DNA from: Opitutia bacterium Tous-C8FEB
GTDB taxonomy: Bacteria; Verrucomicrobiota; Verrucomicrobiia; Opitutales; Opitutaceae
Direction of reading: 5' to 3'
DNA length: 48,954 nucleotides
Assembly: GCA_002304435.1 (NCBI GenBank)
Contig: NEUZ01000004.1
Coordinates: 1-48,954 of the forward strand
Made by a program: the position numbers and the translations under genes. The stretch's first letter is position 1. Each line of letters opens with the position of its first letter. Under the pieces are notes generated by a model. The model was not told the origin of the DNA and ran no database searches. It worked only from the letters and a program-made list of their open reading frames with translations. Positions 1 through 48,954 of this stretch are shown here, in pieces.

Positions 1-170
1 TTCCGGGCGGCTGCCTCCTCGAGCAGTTTGCCGAACTCGGCGGACTTGGCGGAGGCGTGGGTGCGGACGTAGTCGGCGAAGGCCTGATCCTGCAGGGGCA
101 GGAGCTGGGCGCCCGCCCAGGCCAGCACGGCCACGGACAGGATCAGCTTCCACAGATTGCGTTTGAGCAT
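1..170 (-). CDS. secD: SecD, protein-export membrane protein (5' part only)
   Basis: The first 56 codons are visible; the gene runs off the left edge. SecD works with SecF and YajC beside SecYEG to drive late steps of protein export. The start ATG at 170 is followed by Met-Leu-Lys-Arg-Asn-Leu-Trp-Lys, then a hydrophobic segment (about residues 8-25) and a region with Pro-Leu-Gln-Asp. This matches the N-terminal membrane anchor of verrucomicrobial SecD or SecDF as I remember it. The gene lies 82 bp downstream of yajC on the same strand, the usual yajC-secD order, which supports the call more than the short sequence does. The periplasmic and RND-like domains are outside the window, so I cannot say whether SecF is fused. 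The sequence before the ATG reads GTACT. Confidence 0.75.
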   Translation of the reverse strand, partial: MLKRNLWKLILSVAVLAWAGAQLLPLQDQAFADYVRTHASAKSAEFGKLLEEAAAR

Positions 171-231
171 AGTACGTTTGGGTTGAAAAGGGAACGGGGG
201 CCCCGCCGGCCGGGGGCGAGGCGGGACGGGG

Positions 232-247
232 CCGGGCGAGCGCCCGG
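232..247 (-). other. GC-rich hairpin between yajC and secD
   Basis: A perfect inverted repeat, CCGGGCG and CGCCCGG with a 2-nt centre, lies 5 nt after the yajC stop codon and 62 nt before the secD start. There is no T-run, so it is not a classical intrinsic terminator. It could stabilise the yajC 3' end or partly attenuate secD transcription. GC-rich 7-bp arms also arise by chance in DNA of this composition. Confidence 0.3.
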
Positions 248-252
248 GGGCG

Positions 253-594
253 TCACTTGACCTCGGCGCCGGCCTTGCGGAGGACGGTCTGGACGAAGCC
301 CTTACCGATCTCGATCTTGGTATTGTCGGCGATGCGGACGACGAAGCGGTCGTCCTTCACGTTGGTGATCACGCCGAAGATCCCTCCGCTGGTGACGATC
401 TCGTCGCCGCTCTGCAGCTCTTTGAGCATCTTCTCGTGCTCCTTCTGCTTCTTGCGCTGGGGGGCGATGAGAAAGAAGTACATTGCGCCGAAGAGCAGCA
501 CCATCGGCAAAATCTGCACGAGGAAGGACGGTTGCTGCTGGGCGGGAGCGGGCGTCTGGGCAAGAAAAGCGGGGAGGAACGTCAGCGGATGCAT
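253..594 (-). CDS. yajC: YajC, Sec translocon accessory subunit
   Basis: This 113-residue inner-membrane protein belongs to the SecDF-YajC complex of the protein-export machinery. One membrane segment (about residues 20-43, ending Tyr-Phe-Phe-Leu-Ile-Ala-Pro) is followed by the family hallmark Pro-Gln-Arg-Lys-Lys-Gln-Lys-Glu-His. A small cytoplasmic beta domain follows, with Gly-Asp-Glu-Ile-Val-Thr-Ser-Gly-Gly-Ile-Phe-Gly and a C-terminal Ile-Glu-Ile stretch. I chose the ATG at 594 because it gives the normal family length and puts the membrane segment near the N terminus; the frame stays open upstream to 732 but codes nothing YajC-like there. Between the start and the membrane segment is a short Gln/Pro/Ala-rich stretch. 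It is probably co-transcribed with secD and diverges from speA. Confidence 0.95.
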   Translation of the reverse strand: MHPLTFLPAFLAQTPAPAQQQPSFLVQILPMVLLFGAMYFFLIAPQRKKQKEHEKMLKELQSGDEIVTSGGIFGVITNVKDDRFVVRIADNTKIEIGKGFVQTVLRKAGAEVK

Positions 595-638
595 TTTCGG
601 AATTGCTAGCGGGCAGGATTTGAAACCAGAAAAGACGC

Positions 639-668
639 ATCTAACGAATCCGCCGAAGGTAAAAGCAA
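639..668 (-). promoter_or_regulatory. Candidate sigma-70 promoter for yajC-secD
   Basis: On the minus strand TTGCTT (668-663) and TTAGAT (644-639) are separated by 18 nt and lie 45 nt upstream of the yajC start. The stretch 595-694 is one of the few AT-richer patches in the window and separates the divergent yajC and speA genes. Assigned by eye only. Confidence 0.3.
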
Positions 669-694
669 GCCATAACTCCCCACCCCGCACCGCG

Positions 695-2644
695 TTGAAA
701 AGCAAATCCTCGACCGCCTGGTCGGCCGCCAAGTCCGAAGAGCATTACGGTTTCAAACGCTGGGGCTCCGGCCACATCTCGGTGGATGACGCCGGCTGCG
801 TGAACGTGCAACCGCTGCTGGATGGCCGGGGCATCCGCGTGCTCGACGTGGTGCAGGAGGCGGTCGGGATGGGACTGAAAGCCCCGCTCGTGATCCGTTT
901 TCAGGACCTCCTCCGGCACCAAGTGGTCCGCCTCAACTCGCTCTTCGCCAAGGCGATCAAGGAAGAGGGCTACAAGGGCTCCTACCGCGGAGTGTTCCCG
1001 ATCAAGGTGAACCAGCTGCGCGAGGTCGTGGACGAGATCGTCGCGGCGGGCAAGGAGTTCAACTATGGCCTCGAGGCCGGCTCGAAACCGGAGCTGATGA
1101 TCGCGCTCGCGATGCACGAGGGGGCCCAGCGGCTGATCATCTGCAACGGCTACAAGGACCACGACTACATCCGCCTCGCCCTGCTGGGCCGCAAGCTCGG
1201 CAAGCGCATCATTCTGGTGGTCGAGCAGCTGGCGGAGCTCGACGACATCATCCGCATTTCCGAGGAGACGGGGGTGAAGCCGCTGATCGGCTTCCGCGCT
1301 AAGCTCCAGACCCGCGGCGAGGGTAAATGGGCGATGTCCACCGGCGACAACGCCAAGTTCGGCCTCAACACCGCCGAGATCCTGTTCGCCTGTGAGAAGC
1401 TGCGCGCCGCCCGCCTCCAGCAGGCCCTGCGGCTGGTGCATTTCCACATCGGCTCCCAGGTCCCCAACATCCTCACGATCAAGAACGCCGTGGTGGAAGC
1501 CTCCCGCTTCTACTGCCAGCTCGCGCGCCTCGGGTTCCCGATGGGCTACCTCGACGTCGGCGGCGGGCTGGGCATCGACTACGACGGGTCCCGCACCAAC
1601 TTCGAGTCGTCGATGAACTACTCGATGGAGGAGTACGCGCGCGACGTCGTCTCCAACATCCGCGAGATCTGCAACGCCTCCGGCGTACCCGAGCCCGACA
1701 TCGTCAGCGAGTCGGGCCGCGCCATTGTTGCCCCGCACTCGCTGCTCGTGGTGGAGGTGTTCGAGCGCATCAACAAGCGCGAGTCGCTCGGCCAGCAGCA
1801 CCAGCCCAAGCAGAAGCACAAAGTGGTGCAGGACCTCGAATCGATGCTGCGCAACCGCACCCGGCTCGGCCGGCTGGAGCGCTTCCACGACGCCCTCCAG
1901 AAAAAGGAGGAGGCCTTCTCGCTGTTCAACCTCGGCTACCTCGACCTCGAAAATCGCGCCGCCGCCGAGTCCCTCTTCTGGCAGATCTGCGAGCAGATCG
2001 CCAAGGAGGGCCGCCGGTCCGGCTACCAGCCCGAGGAACTCCACGACCTCAATCGCCTCCTCGCCGACCAGTACGTCTGCAACTTCTCCGTCTTCCAGTC
2101 CCTGCTCGACCACTGGGCCCTCAAGCAGCTCTTCCCCGTCGCCCCGCTCCACCGCCTCAACGAGCGCCCCACCGTCAACGCCATTCTGGTCGACATCACC
2201 TGCGATTCCGACGGCAAGATCTCGTCGTTCATCGATCTGCAGGACGTAAAGGACTACATCACCCTGCACCCGCTCAACCAGAAGCCCTACTACTTGGGCG
2301 TGTTCCTCACCGGCGCCTACCAGGACATTATGGGCGACCTGCACAACCTCTTCGGCCGCGTGAACGAGGTCCACGTGTTCCTCGAGGACGACGAGCCAAA
2401 CGGGTTCTACATCGAGGAGGCGCTCAGCGGCAGCCGCATCGCCGACGTGATCGAGGGCGTCCAGTACCAGCAAGAGGACCTCTGCCGACGGATGAAGGCG
2501 CAGATCGACGCCGCCACCCGCAAGGACCAAGTGAAGCCCCGCGAGGGCGTCCGGCTGCTCGAGCTCTACGAGAGCCAGATGCTCAACAAGACCTACCTGA
2601 ACATCGAGCCCCGCCGACCCGCCCGCCGGCGCCCCCGCGCCTGA
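695..2644 (+). CDS. speA: Biosynthetic arginine decarboxylase
   Basis: This PLP enzyme (fold III, 649 residues) converts arginine to agmatine, the first step of one putrescine/spermidine route. The PLP lysine is about K104 in Phe-Pro-Ile-Lys-Val-Asn-Gln. Further hallmarks are Gly-Leu-Glu-Ala-Gly-Ser-Lys, His-Phe-His-Ile-Gly-Ser-Gln, Asp-Val-Gly-Gly-Gly-Leu-Gly, and Ser-Glu-Ser-Gly-Arg-Ala. The catalytic Cys is near residue 503 in Asp-Ile-Thr-Cys-Asp-Ser-Asp-Gly. A helical insertion (about residues 330-440) and a C-terminal helical part fit SpeA rather than ornithine or diaminopimelate decarboxylases. The start is uncertain: there is no in-frame ATG or GTG close to the conserved Lys-Ser-Glu-Glu-His-Tyr, so I use the TTG at 695, which gives the normal SpeA N terminus. 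The frame is open upstream to 257 but only as antisense of yajC. No strong ribosome-binding site is visible. The pot importer at 13.5-17.3 kb belongs to the same metabolism. Confidence 0.93.
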   Translation: MKSKSSTAWSAAKSEEHYGFKRWGSGHISVDDAGCVNVQPLLDGRGIRVLDVVQEAVGMGLKAPLVIRFQDLLRHQVVRLNSLFAKAIKEEGYKGSYRGVFPIKVNQLREVVDEIVAAGKEFNYGLEAGSKPELMIALAMHEGAQRLIICNGYKDHDYIRLALLGRKLGKRIILVVEQLAELDDIIRISEETGVKPLIGFRAKLQTRGEGKWAMSTGDNAKFGLNTAEILFACEKLRAARLQQALRLVHFHIGSQVPNILTIKNAVVEASRFYCQLARLGFPMGYLDVGGGLGIDYDGSRTNFESSMNYSMEEYARDVVSNIREICNASGVPEPDIVSESGRAIVAPHSLLVVEVFERINKRESLGQQHQPKQKHKVVQDLESMLRNRTRLGRLERFHDALQKKEEAFSLFNLGYLDLENRAAAESLFWQICEQIAKEGRRSGYQPEELHDLNRLLADQYVCNFSVFQSLLDHWALKQLFPVAPLHRLNERPTVNAILVDITCDSDGKISSFIDLQDVKDYITLHPLNQKPYYLGVFLTGAYQDIMGDLHNLFGRVNEVHVFLEDDEPNGFYIEEALSGSRIADVIEGVQYQQEDLCRRMKAQIDAATRKDQVKPREGVRLLELYESQMLNKTYLNIEPRRPARRRPRA

Positions 2645-2687
2645 TCCCCCGCGCCGCGCGCGCTTCGGGATTGCTTTCCGACAACGC

Positions 2688-2707
2688 TAGTGTCCACTTG
2701 GACACTA
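2688..2707 (+). promoter_or_regulatory. LexA operator overlapping the lexA start codon
   Basis: The sequence TAGTGTCCACTTGGACACTA is a perfect palindrome: two 9-bp arms around CT. Its last base is the A of the lexA ATG. The core TGTCC-N4-GGACA has the same layout as the published Verrucomicrobia LexA consensus TGTTC-N4-GAACA, with one T-to-C change per half site. Position, symmetry and neighbouring gene all point to autoregulation of the lexA-imuA-imuB-dnaE2 operon. A TAGTGT hexamer inside it (2688-2693) could serve as a -10 element, which would make the lexA mRNA nearly leaderless. Confidence 0.85.
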
Positions 2708-3324
2708 TGAACGAACAGCTCACCGAGCGCCAGCAGCAGGTGCTCGGCTTCATCCAGTCCCACCACCGCGAGCACGGTGTCGCCCCCTCGCTGCGTGAGA
2801 TTCAGGCCCACTTCGGCCTCGCCAGCCCCTTCGGCGTCAAGCGGCACGTCGACGCCCTCATCGGCAAGGGCGTGCTCCGCCGCCTCGAGGGCAAGGCCCG
2901 CGGGCTGCTCCCCCCCACCCCGCCCGTCCCCGCGGGCATCCCCCTGTACGGGACCATCCCGGCAGGGCTGCCCACCGCCCAGGAACAGGAACCCGAAGCC
3001 TTTGTCCCCCTCGACCCCGCGACGCTCGGGGTCCACGCGGCCTCTCCCCTGTTCGCCCTCCGGGTCCGCGGAGACTCGATGATGGGCGCCGGCATCCTCG
3101 ACCAGGACGTCGTCTTCCTCACCCCGCGCGAACCGCGCCCGCGGGAGATCGTCGCCGCGCTGATCGATGGGGAATCCACGCTCAAGCGCTACCTGCTCCA
3201 GCGCGGCCGCCCGTTCCTGCGCGCCGAGAATCCCCGCTACCCTGACCTGCTGCCCGCCGAGGAGTTGGTGATCCAGGGAGTGATGGTCGGCCTGTTGCGT
3301 GCCGGCCCGGGCGCCGCCGGCTGA
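2707..3324 (+). CDS. lexA: LexA, SOS response repressor
   Basis: LexA represses SOS genes and cleaves itself when RecA is activated by DNA damage. The protein is 205 residues, normal for the family. An N-terminal winged helix (about 1-70) has the recognition-helix region Ala-Ser-Pro-Phe-Gly-Val-Lys-Arg-His near 39-47. The S24 peptidase domain has the Ala86-Gly87 cleavage site, nucleophile Ser124 in Arg-Gly-Asp-Ser-Met-Met, and general base Lys160 in Ser-Thr-Leu-Lys-Arg. I chose the ATG at 2707 over a TTG at 2671 because it gives the standard N terminus and because the operator ends on it. It is the first gene of the imuA-imuB-dnaE2 cassette, 76 bp ahead of imuA. This may be the cell's only LexA or a cassette-dedicated second copy; the window cannot tell. 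Confidence 0.96.
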   Translation: MNEQLTERQQQVLGFIQSHHREHGVAPSLREIQAHFGLASPFGVKRHVDALIGKGVLRRLEGKARGLLPPTPPVPAGIPLYGTIPAGLPTAQEQEPEAFVPLDPATLGVHAASPLFALRVRGDSMMGAGILDQDVVFLTPREPRPREIVAALIDGESTLKRYLLQRGRPFLRAENPRYPDLLPAEELVIQGVMVGLLRAGPGAAG

Positions 3325-3400
3325 AACACCGCCCCACCGCCGGCCGCCGCCGCGCCCCTGCCCGGGGACGCGCCACGGCGCGCCGTCGCCCCGCGCCCCG

Positions 3401-4072
3401 ATGTCCGCCCTCCCCCCCCGCTCCGATCGTCAACGGATGACGCCCGACGCCCTGCGCGCGCTGCTGGCCGGGCGCTTTACGTCCTGCGGCGCGCGCCACG
3501 AGGCGGTGGCGCCCGAGGGGCTGCCCACCGGCCTGCCCGCGATCGACGCGGCCGGCGGTTTACCCCGGGGGGCGATCTCCGAGCTCACCTGCCCGGCGTC
3601 CGGCGGCGGGGCCTCGCTGCTCCTCGGCGGCCTACTGGCGGCCAGCCGCGCCGGCGGCGGCCGGGCGGCGCTGGTCGACCCGCACGACGCCTTCGACCCA
3701 GACTCCTTTCCGGCGGCCACGCTGCGCCACCTAGTGTGGGTGCGCTGCCCAAACCCGAATCAAGCGCTCGCCGCGGCCGACTTGCTCGTCCGGGACGCGA
3801 ACTTCCATCTCGTGGTGCTGGATCTACGCCGGCTACCGGAGCCGGCGTTGCGCCGTATCCCGGCGACGCACTGGCACCGGCTGCGGCTCGCGGCCGAGAC
3901 CGCCGGGACCACGCTGCTGGTAGAGACCGCGGTGGCGGCGGTGCCCAGCGCTCGGCTCCGCTTGGTGCTGGCGCCTTCCCTGCCGCTCGCCGCGCTGGAG
4001 GAGGAACGCCTGCTACTGCTGGCCACCCTCTCCCCGGTGCGCACGCGGCATCTGTTGGCCGCCGCCGTCTGA
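3401..4072 (+). CDS. imuA: ImuA-like RecA-fold protein of the mutagenesis cassette
   Basis: ImuA proteins are RecA/SulA-like partners of ImuB and DnaE2 in damage-induced translesion synthesis. The identification rests mainly on position between lexA and imuB, plus a RecA-like pattern. From the ATG at 3401 (223 residues) there is a Gly-Leu-Pro-Ala-Ile-Asp segment, then Gly-Leu-Pro-Arg-Gly-Ala-Ile-Ser-Glu-Leu, then Cys-Pro-Ala-Ser-Gly-Gly-Gly-Ala-Ser-Leu near 64-73 where RecA has its Walker A loop. A Walker B-like Val-Val-Leu-Asp-Leu lies near 138-142. The P-loop lysine is missing, so normal ATP binding is doubtful. ATG 3437 is an alternative start (211 residues). The end lies 16 bp before imuB. 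The gene is extremely rich in Ala, Leu and Arg. Confidence 0.75.
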   Translation: MSALPPRSDRQRMTPDALRALLAGRFTSCGARHEAVAPEGLPTGLPAIDAAGGLPRGAISELTCPASGGGASLLLGGLLAASRAGGGRAALVDPHDAFDPDSFPAATLRHLVWVRCPNPNQALAAADLLVRDANFHLVVLDLRRLPEPALRRIPATHWHRLRLAAETAGTTLLVETAVAAVPSARLRLVLAPSLPLAALEEERLLLLATLSPVRTRHLLAAAV

Positions 4073-4088
4073 ACCTCCGAGGCCCGCC

Positions 4089-5570
4089 GTGTTCGCCGTG
4101 CTCCACGTGGAAGCGTTCGCCCTGCAGGCGGTCCTGCGAAGCGGTACGCCCTTGGGCGGGACCCGCCCGGCGGGCCTGATCACGGGCCTGGGTCGCCAGA
4201 CCGGCCTCGGTGAGTGCAATCGCGCCGCCCGCGCGGCGGGGCTCTCCGCGGGGATGTCCGTCGCGCAGGCCCTCGCGCGTTGTCCCGCCCTGCTCCTCCG
4301 CGTGCCCGATCCCGCGGCCGAGGCGGAGGCTCGGGCGGTGCTGCTCGCGGCGGCGCTCACGCTGTCGCCGGCGGTGGAGGCCACGGCGGCGGGTTGCTGC
4401 ACGATCGACCTCGGCGGCACCGACCCGGTCCGACGCCGGGCCGCGGCGGAGGCGGCGGTGCGCGCGCTCGCGGCGACGGATCTCGCGGCCAGCGTGGGCC
4501 TCGCCCGCACGCCACGGTTGGCGGCCTACGCGGCCCGCTGGGCGGGGCAGGACACGCTCCCGGAAAGATTCTTCGCGGTGGAGGATGAGAAGTCCTTCCT
4601 CTCCACGCTGCCAGTCGACTACGCGGAGCCGACGCCGGCGCAGGCCGCCCGGCTCGCCGGCTGGGGCATCCGCACCCTCGGTGAACTGGCCGCGCTCACG
4701 GCGGCCGGCCTGACCCGCCGACTCGGCCGCGAGGGCCGCGAGCTCTGGGACCGGGCCCGGGGTGGCGAAGCCAGGCCGCTGCGCCGCCACGAGCCGCCCG
4801 CGGGTTTCCACGCGGCCGCGGAGCACGAGGCGGGCGTCGAGACCTTGCCGGCGCTGCTGCCACCGCTGCAGCGCCACGTGGAACGACTCGCCCTCGAACT
4901 GCAGGCGGCCGGCCTAGCCGCGGGCGGACTGGAACTGGAGCTGCGGCTGGAGGACGGCCCGCCCCATCGCGCGCACCTCCGCCTGCCGGCGCCGACGGCC
5001 TCCGCCGCGCCGCTCCAGCGCGCCCTCGAGACCCACCTCACGGGGCTCCGCACCGCGGCGCCCGTACGGGGCTGGAGCCTGCGCGTGGCGGCGGTGCGCG
5101 CGCCGGTCCGCCAGCAGGATTTTCTCTCCGGCGGGTTACGCGACCCGCACGCCTTCACCGAGACCCTCGCCCGGGTGGCCGCTCTGGTCGGTGCCGAACG
5201 CGTCGGGACCCCCGTTCCCACCGACACCCACCGGCCGGATGCCGCGGCGCTCGGCCCGCCCCCGGGACTGCTGGAGGAGGCGCCGACGACGCCGCCGGCC
5301 GCGATCGGGCTGCCGCTGCGCCGCTTCCGCCCGCCCTTACCGGCGCGGCTGACCTTCGCGCCGGATTCGGGGTGCCCCACGCACGTCTGCACCGAGCGCT
5401 TCTCCGGCCCCGTCGCCGAGGCGCGCGGTCCGTGGTGCGCGAGCGGCGACTGGTGGGAACCAGCCCGCGCCTGGGTGCGGGTCGAGTGGGACGTAGCGCT
5501 CGCGGGCGGCGGCCTCTACCGGATCCTCGGCGAGCGCGAGGCCTGGTTCGTCGAGGGCGAATACGACTGA
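4089..5570 (+). CDS. imuB: ImuB, Y-family polymerase-like adaptor
   Basis: ImuB proteins look like Y-family DNA polymerases but have lost catalysis and serve to bring DnaE2 to the sliding clamp. The GTG at 4089 opens Phe-Ala-Val-Leu-His-Val-Glu-Ala-Phe, the place where DinB has the first catalytic Asp motif; the Asp pattern is not conserved. The second motif (Ser-x-Asp-Glu in active polymerases) reads Cys-Thr-Ile-Asp-Leu-Gly-Gly, without the Asp-Glu pair. Palm and finger-like parts span about 1-240, including Gly-Leu-Ala-Arg-Thr-Pro-Arg-Leu-Ala-Ala-Tyr-Ala-Ala; a little-finger-like part follows. Arg-Gln-Gln-Asp-Phe-Leu-Ser near residue 341 could be a weak clamp-binding motif. The C-terminal about 130 residues form the ImuB-specific tail. 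It is 493 residues long and ends 8 bp before dnaE2. Confidence 0.9.
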   Translation: MFAVLHVEAFALQAVLRSGTPLGGTRPAGLITGLGRQTGLGECNRAARAAGLSAGMSVAQALARCPALLLRVPDPAAEAEARAVLLAAALTLSPAVEATAAGCCTIDLGGTDPVRRRAAAEAAVRALAATDLAASVGLARTPRLAAYAARWAGQDTLPERFFAVEDEKSFLSTLPVDYAEPTPAQAARLAGWGIRTLGELAALTAAGLTRRLGREGRELWDRARGGEARPLRRHEPPAGFHAAAEHEAGVETLPALLPPLQRHVERLALELQAAGLAAGGLELELRLEDGPPHRAHLRLPAPTASAAPLQRALETHLTGLRTAAPVRGWSLRVAAVRAPVRQQDFLSGGLRDPHAFTETLARVAALVGAERVGTPVPTDTHRPDAAALGPPPGLLEEAPTTPPAAIGLPLRRFRPPLPARLTFAPDSGCPTHVCTERFSGPVAEARGPWCASGDWWEPARAWVRVEWDVALAGGGLYRILGEREAWFVEGEYD

Positions 5571-5578
5571 GCCGCGCG

Positions 5579-8500
5579 ATGGCCGCCTATTGCGAGCTGC
5601 ACTGCCGCAGCGCCTTCAGTTTCCTGCGGGGCGCGTCGACCCCGGAGGCGCTAGTGGCGGAGGCCGCGCGCCGCGGGCTGCCGGCGCTGGCGGTGCTTGA
5701 CCGCGACAACCTCTGCGCGGCCCCGCGGGTCTACGGCGCAGCGAGGATGGCCGGCGTACGCGCCCGCGTGGGCGCCGAGGTGACGCTCGCGGACGGCAGC
5801 GTGCTGCCCCTGCTGGTGGCCAACCGCACCGGATACCGCAACCTGTGCCGCCTCATCTCCGAGGCCAAGCTCACCCCCCGGCCGGCGGACGTGACGACGG
5901 AGGCAGCCGCGCCAGCGCCCGGGGCGCACGACCCGGAGGAGGCCGTGGATCCCGGAGCGCCCAAGCGACCCTGCCTCGCCACGTGGGAGGAGCTCGCGCG
6001 CCACGCTGAGGGGCTGGTGGCGCTGACCGGCGACGCGGAAGGACCGATACGGCGCGCGTGGCGGCGGGATGGTCCCGCGGCGGCAGCCGCAGCCCTCGTG
6101 CGGCTCGAGGCCATCTACGGCCACGACCGGTTGCACGTGGAACTGCAACGCGAGCGTCGCCGCGGAGAAGACCGGGAACTCGCCGGCCTCCGCGATCTCG
6201 CCGCCACGCAAGGCCTCCCCATCCTCGCGACCGGCGGCGTGGACTACGCGACCCCGGAAGGAAGGCCGGTGGCGGACGTCTTCACCTGCCTGCGGCACCG
6301 GACGACGCTGGATGCCGCGGGCCGCCGGCTCGCGCCCAACGCCGAGCGCCACCTGCGCGACGGGGCGGCGATGGCGGCGCGGTTCGCGGATCTTCCCGGC
6401 GCCGTGGAGGCCGCCGGCCGGCTCGAGGCCACGCTGGACTTCACCCTGCGCGACCTGGGCTACCGTTTTCCGAATTTCCCGGTACCACCAGGGGAGACGA
6501 TGCCCGGCCTGCTCCGCGCGCGGACCTACGCCGGCGCCCGCGAGCGTTACGGCGAACCCGGCCCGCGCGTGCGCGCCCAACTCGACCGCGAGCTCGCGCT
6601 GATCGAGCGCCTCGGCTTCTGCGGCTACTTCCTCGTCGTGTGGGACCTTTGCCGACACGCGCGCGAGGAGGGCATTTTGGTCCAGGGCCGGGGCAGCGCC
6701 GCCAACAGCGCTGTTTGCTACGTGCTCGGCATCACCGCGGTGGACCCGATCCGGCACGGCCTGCTCTTCGAGCGTTTCTTGAGCGAGGGCCGCGTCGGCC
6801 ACGACGGCCACCCCTCTTGGCCCGACATCGACCTCGATCTGCCTAGCGGGGAACCGCGCGAGCGCCTGATCCAAAAGGTCTACGCCGATCACGCGCCTCG
6901 GGGGGCGGCGATGACCGCGAACTTCATCACCTATCGCGGCCGAGGGGCGATGCGGGAACTCGGCAAGGTGCTCGGCTTCGGCGAGGACCTGCTCGACCGG
7001 TTCTCGGCGCTCCAGTCACCAGGGGATTTCCCGGACCCGTTGGAACTACGACAGCGGCTGGCGCTGGCGGGGCTTGCCCCGGACCATCCCCGCGGGGCGG
7101 CGCTTGCCTCGCTCCTGTGCCAACTGCGAGGGCTGCCGCGGCATCTCGGCCAGCATAGCGGCGGAATGGTGCTGTGCGGCGGGCGGCTCGACGAGGTCGT
7201 GCCGCTGGAGCCGGCCACGATGCCGGGCCGCGTGATCGTGCAGTGGGACAAGGCCTCGTGCGAGGACCTCGGCATCGTGAAGATCGACCTGCTGGGGCTG
7301 GGGATGATGGCCGTGCTGCAGGAGAGCTTCGCGCGGTGCGCGGAACGGGACGACCCGATCGCGTTGCACACCCTGCCGCCGGACGACCGAGCGACCTACG
7401 CGGCGATGCAGCGGGCGGACACCATCGGGGTCTTCCAGATCGAGAGCCGGGCGCAGATGGCCACCCTGCCGCGGCTGCGTCCGGCCTGCCTCTACGACGT
7501 CGCGATGCAGGTGGCGATCGTGCGGCCGGGCCCGATCGTCGGCCAGCTTACGCACCCGCTGATCCGCCGCCGCAACGGCCTGGAGCCCGTGACGTACCTC
7601 GATCCCAGCGTCGACGACATCGCGCGGCCGATCCTCGCCCGCACCCTCGGCGTGATCCTGTTCCAAGAGCAGATGCTGGAGCTGGCGATGCGGCTGGCGG
7701 GGCTCGCCGGCGGGGAGGCCGAGGAGCTCCGGCGCGCGATGGGCTGCACCCAGGACCCCGCCCGGCTGCGGCGCGCGCTGGGCCGCCTGGGCGAGGCCCT
7801 GCGCGCCCACGGGCGCAGCGAGACCGTCGTGCGCCGGCTCGGCGAGGCCGCGCTCTCGTTCGCCGCCTACGGGTTCCCCGAGTCGCACGCGCTGAGCTTC
7901 GCGCTGCTCGCCTACGCCAGTACTTGGCTAAAGGTGCACCGCCCCGCCCAGTTCACCGCCAGCCTGCTCAATCACCAGCCGATGGGCTTCTACGGCCCGG
8001 CGACCCTGGTGCAGGACGCCCGCCGCCACGGGCTGCGGATCCTGCCGGTGTGCGCCGCGCGCTCCCGCTGGGAATCCACGGCGGAGGCGGACGACGCCGT
8101 GCGGCTCGGGCTGCGCCACGTCCGCGGGCTGCGCGAGGAGGCCGCGCGCGCCCTCGAGCGGGAACGGGAGCGCGCGCCCTTCGCCTCGCTCGCCGACTGC
8201 CTACGGCGCACGCCCCTCAACGCCGCCGAGCGCCGCGCCCTCGCCGCCACCGGCGCCTTCCACGCGCTGGGTCCCCACCGCCGCGCCGCGCTCTGGCAAG
8301 TGGAGGCCGCGTGGTCGGACGGGGAACCACTGCTGCAGGACAGCGACGAGGAGCCGGACACGCCCGACGCGCTGCGCCCGATGACGCCGGGAGAACGCCT
8401 CGCGGCCGACTTCACCGGGCTCGGCCTGACCGGCGGCGCCCACCCGCTCGCCCGGCTCCGCGACCAACTACCCGACGTCTGGCGCGCGGCGGATCTCCCG

Positions 8501-8794
8501 CTCGGGCGGGACGGCGAGACGGTCCGTATCGCCGGGCCCGTCATCTGCCGGCAGCGGCCGGGTACCGCCAAGGGGTTCCTGTTCCTGAGCCTAGAAGACG
8601 AGACCGGTATCGCCAACGCAGTAGTCCACCCGGACCTATTCGCGGCCCGGCGGCTGGTGATCACGCAGGAACCCGCCCTGCGCATCACCGGCCGGCTCGA
8701 GCACCGCGCCGGCGTGATCCACATCCGCGCGGAGCAAATCGAGCCGCTGACGCTACCGGGGCTCCCCACTCAATCGGCGCACTCCTTCCGCTGA
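5579..8794 (+). CDS. dnaE2: DnaE2, error-prone DNA polymerase III alpha paralogue
   Basis: This C-family polymerase does damage-induced translesion synthesis together with ImuA and ImuB. The 1071-residue length is typical of DnaE2 and shorter than replicative DnaE. An N-terminal PHP domain begins Glu-Leu-His-Cys-Arg-Ser-Ala-Phe-Ser-Phe-Leu. The polymerase core has Gly-Arg-Gly-Ser-Ala-Ala-Asn-Ser, the Pro-Asp-Ile-Asp-Leu-Asp motif (Asp416 and Asp418) and the third catalytic Asp near 570 in Val-Lys-Ile-Asp-Leu-Leu-Gly, so it looks catalytically intact. A helix-hairpin-helix region and a C-terminal OB fold (about 975-1060, Phe-Leu-Phe-Leu-Ser-Leu-Glu-Asp-Glu-Thr-Gly) follow. The ATG at 5579 gives the standard DnaE2 N terminus; the frame also stays open upstream inside imuB. 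It is the last gene of the SOS operon and meets the GMC oxidoreductase gene tail to tail, 21 bp apart. Confidence 0.96.
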   Translation: MAAYCELHCRSAFSFLRGASTPEALVAEAARRGLPALAVLDRDNLCAAPRVYGAARMAGVRARVGAEVTLADGSVLPLLVANRTGYRNLCRLISEAKLTPRPADVTTEAAAPAPGAHDPEEAVDPGAPKRPCLATWEELARHAEGLVALTGDAEGPIRRAWRRDGPAAAAAALVRLEAIYGHDRLHVELQRERRRGEDRELAGLRDLAATQGLPILATGGVDYATPEGRPVADVFTCLRHRTTLDAAGRRLAPNAERHLRDGAAMAARFADLPGAVEAAGRLEATLDFTLRDLGYRFPNFPVPPGETMPGLLRARTYAGARERYGEPGPRVRAQLDRELALIERLGFCGYFLVVWDLCRHAREEGILVQGRGSAANSAVCYVLGITAVDPIRHGLLFERFLSEGRVGHDGHPSWPDIDLDLPSGEPRERLIQKVYADHAPRGAAMTANFITYRGRGAMRELGKVLGFGEDLLDRFSALQSPGDFPDPLELRQRLALAGLAPDHPRGAALASLLCQLRGLPRHLGQHSGGMVLCGGRLDEVVPLEPATMPGRVIVQWDKASCEDLGIVKIDLLGLGMMAVLQESFARCAERDDPIALHTLPPDDRATYAAMQRADTIGVFQIESRAQMATLPRLRPACLYDVAMQVAIVRPGPIVGQLTHPLIRRRNGLEPVTYLDPSVDDIARPILARTLGVILFQEQMLELAMRLAGLAGGEAEELRRAMGCTQDPARLRRALGRLGEALRAHGRSETVVRRLGEAALSFAAYGFPESHALSFALLAYASTWLKVHRPAQFTASLLNHQPMGFYGPATLVQDARRHGLRILPVCAARSRWESTAEADDAVRLGLRHVRGLREEAARALERERERAPFASLADCLRRTPLNAAERRALAATGAFHALGPHRRAALWQVEAAWSDGEPLLQDSDEEPDTPDALRPMTPGERLAADFTGLGLTGGAHPLARLRDQLPDVWRAADLPLGRDGETVRIAGPVICRQRPGTAKGFLFLSLEDETGIANAVVHPDLFAARRLVITQEPALRITGRLEHRAGVIHIRAEQIEPLTLPGLPTQSAHSFR

Positions 8795-8815
8795 GGCCCG
8801 CCACCGCCGGCGACC

Positions 8816-10435
8816 TCAGCCCCGCAGGAAGCGCGCCGCGAGCTCGCCGATCACCAGGCAGGTGGCATGCGTCTGCACACTCAGCAGAGTCGGCATAATG
8901 GAGGCGTCCGCCACCCGCAGCCCGTCCAGGCCGCGCACGCGCAACTCGGGGTCGACGACCGCGTCCGGACCGCGTCCCATCCGGCAAGTGCCGGCGGGAT
9001 GGTAGATCGTCCCGGAGGTCCGCAGGACGAACTCGCGCAGCCGCGCCGGCGAATCCTCCCCCTCCGCGGGCTCGGCCGCGGCGCCCCGCAACGCGTCGAA
9101 CGCGCGCGCGCGGCCGATCGCCAACCCTAGGCGCACGCCCTCGACAGCGATGGCGAGGTCGCGCTCCTCAGTGAAGTAATTCGCGCGGATCACCGGCGGC
9201 GCGAGCGGGTCCGCGGAGCGCAGGCTGACGGAGCCGCGGCTCTGGACGCGGGTGACGATGACGGAATAGGCCAGGGACGGATCCGGGGCGCTCAGGCCGC
9301 GCCCCACGGCGAACTGGATGTCGGGCGGGCCTCCGGCCGGACCCAGCCCGGAAAAGGCCAGCAGCCCAGCGGAGACCGCAGAACCCGGGAGCGGGACGCG
9401 GCCGGCCCAGCGCAGGCCGATGCGGGGATGGTCCTGCAGGTTGGCGCCGACGCCCGGCAACTCGTGGCGGACCGAGACGCCGGCGGCGCGGAGGGCCGCC
9501 GCGGGACCGATGCCTGACAGCAGCAGAAGCCGCGGCGAATCGATTGCCCCCGCGCACAGCAACACCTCACGGGCGGCGCGGACCGTGCGGACCGCCGCGA
9601 CGGCGCCAGGGCTGCCGTCGAGGTACTCGAGGCCGACGACGCGGGTGCCCTCGAGCAGCAGTCGGCGCACGTGGGCGTGCGGGCGCGCGGCGAGATTGGG
9701 TCGACCGAGTACCGGAGTCAGGAAGGCCGCCGCCGCGGACTGCCGCCGGCCGGCGCGGAGATGTTTCTGGTAGAAGCCGGCCCCGTTCTCGGGCCGCTCG
9801 GAATTGAAGTCCCAGCGGGGATCTGCCGCGAAACCGAGCCCGCGGCACGCCTCAAGGAAGGCGAGATGGCCAGCGTGCGGATCGTCCGTATCGCTCACCG
9901 CCACCGGCCCGCCCACGCCCCGCAGGGCAGAGGCGCCGCGACTATTGTCCTCCAGCGCGCGGAAGATCGGCTGGACCGCGGCGTAGGACCAGGCCGGGCC
10001 TGCCTCGCGCTCCCAAGCTGCGAAGTCGAGCGGGTGCCCGCGCACGTAGGCCGCCGCGCTAATCGCGCTCGATCCGCCGAAGCCGCGTCCCCGGGGCCAC
10101 TTCACCGAGCGGCCGCCCAGCGCGGGCTCCGGCTCAGTGGCGTAGTTCCAATCCGCCGCCGTCCCGAGCAAGGAGGTCCAGCGCCCGATGTCGGCGATCA
10201 GGGGATCATCCCCCCGGCCGCCCGCTTCGAGCAGCAGCACCCGCACCGCGGGATCGGCGGAAAGGCGGTTGGCGGCGACGCAGCCGCTCGAGCCGGCGCC
10301 GACGACGATGTAATCAAACTCCTCCGGCGCGGCCGCGCCAAGGGCCCGCGGCAGGACGGTAGCCGTGGTCCCCGCGGCGAGGGAGGCGCCCAGGAAGCGA
10401 CGACGGGAAAGGGCAGAACGGTGCATCGTGGTCAC
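8816..10435 (-). CDS. Tat-exported GMC family FAD oxidoreductase
   Basis: This GMC family flavoenzyme oxidises alcohols or sugars; the substrate is not evident. A twin-arginine signal (Ser-Arg-Arg-Arg-Phe-Leu-Gly, residues 10-16) suggests folded export to the periplasm. The FAD-binding motif Val-Val-Gly-Ala-Gly-Ser-Ser-Gly follows at 44-51. GMC signature 1 (Gly-Phe-Gly-Gly-Ser-Ser-Ala) and signature 2 (Gly-Ala-Ile-Asp-Ser-Pro-Arg-Leu) are present. The C terminus has a probable catalytic His in Tyr-His-Pro-Ala-Gly-Thr-Cys-Arg-Met-Gly and a second His in Gln-Thr-His-Ala-Thr. The GTG at 10435 overlaps the sulfatase stop as GTGA, which favours it; ATG 10426 is the alternative. The 539-residue length is normal. 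Coupling to a sulfatase suggests a role in breakdown of desulfated sugars or choline-like compounds, an inference only. Confidence 0.93.
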   Translation of the reverse strand: MTTMHRSALSRRRFLGASLAAGTTATVLPRALGAAAPEEFDYIVVGAGSSGCVAANRLSADPAVRVLLLEAGGRGDDPLIADIGRWTSLLGTAADWNYATEPEPALGGRSVKWPRGRGFGGSSAISAAAYVRGHPLDFAAWEREAGPAWSYAAVQPIFRALEDNSRGASALRGVGGPVAVSDTDDPHAGHLAFLEACRGLGFAADPRWDFNSERPENGAGFYQKHLRAGRRQSAAAAFLTPVLGRPNLAARPHAHVRRLLLEGTRVVGLEYLDGSPGAVAAVRTVRAAREVLLCAGAIDSPRLLLLSGIGPAAALRAAGVSVRHELPGVGANLQDHPRIGLRWAGRVPLPGSAVSAGLLAFSGLGPAGGPPDIQFAVGRGLSAPDPSLAYSVIVTRVQSRGSVSLRSADPLAPPVIRANYFTEERDLAIAVEGVRLGLAIGRARAFDALRGAAAEPAEGEDSPARLREFVLRTSGTIYHPAGTCRMGRGPDAVVDPELRVRGLDGLRVADASIMPTLLSVQTHATCLVIGELAARFLRG

Positions 10436-11982
10436 TCCGGGGCCTTCCGCCCGCCCTTGCGCGCGGGAGCCGGCGCAACGGTCGCGGCGTTGAGCTTCGC
10501 CTCCTGCGCCTTGAGCCAGGTGTCGTACGCCTTGTTCCCTCCCCCGCCGACATACGCGTACGCTTCTAGCTCCGCCGCGCGACCGAGGATTCGCGGGTCC
10601 TCGTCCTGCCGCAGCAGGGTAACGAGGCGCTGGCGCAGCTCCGCCATCGTCGTGCCGTGCGTCAGATCGTGGGCGAGGTTATTGACCCCGTGTGGGTCGC
10701 GGCGCAGGTCGTATAACTCCTCGGCCGCGCGCTTGCCGAAGGACAGATCATAAAAGTGGCCGCCGAGGGCCTTGATCACCTCCTTGGTCGGGCCGGGGTC
10801 GCAGTTACCGAAATCTGTCTCGGGGTTGCCCGCGGGCCAGCGCTCCGGGTGGAAGTTCCGGACGTAGAGGAAGTCGCGCGTGCGCAGCGCGCGCACCGGA
10901 TAGCCCGCGTTGCCGGGCCGGCCGAGGTCGTGGCGCTCCTTCCCCACGAGCATCTCGTCGCGGCCCTCCACCCACCCCGAGCCGGGCGCGCGAAGCAGCG
11001 CGGCTAGGCTGCGGCCCGTCATTTGCGGGTGCGCGGGTAGGCCTGCGAGCTCGAGGAACGTCGGGGCGAAGTCGCGCACGTTGATGAAGTCCTCGACCAC
11101 GCGGCCCGGGCGGATCGCCGCGCCCCAGCGCATCGCCAACGGCAGGTGGAACCCGTCCTCGTGGATCTGGCCCTTGACGTACGGGAAGGGCATCCCGTGG
11201 TCCGAGGTGACCACGACGAGGGTGTTCTCCAGTTCCCCTGCCGCCTCGAGCGCGGCGAGTACTCGGCCGAGGTGAGCGTCGGCCCACTCGACTTCGACCG
11301 CGTAATCCGCGAGGTCGTCCCGCACCGGGGTCACGTCCGGAAAGTAAGGAGGGACGGGAACGGCGGCGAGGTCCTTGCCGAGGCGGCGGCCCGAGCCCGG
11401 CTCGTAGGCACGGTGCGGCTCGTGGAAGCCCAACCAAAAGCAGAACGGCGCGCCGCGGGGGCGCCGGGAGAGGAACGTCTCGAAGTTCTTGGCGTAGTCC
11501 TTCCGGTTAATGCCCGTCGCCGGGACGGTCATCGTGTGCTCCTCAATCACCGGTCCGGCCGGGTTGCGCTCGCGGCCGGCGAGGGTCTTAAAGTCGCCCG
11601 GACCCCAGCCTTTGCCGCTGAGGCCCACGTGGTAACCGGCCTGCTCGAGCAGGTCCGGGTAGACGGCGAAGCCGGCGGGGAACATCCCGTTGTGCGAGAC
11701 TGCCTCGCGCAGTTGCCACGTGTTACGCCCGGTGAGGATGCTAGCGCGACAGGGACTGCACTTCGGGTTCGAGGTAAACGCGTTCCGGAAGAGCACGCCC
11801 TCGCGGGCGACGCGGTCGAAGGCCGGCGTGCGCAACCAGGTCGCGCCATAGGCGCCGGCATCGCGCCAGCCCCAGTCATCGTAGATGACGAACAGAATAT
11901 TGGGGCGCGCCGCGGGGGTCGCGGCCGCGGCAGCTAGCGGGAGCAGGACTGGAAGCAGGAAATGGCGGAAGAGCGGGAGCAT
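10432..11982 (-). CDS. Exported sulfatase (type I, CxPxR)
   Basis: This arylsulfatase-superfamily enzyme hydrolyses sulfate esters. A signal peptide (about residues 1-25) precedes Arg-Pro-Asn-Ile-Leu-Phe-Val-Ile-Tyr-Asp-Asp, the metal-binding opening of the fold. The catalytic cysteine that becomes formylglycine is Cys75 in Cys-Ser-Pro-Cys-Arg-Ala-Ser. Downstream, Thr-Ser-Asp-His-Gly and Gly-Lys-Glu-Arg-His supply further metal and sulfate ligands. The ATG at 11982 gives a clean signal peptide; the frame is open a little further upstream. The 516-residue length is normal. The C-terminal 40 residues (Lys/Ala/Pro-rich) are an unstructured tail. It is the first gene of a two-gene unit with the GMC oxidoreductase. 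No formylglycine-generating enzyme is seen in the window. The exact substrate cannot be read from the sequence. Confidence 0.93.
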   Translation of the reverse strand: MLPLFRHFLLPVLLPLAAAAATPAARPNILFVIYDDWGWRDAGAYGATWLRTPAFDRVAREGVLFRNAFTSNPKCSPCRASILTGRNTWQLREAVSHNGMFPAGFAVYPDLLEQAGYHVGLSGKGWGPGDFKTLAGRERNPAGPVIEEHTMTVPATGINRKDYAKNFETFLSRRPRGAPFCFWLGFHEPHRAYEPGSGRRLGKDLAAVPVPPYFPDVTPVRDDLADYAVEVEWADAHLGRVLAALEAAGELENTLVVVTSDHGMPFPYVKGQIHEDGFHLPLAMRWGAAIRPGRVVEDFINVRDFAPTFLELAGLPAHPQMTGRSLAALLRAPGSGWVEGRDEMLVGKERHDLGRPGNAGYPVRALRTRDFLYVRNFHPERWPAGNPETDFGNCDPGPTKEVIKALGGHFYDLSFGKRAAEELYDLRRDPHGVNNLAHDLTHGTTMAELRQRLVTLLRQDEDPRILGRAAELEAYAYVGGGGNKAYDTWLKAQEAKLNAATVAPAPARKGGRKAPE

Positions 11983-12178
11983 CGGGGAAATCAGGTGCGG
12001 ATCAGGCGCGCAGGTCATCGGCCAGCCGCAGCCGGACATTGGGGCGCGCGGGGCCAGGGAGGACGGCGAGGCGGGGAACGGACATCCGGCTCCCAGTCAG
12101 GCCGTCCATCGCCGCCAGTCGAGCCGCAAGTGCCGGCGCCCGCTTGCCCTCGGCCGCGCGGGACGCAAACGTCGAGCA
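11983..12178. other. 196-bp divergent intergenic region with a sulfatase-like short reading frame
   Basis: This is the longest gap between genes in the window. It separates the sulfatase (minus) from the M24 peptidase (plus) and should carry both promoters, but I see no convincing -35/-10 pair. On the minus strand an ATG at 12109 opens a 35-codon frame ending at 12002. Its last residues read Ala-Arg-Pro-Asn-Val-Arg-Leu-Arg-Leu-Ala-Asp-Asp-Leu, which resembles the start of sulfatase domains (Arg-Pro-Asn-Val-Val-Leu-Ile-Leu-Ala-Asp-Asp-Leu). It may be a remnant of a lost sulfatase or a coincidence. Confidence 0.35.
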
Positions 12179-13459
12179 ATGCCCCCAGCGTACCTTTCGG
12201 CCCGGCGCGAACGGCTGGCCGCCGCCCTCGCTCCCATCGACGCCCTGCTCGTGATCGGCGCCGGGGGACCGATCCCGCTGCCCGAAGGCAGCGACCAGAC
12301 CTACCCCTACCGCGCGCACGCCGAGTATGTGTTCACCGCGGGCGGCGATTGCGTCGGTGGGGTGATCGCCCACGACCCGCGGGAGGGCGCGGCCGGCTGG
12401 CGCAGTTTCGTGCCGCCCGTGACCGAGGCGGAACGGGTCTGGTGCGGGGCCCCGCCGCGGGAGGGCGAGGACATTGCCAGCTTCAACGCGTGGCGGAATG
12501 CGCGCGCCGGGCGGCGGATCGCCGCCCTCGGCGCCCCGGTCGCGGGCGTCCACGCCGACCCCGCTGCGACCGAGGCGGCCCGGCTGGCCTGCGCCGAAGT
12601 GCGCCGGCCGAAGGATCCCCACGAGCTCGAACTGATAGGCCAGGCCGTCCGCGCCACCCTCGCCGGCTACGCGCGGCTGCCGGAACTTATCCGCCCGGGC
12701 GTCACCGAGCGCTCGCTGCAGATCGAGCTCGAGGCCGCGTTCCAGCACGCGGGGGCGGACGGGACGGGCTACGGCACGATCGTCGGCGCCGGTCCGAACG
12801 CGGCCGTGCTCCACTTTGAGCCCTCCACACGCGCCGTGGCGGCCGGGGACTTCGTGCTCGTGGACGCGGGCGCCGAGGTGCACCGCTACGTGGCGGACGT
12901 CACCCGCACCTACGTCGCGGGCAAACCCACCGGCTTCCAGCGGGACCTGCACGCCGCGGTGCGGCAGGCCCAAGAGCGGGCCATCGCCCGATGCGTGCCG
13001 GGCGCGGAGTGGAAGCAGGTCCATCTCGCCGCCGCGGTGGACCTAACCGCGGGACTCGTCGGGATGGGCATCCTCCGCGGGCAACCGGAGTCGCTGGTCG
13101 AGCAGGAGGTCCACGCGCTCTTCTTCCCCCACGGACTCGGCCACCTGGTCGGGCTCGGCGTGCGCGACGCGAGCGGGCTGGCGCGCGGCCGAACCCGCGA
13201 TCCGCGGCCGAGCCTCCGCTCCCTGCGGATGGATCTGCCCCTGGCAGAGGGCTTCGTCGTGACGGTAGAGCCGGGCCTCTACTTCATCCCCGCCCTCCTC
13301 CAGGACCCGGCGCGGCGCGAGCGCCACCGCGAAACCGTGAACTGGAACCTCGTGGACACTCACCTCGCGATCGGCGGCGTCCGCATCGAGGACGACGTGC
13401 TGGTGCGGGCCAGCGGTCCCGAGGTACTCACCGCAGGGATTCCCAAAGCGCTGGACTAG
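12179..13459 (+). CDS. M24 metallopeptidase, Xaa-Pro aminopeptidase-like
   Basis: This pita-bread-fold enzyme probably removes N-terminal residues ahead of proline, like PepP or prolidase, in the cytoplasm. An N-terminal aminopeptidase P domain (about 1-140) contains Tyr-Pro-Tyr-Arg-Ala-His-Ala-Glu-Tyr. All five dinuclear metal ligands are visible: Asp229 and Asp240 (Val-Asp-Ala-Gly to Ala-Asp-Val-Thr-Arg), His318 (Pro-His-Gly-Leu-Gly-His), Glu364 (Val-Glu-Pro-Gly-Leu) and Glu404 (Val-Arg-Ile-Glu-Asp-Asp). It is 426 residues long, normal for the family. The ATG at 12179 lies right before the domain; longer readings run antisense through the intergenic region. The gene stands alone, diverging from the sulfatase and converging on potA with a 27-bp gap. 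PepP is the closest family by motif layout, but prolidase activity cannot be excluded. Confidence 0.92.
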   Translation: MPPAYLSARRERLAAALAPIDALLVIGAGGPIPLPEGSDQTYPYRAHAEYVFTAGGDCVGGVIAHDPREGAAGWRSFVPPVTEAERVWCGAPPREGEDIASFNAWRNARAGRRIAALGAPVAGVHADPAATEAARLACAEVRRPKDPHELELIGQAVRATLAGYARLPELIRPGVTERSLQIELEAAFQHAGADGTGYGTIVGAGPNAAVLHFEPSTRAVAAGDFVLVDAGAEVHRYVADVTRTYVAGKPTGFQRDLHAAVRQAQERAIARCVPGAEWKQVHLAAAVDLTAGLVGMGILRGQPESLVEQEVHALFFPHGLGHLVGLGVRDASGLARGRTRDPRPSLRSLRMDLPLAEGFVVTVEPGLYFIPALLQDPARRERHRETVNWNLVDTHLAIGGVRIEDDVLVRASGPEVLTAGIPKALD

Positions 13460-13486
13460 GCAGGTCCGCCGGCGCGGTTCGGGAAC

Positions 13487-14575
13487 TCATCCCCCGGGCA
13501 GAAACCAGAGGTGGTCGGCGGGAATCCCGATCGCGACCTCCGCGCCGACCGCGAAGTCCGCGGCATCTCCCTCCCCGCCCGGATGCACGGCGGTCAGCGT
13601 CAACCCGCCTCCTTCGCGCAGCGCGACCTGCAGGTGCTCGCGGTCCCCGCGAAATTCCACCGCGGTGACAAGGGCCCGGCCCGCCGGCCGCTCTTCGCCG
13701 CGCCACGGGCGGAGCACCACCTGTTCCGGGCGAACGACCGCGCGCGTGGCCCCCCGTCCCGCGGGCCAACGCTCCGCGGGGACGTCAAGTTCCAATCCCC
13801 CGGCCAGCCGCACCGCGATCCGACCCGCCGATCCGCCGATGCGTTCGGCCGGGAGGAGGTTGGCGTGCCCGACGAAATCGGCCACGAAGTCCGTCGCGGG
13901 CCGGTGGTAGATCTCGCGGGGCGGCCCGACCTGCTCAAGCGCGCCCGCGTTGACCACTGCGATCCGGTCGCTGAGCGCGAGGGCCTCGTCTTGGTCGTGG
14001 GTCACCAGCACGAAGGTCATTCCCAGGCGCCGCTGGAGAGCCTGCAGCTCGGCGCGCATCGCTTGTCGCAGCTTCGCGTCGAGCGCGGAGAAGGGCTCGT
14101 CGAGCAGCAGCACCTGCGGCCGGCAGACCACCGCGCGCGCAACCGCGACGCGCTGGCGCTGGCCCCCGGAGAGCTCGTGGGGGAAGCGTTCCCCGAGCCC
14201 CTCGAGCGAGACGAGCGCGAGGGCGTCGTCCACGCGGCGGCCGAGTTCCGCGGGGGGCACGCCGCGCATCCGCAGGCCGAAGGCAACGTTGCCGCGCACG
14301 GACAGATGCGGGAACAGGGCGTAGCCCTGGAAGACTTGGTTCACCGGCCGGCGATGCGGCGGGATGCCGGTGATGTCCTCCCCGCCCAGCAGAATCCGCC
14401 CGGTAGTCGGCGCCTCGAAGCCGGCGATCATCCTAAGGAGCGTGGTCTTCCCGCAGCCGGAGGGGCCGAGCAGCGTCAGAAACTCGCCGGCGGCGATCGT
14501 CAGGCGGACCTCACGCACGGCGGTGAAGGCCCCGTAGCGCTTACCCACGCCGTCGAGCTCGATCGAGGCGCTCAT
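13487..14575 (-). CDS. potA: PotA, polyamine ABC transporter ATPase
   Basis: This is the ATP-binding subunit that powers spermidine/putrescine uptake. The 362 residues start with an ABC domain: Walker A Gly-Pro-Ser-Gly-Cys-Gly-Lys-Thr-Thr (37-45), Q-loop Val-Phe-Gln-Gly-Tyr-Ala-Leu-Phe-Pro-His, signature Leu-Ser-Gly-Gly-Gln-Arg-Gln, Walker B Val-Leu-Leu-Leu-Asp-Glu-Pro and the D-loop Ser-Ala-Leu-Asp-Ala. The H-loop His follows in Val-Thr-His-Asp-Gln. A C-terminal TOBE domain starts near 275. The start ATG overlaps the potB stop as ATGA, so it is translated with potB. It is last in the potC-potD-potB-potA unit. The family also contains iron and sulfate ATPases; the PotD-like binding protein next door makes polyamines the likely substrate. 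Confidence 0.93.
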   Translation of the reverse strand: MSASIELDGVGKRYGAFTAVREVRLTIAAGEFLTLLGPSGCGKTTLLRMIAGFEAPTTGRILLGGEDITGIPPHRRPVNQVFQGYALFPHLSVRGNVAFGLRMRGVPPAELGRRVDDALALVSLEGLGERFPHELSGGQRQRVAVARAVVCRPQVLLLDEPFSALDAKLRQAMRAELQALQRRLGMTFVLVTHDQDEALALSDRIAVVNAGALEQVGPPREIYHRPATDFVADFVGHANLLPAERIGGSAGRIAVRLAGGLELDVPAERWPAGRGATRAVVRPEQVVLRPWRGEERPAGRALVTAVEFRGDREHLQVALREGGGLTLTAVHPGGEGDAADFAVGAEVAIGIPADHLWFLPGG

Positions 14576-15450
14576 CCGCGGAGGGCGCCGCGCGGCCGCA
14601 GGGCCCGCAGCACCAGTTGGGAAACCAGAAAGAGCCCGAGCAGCGCCACGCCCAAGGCGGCCCCAAAGGGCCAGTCCCGCGCTTGGAGAAACTGGTTCTG
14701 GATGACGTTGCCGATGAGCGGGACGCGCGCGCCGCCGAGGAGGTCAGTAACGGCGAACATCGCCACGGCGGGCACGAAGACGAGGGTGACTCCCGCGGCG
14801 ATACCCGGGAGGGTCAAGGGCAGGATCACCGTGGGAAATACGCGCCACGGGCCAGCGCCGAGGTCGTGCGCCGCCTCGATCAGCGCGCCGTCCAGTTTCT
14901 CGACGCTGGCGTACACCGGCAGAATTAGGAATGGCAGGTAGGAATAGACCAGCCCGGTCACCACGGCCGCGGGCGTGTAGAGCAGCCCGAGCGGGGCCCA
15001 CGCGGGCTGGAGCCAAGCCACCAACGCGTTCAGCAGCCCTTCCTCGCGGAGGATCGCCATCCACGCGTAGGTGCGGACGAGGAAGCTGGTCCAGAACGGC
15101 ACCATCACCAGCAACAGGAGTAACTCCCGCACGCGCGGCGCGGCCCGCGCGAGATGGTACGCGACTGGGTAACCGATGAGCAGGCAGAGCCCGGTCGTGA
15201 GGGCGGCGAACCCGAGCGAGCGCAGGAAGATGCGCAAGTAGACCGGATCCAGCAGTCGGGCGTAGTTCTCTAGCGAGAAGCCCCAGAGCACTTGGCCGAA
15301 CTCGTCGCGCTCCCCGAGGCTACAGCCGAGCAGCAGCAGGGCGGGCACCACGACGAAAAGCGCGAGCCACGCGAGCAGCGGCGCCAGCAGGAGCCAGGCC
15401 AAGGTGCCGGGCCGGGCGCCCGGGTCGCGCGCAACGGGTTCGGGGGTCAA
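14572..15450 (-). CDS. potB: PotB, polyamine ABC transporter permease
   Basis: This is one of the two inner-membrane permeases of the polyamine importer. It is 292 residues with six hydrophobic segments, the first at about 18-42. The cytoplasmic EAA loop that docks the ATPase reads Leu-Ile-Glu-Ala-Ala-His-Asp-Leu-Gly-Ala-Gly-Pro-Trp near 189-201. The Asn-Tyr-Ala-Arg-Leu-Leu-Asp stretch near 61 is typical of PotB. The best start is a TTG at 15450; no ATG or GTG lies between it and the first membrane segment. This start is 13 bp after the potD stop. The 3' end overlaps the potA start by 4 bp. Confidence 0.92.
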   Translation of the reverse strand: MTPEPVARDPGARPGTLAWLLLAPLLAWLALFVVVPALLLLGCSLGERDEFGQVLWGFSLENYARLLDPVYLRIFLRSLGFAALTTGLCLLIGYPVAYHLARAAPRVRELLLLLVMVPFWTSFLVRTYAWMAILREEGLLNALVAWLQPAWAPLGLLYTPAAVVTGLVYSYLPFLILPVYASVEKLDGALIEAAHDLGAGPWRVFPTVILPLTLPGIAAGVTLVFVPAVAMFAVTDLLGGARVPLIGNVIQNQFLQARDWPFGAALGVALLGLFLVSQLVLRALRPRGALRG

Positions 15451-15463
15451 GGGCCGGGGCGGC

Positions 15464-16498
15464 TCACTTGGCGCTCTTCAGGTCGGTCACCAGCCGGTCG
15501 ATGTCGGCGGCGGCGCGGCCGATGTCGCGGAAGCTCTCGAGCTTCCCGCCCTGCGGGTAGCTGGCCGGGTTCGCGAGCTCGTCCGGCGTGAGGAGGCGGC
15601 GGGCGGCGAGGTTGGGGTTGGTGTACGGGAACGCCGCCGAGATCTGGCGCGAGACCTCGGGCCGGAGGATGTAGTCGATGAACCGGTGGGCCTCGGCGAC
15701 GTTCCGCGCCCCGGCCGGGATGGCGAGCACGTCGACAAACTGGTGTGCCCCCTCGGCCGGCAGGATGTACTGGAACTTACGGTTCTCGCGCCAGAGCAGC
15801 GCCGCCTCGCCGCTCCATACGACCCCAAGGTCAACGTCGCCGTTGAGCAGTGCCGTCTTGGGGCTGTCGGAGTCGAAGACCTTCACCAATTTAATCCACT
15901 CCGCGAGGAGCGGACGGACGCGCGCGAGGCTGGCGGCGTCGACCGTATTGACCGGCTGCCCGAGCGCGTAGAGGGCCCAGGAGACGAGCTCGCGGCTGTC
16001 GTTGACCACGACGATGCGGTCCCGGTGGGCGGCCTGGAAGACTTCGCGGTAGCCGCGCACGGGCGTTTTCACCTTCTCGGTGTTCACCACGATGCCGACG
16101 CTACCGCTCATATACGGAACCGTATAACGTCCCTCGGGGTCGTGCGCGCGGCCGGTGAACTCGGGCGCTAGATTACCCAACCCGGCCAGGCGGGCGCGGT
16201 CGAGCGGCTGCAGCAGCTTGCGGCGGATCATCGCCTCCGCGGTGTAATCGCTCGGCTGCACGAGGTCGTAGCGGCCGCCGCCCGCGACGAGCTTGGCGAG
16301 CATCTCCTCGTTCGAGGAGTAGGTCTCGAAGTTGACCTTGATGCCGGTCTCGCGGGTAAAGCCCTCGAGGACGGGCTGGGGAACGTACTCGGACCAGCCG
16401 AACAGGTTGAGCTGGCCAGCACCGCGGGCGGCGAGCGGGAGGAGCGCGAGCAACAGGGCGGCGAGCCGCCCCGGGAGGTTGAGGGTCTTGAATTTCAT
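15464..16498 (-). CDS. potD: PotD, polyamine-binding periplasmic protein
   Basis: This solute-binding protein delivers spermidine or putrescine to the PotBC permease. It is 344 residues with a cleavable signal (about 1-27: Lys-Phe-Lys then Leu-rich, ending Ala-Arg-Gly-Ala-Gly). The mature protein begins Asn-Leu-Phe-Gly-Trp-Ser-Glu-Tyr-Val-Pro, the classical PotD/PotF opening where Trp and Tyr contact the polyamine. Further family features are Thr-Tyr-Ser-Ser-Asn-Glu-Glu, Tyr-Asp-Leu-Val-Gln-Pro-Ser-Asp-Tyr, and Val-Pro-Tyr-Met-Ser-Gly-Ser-Val-Gly-Ile. The ATG at 16498 gives the signal peptide; longer readings run into potC antisense. It sits between potC and potB, an order that differs from the enterobacterial potABCD. 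Confidence 0.94.
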   Translation of the reverse strand: MKFKTLNLPGRLAALLLALLPLAARGAGQLNLFGWSEYVPQPVLEGFTRETGIKVNFETYSSNEEMLAKLVAGGGRYDLVQPSDYTAEAMIRRKLLQPLDRARLAGLGNLAPEFTGRAHDPEGRYTVPYMSGSVGIVVNTEKVKTPVRGYREVFQAAHRDRIVVVNDSRELVSWALYALGQPVNTVDAASLARVRPLLAEWIKLVKVFDSDSPKTALLNGDVDLGVVWSGEAALLWRENRKFQYILPAEGAHQFVDVLAIPAGARNVAEAHRFIDYILRPEVSRQISAAFPYTNPNLAARRLLTPDELANPASYPQGGKLESFRDIGRAAADIDRLVTDLKSAK

Positions 16499-16518
16499 CG
16501 GGGAGAGGTCGAGGGAGG

Positions 16519-17334
16519 TCAGCGGGCGCCGCGGCGGAGGTAGGCCGCGAAGGCGACTCCGGCGAGCGTGACCAGCAGGAAGAGTGCCGAAAGGGCGTTG
16601 AGCACGGGATTGAGTCCCACCTTGGCCAGCCCAAAGACCTTGAGCGGCAAGGTGGCGGAGGCCGCCGAGGTGGTGAAATACGTCACAATCAGCTCGTCCC
16701 AAGAAAGCAGGAACGCCATCAGCCCGCCGGCGAGGATGGCAGGCCGCAGCGCCGGAAGGATGACGTGGCGGAAGGCGCCCCACGGCGTGGCCCCGAGGTC
16801 CCGCGCCGCCTCCTCCAGCGCGGGATCGAGCCCCTGCAGGCGTGCCCGGACCGCGACGAGCACAAAGGGAAAGCTGAAGGTGACGTGGCCGATGATCACC
16901 GTGATGAACCCGAGCCCGACGCCGGCGAGTGCGAAGAGGATGAGGAGGCTGATCCCAAGGAGGATCTCGGGCATCACCATCGGCAGGTTGACCAGGGACT
17001 CGATGAGATCGCGGCCCGGGAATCGATAGCGGTGCAGGAGCCAGGCCCCCGACGTCCCCAGCACCACCGAAAGGAGCGTTGTCGCCGTGGCCACGACGAG
17101 GCTATTGAGGGCGGCCCGCTGGAGCGGCGCCTGGTGCAGGAGCTCCGCATACCAGCGGCCGCTGAACCCCTCCCACGCGACGCCGAGGCGGGCTGAATTG
17201 AACGAATAGACCGCCAGCACGATGACCGGTAGGTACAGGAAGAGGAGCACCAGCCCCGTCCAGCCCCGCAGGCCCGCCTGCAACAGGCGGGAGCCAGCGG
17301 CCGGGGAAAGCAGCGAAGGGGGCGGGGCGGCCAT
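16519..17334 (-). CDS. potC: PotC, polyamine ABC transporter permease
   Basis: This is the second permease of the importer and the first gene of the operon. It is 271 residues with six predicted membrane segments. The EAA loop reads Leu-Glu-Glu-Ala-Ala-Arg-Asp-Leu-Gly-Ala-Thr-Pro-Trp near 174-186, and Leu-Val-Asn-Leu-Pro-Met-Val-Met-Pro-Glu-Ile-Leu-Leu-Gly is typical of PotC. The ATG at 17334 gives normal length; the frame is open to 17436 but without PotC-like sequence. The start codon follows directly after an 8-bp-arm palindrome (17337-17358), which may control transcription or ribosome access. The gene ends 20 bp before potD. Confidence 0.93.
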   Translation of the reverse strand: MAAPPPSLLSPAAGSRLLQAGLRGWTGLVLLFLYLPVIVLAVYSFNSARLGVAWEGFSGRWYAELLHQAPLQRAALNSLVVATATTLLSVVLGTSGAWLLHRYRFPGRDLIESLVNLPMVMPEILLGISLLILFALAGVGLGFITVIIGHVTFSFPFVLVAVRARLQGLDPALEEAARDLGATPWGAFRHVILPALRPAILAGGLMAFLLSWDELIVTYFTTSAASATLPLKVFGLAKVGLNPVLNALSALFLLVTLAGVAFAAYLRRGAR

Positions 17335-17336
17335 AT

Positions 17337-17358
17337 CCGGAATCCAGCAAGATTCCGG
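17337..17358 (-). promoter_or_regulatory. Palindrome directly upstream of potC
   Basis: CCGGAATC and GATTCCGG form a perfect inverted repeat around a 6-nt centre. It ends 2 nt before the potC ATG, and the only weak GGA ribosome-binding element lies inside one arm. It could be a repressor operator or an mRNA hairpin that blocks translation of the polyamine importer. The regulator is not identified. Confidence 0.45.
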
Positions 17359-17390
17359 CCGCGGGGCGGAGGCAAGCGCGAAGCCCCCGC

Positions 17391-17406
17391 ATTTCAGGCG
17401 TGAAAT
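17391..17406. promoter_or_regulatory. Second small palindrome in the potC/DUF1080 intergenic region
   Basis: ATTTCA and TGAAAT flank GGCG as a perfect 6-bp-arm inverted repeat, AT-rich against the background. It lies 32 bp from the potC-proximal palindrome and 48 bp before the DUF1080 start at 17455. It may be an operator for either divergent unit. The rest of 17335-17454 shows no clear promoter. Confidence 0.3.
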
Positions 17407-17454
17407 CCGCCACGCTTGGCGCGAGTCTCTCTCCACCCTCCCCCCACCCTACCG

Positions 17455-18129
17455 ATGAAACTGCTTCGCCTGCTCCCCTTGCTCTGCCTCGCTGCCCTGC
17501 CCTTGTCCGCCGCCGACGGCTGGGTAAACCTCTTCAACGGCCGCGACCTCGAAGGCTGGGAGCAGCACAGCGGCACCGCCAAGTACCGCGTCGAGGAGAG
17601 CGCCATCGTGGGCACTACCGTACTCAAAACCGGCAACAGCTTCCTCTGCACCAAGCGCGCCTACGGCGATTTCATCCTTGAGCTCGAATTCAAGGTCGCC
17701 CGCAACATGAACTCGGGCATCCAGTTCCGCAGCGAATTCTACACCCAGGAGACCGAGAAGGAGATCAACGGCAAGAAACGGAAATTTCCCGCCGACCGCG
17801 TCTTCGGCTACCAGTACGAGATTGATCCTTCCGACCGCGCGTGGACCGGCGGCGTGTACGACGAGGCCCGCCGTGGCTGGCTCGCCGACCTCAAAGACAA
17901 GCCCGCCGCCCAAAAGGCCTTCCGCCAGGGCGAATGGAACAAGGTACGCATCGAGTGCCGCGGCGACCGCATCCAGACCTGGATCAATGACGTGCCCGCC
18001 ACTGACTTCCGCGACGCGATGACCCCGCGCGGCATCATCGCCCTGCAGGTCCACGGCATCGGCGACGGCAAGAAGAACAAGCCCGGCGAGGAGATCCGCT
18101 GGCGCAACATCCGGCTGAAGGAGCTGTGA
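17455..18129 (+). CDS. Exported DUF1080 (3-keto-disaccharide hydrolase-like) protein
   Basis: DUF1080 proteins have a concanavalin-like jelly-roll fold; some members hydrolyse 3-keto-glycosides. The gene codes for 224 residues with a signal peptide (about 1-19, ending Leu-Ser-Ala-Ala-Asp). The mature part opens Gly-Trp-Val-Asn-Leu-Phe-Asn-Gly-Arg-Asp-Leu-Glu-Gly-Trp, the family signature. Later family features are Asn-Ser-Gly-Ile-Gln-Phe-Arg-Ser, Tyr-Gln-Tyr-Glu-Ile-Asp-Pro-Ser, and Gly-Ile-Ile-Ala-Leu-Gln-Val-His. ATG 17455 is the start that gives a clean signal peptide. Its stop overlaps the following hydrolase gene as GTGA, so the two are probably made together for sugar breakdown outside the cytoplasm. 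Enzymatic activity of this member is inferred, not shown. Confidence 0.9.
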   Translation: MKLLRLLPLLCLAALPLSAADGWVNLFNGRDLEGWEQHSGTAKYRVEESAIVGTTVLKTGNSFLCTKRAYGDFILELEFKVARNMNSGIQFRSEFYTQETEKEINGKKRKFPADRVFGYQYEIDPSDRAWTGGVYDEARRGWLADLKDKPAAQKAFRQGEWNKVRIECRGDRIQTWINDVPATDFRDAMTPRGIIALQVHGIGDGKKNKPGEEIRWRNIRLKEL

Positions 18130-19031
18130 GCCGCGTCCGACGCCTCGCGCCGGCGCTTTTCCTCGCCGCTGTCGCCCTCGGCGCCCCGCCCGGGCCGACC
18201 CTCGACCTTTGGCCCGGTCGCCCGCCCGGGGAGACCCAAACGCTTCCGCCCGAGGCCGCTCAGACCCGGCCCACCGATAGGTTGGTCGCGGGCCGTCCGG
18301 TAATTCGGCTGGGCAACGTCAGCACCCCGCAACTGGCCGTATTCCGCCCAGACCCGCGGCTCGACACCGGCACCGCCGTCCTGATCTGCCCCGGAGGCGG
18401 CTTCAATATCTTGGCCTACGATCTTGAGGGCACGGAAGTCGCGGCCTGGCTCAACGGGCTCGGCGTCACCGGCATCGTCCTGAAATACCGCGTGCCTGCC
18501 CGCGACCCGGGCCGCCGCTGGCTGGCGGCGGTGCAGGACGCCCAGCGCGCGATGAGCCTCGTACGCTCCCAGGCCGGAGAATGGGGCCTCCGAGCCGACC
18601 GCTTGGGAATCCTAGGATTCAGCGCCGGAGGTGCGACGGCGGCGTACACCGCCCTAGCCTCAGAACGCCTCTACCCTGCCGTCGATGCCGTCGACCGCAT
18701 CGCGTGGCGGCCGGACTTCGCCCTGTTGATCTACACCGCAGGGTTTGTCGAGCGGGGCCAGACCACCCTCTCCGGCGTAATGCCAGTCGGCGCCGGCGCG
18801 CCGCCCATGTTCCTCGTCCACGCCTTCGACGATGGGGTGCCCGTGCAGAACAGCCTCCTGCTCGCGGCGGAGCTGCGGCGGGCCGGGGGCAGCGCGGAGC
18901 TGCACGTCTACGACGCGGGGGGGCACGGGTACGGTCTGCGCCCGGATCCCGCCCTGCCAGTGACCTCGTGGCCCGACCGCGCCGCCGCTTGGCTGCGCCG
19001 CCGCGGCCTGCTGGAAACCGCCGTCCGCTGA
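18126..19031 (+). CDS. Exported alpha/beta hydrolase, esterase/acetyl-xylan-esterase-like
   Basis: This serine hydrolase of the BD-FAE/dienelactone-like group probably removes acyl groups from carbohydrates. A hydrophobic N terminus (about 7-20) suggests export. The oxyanion-hole region is Ile-Cys-Pro-Gly-Gly-Gly-Phe. The nucleophile elbow Gly-Phe-Ser-Ala-Gly-Gly puts Ser166 in place, with an Asp at 235/236 (His-Ala-Phe-Asp-Asp-Gly) and His267 (Gly-Gly-His-Gly-Tyr) completing a triad. The Tyr-Arg-Val-Pro stretch near 121-124 is typical of this family. It is 301 residues long. The GTG at 18126 overlaps the DUF1080 stop, which supports the start. The substrate is unknown; the DUF1080 neighbour points to a glycan. 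Confidence 0.87.
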
Positions 19032-19089
19032 CCGACCCACTAGGGCTTGCCGCTGCTGCGGCGCTCTGGTTCGGTCCGAGCCTCTCTCC

Positions 19090-20790
19090 ATGCCCTCCAC
19101 CCCGGACTCCACCCGCAAGTACTCCTCCGTCGTCGTCGACGGCCCCGCCCGCGCCGGCGCCCGCTCGATGCTGCGCCCCGTCGGTTTCACGGACGCGGAC
19201 TTCCAAAAGCCCGTCATCGGTATCGCCTCCCTCTGGAGTATGGTGACGCCGTGCAATATGCACATCGACAAGCTCGCGCTCGAGTCGGAAGCCGGCACCA
19301 ACGCCGCGGGCGGCAAGGGCGTCATTTTCGGCACCATCACCGTCTCCGACGGCATCAGTATGGGCACGCCGGGGATGCGCTACTCCCTCGTCTCGCGCGA
19401 GATCATCGCGGACTCGATCGAGGCGGTCGCCGCCGGCGAGGGCTTCGATGGCGTGGTGACGATCGGCGGCTGCGACAAGAATATGCCAGGCTGCATTATG
19501 GCGATGGCCCGGCTCAACCGCCCCGGCGTCTTCGTCTACGGCGGCACGATTTTGCCGGGCATCCACCCCGACACGCGCAAGGAGTGCGATATCGTCTCCG
19601 TCTACGAAGCAATCGGCCAGCACGCCGCCGGTAAGGTCGACGACGAGGGCCTGCGCAAGATCGAGGCCTGCTCCATCCCCGGCGCCGGCTCCTGCGGCGG
19701 GATGTACACCGCCAACACGATGGCCTCCGCCATCGAGGCCCTCGGAATGAGCCTCCCGAACAGCTCCGCCCAGATCGCTATCAGCGAGGAGAAGAAGCAG
19801 GACTGCCGCCGCGCCGGTGAGGCCACCCTAGCGTTGCTGAAGGCCGACCTGAAGCCCCGCGATATTATGACGCGGAAGGCGTTCGAGAACGCCATCACCG
19901 TCACGATCGCCCTCGGCGGCTCGACCAACGCCGTGCTGCACCTCCTCGCCATCGCCCACAGCTGCGGGGTGAAGCTGACAATCGACGACTTCACCCGCAT
20001 CGGGAAGCGCGTGCCCGTGCTCGCCGACCTTAAGCCCTCCGGCAAGTACGGGATGGTCCACCTCACCCGTATCGGGGGCCTGCCCCCGCTGATGAAGGTA
20101 CTCCTCGACGCCGGCCTCCTCCACGGCGAGTGCCTCACCGTGACGGGCCAGACCGTCGCCGAGAACCTCCGTGACGTGAAGCCCTACCCCGCCGGGCAGG
20201 ACGTCGTGCGGCCGCTCTCGAACCCGATTAAGGCCGACAGCCACCTGCGCGTCCTCTACGGCAACCTCGCCCCCGGCGGCGCGGTGGCCAAGATCTCGGG
20301 CAAAGAAGGGCTCTCCTTCAGCGGTAAGGCCATCGTGTTTGAAAGCGAGGAGAAGGCACTCGATGCGATCCTCGCGGGCCGCGTCAAACCCGGCCACGTC
20401 GTCGTTATCCGCAACGAAGGTCCGGTCGGTGGTCCCGGGATGCGCGAGATGCTCAGTCCGACCAGTGCCATTATGGGCCGCGGCCTCGGCAAGGACGTCG
20501 CGCTGATCACGGACGGGCGTTTCTCCGGCGGTAGCCACGGCTTCGTCGTCGGCCACCTCACGCCCGAGGCGGCCGTCGGCGGCCCTATCGGCGTGATCCG
20601 CAACGGGGACCCGATCACCATCGACGCGGTACGCAACGAGCTGACCCTGGGCATTCCGGCCCGTGAGTTGCAGGCGCGCCTCCGCGCGTGGAAGCCGCGC
20701 CGCGCCAAGGAGACCCGCGGCGTTCTCGCCAAGTACGCGCACACCGTGACCAGCGCGTCCGAGGGCGCGGTGACCGACAAGCTCACCTGA
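19090..20790 (+). CDS. ilvD: Dihydroxy-acid dehydratase
   Basis: IlvD dehydrates dihydroxy acids to 2-keto acids in isoleucine, valine and pantothenate synthesis. The 566 residues carry the Fe-S cysteines: Cys55 (Thr-Pro-Cys-Asn-Met-His), Cys128 and Cys135 (Gly-Cys-Asp-Lys-Asn-Met-Pro-Gly-Cys) and Cys202 (Gly-Ser-Cys-Gly-Gly-Met). The C-terminal Thr-Asp-Gly-Arg-Phe-Ser-Gly-Gly-Ser motif is also intact. The start ATG at 19090 is one of only about eight CATG sites in the window. Inside the gene, Met codons follow AGT, AAT and ATT although C-ending codons dominate elsewhere. The pgi gene follows after 10 bp, so they are probably co-transcribed. The paralogous sugar-acid dehydratases are less likely given the close IlvD motif match. 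Confidence 0.96.
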
Positions 20791-20800
20791 GGCGCGCGCG

Positions 20801-22381
20801 ATGAGCTGGGCGCATTTTCAGGAGCACTACCACCACTACCCCGAACTGGGGTTCAGCCTCGACCTCTCGCGGCTCCCGCTGCCCGCGGCGTTCACCGCCG
20901 CGATGGAGGGGCCGATGCAGGAGGCGTTCGCCGCGATGCGCGCCGTCGAAGGCGGCGCCATCGCGAATCCTGATGAGGGCCGCCGCGTGGGCCACTATTG
21001 GCTGCGCTCGCCCGCGCTCGCCCCCACCCCGGAGATCCGCGCGGAGATTGAGGACACGCTGCGCGCCCTCCGCGCCTTCGCGGCGGACATCCACGCCGGC
21101 ACCATCGCCGGACCGCGCGGCCGCTTTCGGGAACTGCTGGTGATCGGCATCGGCGGCTCCGCCCTCGGGCCGCAGTTGGTCGCCCACGCGCTCGGCCAGC
21201 CCCGGCGGGACAAAATGGCGGTCCATTTCCTCGACAACACGGACCCGGACGGCATCGACCTCGTGTTCGCCCAGCTCCGGGGGCGGCTCGCCCGCACCCT
21301 CGTGCTCGTGATCTCGAAGTCCGGCGGCACCGCTGAGACGCGGAACGGGATGCTCGAGGCGCAGGCCGCCTTTCGCGCCGCCGGCCTCGACCCGGCCCGG
21401 CATTTCGTGGCCGTCACCGGCGCCGGCTCCCGCCTCGACCAGGAGGCGCGTGACGCCGGCTGGCTCGCGCGCTTCGCGATGTGGGACTGGGTCGGCGGCC
21501 GCACCAGCCAGCTCAGCGCCGTGGGCTTGCTGCCCGCCGCGCTCCAAGGGCTCGATCTCGACGGATTGCTCGCGGGCGCCGCTGCGATGGACGAGGTCAC
21601 GCGCCGGCCGGAGACCCGCGCGAACCCCGCGGCGCTCCTCGCGCTCGCCTGGCACCACGCCACCGAGGGCCGAGGCCGCAAGGATATGGTGGTGCTGCCC
21701 TACAAGGACCGCCTGCTGCTATTCTCCCGCTACCTCCAGCAACTCGTGATGGAATCTCTCGGCAAAGAGCGGGACCTCGCTGGCAACGTGGTCCATCAGG
21801 GCATCGCGGTCTACGGGAACAAGGGCTCCACCGACCAACACGCGTACGTCCAGCAGCTCCGCGAGGGCGTGGACAACTTCTTCGTCACGTTCATCGAGGT
21901 GCTGCGGGACCGCCCCGGCCGGAGCGCACTGGCGGTGGAGCCCGGGGTGACCGCGGGCGACTACCTGCAGGGTTTCCTGCTTGGGACGCGCGACGCGCTC
22001 AGCGAGAAGGGACGCGGCTCGATCACCCTGACCGTGCCAGACGTCTCGCCGCGCACGCTCGGGATGCTCATCGCCCTCTACGAACGGGTCACCGGCCTCT
22101 ACGCCTCCCTGATTGGAATCAACGCCTACCACCAGCCCGGGGTCGAGGCGGGCAAGAAGGCGGCCGGCGCGGTCCTCGCGCTGCAGCGCGCCCTGGTCGC
22201 GGCGCTGGCCGCGGAACGAGGCCGCGGGTTCACCGCCCCGGAGCTGGCCGCCAAGGCCGGCGCGCCGGAGGCGGCGGAGACGGCGTTCAAGGTGCTCGAA
22301 CACCTGAGCGCGAATCCCGCCACCGGGGTGCGGCGGCGCGCGGGGGCCAGCGCGACCGCGGCGAAGTACCGCCTCGCCTGA
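20801..22381 (+). CDS. pgi: Glucose-6-phosphate isomerase with C-terminal extension
   Basis: Pgi interconverts glucose 6-phosphate and fructose 6-phosphate in glycolysis and gluconeogenesis. The 526 residues include Gly-Ile-Gly-Gly-Ser-Ala-Leu-Gly-Pro, the phosphate-binding Ser-Lys-Ser-Gly-Gly-Thr-Ala-Glu-Thr, and Gly-Asn-Lys-Gly-Ser-Thr-Asp-Gln-His. The catalytic core ends near 465. The last roughly 55 residues ([11 protein letters not shown] to Ala-Lys-Tyr-Arg) look like a small winged-helix-type domain, an inference. The gene starts 10 bp after ilvD and ends 9 bp before the next gene. Confidence 0.95.
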
Positions 22382-22390
22382 GGCCGCACC

Positions 22391-23143
22391 GTGCACCGCC
22401 TGCCGCTCCTGCTCTGCCTGATCGCGCTGGCCGGTGCTGGGGGATCCGCGTTCCTCGCGCTGCGCATCGGTAATACCAAGCAGGTGCTCGAGGTCCGGCT
22501 CGCGGAGAGCCAGACGCGAGCCGCCCGGCTGGAGACCGACCTGAGCGGGGCCCGCGCGGAGTCCGCCGCCCGGCAGCAGCGGGCCACCGGCCTCGAGGTC
22601 GAGCTCGCGCGCACCAGCGAGCGTCTCGCCGGCGTCGAGGCGCGCGGCCGGGAAACAGAACGAGCCCTCGTCGACACCCGCACCGTGCTGGCCCTCTACG
22701 AGTCTACGGCCCGAGCGCTCGAGGACGAGGTCACCGCCCTGCGCCGCGACCTCGACTCCACCCGCGCGTCCCAGGCCTCGCCCGAGGCCGTGCAGGCGTA
22801 CCGCCAGACGATCGCGGACCTCGAGCGCCAGCTCGCCTCGGCCCGCAACGGGACCGCGGTGCCCTCCACCCCGGGTGCCTCCACCGCGGTGTTCACCAAC
22901 CGCGCGGGTCGCGCGACGGTGCTCAGCGTCGGGCCCGGCAACGCGTTCGTGGTGCTTAACTTCGGCACCGCGCGCGGGGCGCGCCCCGGCCACCGCCTGC
23001 AGGTCTCCCAGGCGGGCCGGCCGCTCGCCACGGTCCAGATCAGCGACGCGCGCACCCAGTTCTCGGTGGCCCAAGTCGAGCCCGAGTCGCTGCGTGGGGT
23101 CTTGCAGAAGGGGGACGAGGCGGTTTTGGTACGGGAACAATGA
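22391..23143 (+). CDS. Membrane-anchored coiled-coil protein, unknown function
   Basis: I do not recognise a named family. The 250 residues start at a GTG with one membrane anchor (about 4-26), followed by a long heptad-like Leu/Ala/Glu/Arg segment (about 30-150) that should form a coiled coil. The C-terminal about 80 residues form a compact beta domain: Ala-Thr-Val-Leu-Ser-Val-Gly-Pro-Gly-Asn-Ala-Phe-Val-Val-Leu-Asn-Phe-Gly, then Gly-Ala-Arg-Pro-Gly-His. This pattern resembles SH3-like domains found in cell-envelope proteins such as MreC. Its stop overlaps the start of a tiny lipoprotein gene as ATGA, so the two may form an envelope complex. Confidence 0.8.
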   Translation: MHRLPLLLCLIALAGAGGSAFLALRIGNTKQVLEVRLAESQTRAARLETDLSGARAESAARQQRATGLEVELARTSERLAGVEARGRETERALVDTRTVLALYESTARALEDEVTALRRDLDSTRASQASPEAVQAYRQTIADLERQLASARNGTAVPSTPGASTAVFTNRAGRATVLSVGPGNAFVVLNFGTARGARPGHRLQVSQAGRPLATVQISDARTQFSVAQVEPESLRGVLQKGDEAVLVREQ

Positions 23144-23304
23144 ATCCACTCGCCCGACGCCTCCTCGCCCTCGCCCTGCTCGCCGCCGGCGCCCTCGCGG
23201 GTGGCTGCAGCACCAACGCCCCGAAGCAGACCTCCATCCCGTGGAGCCGTCCCGCGGGCTGGGAGGGCCAGATTCCCGGGATGGGCCAGCCGCAGGGCCG
23301 CTGA
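23140..23304 (+). CDS. Small lipoprotein of 54 residues, unknown function
   Basis: The ATG at 23140 overlaps the previous stop codon (ATGA). The product has a lipoprotein signal: Arg-Arg, a Leu/Ala-rich core, then the lipobox Leu-Ala-Gly-Gly-Cys with the lipidated Cys at residue 23. The mature peptide is only about 32 residues and ends in the Trp-rich stretch Ile-Pro-Trp-Ser-Arg-Pro-Ala-Gly-Trp-Glu-Gly-Gln-Ile-Pro-Gly-Met-Gly. No known domain fits. Translational coupling and the intact signal argue for a real gene. The following 60 bp up to rsmI hold no feature I can see. Confidence 0.8.
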   Translation: MNPLARRLLALALLAAGALAGGCSTNAPKQTSIPWSRPAGWEGQIPGMGQPQGR

Positions 23305-23364
23305 GCGGAGCCTGATCCGACGGTTCCCCGCCGCCACCGCGCGACGCGGGTTTCCTCCGGCGCG

Positions 23365-24075
23365 ATGGAAAACGCCTCCCTCCGGCCCCTTCCGGGCCAC
23401 CTCTACGTCGTCGCCACCCCAATCGGCAACCTCGCCGATCTCACCGAAAGAGCCAAGGCGCTGCTCGCCACCGTGGACCTCGTGGCCTGCGAGGACACTC
23501 GCACCACCGGCACCCTGCTCACCCGCCTCGGCGTGCGACGCGAGCTTTTCGCCTACCACGAGCACAACGAGCGCGACGCGGCCCCCGAGCTCGCGCGCCG
23601 ACTTGCCGCCGGAGCTTCCGTCGCGCTGGTCACCGACGCCGGCACCCCGGGGTTGAGCGATCCCGGCTTCCGCGTCGTCCGCGCCTGTCGGCAAGCGGGC
23701 CTGCCGGTCGTTCCGGTGCCCGGCCCGAACGCGCTACTCGCGGCCCTCAGCGCCAGCGGACTGCCCACCAACGGTTTCCTCTTCCTCGGTTTCCTGCCCC
23801 CCAAAAGCGCCGCGCGGATCGCGTGCTTTGAGCGACACCGCGAATTTGAGTACACCCTCGCGCTGTTCGAGAGCTGCCACCGTATCGGCAAGGCCGTCGA
23901 CGAGCTCGTCGCGGTGCTCGGTCCGGAGCGCGTCATCGCGGTCGCCAAGGAGCTGACCAAGGTCCACGAGACATTTCTAGTCGGCCCCGCCGGCGAGGTC
24001 CGCGACCGGCTCGCGAAAATCAGCCTCAAGGGGGAGTTCGTCCTCCTGATCGCCCCCGCGGGATTCGTGCTCTGA
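23365..24075 (+). CDS. rsmI: RsmI, 16S rRNA (cytidine-1402-2'-O) methyltransferase
   Basis: RsmI uses S-adenosylmethionine to 2'-O-methylate C1402 in the ribosomal decoding centre. The tetrapyrrole-methylase fold is clear: Tyr-Val-Val-Ala-Thr-Pro-Ile-Gly-Asn-Leu-Ala-Asp-Leu-Thr at the N terminus, Cys-Glu-Asp-Thr-Arg, Tyr-His-Glu-His-Asn-Glu, Thr-Asp-Ala-Gly-Thr-Pro-Gly-Leu-Ser-Asp-Pro-Gly and Pro-Val-Pro-Gly-Pro-Asn-Ala. At 236 residues it is shorter than the E. coli protein (about 286) because the C-terminal extension is missing, a form common outside Proteobacteria. The ATG at 23365 is 60 bp after the lipoprotein gene; a Ppx/GppA gene follows after 5 bp. Confidence 0.95.
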   Translation: MENASLRPLPGHLYVVATPIGNLADLTERAKALLATVDLVACEDTRTTGTLLTRLGVRRELFAYHEHNERDAAPELARRLAAGASVALVTDAGTPGLSDPGFRVVRACRQAGLPVVPVPGPNALLAALSASGLPTNGFLFLGFLPPKSAARIACFERHREFEYTLALFESCHRIGKAVDELVAVLGPERVIAVAKELTKVHETFLVGPAGEVRDRLAKISLKGEFVLLIAPAGFVL

Positions 24076-24080
24076 ACCCG

Positions 24081-25037
24081 ATGCCCCCCCTCGCGGAGCC
24101 CCGGACCGCCGCCGTCATCGACGTCGGCAGCAACACAATCAAGCTGCTCGTCGTGCGCCGGTCATCCGCGGGGATCGAGCGGATCCACGCGCGCACGCTG
24201 GAGGCCCGGTTGGGCGCGGGACTCGGGCGGGATCGGCCACGGTTGGCGCCCGACAGCTTGGCCCGCGGGATCGATGCGGTACGTGCCCTCGCCGCGGAGG
24301 GACGTTCCCACGGGGCGGAGGCCACGGCCGTGGTCGCGACCAGTGCCGTGCGCGACGCGGAGAACGGGCCGGACTTCGCCGCCGCGGTGACACAAGCTAC
24401 CGGGCTCACGCTGCGCATCCTGTCCGGCTCCGAGGAGGCCCACCTCATCGGCCGGGGACTGCGCAGCGACCCAGCGCTGGCGGCGGCGGGTGACCTCGCG
24501 CTGTTCGACCTCGGCGGCGGGAGCCTCGAGGCGCTTGAGTTCCGCGGCTTGGAGGTCCGGTGCGCGCTAAGCCTCCCGCTCGGCTGCGTCCGGCTGACCG
24601 AACGGTTTGTCGCGGAGCCTTCCCGGCCCTTGCCGGAGAGCGCCCGCGTGGCGATCGCCCGGCACGCCACTGCCGTCGCCGCGGAGGCGGGCCTCCGGCG
24701 CGATGCGTTCCGCGGCCTGCCCGTGGCCGCCACCGGCGGGACCGTGAGTACCGCCCGAGCGATGCGGGCGGCCGCGATGGGGATCGACCTGGACGAGAGT
24801 TCACCTGAGATCCCCGTGGCCTTCCTCCACGAGCTGCTGGACCGCATCAGCCCGCTTTCCCTCGCCGGGCGCCAGGCCCTGCCCGGCCTCAGCGCGGCGC
24901 GGGCGGACGTGTTCCCGGCGGCGCTGGCCACTCTGATCGCGATGGCGGAGCTGACCGGCTGCGGCACCTTGCGTCACTCTTGGTTCAGCCTGCGCCACGG
25001 TGTCGCGGCGGAGCTGCTCGCGGGGTCCGCACCCTGA
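24081..25037 (+). CDS. Ppx/GppA family phosphatase (exopolyphosphatase-like)
   Basis: This ASKHA-fold phosphatase acts on polyphosphate or pppGpp. The 318 residues contain the phosphate 1 loop Ile-Asp-Val-Gly-Ser-Asn-Thr-Ile-Lys-Leu near 13-22. A Thr-Ser-Ala-Val-Arg-Asp motif and Gly-Ser-Glu-Glu-Ala follow, then the phosphate 2 loop Phe-Asp-Leu-Gly-Gly-Gly-Ser-Leu-Glu. It is the short form (about 300 residues), with only the two catalytic subdomains and no HD-like C terminus, so the choice between Ppx and GppA is open. It is translated 5 bp after rsmI and meets rluD tail to tail with a gap of only 6 bp and no terminator. Confidence 0.9.
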   Translation: MPPLAEPRTAAVIDVGSNTIKLLVVRRSSAGIERIHARTLEARLGAGLGRDRPRLAPDSLARGIDAVRALAAEGRSHGAEATAVVATSAVRDAENGPDFAAAVTQATGLTLRILSGSEEAHLIGRGLRSDPALAAAGDLALFDLGGGSLEALEFRGLEVRCALSLPLGCVRLTERFVAEPSRPLPESARVAIARHATAVAAEAGLRRDAFRGLPVAATGGTVSTARAMRAAAMGIDLDESSPEIPVAFLHELLDRISPLSLAGRQALPGLSAARADVFPAALATLIAMAELTGCGTLRHSWFSLRHGVAAELLAGSAP

Positions 25038-25043
25038 CCCGAC

Positions 25044-26003
25044 TCAGGCGCGGGCGCGGGCCTCGCGGCGCGCCGCGGCTGCGAGGGCTTTACGGACGGC
25101 GGCAAAGTCAGCCGGGATGGGCGCCCGGAGGTCCAGCTCCCTTCCCGTAACGGGATGGGTGAGCAGGAGGTGCTCCGCGTGCAACATCACCCGCGCGGGG
25201 ACGACCGCGAGGCGCGGATCCGGTTTCCAGCCGTAGAGGGCGTCGCCGAGGATCGGGTGCCCTAGGGATTTCAGGTGCACCCGGATCTGGTGGGTGCGCC
25301 CGGTGAAGATGCGACAGCGGAGCAGCGCGCCGATCGTGCCGTGGGCCTCCACCCGCTCCCACGCGGTACGGGCAGGCTTGCCCCCCTCGCCCACTGTCAT
25401 CCGGTGCCGGTGGGTGGGATGGCGGGAGATCGCCCGGTCGATGACCCCGCTCAGGAGCGGCGGCACCCCGGCGACCAGCGCCACGTACTCCTTGGTCAAC
25501 GTGCGCTGCGCGAACTGGTCCGCCAGCGCCCGGTGGGCCGCGTCCGTCTTGGCCACGACCATCACGCCGGTGGTGTCCTTGTCCAACCGGTGCACGATCC
25601 CCGGGCGTTGGACGCCGCCGATGCCGCTGAGGGTGTCCGCACAGTGGGCGAGCAGGGCGTGCACGAGGGTGTCCTCCCCCGTGGCGGCGCCGGGATGCAC
25701 GATCATCCCGGCGGCCTTGTTGACCGCGAGCAGGTGGCGGTCCTCGAAGAGGATGTCGAGCGGCAGGTCCACCGCGCGCAGCTCGGCCGGGCGCACCGCC
25801 GGGAGGCAGAACTCGAGTCGGTCCCCGGCGTGCACCGACGCGTCGCGCCCGAGAGGAACCCCCTCGCGCAGGACGAGCCCGGCGTCGAACGCACGCTGGA
25901 GCGCGGTGCGGCTGTGGGCGGGAAAGGCGGCGGCCAGCTCCTTGTCGGCGCGGCGCGGCGAGCCGGCGGGAACGACGTGAACCTCGGGGGCGGAAACCGT
26001 CAT
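25044..26003 (-). CDS. RluA-family 23S rRNA pseudouridine synthase (RluD-like)
   Basis: This enzyme isomerises uridine to pseudouridine in 23S rRNA. It is 319 residues, with an S4-like RNA-binding part (about 15-70) followed by the catalytic domain with [12 protein letters not shown], catalytic Asp141. The later motif Arg-Thr-His-Gln-Ile-Arg-Val-His-Leu and Leu-Gly-Asp-Ala-Leu-Tyr-Gly are standard for the family. An S4 domain plus this length favours RluD, but RluC cannot be excluded, so no symbol is given. The ATG at 26003 overlaps the preceding stop as ATGA; the frame runs open to 26129 inside the deaminase gene. It is last in a three-gene coupled unit. Confidence 0.93.
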
Positions 26004-26977
26004 ACGGCAGCGGCGATTCGGTCGATGGTCGCGCCCATCGCGGCGCGCGTGGCGGCGGGGACGTCGGCGACCTCCCAGCCCGACCGGGCGAGGCCCGCGA
26101 GCTCGCGGCGGCCGAAACCGAGCTCGCACGCGAGGGCCTCGTACTCCTCGGTCAGCGTGTTGGCGAAGCAGAGCGGATCATCCGTGCTTACAGTGCACCG
26201 CACCCCGGCGGCGAGCAGGCGCGGCAAAGGGTGGTCGCGGAGCGCGGGCACCACTTGCAGACCGACATTACTCAACGGGCAGACATCGAACGTCACCCCG
26301 CACTCGGCCGCGAGCCGGAGGACGGCCGGATCCTCCGCCGCGCGGACGCCGTGCTGGATGCGCGTGACGCCGAGAACCTCGATCGCCTCGCGCACGCGGG
26401 CTGGGCCATCGAATTCCCCCGCGTGGCACTTGGTGACCTTGCCGGCGGCACGTAAGCGGGCCCAAACGCCGCGCGCGTCGGGCGGAGTGGGCATCACCTC
26501 GTGGCCGTGGAGATCGACGCCGGCGAGATCTGGCCAAGTGTGTAGGGAATCGATCACCGGCCGCAGCTCCCCGGCGAAGTCCGACCGGAGCATCCCGGCG
26601 AACACCCGCACCTCGAGCCCCGGCGGAGCCGCGCTGCGGATCGCCGCGATGATCTCCGGGCCCGGGACGCCGATGTGCCGACTCACGGGTAGGTGGAAGC
26701 TGGTCTCCACGTAACGGACGTTCTGGGCGGCGTGCTTGGCGAAGATTAGGCGCGCGGCCTCGTGGTAGCGTTCCGCGGAGGTGAACCACGGCAGGGCGTG
26801 GTCGAGCAGGATGCGTTCGAAGTCCGGGAACGAGGCGTAGCGGTAGGCGCGGTCCCGGAACGGAGGGTCCGGCGCCCACCGGACGGGGTCGAGGGCGACC
26901 AGCAACTCGTAAGGCAGGGCCCCCTCGACGTGGAGATGCGTCTCCGTCTTGGGCAGCGCCTGGATGAAGTCCCTCAT
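26000..26977 (-). CDS. Adenosine/adenine deaminase family protein
   Basis: This amidohydrolase-fold enzyme probably deaminates adenosine or a related purine. The 325 residues show the zinc ligands His14 and His16 (Thr-His-Leu-His-Val-Glu-Gly), His185 with catalytic Glu188 (Cys-His-Ala-Gly-Glu), His209 (Ile-Gln-His-Gly) and Asp266-Asp267 (Val-Ser-Thr-Asp-Asp-Pro). Cys-Pro-Leu-Ser-Asn-Val, typical of the family, is also present. The start overlaps the M29 peptidase stop and its own stop overlaps the rluD start, both as ATGA. Adenosine deaminase, adenine deaminase and aminodeoxyfutalosine deaminase all share these motifs, so the substrate is not settled. Confidence 0.9.
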
Positions 26978-28095
26978 CGGCCCCCGAGCAGGTACGCGGG
27001 GTTCAGCTTCTGCAGCGCCTTGGGCACGAAGAGCCCGTCCTTGCGGATGAGTTTGCCGTCGAACCAGATCTCCCCGCCGCCGTACTCCGGCCGCTGGATG
27101 CAGACGAGGTCCCAGTGGACCTGCGACTTGTTGCCGTTGCCGACGCCCTCGTAGGCCTGGCCCGGGGTGAAGTGGAAGGAGCCCGCGATTTTCTCGTCGA
27201 AGAGGATGTCGCGCATCGGCTCGAGGATGTGCGGGTTGAAGCCGATGGCGAACTCGCCGATGTAGCGGGCGCCCGCGTCGCTATCGAGGATCTCGTTGAG
27301 CCGCCGCGTGTGGTTCGCGGTCGCCTCCGTGATGCGCCCCTTGCGGAAGGCGAGCCGCACCTGGTCGAACGACTGGCCGAGGTAGACCGTCGGCGCGTTG
27401 TACTGGATGTACCCCTCGACGCTGTCCTTCACCGGGCAGGAGAAGACCTCGCCGTCCGGGATGTTGCGCGCACCGCCGCAGGAACGGGCGCCGATCCCCT
27501 TGATCGAGAACCGCAAGTCGGTGCCGGGGCCCTTGAGGTGGACCTGATCGGTGCGGGACATCAGGTCGTTCAGCGCCTTCATTCCCGGGGCCATCCGGGC
27601 ATAGTCCAGGGTGCAGACGCGGAAGTAGAAATCCTCGAAGGCCTCGGTGCTCATCCCCGCCTGCTGCGCCATCGAGGGCGTGGGCCAGCGGAGCACCACC
27701 CACTTGGTCCGGCCGACGCGGTGGTCGAGCACCGGCTTCATCAGGCGCGAGACAAGCTGCACCTTCGCGGAGGGGACGTCAGACGACTCGAAGATGTTCT
27801 CGGAGCCGCGGATCGCGATGTAGGCGTCCATCCGCTGCATCCGCGCCAGCTCGACCTCGGCGTACGCGGAGAACTGGGCCTCCTCGGCGCCCACCGCGAG
27901 CTCGCGGGTGATGCGGGCGCGGTGGAGCTGCACGTAGGGGTGCGCGCCGCGGGCTCGGGCGGCCCGGACCAGCGCAACCACCATCGCGTCGGGCACATCG
28001 AAGGCGTCGATGAGGACGCGCTCGCCGCGGGCGAGCTCGGTGGAGAAGCCGGCGAGGCCGGCGGCCAGTTTCTCGAAGCGGGGATCGAGCAGCAT
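26974..28095 (-). CDS. M29 family metallo-aminopeptidase
   Basis: This thermophilic-aminopeptidase (AmpS/AmpII) family enzyme removes N-terminal residues with a dinuclear metal centre. The 373 residues carry the M29 ligand set: Glu216 (Ile-Pro-Asp-Gly-Glu-Val), Glu281 (Ile-Gly-Glu-Phe-Ala-Ile-Gly-Phe-Asn), His308 (Ser-Phe-His-Phe), then His327 and Asp329 (Val-His-Trp-Asp-Leu). The Gly-Thr-Asp-Leu stretch at 191-194 is also typical. It leads a unit with the deaminase and rluD joined by two 4-bp overlaps. A 7-bp-arm palindrome ends on the A of its ATG (28095), as in lexA, and may mark an operator. Cytoplasmic; no signal peptide. Confidence 0.92.
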
Positions 28096-28110
28096 AGTCT
28101 GGGCAGACTA
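28095..28110 (-). promoter_or_regulatory. Palindrome overlapping the M29 peptidase start codon
   Basis: On the minus strand TAGTCTG-CC-CAGACTA is a perfect inverted repeat whose last base is the A of the start ATG. The placement, and the outer TAGT/ACTA, match the lexA operator 25 kb away, but the inner bases differ, so the same regulator is not implied. A TTGCGG-N18-TTAGTC pair upstream would place the -10 element on the repeat and give a nearly leaderless mRNA. The regulator is unknown. Confidence 0.45.
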
Positions 28111-28159
28111 ACGACCGGGCGCGCGGGCGCCGCAAGGGCAAACGCGGCCCGCGGACCGA

Positions 28160-29374
28160 TCAGCGGCCCGCGGGCCGCGGGCCGGAGGCGGGAAAGCAGA
28201 TCCGGCCGACGGCCTCGTCGAAATCGGACGCGCCGCGCAGAATCTCGATCTCGAGCCGCAGGTAGTACAGGGGCAGCGGGCACGGCAGGTCATCCCGGAT
28301 GCGGACGGCGTCCTTCTCGGTCGTAATGAGGCACTCGGCGCCGTCGCGGGCGGCCTGCGCGAAGAGTTGCCCGAGGTCCTCCTCGCCGAAGCGGTAGTGG
28401 TCGAGGAAACGCTCACGACCGGCCAGCACGGCTCCGAGGTCGCGGAGGAACTTCTCGAAGCTCTCGGGGGTGGCGATGCCGCTGAAAGCAAAGACCCGCC
28501 GGCCCTGGAGAAAGGTAAGCGGCTCACGCCCGCCCGGAGCTTCCTCGGGGAGCCCGAACCGGCGGAGGTGCCGCGGGCGGTGGGCGCACTCGATGATGTC
28601 CGCCGCGGGATTATGGGTGGAGATTACGCGCTCCAACTCGGGGTCGCGGCGTCCGTCGGACTTGGTGAGGAAGACGTAGTGGGCGCGGCGCAGGTGCTTG
28701 ATCGGTTCCCGCAGGATGCCGCGGGGGAGCAAGTGCCCGTTTCCAAAAGGGTTGGTCTTGTCGACCAGCAGCAGGTTCAGGCTTCCTTTGAGTGGGAGGT
28801 ACTGAAATCCGTCGTCCAAGACGAGGGTGTCGCAGCCGAAGCGCCGCACCGCGTAACGTCCGGCCTGGACGCGGTTCTTGTCCACCAAAACGACGACCCC
28901 CGGCAGGTTCCGCGCGAGCATCCAGGGCTCGTCGCCGGCCTCCTCGCTGCCGAGGAGCAGCCGCTCGCCGTCGCTCACGACGCGGGGCGGGGGCGGCTCG
29001 GCGTGGGTGAGCCGCCACCAAGCGCGGCGCCACAGGGGGGCTCCGCGGCTCTTATAACCGCGGCTGAGAATCGCGACGCGGCGGCCGCGGTCGCGCAGCG
29101 CGCGCGCAAACTTCTCCACCACCGGGGTCTTGCCGGTGCCCCCGACCGTCAGGTTGCCGACCACGACCACGAGGCAGCCCAGCGGCTGGTCGTGCAGGAT
29201 GCGATGCCGGTAAAGCCAGACCCGCGTCTGCGCCGCGGCGCTGAAGAGCCACGACAAGGACTGCAGGAAACCACCATAGATCGCCGTGCCCGCGCCAGCG
29301 CGCCGCCCGTAGATCACGTCAACGGTGAAAAGCTCGAGGGCGTTGAGCTGCTTCTTGAGCCAAGAGGAGAACAT
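28160..29374 (-). CDS. lpxK: LpxK, tetraacyldisaccharide 4'-kinase
   Basis: LpxK phosphorylates the lipid A precursor at the inner membrane, so this cell should have lipid A. The 404 residues include an N-terminal membrane-associated helix and the extended P-loop [13 protein letters not shown] (72-84). Other family features are Ser-Arg-Gly-Tyr, Gly-Asp-Glu-Pro, Val-Leu-Asp-Asp-Gly-Phe-Gln and [10 protein letters not shown]. It is longer than the E. coli protein (about 330), with extra sequence near the N terminus and around Trp-Arg-Arg-Ala-Trp-Trp-Arg. I chose ATG 29374 because it gives Phe-Ser-Ser-Trp-Leu-Lys-Lys-Gln just before the amphipathic helix; an upstream start at 29440 would overlap the promoter region. 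Confidence 0.95.
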
Positions 29375-29388
29375 CGGTGCGAGCGCGA

Positions 29389-29426
29389 AACCTAAGGTTG
29401 ACGCCTCCGGCAGCGTAAACAGTTTT
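29389..29426. promoter_or_regulatory. Overlapping divergent promoters of lpxK and the class V aminotransferase
   Basis: For the plus strand TTGACG (29398-29403) is followed after 17 nt by AGTTTT (29421-29426), a good -35 and a weak -10. For the minus strand TTTACG (29419-29414) and TTAGGT (29395-29390) are 18 nt apart. A small inverted repeat AACCT-A-AGGTT (29389-29399) overlaps both. Assigned by eye. Confidence 0.35.
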
Positions 29427-29463
29427 CGCTCGCCCGGCATCCCGCCGGACGCCCTCCCGCACT

Positions 29464-30555
29464 ATGAGCTACAAACTTTTTATTCCCGGCCCGATCGCCG
29501 TCTCCGAAAAGACCCTCCGCGCGATGGCCCGCCCGATGATCGGCCACCGCAGCCCCGACTTCGTCGCGCTGTACCAAGCGATCCAGCCCGAACTGCAGGC
29601 GCTCGCCGGCACCCGCGACCCGGTTTACCTCTCCACCAGCAGCGCTTGGGGCGTGATGGAGGGGGCCCTGCGCAACGTCACCCGGCGCAAGGTCCTGAAC
29701 TGCATGAACGGGGCGTTCTCGGACAAATGGTACGACGTCTCGCTCCGGGCCGGGAAGGCCGCCACCGCCCTCCGCTTCGACTGGGGCAAGCCCGTCGATC
29801 CCGACGCGGTGCGCCGCGAGCTCGCCACCGGCGGCTACGACTCGATCACGCTCATCCACAACGAGACGTCCTGCGGCTGCATGAGCGACCTGCCCGCGCT
29901 GATGCGCGTCATCCGCGAATTCCCGGAGGTCATCTCGATCGTCGACACCGTCAGCTCCTTCAGCGCGATGCCGCTCCCGAAGGACGAGCTCGGCATCGAC
30001 ATCCTCATCACCGGCTCGCAGAAGGCGCTGGCCCTGCCCCCCGGGCTCGCCCTTGTCTCCGCCTCCGCCCGCGCCCTCGAGCGCGCCGCGGGGATGGACG
30101 GACGCGGCTACTACTTCGACCTCGTCGAGTTTCAGAAAAACCACGAGCAGGGGATGACCCCGAGCACGCCAGCCATCTCACTGATCTACGCGCTGCACTC
30201 CAAGCTCGAGGACATCCGCGAGGAGGGCATCGCCAACCGCCACGCCCGCCACGCCCGGCTCAACCGCACCGTCCGCGAACACGTGCTCGCCAAGGGCTTC
30301 ACGATGTTCCCGCCGCCGGGCTTTGGCTCGGTGACGCTGAACTGCTTCGCGAACAACCTCGGCTACGACCTCAGCGCGCTCAACAAAACGCTGAAGTCGA
30401 AGCACGGCCTCGTGATCGACGGCGGCTACGGCAAACTCAAAGGGAAGACCTTCCGCATCTCGAATATGGGCGACGAGACCGACGCGACGATCGCCGCGCT
30501 GCTGGCCGCCTTCGACGCCGCGCTCGCCGAGACCCCGCGAGTCGCCGCCGCCTGA
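29464..30555 (+). CDS. Class V aminotransferase (alanine-glyoxylate type)
   Basis: This PLP-dependent fold-I aminotransferase resembles alanine-glyoxylate/serine-pyruvate aminotransferases. The 363 residues include Pro-Gly-Pro near the N terminus and Met-Ile-Gly-His-Arg-Ser-Pro-Asp-Phe. The segment Ser-Thr-Ser-Ser-Ala-Trp-Gly-Val-Met-Glu is followed by Val-Asp-Thr-Val-Ser-Ser (Asp161). The Schiff-base lysine is about Lys187 in Gly-Ser-Gln-Lys-Ala-Leu. The substrate cannot be fixed: alanine, serine and phosphonate-related donors all occur in this family. Two Cys-Met pairs use TGC-ATG, which supply two of the rare CATG sites. It stands between lpxK (divergent) and topB (80 bp downstream, same strand). 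Confidence 0.88.
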   Translation: MSYKLFIPGPIAVSEKTLRAMARPMIGHRSPDFVALYQAIQPELQALAGTRDPVYLSTSSAWGVMEGALRNVTRRKVLNCMNGAFSDKWYDVSLRAGKAATALRFDWGKPVDPDAVRRELATGGYDSITLIHNETSCGCMSDLPALMRVIREFPEVISIVDTVSSFSAMPLPKDELGIDILITGSQKALALPPGLALVSASARALERAAGMDGRGYYFDLVEFQKNHEQGMTPSTPAISLIYALHSKLEDIREEGIANRHARHARLNRTVREHVLAKGFTMFPPPGFGSVTLNCFANNLGYDLSALNKTLKSKHGLVIDGGYGKLKGKTFRISNMGDETDATIAALLAAFDAALAETPRVAAA

Positions 30556-30635
30556 GCCACGGACGACGCGGAACCCGAGCGGAAACAAAAGTAGGTCTTG
30601 CACTTCGCGGGCGCGCCGGTACCGGGTCGCGTCCC

Positions 30636-33434
<2,799 letters not shown>

Positions 33435-33508
33435 TCTCGGCCGCGCCGGAGATTACCCTTGCCCCGAGCAGCACGCCTCCGGACGCTGGCGGGGAACCTT
33501 TCACGTCC

Positions 33509-34459
33509 ATGATCGTCACCACCGCGCAGCTGTTCCAGCACGCCTACGGCAAATACGCCGTTGGCGCGTACAACATCAACAACGCCGAGCAGGCGATGGG
33601 CCTCTTCCGGGGCTGCATTGAGTCGCAGGCTCCCTTCATCATCCAGATTTCGAAGGGCGCGCGGAAGTACACCGACAAGCGGATGCTCGAGGCGATCATC
33701 CGCGCCGCGGGGGACATCTTCCCGGAGGCGATCTTCGCCGTCCACCTGGACCACGGTGACGAGGAGACTTGCTACGACTGCATCAACTCGGGCTTCTTTA
33801 GCTCGGTGATGATCGACGCCTCGCACGATCCCTTCGACCAGAACGTGGCCATCACCCGCCGCGTGGTCGAGAAGGCCCACGCCAAGGGCATCTCGGTCGA
33901 GGCCGAGCTCGGGATGCTCGGGGGCGTCGAGGAGGACATCAAGGTCGAGGAAGGCCACGCCTGCCTGACTGATCCCGAGGAGGCCAAGGAGTTCGTGGCG
34001 CGTACCGGCTGCGATTCGCTCGCCTGCGCCATCGGCACCTCGCACGGCGCCTTCAAGTTCAAGGGCAAGCAGTCGCTCCACTTCGACGTGCTGCAGAAGA
34101 TCAAGGACCGCCTGCCCGGCTTCCCGCTGGTGATGCACGGCAGCTCCAGCGTGCCGAAGGACGAGGTCGACCGGATCAACCGCGCCGGCGGCCAGATCAA
34201 GGATTCGATGGGCGTGGATCCCAACGAGTACCTGCCCGCGGCGCGCCTCGGGGTGACGAAGGTCAACATCGACACGGATGGGCGACTGGTCTGGACCCGC
34301 GTGCACCGCGAGTTCTTCCGCGACAAGCCCGCCGAGTTCGACTTCCGCCCGCCGGGCAAGGTCTTCATCGACGAGTACGCCAAGTTCATCGGCAGCCGTA
34401 ACCAGCTGCTCGGGAGCGCCGGCCAACTCGCCAGCCTGCGCGCCAGCCTCGGTCGCTAA
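33509..34459 (+). CDS. fba: Class II fructose-bisphosphate aldolase
   Basis: This zinc-dependent aldolase cleaves fructose 1,6-bisphosphate or joins triose phosphates. The 316 residues begin Ile-Val-Thr-Thr-Ala-Gln-Leu-Phe, then Val-Gly-Ala-Tyr-Asn-Ile-Asn-Asn. The metal and catalytic motif Val-His-Leu-Asp-His-Gly-Asp (His79, Asp81, His82) is intact. Gly-Thr-Ser-His-Gly-Ala-Phe-Lys supplies a second zinc His, and His-Gly-Ser-Ser-Ser-Val-Pro a third. The short length fits the group B type. Start ATG 33509 is preceded by GGGGAACC, a possible ribosome-binding region, and is a CATG site. It follows topB by 74 bp. Tagatose-bisphosphate aldolases are related, but with pgi in the same window a glycolytic role is the best inference. 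Confidence 0.93.
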   Translation: MIVTTAQLFQHAYGKYAVGAYNINNAEQAMGLFRGCIESQAPFIIQISKGARKYTDKRMLEAIIRAAGDIFPEAIFAVHLDHGDEETCYDCINSGFFSSVMIDASHDPFDQNVAITRRVVEKAHAKGISVEAELGMLGGVEEDIKVEEGHACLTDPEEAKEFVARTGCDSLACAIGTSHGAFKFKGKQSLHFDVLQKIKDRLPGFPLVMHGSSSVPKDEVDRINRAGGQIKDSMGVDPNEYLPAARLGVTKVNIDTDGRLVWTRVHREFFRDKPAEFDFRPPGKVFIDEYAKFIGSRNQLLGSAGQLASLRASLGR

Positions 34460-34497
34460 GACGACGGGCCGGCCGCGGGCCCGCTCCTCCCCCGAAG

Positions 34498-35856
34498 ATG
34501 TCCCCGACGCTCCCTCCCTCCCCGGTGGGAGCGTTTGTTTTCCTGGTGCTGGCGGCCGCCCTGACCGGAACCGCCCGGGCCGCGGACTGGCCCCACTGGC
34601 ACGGCCCGCAGCGGGACAGCGTCTGGCGGGAAACCGGCGTGTTGGCCGCCTTTCCTCCCGGAGGTCCGCCCGTGCGCTGGCGCACCCCCATTGCCGCGGG
34701 TTACAGCAGCCCCGTCGTCGCCGGTGGTCGCGTCTTCGTGCTCGACCGGCCGCGCTCCCAGACGCGCGGCAACACCGGCGGCGCCCTCAAACGGATGGCC
34801 GAGCCTGGCGTCGAACGCGTGCTGTGCCTCGACGAGCGGACCGGCCGCATCCTCTGGACGCACGAGTACGACTGCCCCTACGACCTTAGCTACCCCTCCG
34901 GGCCCCGCGCCGCGCCCGAGGTGGACGGCGACCGCGTCTACACCCTCGGCGCGGAGGGACACCTGCATTGCCTTGAAGCGGAGACCGGACGCGTGCTCTG
35001 GTCCCGGCACTACCCGCGGGACTTCGCCGCGCGCACCCCGCTCTGGGGCTTCGCCTCCGCGCCCGTCGTGGAGGGCGACCTGCTCCTGTGCCTGACCGGC
35101 GGCGACGCGCACACCCTGCACGCGCTGGACAAGCGTACCGGCGAGGTCCGCTGGCGCGCCCTGCCCCCGCGGGAACCGGGTTATTCCACGCCCGTAGTGG
35201 TGGAGGCCGGCGGCACCCGTCAGGTGCTGGCCTGGGACGCGGAAGCCATCTCCGGACTCCGGCCGGCCACCGGGGAGGTCCTGTGGAGCGTCCCGTTCAA
35301 GACCAAGCTCGCGCACGCCATCGGCTCGCCCCGCCTCGCCGGCGACCTGCTGCTGCTCTCGACCTTCTTTGACGGTTCGAAGCTGCTGCGGCTGGCCGCG
35401 GACCGTCCCGCCGCCGCGGAAGTCTGGAGTATCCGCGGGCCCAGCGAGACCCGGACGGAAGGGCTCCACAGCCTGATGGGCACCCCGTTCATCGCTGATG
35501 GCCACATCTACGGCGTCTGCGCCTTCGGCCAGCTGCGGTGCCTGCGGCTCGAGACCGGGGAACGGGTGTGGGAAACGCTCGGGCCCACGACCGCCAACGG
35601 GAAGCCGGCCCGGCACGTGACCGCCTTCCTCGTCCGGCACGAGGATCGCTTCTTCCTCTACAACGAGTTGGGGCAATTGCTACTCCTGCGCCTGACCCCG
35701 GCGGGCTGCGAGGAACTGGGTCGAGCCCAGCTAGTGAAGCCGACGAACCGCGCCGGCGTCCGGGAAGTGCATTGGTCCCATCCCGCCTTCGCCAACCGGG
35801 CCGTCTTCGTCCGCAACGACGAGGAGATCGCCGCCTTCGACCTCACCGCGCGCTAA
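34498..35856 (+). CDS. Exported PQQ-like beta-propeller protein
   Basis: The 452 residues have a signal peptide (about 1-29, ending Thr-Ala-Arg-Ala-Ala-Asp), then Trp-Pro-His-Trp-His-Gly-Pro-Gln-Arg-Asp, the usual opening of these secreted propellers. Repeated blades show Val-x-x-Leu-Asp-x-x-Thr-Gly-x-x-x-Trp (for example Cys-Leu-Asp-Glu-Arg-Thr-Gly-Arg-Ile-Leu-Trp and Ala-Leu-Asp-Lys-Arg-Thr-Gly-Glu-Val-Arg-Trp), the PQQ/tryptophan-docking repeat. Seven or eight blades are likely. There are no clear PQQ-dehydrogenase catalytic residues, so this is probably a binding or scaffold protein of the periplasm rather than an enzyme. It follows fba by 38 bp and converges on a site-2 protease gene with a 21-bp gap. 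Confidence 0.85.
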   Translation: MSPTLPPSPVGAFVFLVLAAALTGTARAADWPHWHGPQRDSVWRETGVLAAFPPGGPPVRWRTPIAAGYSSPVVAGGRVFVLDRPRSQTRGNTGGALKRMAEPGVERVLCLDERTGRILWTHEYDCPYDLSYPSGPRAAPEVDGDRVYTLGAEGHLHCLEAETGRVLWSRHYPRDFAARTPLWGFASAPVVEGDLLLCLTGGDAHTLHALDKRTGEVRWRALPPREPGYSTPVVVEAGGTRQVLAWDAEAISGLRPATGEVLWSVPFKTKLAHAIGSPRLAGDLLLLSTFFDGSKLLRLAADRPAAAEVWSIRGPSETRTEGLHSLMGTPFIADGHIYGVCAFGQLRCLRLETGERVWETLGPTTANGKPARHVTAFLVRHEDRFFLYNELGQLLLLRLTPAGCEELGRAQLVKPTNRAGVREVHWSHPAFANRAVFVRNDEEIAAFDLTAR

Positions 35857-35877
35857 CCCGCGCGATCCGGACCGGGC

Positions 35878-36654
35878 TCAGATGGGCGGCCGTGTCCCGT
35901 GAGCGACGCTCTGGGCGCGGAGCCGCTCCACCGTCAGCCGGAAATGTTCCTCCTCCTCGGCGCGGCGCCGCGCGCCCCGGTACTCCATCTCGCCCACGAT
36001 GAACACGAAGAGGAACAGGAGGATCGCCATCGGCTGATGGAAGTACGCCCCTACCGCGCCCGCGACGGCCACGACCTTACCGACCGTGGCCGCCCAGAAC
36101 GTGGCGCGCACGTAGTCCATTTTTCCCGCCAGCAGCGCCCGGAGCACGCGCCCCCCGTCCATCGGGAAGGCCGGGACCAAATTGAAGGTTCCCATCAGCA
36201 GGTTCCAGGAGAGCAGGAAGTCCAGCGACCCAGCGAGGCCCGGCAGTGCATTGGGCAGGTCGTCCGCCGAGGGTGCCGACGCGGGCAGCACCCGGAGCAC
36301 GAGCCAGAGCACCGCGGCTAGGACAAAGTTGACCGCCGGCCCCGCGAGGCTGATCACCACCTCGCGCTGCGGCTCCCGGGGGATACCGTCAAACTCGGCC
36401 ACGCCGCCGATGGGCAGGAGTAAAATCCGCGACACCCCAACCCCGTACCGCCGTGCCGCGAAGCAGTGGCCCAGCTCGTGCAGGACCACGCAGACAAAGA
36501 AGGCCACCAGCACCCCGCTGTGCCACCACAACCCGGCCCAGCCCGCCTCCCGCCACCCCTGCCACGCATTGAACCCCAACAGCAGGTAAAACGAGAAGTG
36601 CAGCGAGAGCTGGATCCCCGAAACACGGAAAAGGTTCGTTGACCAGCCAAGCAT
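35878..36654 (-). CDS. M50 site-2 protease homologue
   Basis: This integral-membrane zinc protease family cuts substrates inside the bilayer. The 258 residues have about five or six membrane segments. The active-site motif is His-Glu-Leu-Gly-His (His59, Glu60, His63), and the third ligand lies in [12 protein letters not shown] (Asp166). There is no PDZ or CBS domain; instead a short charged C-terminal tail (Arg-Arg-Arg-Ala-Glu-Glu-Glu-Glu-His) follows the last segment. ATG 36654 gives Leu-Gly-Trp-Ser-Thr-Asn-Leu-Phe, the normal start of these short forms. It diverges from the response regulator gene across 85 bp. Substrate unknown. Confidence 0.92.
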
Positions 36655-36739
36655 CGTCGGTGAAACAACCCCCCGAGCGCCAGGATGGCGAGCGCGCAGT
36701 GCGGCCCGGCCCGCCGCGCCCGCCGGCCGGCTGACCGTT

Positions 36740-38232
<1,493 letters not shown>

Positions 38233-38236
<4 letters not shown>

Positions 38237-38871
38237 GCCCTTCGGCCCACGCTCCGCTGCGTCTCGTCCTCGCCTCCGGCAACCCCCACAAGGCGGAAGA
38301 GATGCGCACCCTCGCGGCAGACTCCGGCCTCGCGCTCGAGGTCCTGTCCGCCACCGCGTTCGGCGGGATGCCCGCCGTGACCGAGGACACCGGCACTTTC
38401 CCCGGTAACGCCCGTCGAAAGGCGCAAGCGCTGCACGCCCGGCTGCCGGCCGGCCATTGGTCGCTCGCGGACGACAGTGGCCTGTGCGTGGACGCCCTTG
38501 AGGGCGCACCCGGGGTGGAATCTGCCTACTACGCCGGCCCTGCCGGAGATCCTGCCGCCAACCTCGCCAAGCTCGTCGCAGTGATGGCGGAAGTGCCCCC
38601 GGCCGCGCGAGGCGCCCACTTCGTGTGCGTGCTCTGCCTGCTGGATCCCGCGGGCCGCGAAAGCCTGTTCGAGGGCCGCTGCGCGGGGCGCCTCGCGCTC
38701 GCACCAGACGGCGGTGGCGGCTTCGGCTACGACCCTCTCTTCATCCCCGAAGGCCACTCGGCCACGCTAGCGCGGCTCGGGGACGCGGCGAAGAACAGCC
38801 TCAGCCACCGCGCCCGCGCGTGGTCCGCCCTCGCGGCGGCCTTCCGCCACGGGATGCTCGGCTCCGCCTGA
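38233..38871 (+). CDS. rdgB: XTP/dITP diphosphatase (RdgB/HAM1 family)
   Basis: This house-cleaning enzyme removes non-canonical purine triphosphates before they enter DNA. The 212 residues carry [10 protein letters not shown] near the N terminus, [16 protein letters not shown] in the middle, Gly-Gly-Phe-Gly-Tyr-Asp-Pro-Leu-Phe and the C-terminal Ser-His-Arg-Ala-Arg-Ala. All expected motifs are present. The GTG at 38233 overlaps the regulator stop codon, which fixes the start. It meets the esterase gene tail to tail, 12 bp apart. Confidence 0.95.
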
Positions 38872-38883
38872 GCCGCGCGTTCG

Positions 38884-41046
38884 TCAGCGGAGCAGCCAGT
38901 CGAGCGCCGCCGCCAGCTCGCCTTCCGGGGCACCACGGTGACGGTGGAGGTTCGCCGCACCGGCCGCCGCGGCAAAAGCCCGCGCGGCGACCGTCTCCCC
39001 TTCCGGTTCCCCGGCGACCCAGAGCGGATGCGGCGCGCTGAGGGCGAGCAGACCCGGGACATCGAGGTACTTGGCCCCTCCCGGCAGGAACCGCGGATCG
39101 CGGTAGTCCAGCAGCGAGGCGAAGCGGAAGCCGCCGGTGAACACCGCCGCACGCGCGATCTCCCCGCCCGCCAAGGCGCGGGCGGCAGCGGCCACGGGCC
39201 CTAGCTCCCCGAGACCCAGCAGGTCAACCTGGCGGACACCGGAGCGTTCCCGGGCGAAGCGGGCGAGGGTCAGCAGGTCGTGCGCGCGCTGGGCGAACAG
39301 GGACGAGTTGTAGCCGTGCGTGTAAGCGGCGGATTCCCGCGGGTTGCGCACCACCCGGGTCTGCCGCGGCGGCTCCCCCTCCGCGAGGAACTCGCCTTGG
39401 AACAGGAGATCGGCCGCCAGCACCGCGTGCCCGGCGCCGAGCAGCCGGGAAACCTCGGGACGCAGGCCACCCTGCGCGTCGCGGAGGCCGGCCTTGCCGG
39501 CGGGATCGGCCCAGAGCACCACGCGCCCGGAAGGCTTCGCCGGCTCCAGCAGGACCGCCGGTAGTTCCTCGCGGTGCGTCTCATTGCGCACGCGGCCCGC
39601 GAGTTCCCGGAAATCCCCGCGATCGACGCTCGTCCCCGGGATCCAGCGGGTCACCCCCGCCGCGTCGCGGTCGCGCCCGATCGCCGCCGCGAAGCCGCCG
39701 CCGACCAGTTCCCGGAACCGCTCCGACTGCGGCACGGTGGCCTCGAGCTGGCGGCGCGCATCCTCCGCGAACCAGCGGAGCAGGCTGCGCTCGAATTCCG
39801 GATCCTCTTCCTTCGGGGCGGGATGGCCGGGCCCCCACACGGTCAACTGCTCGCGCGTGAGCGGGACGTAGTCGCGCTCGATCACGGGTTCCTTCTGGCC
39901 GAGCTTGAAGTGCTGGTTGAGGAAGGTGTGGAAGGCCGAGCGCGCAACCGCGTTGTAGTTGTGGGGGAAGTGCTCACCGCGGTGCAGGTGGACGTGCTTC
40001 GGCGCGCCGAGGAGCGCGTACAGGCGCTGCAGCTCCGGGAACCCCTTCGTCGACATCTCGCGGGTCCAGTCATTCGCCGTGGTCATCCCCTGCGGGCCGG
40101 GGGCAAAGAGCGCGGCGAACTCGACGTTCCCGGTGCCGATGCGGAGCAGCGAGGAGTTCTCGCAGGTACAGCCGCCCTGCATCGCGGTGCTGACCATCAC
40201 CGCGGGGAAGGAGAGCTTCACCCGGGAGTCGATCGCCGCGAGCAACATCGTCTGCGTGCCCCCGCCGCTCGCGCCGGTGATGGCCACGCGCTCCGGATCC
40301 ACCTCCGGCAGGCTGAGCACAAAATCCAGCGATCGCACCGCGTTCCAAGTCTGGAGGCCCATCACGCTCTGCAGCCGCGACTCGGCGGGCGTGCTGTAGA
40401 GACCCCAGTTCTCCACCGTATTCATCTCTGGCCGCTGCTTGGCGAAGCGGTGGATGACCTGCGCCGAGAATTGCCGCGCATCGGAGTCGCTCAGCATATC
40501 CCACTGCCAGACCACGCAGCCCATCCGCGCCAGTTGCACGCACATCGCCTGAAAGCGGCTGCGGCCACCCTGCTCGAAACGTTCCGCGCCGGTCGCCAAC
40601 TCCACGCGCAGCTTGGCCTCCGTCTCCTCCGAAAGGCGCGCGTCCTTCCAGTGCCCGTGCGCAAAGAGCACCGCCGGCACACGCCCGACCGGGCGCAGCG
40701 GCCGGTACAGGCTACCGGTCACGAAGAATCCGGGAGCGCTCTCGAAGTAGACCTTCTCCACCGCGTAGTCCTCGCGCTCGATCCGCCCGTGGATGACGGC
40801 CTTCAGCGGCCCGCGGGTGGGCATCGGCCAGAGGCCCTGCGAGACGAGAATCTGCCGCCGGACGACCGCGCTCCGCGCGACCCACTCTGCCGCCGTAGCG
40901 GGCGGGGTGAACGGAAAATACCCGTCGAGATCCTTCGGCGGCTGCAGGCGGATATCGTCGGGCAACTGGCCCGGCGGCAGGACCCGCGGCACGGCGGCCG
41001 GCAGGGAAGCGAAGACGAGGCAGGTCAGGAACAGGGGCAGGCGCAT
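38884..41046 (-). CDS. Large exported alpha/beta hydrolase (acetylxylan-esterase-like), two domains
   Basis: The 720 residues begin with a signal peptide (about 1-19). The first hydrolase domain (about 50-380) has Phe-Ala-His-Gly-His-Trp, nucleophile elbow Gly-Ala-Ser-Gly-Gly-Gly-Thr-Gln (Ser260) and a probable catalytic His in Glu-His-Phe-Pro-His-Asn-Tyr-Asn near 357-364, as in verrucomicrobial and planctomycete acetylxylan-esterase-like proteins. The second half (about 400-720) has a hydrolase-like layout but the elbow position reads Gly-Leu-Gly-Glu-Leu-Gly, without Ser, so it is probably non-catalytic. ATG 41046 gives the signal peptide; a longer reading starts at 41094. Deacetylation of plant or algal glycans is the likely role, by inference. 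Confidence 0.85.
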   Translation of the reverse strand: MRLPLFLTCLVFASLPAAVPRVLPPGQLPDDIRLQPPKDLDGYFPFTPPATAAEWVARSAVVRRQILVSQGLWPMPTRGPLKAVIHGRIEREDYAVEKVYFESAPGFFVTGSLYRPLRPVGRVPAVLFAHGHWKDARLSEETEAKLRVELATGAERFEQGGRSRFQAMCVQLARMGCVVWQWDMLSDSDARQFSAQVIHRFAKQRPEMNTVENWGLYSTPAESRLQSVMGLQTWNAVRSLDFVLSLPEVDPERVAITGASGGGTQTMLLAAIDSRVKLSFPAVMVSTAMQGGCTCENSSLLRIGTGNVEFAALFAPGPQGMTTANDWTREMSTKGFPELQRLYALLGAPKHVHLHRGEHFPHNYNAVARSAFHTFLNQHFKLGQKEPVIERDYVPLTREQLTVWGPGHPAPKEEDPEFERSLLRWFAEDARRQLEATVPQSERFRELVGGGFAAAIGRDRDAAGVTRWIPGTSVDRGDFRELAGRVRNETHREELPAVLLEPAKPSGRVVLWADPAGKAGLRDAQGGLRPEVSRLLGAGHAVLAADLLFQGEFLAEGEPPRQTRVVRNPRESAAYTHGYNSSLFAQRAHDLLTLARFARERSGVRQVDLLGLGELGPVAAAARALAGGEIARAAVFTGGFRFASLLDYRDPRFLPGGAKYLDVPGLLALSAPHPLWVAGEPEGETVAARAFAAAAGAANLHRHRGAPEGELAAALDWLLR

Positions 41047-41152
41047 CGGCGGAGGGGTTGCCGGAGCAGAGCAGGAGCCGCGCCCGCGGGCCAAGCGAAT
41101 TCACCGGCGGTCCGCCCTTGCCGGCCGGCCGGCCCCGGCCTTTCGTCCCCGG
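41047..41152. other. 106-bp divergent intergenic region
   Basis: Separates the esterase from the small membrane protein gene. It contains a GGCC-rich tract (GCCGGCCGGCCGGCCCC near 41121) that can fold on itself. No promoter hexamers are visible. Confidence 0.4.
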
Positions 41153-41401
41153 ATGCCGCTGCCTCCGGAAGAAGCCTGGTTTCCCCTGAAGACCTACGGT
41201 TGGGGCTGGGGCGTGCCCCGCCGCTGGCAGGGCTGGGCGGTAATCGCGGCCTTCGTCGCCGCGCAGGGGGGCGCCGCGGCGCTGCTGCCCCGGCATCCAG
41301 GCTGGTTCATCGCCGCGGTGGTCGGGAATGGCGCCGGCCTGATCGCGATCTGCTGGTGGAAGGGCGAGCGGCCCCGTTGGCGCTGGGGCCCGAACGACTG
41401 A
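41153..41401 (+). CDS. Small inner-membrane protein of 82 residues, unknown function
   Basis: Starting at ATG 41153, the product has a conserved-looking Trp/Gly-rich N terminus (Thr-Tyr-Gly-Trp-Gly-Trp-Gly-Val-Pro-Arg-Arg-Trp-Gln-Gly-Trp), then two hydrophobic helices (about 30-46 and 52-67), and a basic, Trp-rich C terminus. Proteins with a Tyr-Gly-Trp/Tyr-Gly-Trp-Gly opening followed by membrane helices are widespread but have no assigned role that I know. The frame is open upstream antisense to the esterase, so the start is set by the family-like opening. It lies 52 bp ahead of a sulfatase and may be part of that unit. Confidence 0.7.
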   Translation: MPLPPEEAWFPLKTYGWGWGVPRRWQGWAVIAAFVAAQGGAAALLPRHPGWFIAAVVGNGAGLIAICWWKGERPRWRWGPND

Positions 41402-41453
41402 GCGGTTGCGCCTTGGCAGCCACGAATCCCCCGGCTCAGATTCGGCCACCCCG

Positions 41454-42872
41454 ATGACCGTACGCCGCCTGCTTCCGCTGCTGCTGCTGCCCCTCGCCGC
41501 GCCCGGCGCCACCGCGTCGGCGCCGCGCCCCAACGTGGTGCTGATCGTCGCCGACGACCTCGGCTACGGGGAACTCGGCGCCTACGGGGGCAGCGAGATC
41601 CCCACCCCGCACCTCGACCGCCTCGCGGAGGAGGGCCTGCGCTTCACCCACGGCTACGTCACCGCCTCCGTCTGCGCCCCCTCGCGCGCGGGCCTGCTCA
41701 CCGGACGCCAGCAGACACGCTTCGGCTTCGAGGGCAACGCCATCGGCGCGGTGAATGCCGATCCGAAAGTGGGCCTGCCGGCCGGCGAACGGACCCTCGC
41801 GCAGCACCTCCGCGCAACCGGTTACGCCACGGCCGCCATTGGCAAATGGCACCTCGGCGGCACCGCCGCCTACCACCCGCTGCGCCGCGGCTTCGACGAG
41901 TTTTACGGCTTCCTCCACGAGGGCCACACCTATGCGCAGCGGCCCTGGAACGGGGGCGTCACTTGGCTCCGCCGCCTCCGGCTGCCCGACGGCGGCGAGG
42001 GCCGGTGGACCTCCCCGGACGGGCGCACGGTGTGGACCACCCATATGGGGACCCAGGAGCCGGACTATGACGCCGACAACCCGCTGTTGCGCGGCAGCCA
42101 GCCGGTGGACGAGCCTCAGCACCTGACCGACGCCCTCACGCGCGAGGCGTGCGACTTCATCGAGCGGCACGCCGGCCAGCCGTTCTTCCTCTATGTGGCG
42201 TACAACGCGGTGCACTCGCCGCTGCAGGCCACTGACCGCCACCTAGAACGCTTCCAGCACCTGCCAGACCTGCACCGCCGGATGTTCGCCGCGCTCCTCG
42301 CGCAGCTGGACGAGGGCGTCGGCGCCATCCTCACCCGGCTGCATTACCACGGGCTCGATGCCAACACCATCGTCGCGTTCCTCTCGGACAACGGCGGCGC
42401 GACCCGCGAGCTGACCTCCCGCAACACGCCCCTGCGCGGCGAGAAGGGCACGCTGCTCGAGGGCGGGATCCGCGTGCCGTTTCTGGTGCGCTGGCCGGAG
42501 GGACTGCCGGGCGGCCGCGTGGAGACGCGTCCCGTGGTTTCCCTCGATCTCGCCGCGACCATCCTCGCCGCCGCCGGCCGCTCGCCCGCGGAGCTGGGCC
42601 TGGATGGCGAGGACCTCGCCGCCGTTCTGCGGCAACCCGCCCGGGAACGCACCCTGCATTGGCGGATGGGCCCGCGCGCCGCGCTGCGCCACGGCGACTG
42701 GAAGCTGCTGCGCGACCCCACCCGCGGGCGTTCCGGCGCCTGGCAACTTTACCACCTCGGGCGAGATCCCGGCGAGACCGAGGACCTAGCCGCGCGCGAG
42801 CCCGCGCTCGTGCAGGAACTGGCGGCTCGCTGGGAAGCGTGGAACCGCACTCAAGTCGAACCCCGCTGGTGA
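41454..42872 (+). CDS. Exported sulfatase (type I, CxPSR)
   Basis: This arylsulfatase-like enzyme is 472 residues with a signal peptide (about 1-22) followed by Arg-Pro-Asn-Val-Val-Leu-Ile-Val-Ala-Asp-Asp-Leu-Gly-Tyr-Gly-Glu, which holds the calcium ligands. The formylglycine precursor is Cys74 in Cys-Ala-Pro-Ser-Arg-Ala-Gly. Gly-Lys-Trp-His-Leu-Gly and Leu-Ser-Asp-Asn-Gly-Gly supply further active-site Lys, His and Asp residues. The layout fits aryl- or N-acetylgalactosamine-type sulfatases of the S1 family. ATG 41454 gives the signal peptide. It ends 10 bp before a second sulfatase gene, so the two are co-transcribed. Substrate not identifiable; no transporter or glycosidase is adjacent. 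Confidence 0.93.
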   Translation: MTVRRLLPLLLLPLAAPGATASAPRPNVVLIVADDLGYGELGAYGGSEIPTPHLDRLAEEGLRFTHGYVTASVCAPSRAGLLTGRQQTRFGFEGNAIGAVNADPKVGLPAGERTLAQHLRATGYATAAIGKWHLGGTAAYHPLRRGFDEFYGFLHEGHTYAQRPWNGGVTWLRRLRLPDGGEGRWTSPDGRTVWTTHMGTQEPDYDADNPLLRGSQPVDEPQHLTDALTREACDFIERHAGQPFFLYVAYNAVHSPLQATDRHLERFQHLPDLHRRMFAALLAQLDEGVGAILTRLHYHGLDANTIVAFLSDNGGATRELTSRNTPLRGEKGTLLEGGIRVPFLVRWPEGLPGGRVETRPVVSLDLAATILAAAGRSPAELGLDGEDLAAVLRQPARERTLHWRMGPRAALRHGDWKLLRDPTRGRSGAWQLYHLGRDPGETEDLAAREPALVQELAARWEAWNRTQVEPRW

Positions 42873-42882
42873 CCTCTTTCCA

Positions 42883-44424
42883 ATGAAACGACTGCAACTC
42901 CTGCTGCTGCCCTGGCTCGCGCTCGCCGCGACCGCCGCTACCCCCGTCGAGATCCGCCCGGAGCCCCTGCCCGGGGCCCGGCCGCGCAACGTCATCCTCA
43001 TTCTGGTCGATGATCACCGTTACGACGCGCTCGGTTTCCTCGGTCACCCACTGGCGGAGACGCCGCACCTCGACTCGCTCGCGCGCAACGGCGTCCACGT
43101 CCGCAACGCACTGGTCACGACCTCTCTCTGCTCTCCGAGCCGCGCCTCGATCCTCACCGGGTTGTACACGTTCCGTCACCGCGTGATCGACAACAACCGC
43201 GCGATCCCTCCGGGCACGGTCTATTTCCCGCAGTACCTGCAACGGGCGGGATACCGGACGGGCTTCTTCGGCAAGTGGCATATGGGCGGCGAGGGAGACC
43301 AGCCGCAGCCGGGCTTCGACCGCTGGGTGAGTTTCCGCGGGCAGGGGGAGTACCTGCCCCCGACCCCCGATTACACCCTCAACGTCGACGGCCGCCGCGT
43401 ACCGCAGCGCGGGTATATCACCGACGAGCTTACCGATTACGCGCTGGACTTTATCCGCGAGCAGCCCGCGGGCGGGAAGCCGTTCTTCCTCTACCTCTCC
43501 CACAAGGCGGTGCACGCCAACTTTACCCCGGCCGCGCGCCACGAGGGCCGCCTTAGCCACAAGACCTGGCGCCGGCCCGCCGCCGCCACCGACCCGGCCA
43601 CCCAGGCCGGCAAACCCCGCTGGCTCCGCGACCAGCGCAACTCCTGGCACGGGGTCGACTTTCCGTACCACAGCGACCTCGACATCGAGCGCTACTACAA
43701 GCGCTACTGCGAGACCCTCCTCGCGGTCGACGACAGCGTCGGCCGGATCCTCGCTGAGCTGAAGGCGAAGGGCGTCCACGATGACACCCTGATTCTCTAT
43801 ATGGGCGACAACGGCTTTATGTTCGGCGAGCACGGGCTGATCGACAAGCGCGTTGCCTACGAGGCCTCCATCCGCATCCCGATGCTGATGCAGTGCCCCT
43901 CCCTGTTCCCGGGCGGCAAGGCGATCGACCAGGTGGTGGCCAACCTCGACGTCGCCCCGACGATCCTCGAGGCGATGGGCCTCGCCACGCCTTCCCATAT
44001 GGATGGCCGCAGCTTTCTCCCCCTCGCGCAGGGGCGCACGATCCCGTGGCGCGAACACTTCCTGTACGTGTACTACTGGGAGAAAAATTTTCCCCAGTCG
44101 CCCACGGTCTTCGCGCTCCGCGGCGACCGCTTCAAATACATCACTTATTACGGGCTCTGGGACACCGACGAGCTCTACGACCTCCAGTCGGACCCGGAGG
44201 AGCAGCGTAACCTCCTCCACGATCCCGCGCACCGGGAGACGGCGGTGGCAATGGAGCGCCAACTCTACCGGATGATGGGCGAGCTCGGCGGGATGGAAAT
44301 CCCGCTCAACCCGCCGCTCGGCGCGTCGCAGAACAAGCGGCTCCGCGGGCGAGCCGGCGACCGGGCGGCCGATTTCCCGGCCCCGTTCGTCGTCGAACGC
44401 CCGATCAACGACAACGCGCGCTGA
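42883..44424 (+). CDS. Exported sulfatase (type I, CSPSR)
   Basis: This second sulfatase of the pair has 513 residues, with a signal peptide (about 1-19) and Pro-Arg-Asn-Val-Ile-Leu-Ile-Leu-Val-Asp-Asp-His-Arg-Tyr-Asp. The formylglycine precursor is Cys83 in Cys-Ser-Pro-Ser-Arg-Ala-Ser. Gly-Lys-Trp-His-Met-Gly and Met-Gly-Asp-Asn-Gly-Phe-Met-Phe-Gly-Glu-His-Gly are intact; the latter is typical of iduronate/heparan-type and mucin-type S1 sulfatases. The C terminus has the common Thr-Asp-Glu-Leu-Tyr-Asp-Leu-Gln-Ser-Asp-Pro-Glu-Glu motif and a basic tail. Met codons here follow CAT, TAT and TTT. It differs clearly from its neighbour, so the two probably act on different sulfate positions. It converges on the nitroreductase gene with a 19-bp gap. 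Confidence 0.93.
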   Translation: MKRLQLLLLPWLALAATAATPVEIRPEPLPGARPRNVILILVDDHRYDALGFLGHPLAETPHLDSLARNGVHVRNALVTTSLCSPSRASILTGLYTFRHRVIDNNRAIPPGTVYFPQYLQRAGYRTGFFGKWHMGGEGDQPQPGFDRWVSFRGQGEYLPPTPDYTLNVDGRRVPQRGYITDELTDYALDFIREQPAGGKPFFLYLSHKAVHANFTPAARHEGRLSHKTWRRPAAATDPATQAGKPRWLRDQRNSWHGVDFPYHSDLDIERYYKRYCETLLAVDDSVGRILAELKAKGVHDDTLILYMGDNGFMFGEHGLIDKRVAYEASIRIPMLMQCPSLFPGGKAIDQVVANLDVAPTILEAMGLATPSHMDGRSFLPLAQGRTIPWREHFLYVYYWEKNFPQSPTVFALRGDRFKYITYYGLWDTDELYDLQSDPEEQRNLLHDPAHRETAVAMERQLYRMMGELGGMEIPLNPPLGASQNKRLRGRAGDRAADFPAPFVVERPINDNAR

Positions 44425-44443
44425 TTCCGCTGACGCCGCCCCC

Positions 44444-45097
44444 TCAGGCGCGGACGTCCACGACCTCCGCGCGCGGAAAGCGCACCTTCGGGGCCGCCGC
44501 GTACTTATCCCCCACGGAACGGTATCCCGCCGCGCAGGCCACGACTGTGCCGTAGCCCGTGCCGGCGAGACCGAGGATCTCGTCATACCTGCGGGGCTCG
44601 ATGCCCTCCATCGGGCACGTGTCCACACCGAGCAGCGCCGCCGCGAGCATAAACTGCCCCAGCGCGATGTAGGCCTGGTGATCCTGCCACGTGTCCAACG
44701 TGCCCTCGCGGCGCGCCCGCTCGACGCTGCCCTCCATCATCCCGCGGAACTTGGCCAGCGACTCCTCCGCCACCCCGCGCACCGCGGCGGTCCGCGCGAC
44801 GTGCCGGTCGATGTGCGCCGCGTCCAGCCCCCGCCGGACCGTGAAGACCACGAAATGCGAGCAGTCCCGCGCCTGGCTCTGCCCGTAGGAGGCAGCCTGC
44901 AGCGGATCCCGTAGTTCCGGCTGGGTGACGACCACGAACCGCCACGGCTGGAGCCCAAGGGAGGACGGCGTCAGCACCAAGCTTTCCTCCAGCGCTGCCC
45001 ACGTCGGCTCCGGGATGGTGCGCGCCGGATCAAACTGCTTGGTGGCGTAGCGCCAGCGGAGGGCCTCGAGCAGGGGGGCGGGGGAAGACGGAGTCAT
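44444..45097 (-). CDS. Nitroreductase family NAD(P)H oxidoreductase
   Basis: This FMN-dependent flavoprotein is 217 residues. Family features: Arg-Trp-Arg-Tyr-Ala-Thr-Lys-Gln-Phe-Asp at the N terminus (FMN phosphate contact), Leu-Thr-Pro-Ser-Ser-Leu-Gly-Leu-Gln-Pro-Trp-Arg-Phe-Val-Val-Val, and Ile-Ala-Leu-Gly-Gln-Phe-Met-Leu-Ala-Ala. The match is closest to the NfsB/dihydropteridine-reductase group, which reduces nitroaromatics and quinones. The ATG at 45097 is in the normal place. It lies 54 bp downstream of the SBF-like transporter gene on the same strand and may be read through from it. The physiological substrate is unknown. Confidence 0.92.
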   Translation of the reverse strand: MTPSSPAPLLEALRWRYATKQFDPARTIPEPTWAALEESLVLTPSSLGLQPWRFVVVTQPELRDPLQAASYGQSQARDCSHFVVFTVRRGLDAAHIDRHVARTAAVRGVAEESLAKFRGMMEGSVERARREGTLDTWQDHQAYIALGQFMLAAALLGVDTCPMEGIEPRRYDEILGLAGTGYGTVVACAAGYRSVGDKYAAAPKVRFPRAEVVDVRA

Positions 45098-45151
45098 CGG
45101 GTGAAAGGGACGAAGCTGGGCCGCGCGCCGCGCCGGCGCAAGCCGCGGGGC

Positions 45152-46114
45152 TTACCGTTCCTCGCCCCAACGCCGCGCCAGCATCCCTCCCGCGACGAGT
45201 TGCACGGTGTGGTAGACCATCAAGGGGAGGAGGATCATCCCCAGGGCCGGGTGCGCGCCAAAGATGAGCTTCGCCATCGGCACCCCGGCGGCGAGGGACT
45301 TCTTGGAGCCGCAAAAAACCAGCGCGATCCGGTCCTCGCGCGCCAACCCCGCGAGCCGGGCGACGGCGGACGCGACGCCCAGCATCGCCGCGAGCACCGC
45401 CAGGCTCAGCGCCACGACGAGCGCGAGGGCCCCGGGACCCTGCCGACTCCAGACGCCCTCCTGGAACGAGTCGCAGAACGAAGTGTAGACTAGAAACAGA
45501 ATCACGCCCCGGTCGACGTATCCGATCTTCGCCTTGCGCGCCGCGAGCCACGCGCCCCACCACGGCCGCAGGACCTGCCCGGCCGCCAACGGCAGCAGCA
45601 GCCACCGGACGAGATCCCAGATGACCGGCCCGAGCGGCCTCGTCTCCCCCGCCGCCCCGAGGACCGCCGCCACCCAGAGGGGCGTCAACACGATCCCCAG
45701 CAGGCTGGAGGCAGTGGCGTTAAACACCGACCCGGCGACATTGCCCCGGGCCGCGGCCGTCATCGCGACGGAGGAGGAGACCGTCGAGGGGGCCGCACAG
45801 AGGAAGAACAGGCCGATCCGCAGCGGCTCGGCCAAATGGCCCGCCAGCGCACGGTACAGCACCAGCCCGAGGAGCGGGAAGAGCACGAAGACGCACCCCT
45901 GCGCCAACAGGTGCAGACGCCAGTGCAAAATCCCGGCCCGCAGCGCGCCGAAAGACAGGGCCAACCCGTGCAGGAAGAAGAGGAGCGCGACCCCGGACTT
46001 GGTGAGCAACTCCGGACGGAGTGCGCCGCCGGTCGCTCCAGGCGCGGGCCACAGCCACGCCAGCGCCGCCGCCGCGACCATCCCGAGCAGGAATCCGTCC
46101 GGTCGGAACCTCAC
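45152..46114 (-). CDS. SBF-like (bile acid:sodium symporter 7-type) membrane transporter
   Basis: The 320 residues contain about ten hydrophobic segments. The stretch Phe-Leu-His-Gly-Leu-Ala-Leu-Ser-Phe-Gly-Ala-Leu, followed by Ala-Pro-Ser-Thr-Val-Ser-Ser-Ser-Val, is typical of the SBF-like (SLC10A7-related) family. Cys-Gly-Ser-Lys-Lys-Ser-Leu-Ala-Ala-Gly-Val-Pro-Met matches its second half. The GTG at 46114 overlaps the murJ stop as GTGA, and starting there puts the first membrane helix within ten residues; longer readings lie inside murJ. Substrate unknown in bacteria; bile acids should not be assumed. Confidence 0.87.
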   Translation of the reverse strand: MRFRPDGFLLGMVAAAALAWLWPAPGATGGALRPELLTKSGVALLFFLHGLALSFGALRAGILHWRLHLLAQGCVFVLFPLLGLVLYRALAGHLAEPLRIGLFFLCAAPSTVSSSVAMTAAARGNVAGSVFNATASSLLGIVLTPLWVAAVLGAAGETRPLGPVIWDLVRWLLLPLAAGQVLRPWWGAWLAARKAKIGYVDRGVILFLVYTSFCDSFQEGVWSRQGPGALALVVALSLAVLAAMLGVASAVARLAGLAREDRIALVFCGSKKSLAAGVPMAKLIFGAHPALGMILLPLMVYHTVQLVAGGMLARRWGEER

Positions 46115-47712
46115 CGCCGCCCCCCGATCCGCTCGCGGAACCGTTGTCCGATCGCCGCCAGTTCCTCCCGCCCCTCCAGGCGCAGCACCCAGAGGAGGAT
46201 GACGTAGAACCCGGCCGCGCAGCCGATGATAAGGACCAGGCCGGCCGCATCCGCCGTCAGCCCCGAGGGAGCTAGGCGCTGCCACCAGTGGTGGATCGCC
46301 CATACCACGCCGGCCATTGTGGCGGTAGCGAGGAGGATCTTGCCCAGATCGCGGCGCAGATGGTGGAACGCCAGGCCCGGACGGCGGCGCGCCAGAATCA
46401 GCTGCAGGTGCACGGCCTGGATGGCCAGCGCCACGTTACTCGCCACCGCCAGCCCGAGCGTCCCCCACTTGCCCATCAGGATCAGGCTGAGGCCAAGGTT
46501 GACGATGAAGCTGAGGGCGGCCGCGCGTACCGGCGTAGCGGTGTCCTTCTCCGCGTAGAAAGCGCGCAGGACCAACGTGGTAAAGGCGAGGAAGGGCAGC
46601 CCCGCCGCGAAGATGGCGAGCACGGGTCGCATCGCCGCGGTGTCGGCGGGGCCAAACTCGCCCCGTTGAAACAGCACGCGCACGATCGGTTCGGCGAGCA
46701 GCGCAAGCCCCGCCGCCGCGGGCAGGTTGATCACGAGGATCAGCCGCATCCCCTTCCGGTAGGAAGCCGCGAAGGCATCCCACTCCCCGGCCGCCGCGTG
46801 CCGGGCGATCAGCGGGAACACCACCGTCGAGACCGCCAGCGTGAACACCCCGATCGGCAGTTCCATCAGCCGCGTCGCCAGATTGAGGATCGCGACCGCC
46901 GAGTCGTTGAGGGACAGCCCCACGAGCCGCGAGACGGAGATGTTGATCAGGTGGATCGCCGAGCCAAAGACGGTCGGCGCCATCAGGCGCAGGATCTGCC
47001 GCAAACCGTCATCGACCCCGAGCCCAAACTGCGGTCGCCACCCCTCGCGCCGCAGCGCCAAAGCGGGCACGACCAGCTGCAGCAGTCCGCCCAACAGGGT
47101 GCCCGCGCACAGCCAGAGCATCCGGCCCTCCGGGCTCGCCGCCCAACCGCCGTACGCGGCGCCGCCGAGGCAGCCGATCATCGCGAGGTTCAGCCACACC
47201 GGCGAAAGCGCCGGTTCGAGGAAGCGGTTGAGCGTCTGGAGCGCCGCGCTGAAGACCGCCGCGAGGCAGATGCAGACCAAGTAAGGGAAAAGGATCACCG
47301 CGAGATCCGCGGCCACCAGCCAACGCTCCATCGCCGGGGCCACCTCCGTCCAGCGCCCCCCTCCGCCCGCAAGCCACCGCGGTACGAACGCCAGCACCAG
47401 CATCCCGCCTGCCACGATGCCGCCCGTGACCACCAGCAGCCAGCTGGCGACGCGGTTCACCAGCAGGAAAGCCGCCTCGCGCTGCGCCGCGCGGATCTCC
47501 TGCTGCAGCGTGGGCACCAGGGCCGCCGTGAGCGCGCCTTCCCCGAGCAGGCGCCGGAACAGGTTCGGCAGGGTGAAGGCGGTGTAGAACGCCGAGGCCA
47601 GCGCCTCGAGGCCGAACACCGCCGTCACCAGCGCGTCGCGCACCAGCCCGAGACAGCGCGACGCCAGGGTGGCGCCCGCCACCACCCCGATGTTCAGGAA
47701 GCTCTTGGACAC
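46111..47712 (-). CDS. murJ: MurJ, lipid II flippase
   Basis: MurJ moves the peptidoglycan precursor lipid II across the inner membrane. The 533 residues have about 14 membrane segments, the MOP-superfamily layout. The N terminus Ser-Arg-Cys-Leu-Gly-Leu-Val-Arg-Asp, then Phe-Thr-Leu-Pro-Asn-Leu-Phe-Arg-Arg-Leu-Leu-Gly-Glu-Gly-Ala-Leu, is the family signature with the essential Arg residues. Arg-Gly-Glu-Phe and Arg-Ala-Phe-Tyr-Ala occur later as expected. The GTG at 47712 gives the standard start; the frame is open for 12 more codons upstream. It begins 49 bp after the preceding gene and overlaps the SBF-like gene. Presence of MurJ implies peptidoglycan synthesis. Confidence 0.95.
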   Translation of the reverse strand: MSKSFLNIGVVAGATLASRCLGLVRDALVTAVFGLEALASAFYTAFTLPNLFRRLLGEGALTAALVPTLQQEIRAAQREAAFLLVNRVASWLLVVTGGIVAGGMLVLAFVPRWLAGGGGRWTEVAPAMERWLVAADLAVILFPYLVCICLAAVFSAALQTLNRFLEPALSPVWLNLAMIGCLGGAAYGGWAASPEGRMLWLCAGTLLGGLLQLVVPALALRREGWRPQFGLGVDDGLRQILRLMAPTVFGSAIHLINISVSRLVGLSLNDSAVAILNLATRLMELPIGVFTLAVSTVVFPLIARHAAAGEWDAFAASYRKGMRLILVINLPAAAGLALLAEPIVRVLFQRGEFGPADTAAMRPVLAIFAAGLPFLAFTTLVLRAFYAEKDTATPVRAAALSFIVNLGLSLILMGKWGTLGLAVASNVALAIQAVHLQLILARRRPGLAFHHLRRDLGKILLATATMAGVVWAIHHWWQRLAPSGLTADAAGLVLIIGCAAGFYVILLWVLRLEGREELAAIGQRFRERIGGRR

Positions 47713-47761
47713 CCTGCCACTCTGCGGAGCAGCGCCGCCGGCCCGCAAGACTTAGCCGGGC

Positions 47762-48910
47762 TCAGCGGGCAGAAGCGCGCAGGCGGCTCTCCCACCGATC
47801 CAGAACCTCGCTCGTCGCCGCCTCGAGCGTGCGGCCGTCCGCCCAGTCCCGTTCCCACTGGGCGACGAGGACCTCCCGGCGCCGATCGGCCTCCGGCCCC
47901 ACCCCCAGCGCGAAAGCCTCGGCGAGAGTCAGCGCTGCGTTGCGATAAAACGGGTGCATCGCGGCGACGCTCCGGCCGAGGTCCGCGCCGCGGCGCGCCA
48001 ACTCCGCCGCCACCCACGGCTCAGTCCGCCGGGCTAAGACTTCCGAAAACGGGACCAACCGGTCCGCCCCTGCCTCATCGGCGAACACAAAGCGCGCCAG
48101 TGACGCGAGGAATTCCCTCGCCTCCTCCGCCTCGAGGCCAGGCAGCACCCGCTGCCGCACGTGATACTGCCAGCCGGTCTGCCACCAGAGTTCCCTTTCG
48201 TCCGGCCCCCCGAAGCGGCCGACGTAGGCCTGCGCCAGCATCGCCTGCGGATCCCCCCCGGCCAGCAACCGGGCGAGCAGCCGCGGCCATTCCGCACCCC
48301 GACCGGACTCCGCGAGCAGGAAGGTGAACAGCCACATCGCCCCCGCGTCATCCCCGCCGGATCCGGAAGCACCCGGCGGACCGTCAAGCAGGCGGACAAT
48401 CTCCGGCGGCGACCGGCGCCGCGAGGCCTCGCGCAACGCGTCGAGCCGGGCCCCGTTAACCCGCGTTTCCCACCACCCGGTGGCACCGAGCACCAGCCAA
48501 GAAGCGACCACCGGCTGCATCGTCGCCCCGTGCAGGGCCACGCCGAGGCGGTGCAGGAGCGCGTCGACCAGCGCCACCCGGAGCGCCCGGCCCTCCTGCG
48601 CGCGCGGCCCCAGCCAGAGGGTCACCAGCCCGCCGGTTTCCACCGCGACGTCGTGCGTCGCGGGCGCACCCGGCGTCCCGGCCGGCACGACCCGCACAAA
48701 CACCGGCGAGGGGAACGCTGGAGGCAGGCCCAGCGGCGCCGCGAGCACGCGCCACCCCTCTTCCGCCGCGGCCGCGACGCGGTGCGCCACGGCGGCATCC
48801 ATCGAAGCTACCTCGAAGCGGCCCGCGAGGCTGGCGGCCAAAACCGGCGCGGCACCGCGCAGCGGCAGGACGGCCAGCAGGCCGAGCGCGAGCCACAGGA
48901 TGCAGTTCAC
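47762..48910 (-). CDS. Exported protein of unknown function
   Basis: I do not recognise this 382-residue protein. It has a signal peptide or membrane anchor (about 1-26) and no other membrane segment. The central region is rich in Ala, Arg, Leu and Trp and contains Ala-Leu-Leu-His-Arg-Leu-Gly and Trp-Leu-Val-Leu-Gly-Ala-Thr-Gly-Trp-Trp-Glu, an arrangement that recalls degenerate gluzincin-type peptidase domains, but no His-Glu-x-x-His is present. The C-terminal part is helical (Ala-Leu-Thr-Leu-Ala-Glu-Ala-Phe-Ala-Leu-Gly). The GTG at 48910 overlaps the preceding stop codon as GTGA, which fixes the start and implies coupling to the gene at the right edge. Confidence 0.75.
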   Translation of the reverse strand: MNCILWLALGLLAVLPLRGAAPVLAASLAGRFEVASMDAAVAHRVAAAAEEGWRVLAAPLGLPPAFPSPVFVRVVPAGTPGAPATHDVAVETGGLVTLWLGPRAQEGRALRVALVDALLHRLGVALHGATMQPVVASWLVLGATGWWETRVNGARLDALREASRRRSPPEIVRLLDGPPGASGSGGDDAGAMWLFTFLLAESGRGAEWPRLLARLLAGGDPQAMLAQAYVGRFGGPDERELWWQTGWQYHVRQRVLPGLEAEEAREFLASLARFVFADEAGADRLVPFSEVLARRTEPWVAAELARRGADLGRSVAAMHPFYRNAALTLAEAFALGVGPEADRRREVLVAQWERDWADGRTLEAATSEVLDRWESRLRASAR

Positions 48911-48954
48911 GGCCGGCGCAACCGGAGCGTGGACCCGGCGACCTCCAGCTCCCG
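48907..48954 (-). CDS. C-terminal end of an unidentified gene
   Basis: Only the last 15 codons and the stop are inside the window: Arg-Glu-Leu-Glu-Val-Ala-Gly-Ser-Thr-Leu-Arg-Leu-Arg-Arg-Pro. The TGA overlaps the GTG of the next gene, which is the reason for calling it. Too short to identify. Confidence 0.55.
   Translation of the reverse strand, partial: RELEVAGSTLRLRRP

Follow-up and report, generated by a model that had tools for sequence, protein, structure and literature searches.

The contig and its surviving CATG sites

The window, that is, the whole stretch of DNA analysed here (48,954 bases), is a contig of a 2.17-Mb Opitutaceae MAG (G000), which is 70% complete. Its GC content is 71%, and the palindrome CATG occurs in it only eight times. 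The features of the window are as follows.

1..48954: whole contig (G000:C34), CATG depletion along the full length, 8 sites against 90.4 expected
8866..8869: CATG site 1, inside ORF 8816-10435 (minus strand), GMC-oxidoreductase-like by family match
9026..30780: stretch alignable to the sister locus L002 with 87.7% identity, in which CATG loss was polarised
17706..17709: CATG site 2, inside ORF 17416-18129 (plus strand); L002 has CATG too
18806..18809: CATG site 3, inside ORF 18126-19031 (plus strand); L002 has GATG
19089..19092: CATG site 4, over the ilvD start codon (19090); CATG in L002 and in the 4 outgroups aligned there
19090..20790, plus strand: ilvD, by family match
29703..29706: CATG site 5, Cys-Met codon pair; L002 has CATG too
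29880..29883: CATG site 6, Cys-Met codon pair; L002 has CATG too
30635..30638: CATG site 7, topB start codon (ATG at 30636); L002 has CATG too
33508..33511: CATG site 8, its ATG (33509) within the frame 33311-34459, putative fba, a name taken from a preliminary description of this DNA

A full count found the eight positions given in that description (8866, 17706, 18806, 19089, 29703, 29880, 30635 and 33508) to be correct and complete. How many sites should be there? Base composition predicts 129.9, in agreement with the roughly 130 quoted earlier, a first-order Markov model 119.5, a series of 100 dinucleotide shuffles 121.5 (sd 10.6) and a second-order Markov model 90.4. With the last value the observed-to-expected ratio (O/E) is 0.088, and the Poisson probability P(X<=8 | 90.4) is about 10^-28. 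The next-lowest four-base palindrome is CTAG with 31 copies against 46 expected (0.67), 17 of them in the first 19 kb, where more than a dozen had been claimed; no palindrome of this length besides CATG lies below 0.67. Equal depletion of GTAC and GATC had been proposed as the outcome that would speak against avoidance of CATG as such. Here, GTAC reaches 0.78 (93 against 119.5 expected) and GATC 0.87 (301 against 347), and this objection therefore fails.

Codon choice carries the same signal, as the preliminary description had noticed. In the 33 ORFs of the window (rough calls), the codon preceding an internal ATG ends in C in 4 of 190 cases, compared with 7,348 of 15,509 codons overall. The His codon is CAC 148 times and CAT 3 times when the next codon starts with G, and CAC 201 times and CAT 92 times elsewhere. 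The two start codons of ilvD and topB (19090 and 30636) named among the surviving sites agree with the ORF and HMM positions, the topB family match starting at residue 438-439 of the frame from 29325, and the two Cys-Met pairs were also found where they had been placed.

CATG loss in the genome and since the split from the sister locus

The depletion continues beyond the window, and the Markov count that had been called for gave a clear answer. In 328,954 bases of G000 (the window and 14 further stretches) CATG was found 114 times against 610.2 expected (O/E 0.187), which is the lowest value of all 256 tetranucleotides, the next being 0.475. Among 252 Opitutaceae genomes G000 has the lowest CATG density, most relatives have far more CATG, and the five CATG-poorest genomes (G000, G007, G009, G010 and G021) all belong to one genus. 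In samples of 46-61 kb the ratio was 0.31 in G010, 0.44 in G007 and 0.33 in G009. TTAG or CTAA is lower in these samples; that CATG is not their lowest word is counted against a restriction origin.

It is useful to look at the sites which remain in G000. An integrase/HipA element has CATG at 0.61 of expectation, and the stretch that holds it has 0.06 in its second half, so CATG is at present tolerated in this element; the contrast is counted in favour of a purge by selection. Some other CATG clusters sit in genes which, by eye, have no mobile look, and recent arrival therefore does not explain all residual sites.

When was CATG lost? The 30 outgroup loci aligned to the window and L002 contain 738 CATG words, which are not independent because sites are shared between loci, and of these the window has kept 9 and L002 241. 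Control words survive to much the same extent in both, the corresponding numbers being 210 and 237 for TGCA, 148 and 147 for ACGT, 167 and 180 for AGCT, 66 and 68 for GTAC, 686 and 660 for TCGA, and 239 and 301 for GATC. Starting from L002, 27 of its 32 CATG words are altered in the window, compared with 57 of 191 for TGCA, ACGT and AGCT pooled, which gives a hazard ratio of 5.2; GTAC, changed at 20 of 39 sites, stands outside this control pool. For example, eight positions of ilvD which are CATG in L002 read TATG (seven) or GATG (one) in the window, and the same positions are CATG in 22 to 30 of the 29 or 30 aligned outgroups.

The 27 changes include 13 of the kinds C>T or G>A, to which deamination of 5-methylcytosine would be confined, as well as 7 outer-base transversions, 5 inner transitions and 2 others. 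Among the neighbours of CATG, GATG (1.52) and CATC (1.40) are in greater excess in the window than TATG (1.28) and CATA (1.13). CATG was lost on the branch to the window lineage by many kinds of substitution and about five times faster than the three control palindromes. Because the loss is specific to this branch, has this rate and mixes substitution kinds, its cause, as judged from the aligned sequences, is likely to be selection and not cytosine deamination. The data support an avoidance that is genome-wide, limited to one palindrome, lineage-specific and recent, and the kinds of substitution indicate that a site in double-stranded DNA was selected against, the footprint to be expected of a CATG-specific nuclease.

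Search for the agent and the loss of GTAC in relatives

In the five CATG-poorest MAGs, whose completeness is 70, 73, 89, 93 and 95% and from which plasmids may be missing, none of the D12, N6/N4, C5 and Eco57I methyltransferase families gave a match at E<=0.001. The same four families thus revealed no cognate system in the relatives G007, G009, G010 and G021 (73-95% complete), while G015, the sixth in the genus, had one weak D12 match (24 bits). All four families are absent from 5 of 5 CATG-poorest genomes and from 1 of 22 other genus members, a contrast in which the small size of the genomes and gaps in the MAGs are confounding factors, and this too is counted against an orthodox restriction system. 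Scans for catalytic motifs (37 sites in G000; 49 sites, 48 of them distinct, in G007, G009 and G010 together) led in the readable frames only to methylases that by eye look like housekeeping enzymes. NlaIII/IceA-like endonucleases (PF05315 presumably covers NlaIII) were matched in 0 of 252 genomes, the control genomes being silent as well.

The preliminary description had explained the depletion as the footprint of a type II restriction system or other nuclease recognising CATG and had suggested a genome search for its methyltransferase or endonuclease. The footprint itself is borne out by its genome-wide extent, its specificity for one palindrome and its selection-type spectrum. The search brought no CATG methylase or endonuclease to light, a further point against. 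Since the five MAGs are without a methylase match, the accompanying suggestion that the agent is elsewhere or lost stands, with action without a methylase added as a live option: the agent was presumably lost, is unbinned or acts without a methylase.

A comparable loss in the family concerns another palindrome. Near-absence of GTAC (below 10 SSGTACSS per Mb) was detected in 58 of 252 Opitutaceae genomes and in 21 of 49 genera; 11 genera contain both extremes, and the state flips between species within a genus. In 400 kb of the one-contig genome G173 there is 1 GTAC against 656.7 expected, and this lone site falls within what may be a coding frame, without an RNA family nearby. The stretches around restriction and methylase genes of GTAC-poor genomes (22 stretches) have 0 GTAC against 206 expected.

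GTAC-poor genomes more often have an Eco57I-type methylase (50/58 against 78/143). Several candidates for the GTAC agent were considered and rejected. Among 40 stretches picked for Eco57I-type matches, a methylase of this type, about 550 aa long, was adjoined in 23 by endonucleases of one BLAST cluster. Of these 23, three out of three matched the XhoI family (PF04555) in Pfam, one endonuclease is 97% identical between G255 and G186, and no solved structure matched the one that was queried. The XhoI-family pairs are not the GTAC agent, because they are common to GTAC-poor and GTAC-normal genomes and their recognition sequence is, we assume, CTCGAG. Among the remaining stretches, inspected by eye, some have a methylase without a recognised partner, and no shared partner gene turned up. 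Most clusters of the D12 and N6/N4 methylases (43 proteins) mix both kinds of genome; D12 is enriched (11/17 against 14/56) yet not universal, and C5 methylases have no association (10/17 against 23/56). In the Eco57I-type cluster of G173, G259, G202 and G179, the small neighbour (3 of 4) resembles, by eye, part of a methylase and is not clearly an endonuclease. An orthodox gamma-type pair of G069 is present in 1 of 252 genomes and therefore cannot explain a family-wide loss:

G069, locus L262: endonuclease 656-1585 (Type II endonuclease by PADLOC), methylase 1579-3081

TnpA-REP, which concerns GTAG words, was set aside, GTAC being merely a mutated substrate in the part of the source consulted (PMC8266576). 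No GTAC agent was found among the methylase and endonuclease families and gene neighbourhoods compared.

Possible causes and comparison with known systems

In our opinion natural selection purged CATG because a double-strand nuclease specific for this word cut there; most likely this was the endonuclease belonging to a Type II restriction-modification system of the orthodox kind. We give this reading a probability of about 0.5. The nuclease would have been active on the window lineage once this had separated from L002, the two differing by about 12% in nucleotide sequence. Any CATG left without full protection would have been a small cost, so that synonymous and non-coding substitutions removing it would have been fixed faster than neutral ones. 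We infer that the agent was a nuclease, that a methylase once belonged to it, and that the system has since disappeared or lies on DNA missing from the MAGs.

A nuclease may also have worked without any methylase, with self DNA told apart by lacking the site, in a genome nearly free of CATG, and with incoming DNA being cut. The contrast in methylase families within the genus agrees with this, as do the motif scans, which gave no further DNA-directed-looking methylase in the frames read, and the GTAC loss in relatives, which far exceeds ordinary avoidance. However, CATG at 0.61 in the G000 element and at 0.31-0.44 in the samples of G007, G009 and G010 means that the word is not lethal now, and no such nuclease was identified in MAGs that may be without plasmids; we keep this as a tentative, rather unlikely explanation. 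The pressure could instead have come from outside, from a CATG nuclease of phages, plasmids or competing cells. Chromosomal bins without genes of the searched families are in keeping with such a source, but the enzyme of a lytic phage would hardly select among doomed host cells, and we think it improbable.

Mutational decay, by deamination of 5-methylcytosine in CATG to TATG or CATA or by biased mismatch repair, would account for the C>T and G>A changes, where T is also favoured by codon choice. It leaves the other 14 of 27 changes aside, the most enriched neighbours are GATG and CATC, and the C5 family is unmatched in the five CATG-poorest genomes; this explanation is already largely refuted and very unlikely. 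CATG contains ATG, and no fewer than two of the eight remaining sites are start codons, so that CAUG might instead be avoided in RNA, either as the target of a ribonuclease specific for it or during translation, for instance to prevent out-of-frame starts. But the depletion is confined to ATG preceded by C, GATG being enriched, CAT is likewise avoided for His before G, the word is a perfect DNA palindrome and most relatives in the family are far richer in it, so that an effect of this kind is hardly plausible. The high GC content and the rarity of words containing ATG could suggest base composition, codon bias or an assembly artefact. These have a negligible chance and are already refuted: the Markov and shuffle controls include composition, GTAC and GATC are near-normal in the window, and the orthologous alignments have substitutions at the sites, not gaps.

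Restriction-site avoidance is usually only mild. Here, a clade in which four methylase families gave no match has lost CATG to about one tenth of expectation, and the 400-kb sample of the one-contig relative has 1 GTAC where about 657 are expected. Some Opitutaceae lineages might even tell self from foreign by the absence of a word and not by methylation, a nuclease cutting every GTAC (CATG in the window clade), the chromosome being kept essentially word-free and only word-free DNA settling in it. This proposal is quite doubtful; it would account for the lack of GTAC in those genomes even around restriction genes, mobile as these commonly are. Because the GTAC state switches from species to species within a genus, the Opitutaceae are a natural experiment on the speed, completeness and agent of word clearance and on life with a nuclease and no modification. 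Vectors for these bacteria may do better without CATG or GTAC.

Among the matches listed, which were open-licence papers judged by titles and abstract openings, none dealt with the avoidance of GTAC or of CATG in Verrucomicrobia or Opitutaceae or with related ideas. The NlaIII and HpyI (IceA) systems recognise CATG, the word depleted here, whereas their N6-adenine methylases, which we take to be D12 enzymes, have no match in the five CATG-poorest genomes. Avoidance does not necessarily follow from having a CATG system: H. pylori has a CATG methylase, and its CATG stands unavoided at 1.25 of expectation according to the parts consulted of PMC5700931 and PMC3849833, which is again counted against a restriction origin. 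As far as the consulted parts of the sources tell, the PabI family consists of GTAC restriction glycosylases of Helicobacter, Campylobacter and Pyrococcus (PMC10273834, PMC4615327), GTAC has an O/E of 0.02 in H. pylori (PMC3849833) and M.PabI is a gamma-type methylase (PMC4615327). This likeness concerns GTAC in the relatives and not the CATG of the window: GTAC is nearly absent in PabI hosts, as it is in the GTAC-poor Opitutaceae, where Eco57I-type methylases are frequent; of the 40 stretches read, from both kinds of genome, 23 carry XhoI-type endonucleases.

The closest comparison is with the avoidance of Type II recognition sites and the vestiges of lost systems, both established in the sections consulted of Rusinov et al. 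2015 (PMC4687349). As there, one short palindrome is depleted genome-wide and relatives can share the depletion without a system being found. The differences are that O/E is 0.09-0.19 (0.088 in the window and 0.187 in 329 kb), far below their threshold for under-representation of 0.78, that none of four methylase families was matched in the host clade, and that the loss is resolved along a branch between near relatives. The loss of CATG is thus a footprint of a known kind, in an unusually extreme form.

CATG in the window, its source genome and the family

The depletion of CATG in the window is real and strong. All eight sites claimed in the preliminary description were found in place and exactly eight were counted, and its chance estimate of about 130 agrees with the 129.9 expected from base composition. 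Markov models predict 119.5 (first-order) and 90.4 (second-order), and 100 dinucleotide shuffles gave 121.5 (sd 10.6). Against the strictest of these expectations, the second-order one, observed/expected (O/E) is 0.088, and the Poisson probability of the count is about 10^-28. Equal depletion of GTAC and GATC was not seen: among the remaining 15 four-base palindromes CTAG is lowest at 0.67, followed by GTAC (0.78) and GATC (0.87). CTAG does exceed a dozen copies in the first 19 kb, as had been claimed (17 there, 31 in the whole window). Codon choice carries the signal described earlier; by rough ORF calls, C-ending codons stand before 4 of 190 internal ATG, as against 7,348 of all 15,509 codons. 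His codons before G, by the same rough calls, are CAC 148 times and CAT 3 times (elsewhere 201 and 92).

The source MAG, G000, has 2,172,063 bases in 96 contigs and is 70.31% complete; its contig 34 is the window. The window's ilvD protein is 99% and 98% identical to those of L001 and L002, stretches from lake and pond MAGs (Opitutae/Opitutaceae), which places the organism in Opitutaceae, Verrucomicrobiota. The depletion extends beyond the window: 328,954 bases of G000 (the window and 14 further 20-kb stretches) hold 114 CATG vs 610.2 expected (0.187), the lowest ratio among 256 tetranucleotides, with CTAA next at 0.475. The residual sites occur in clusters. One G000 stretch, L204, carries a mobile element:

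L204:1-8000 (G000:C8), integrative element; genes for an integrase, DUF3854 and HipA/HTH

CATG reaches 10 vs 16.4 expected (0.61) in this element, the first 8 kb of L204, and 1 vs 16.9 (0.06) in the last 9 kb of the stretch. Further clusters (L198, L199, L202, L206) lie in genes that look non-mobile by eye, and are possibly recombination imports from CATG-normal relatives.

How far does the depletion reach? We scanned 252 Opitutaceae genomes for SSCATGSS (S is C or G), with SSGTACSS as control. G000 has the minimum density, 47 per Mb, and the five CATG-poorest genomes (G000, G009, G010, G007 and G021; 47-141 per Mb) belong to one genus; the family median is about 487 per Mb. CATG O/E in stretches was 0.31 for G010, 0.44 for G007 and 0.33 for G009, small samples in which TTAG or CTAA falls below CATG.

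Loss of CATG on the window's branch

The window was aligned with its sister stretch L002 over 21,678 bases (87.7% identity). Within the alignment L002 has 32 CATG, of which the window shares 5, and the window has 6, of which L002 shares 5. Among 738 CATG words from 30 outgroup loci, which are non-independent because several outgroups have sites in common, the window keeps 9 and L002 keeps 241. Control palindromes are kept similarly in the window and L002 (TGCA 210/237, ACGT 148/147, AGCT 167/180, GTAC 66/68, TCGA 686/660), GATC being the least even (239/301). Thus, the majority of the loss took place on the window's branch, after its separation from L002. CATG is itself fairly low in L002 (32 vs 50 expected) and in L001 (6 vs 13), both of which are intermediate.

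Relative to L002, 27 of 32 CATG are changed in the window, vs 57 of 191 pooled TGCA, ACGT and AGCT; the resulting hazard ratio of 5.2 is sensitive to the choice of controls, since GTAC, outside the pool, is changed at 20 of 39. Of the 27 changes, 13 are C>T or G>A and 7 are transversions at the outer bases; 5 more are transitions at the inner bases, and 2 are of other kinds. The neighbour words in greatest excess are GATG and CATC rather than TATG and CATA. This mixed spectrum and enrichment argue against decay of methylated cytosine, and we read the loss as probable selection against the site.

Search for the agent acting on CATG

The best reading of the depletion is the footprint of a CATG-specific nuclease. 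The restriction-type agent proposed in the preliminary description is partly supported. D12, N6/N4, C5 and Eco57I-type methylases gave no match at E<=0.001 in the five CATG-poor genomes. With weak N6/N4 matches (E>1e-7) excluded, just 1 of the remaining 22 genomes of the genus has no match to any of the four families (Fisher 7e-5 for the five vs the 22), and with these matches counted, none is in that state; genome size confounds this comparison, because the genus's six smallest assemblies include all five. A coding-pattern scan of catalytic motifs found 37 sites in G000, for (D/N)PP(Y/F), and 49 (48 distinct) across G007, G009 and G010, for NPP(Y/F). Only long frames were read, and those of methylase character presumably resemble PrmC, PrmB, RsmD and RlmJ. 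The NlaIII/IceA model matched none of the 252 genomes, its control being silent as well.

An orthodox CATG system, now lost or unbinned, has in our estimate a probability of about one half. MAGs often come without their plasmids, so these genomes may even have a current system. The missing methylase matches would also suit a nuclease that acts without a methylase, which we regard as unlikely; among the relatives depleted in GTAC, such a methylase-free reading is opposed by at least one methylase family in all 17 GTAC-poor genomes of a 73-genome set, unlike the CATG-poor genomes, and by the enrichment of Eco57I-type methylases (50 of 58 GTAC-poor genomes vs 78 of 143).

GTAC in relatives and known systems

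Fewer than 10 SSGTACSS per Mb were found in 58 of the 252 genomes, spread over 21 of 49 genera; the word is missing altogether from seven genomes and occurs no more than once in 15. Eleven genera contain genomes both below 10 and above 100 per Mb, and no genome combines SSCATGSS below 200 with SSGTACSS below 30 per Mb. In all contexts, GTAC counts in stretches were 1 vs 176.8 expected (G069), 0 vs 109.9 (G066), 0 vs 96.9 (G045) and 0 vs 20.6 (G182). The single-contig genome G173 (4.0 Mb, completeness 100%) has 1 vs 656.7 in 400 kb (L415-L434); its Tyr codons that follow a G-ending codon are 194 TAT and 0 TAC, compared with 1,595 TAC and 563 TAT in other positions. In G018 (L229, G018:C23) the six GTAC (52.7 expected) all lie inside L229:1-7000, and the next 13 kb have zero.

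We chose 40 stretches for their Eco57I-type methylase hits. Near the methylase and restriction genes GTAC numbers 0 vs 206.3 in GTAC-poor genomes (22 stretches, 19 genomes), 10 vs 70.0 in intermediate ones (7 stretches) and 113 vs 152.4 in normal ones (11 stretches). Thus even restriction and methylase genes, which are usually mobile, are GTAC-free in GTAC-poor genomes. The candidates were as follows.

L398:2314-3045 and L398:3070-4731, both minus strand, example of an XhoI-family endonuclease and Eco57I-type methylase pair
L262:656-3081 (G069:C18), plus strand, GC 0.455, compact gamma-type pair, 309-aa endonuclease and 500-aa methylase
L409:734-5530, with L410, L411 and L412 (G173, G259, G202, G179), cassette of ~528-aa Eco57I-type methylase and ~846-aa protein

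Of the 40 stretches (L375-L414), 23 have an XhoI-family endonuclease gene next to that of an Eco57I-type methylase of ~550 aa; the family assignment (PF04555) comes from three endonucleases tested, and the endonucleases form several groups with about 27-49% identity between them. They are common to GTAC-poor and GTAC-normal genomes and were rejected as the GTAC agent. So was the L262 pair, in an AT-richer stretch, a singleton whose endonuclease occurs in 1 of 252 genomes. The rest of the 40 stretches, read by eye, yielded no common partner gene, and in some no partner was recognised beside the methylase. The four cassette genomes are all under the family median in GTAC, and three also have the cassette's ~214-aa methylase-like fragment.

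The near-extinction of GTAC across the family lifts the CATG finding above a lone case of site avoidance. Avoidance of Type II sites, lasting also after loss of the system, is already established (PMC4687349). For the PabI family of GTAC restriction glycosylases, whose methylase is gamma-type according to a 2015 paper (PMC4615327), the abstract of a 2023 review (PMC10273834) gives Helicobacteraceae, Campylobacteraceae and a few archaea, and 'Verrucomicrob' does not occur in the review's text; the 2015 paper adds Brachyspira, Mycoplasma and Mucispirillum. The PabI host H. pylori has a GTAC O/E of 0.02 (PMC3849833), and in Opitutaceae the same word is nearly absent from 58 of 252 genomes.
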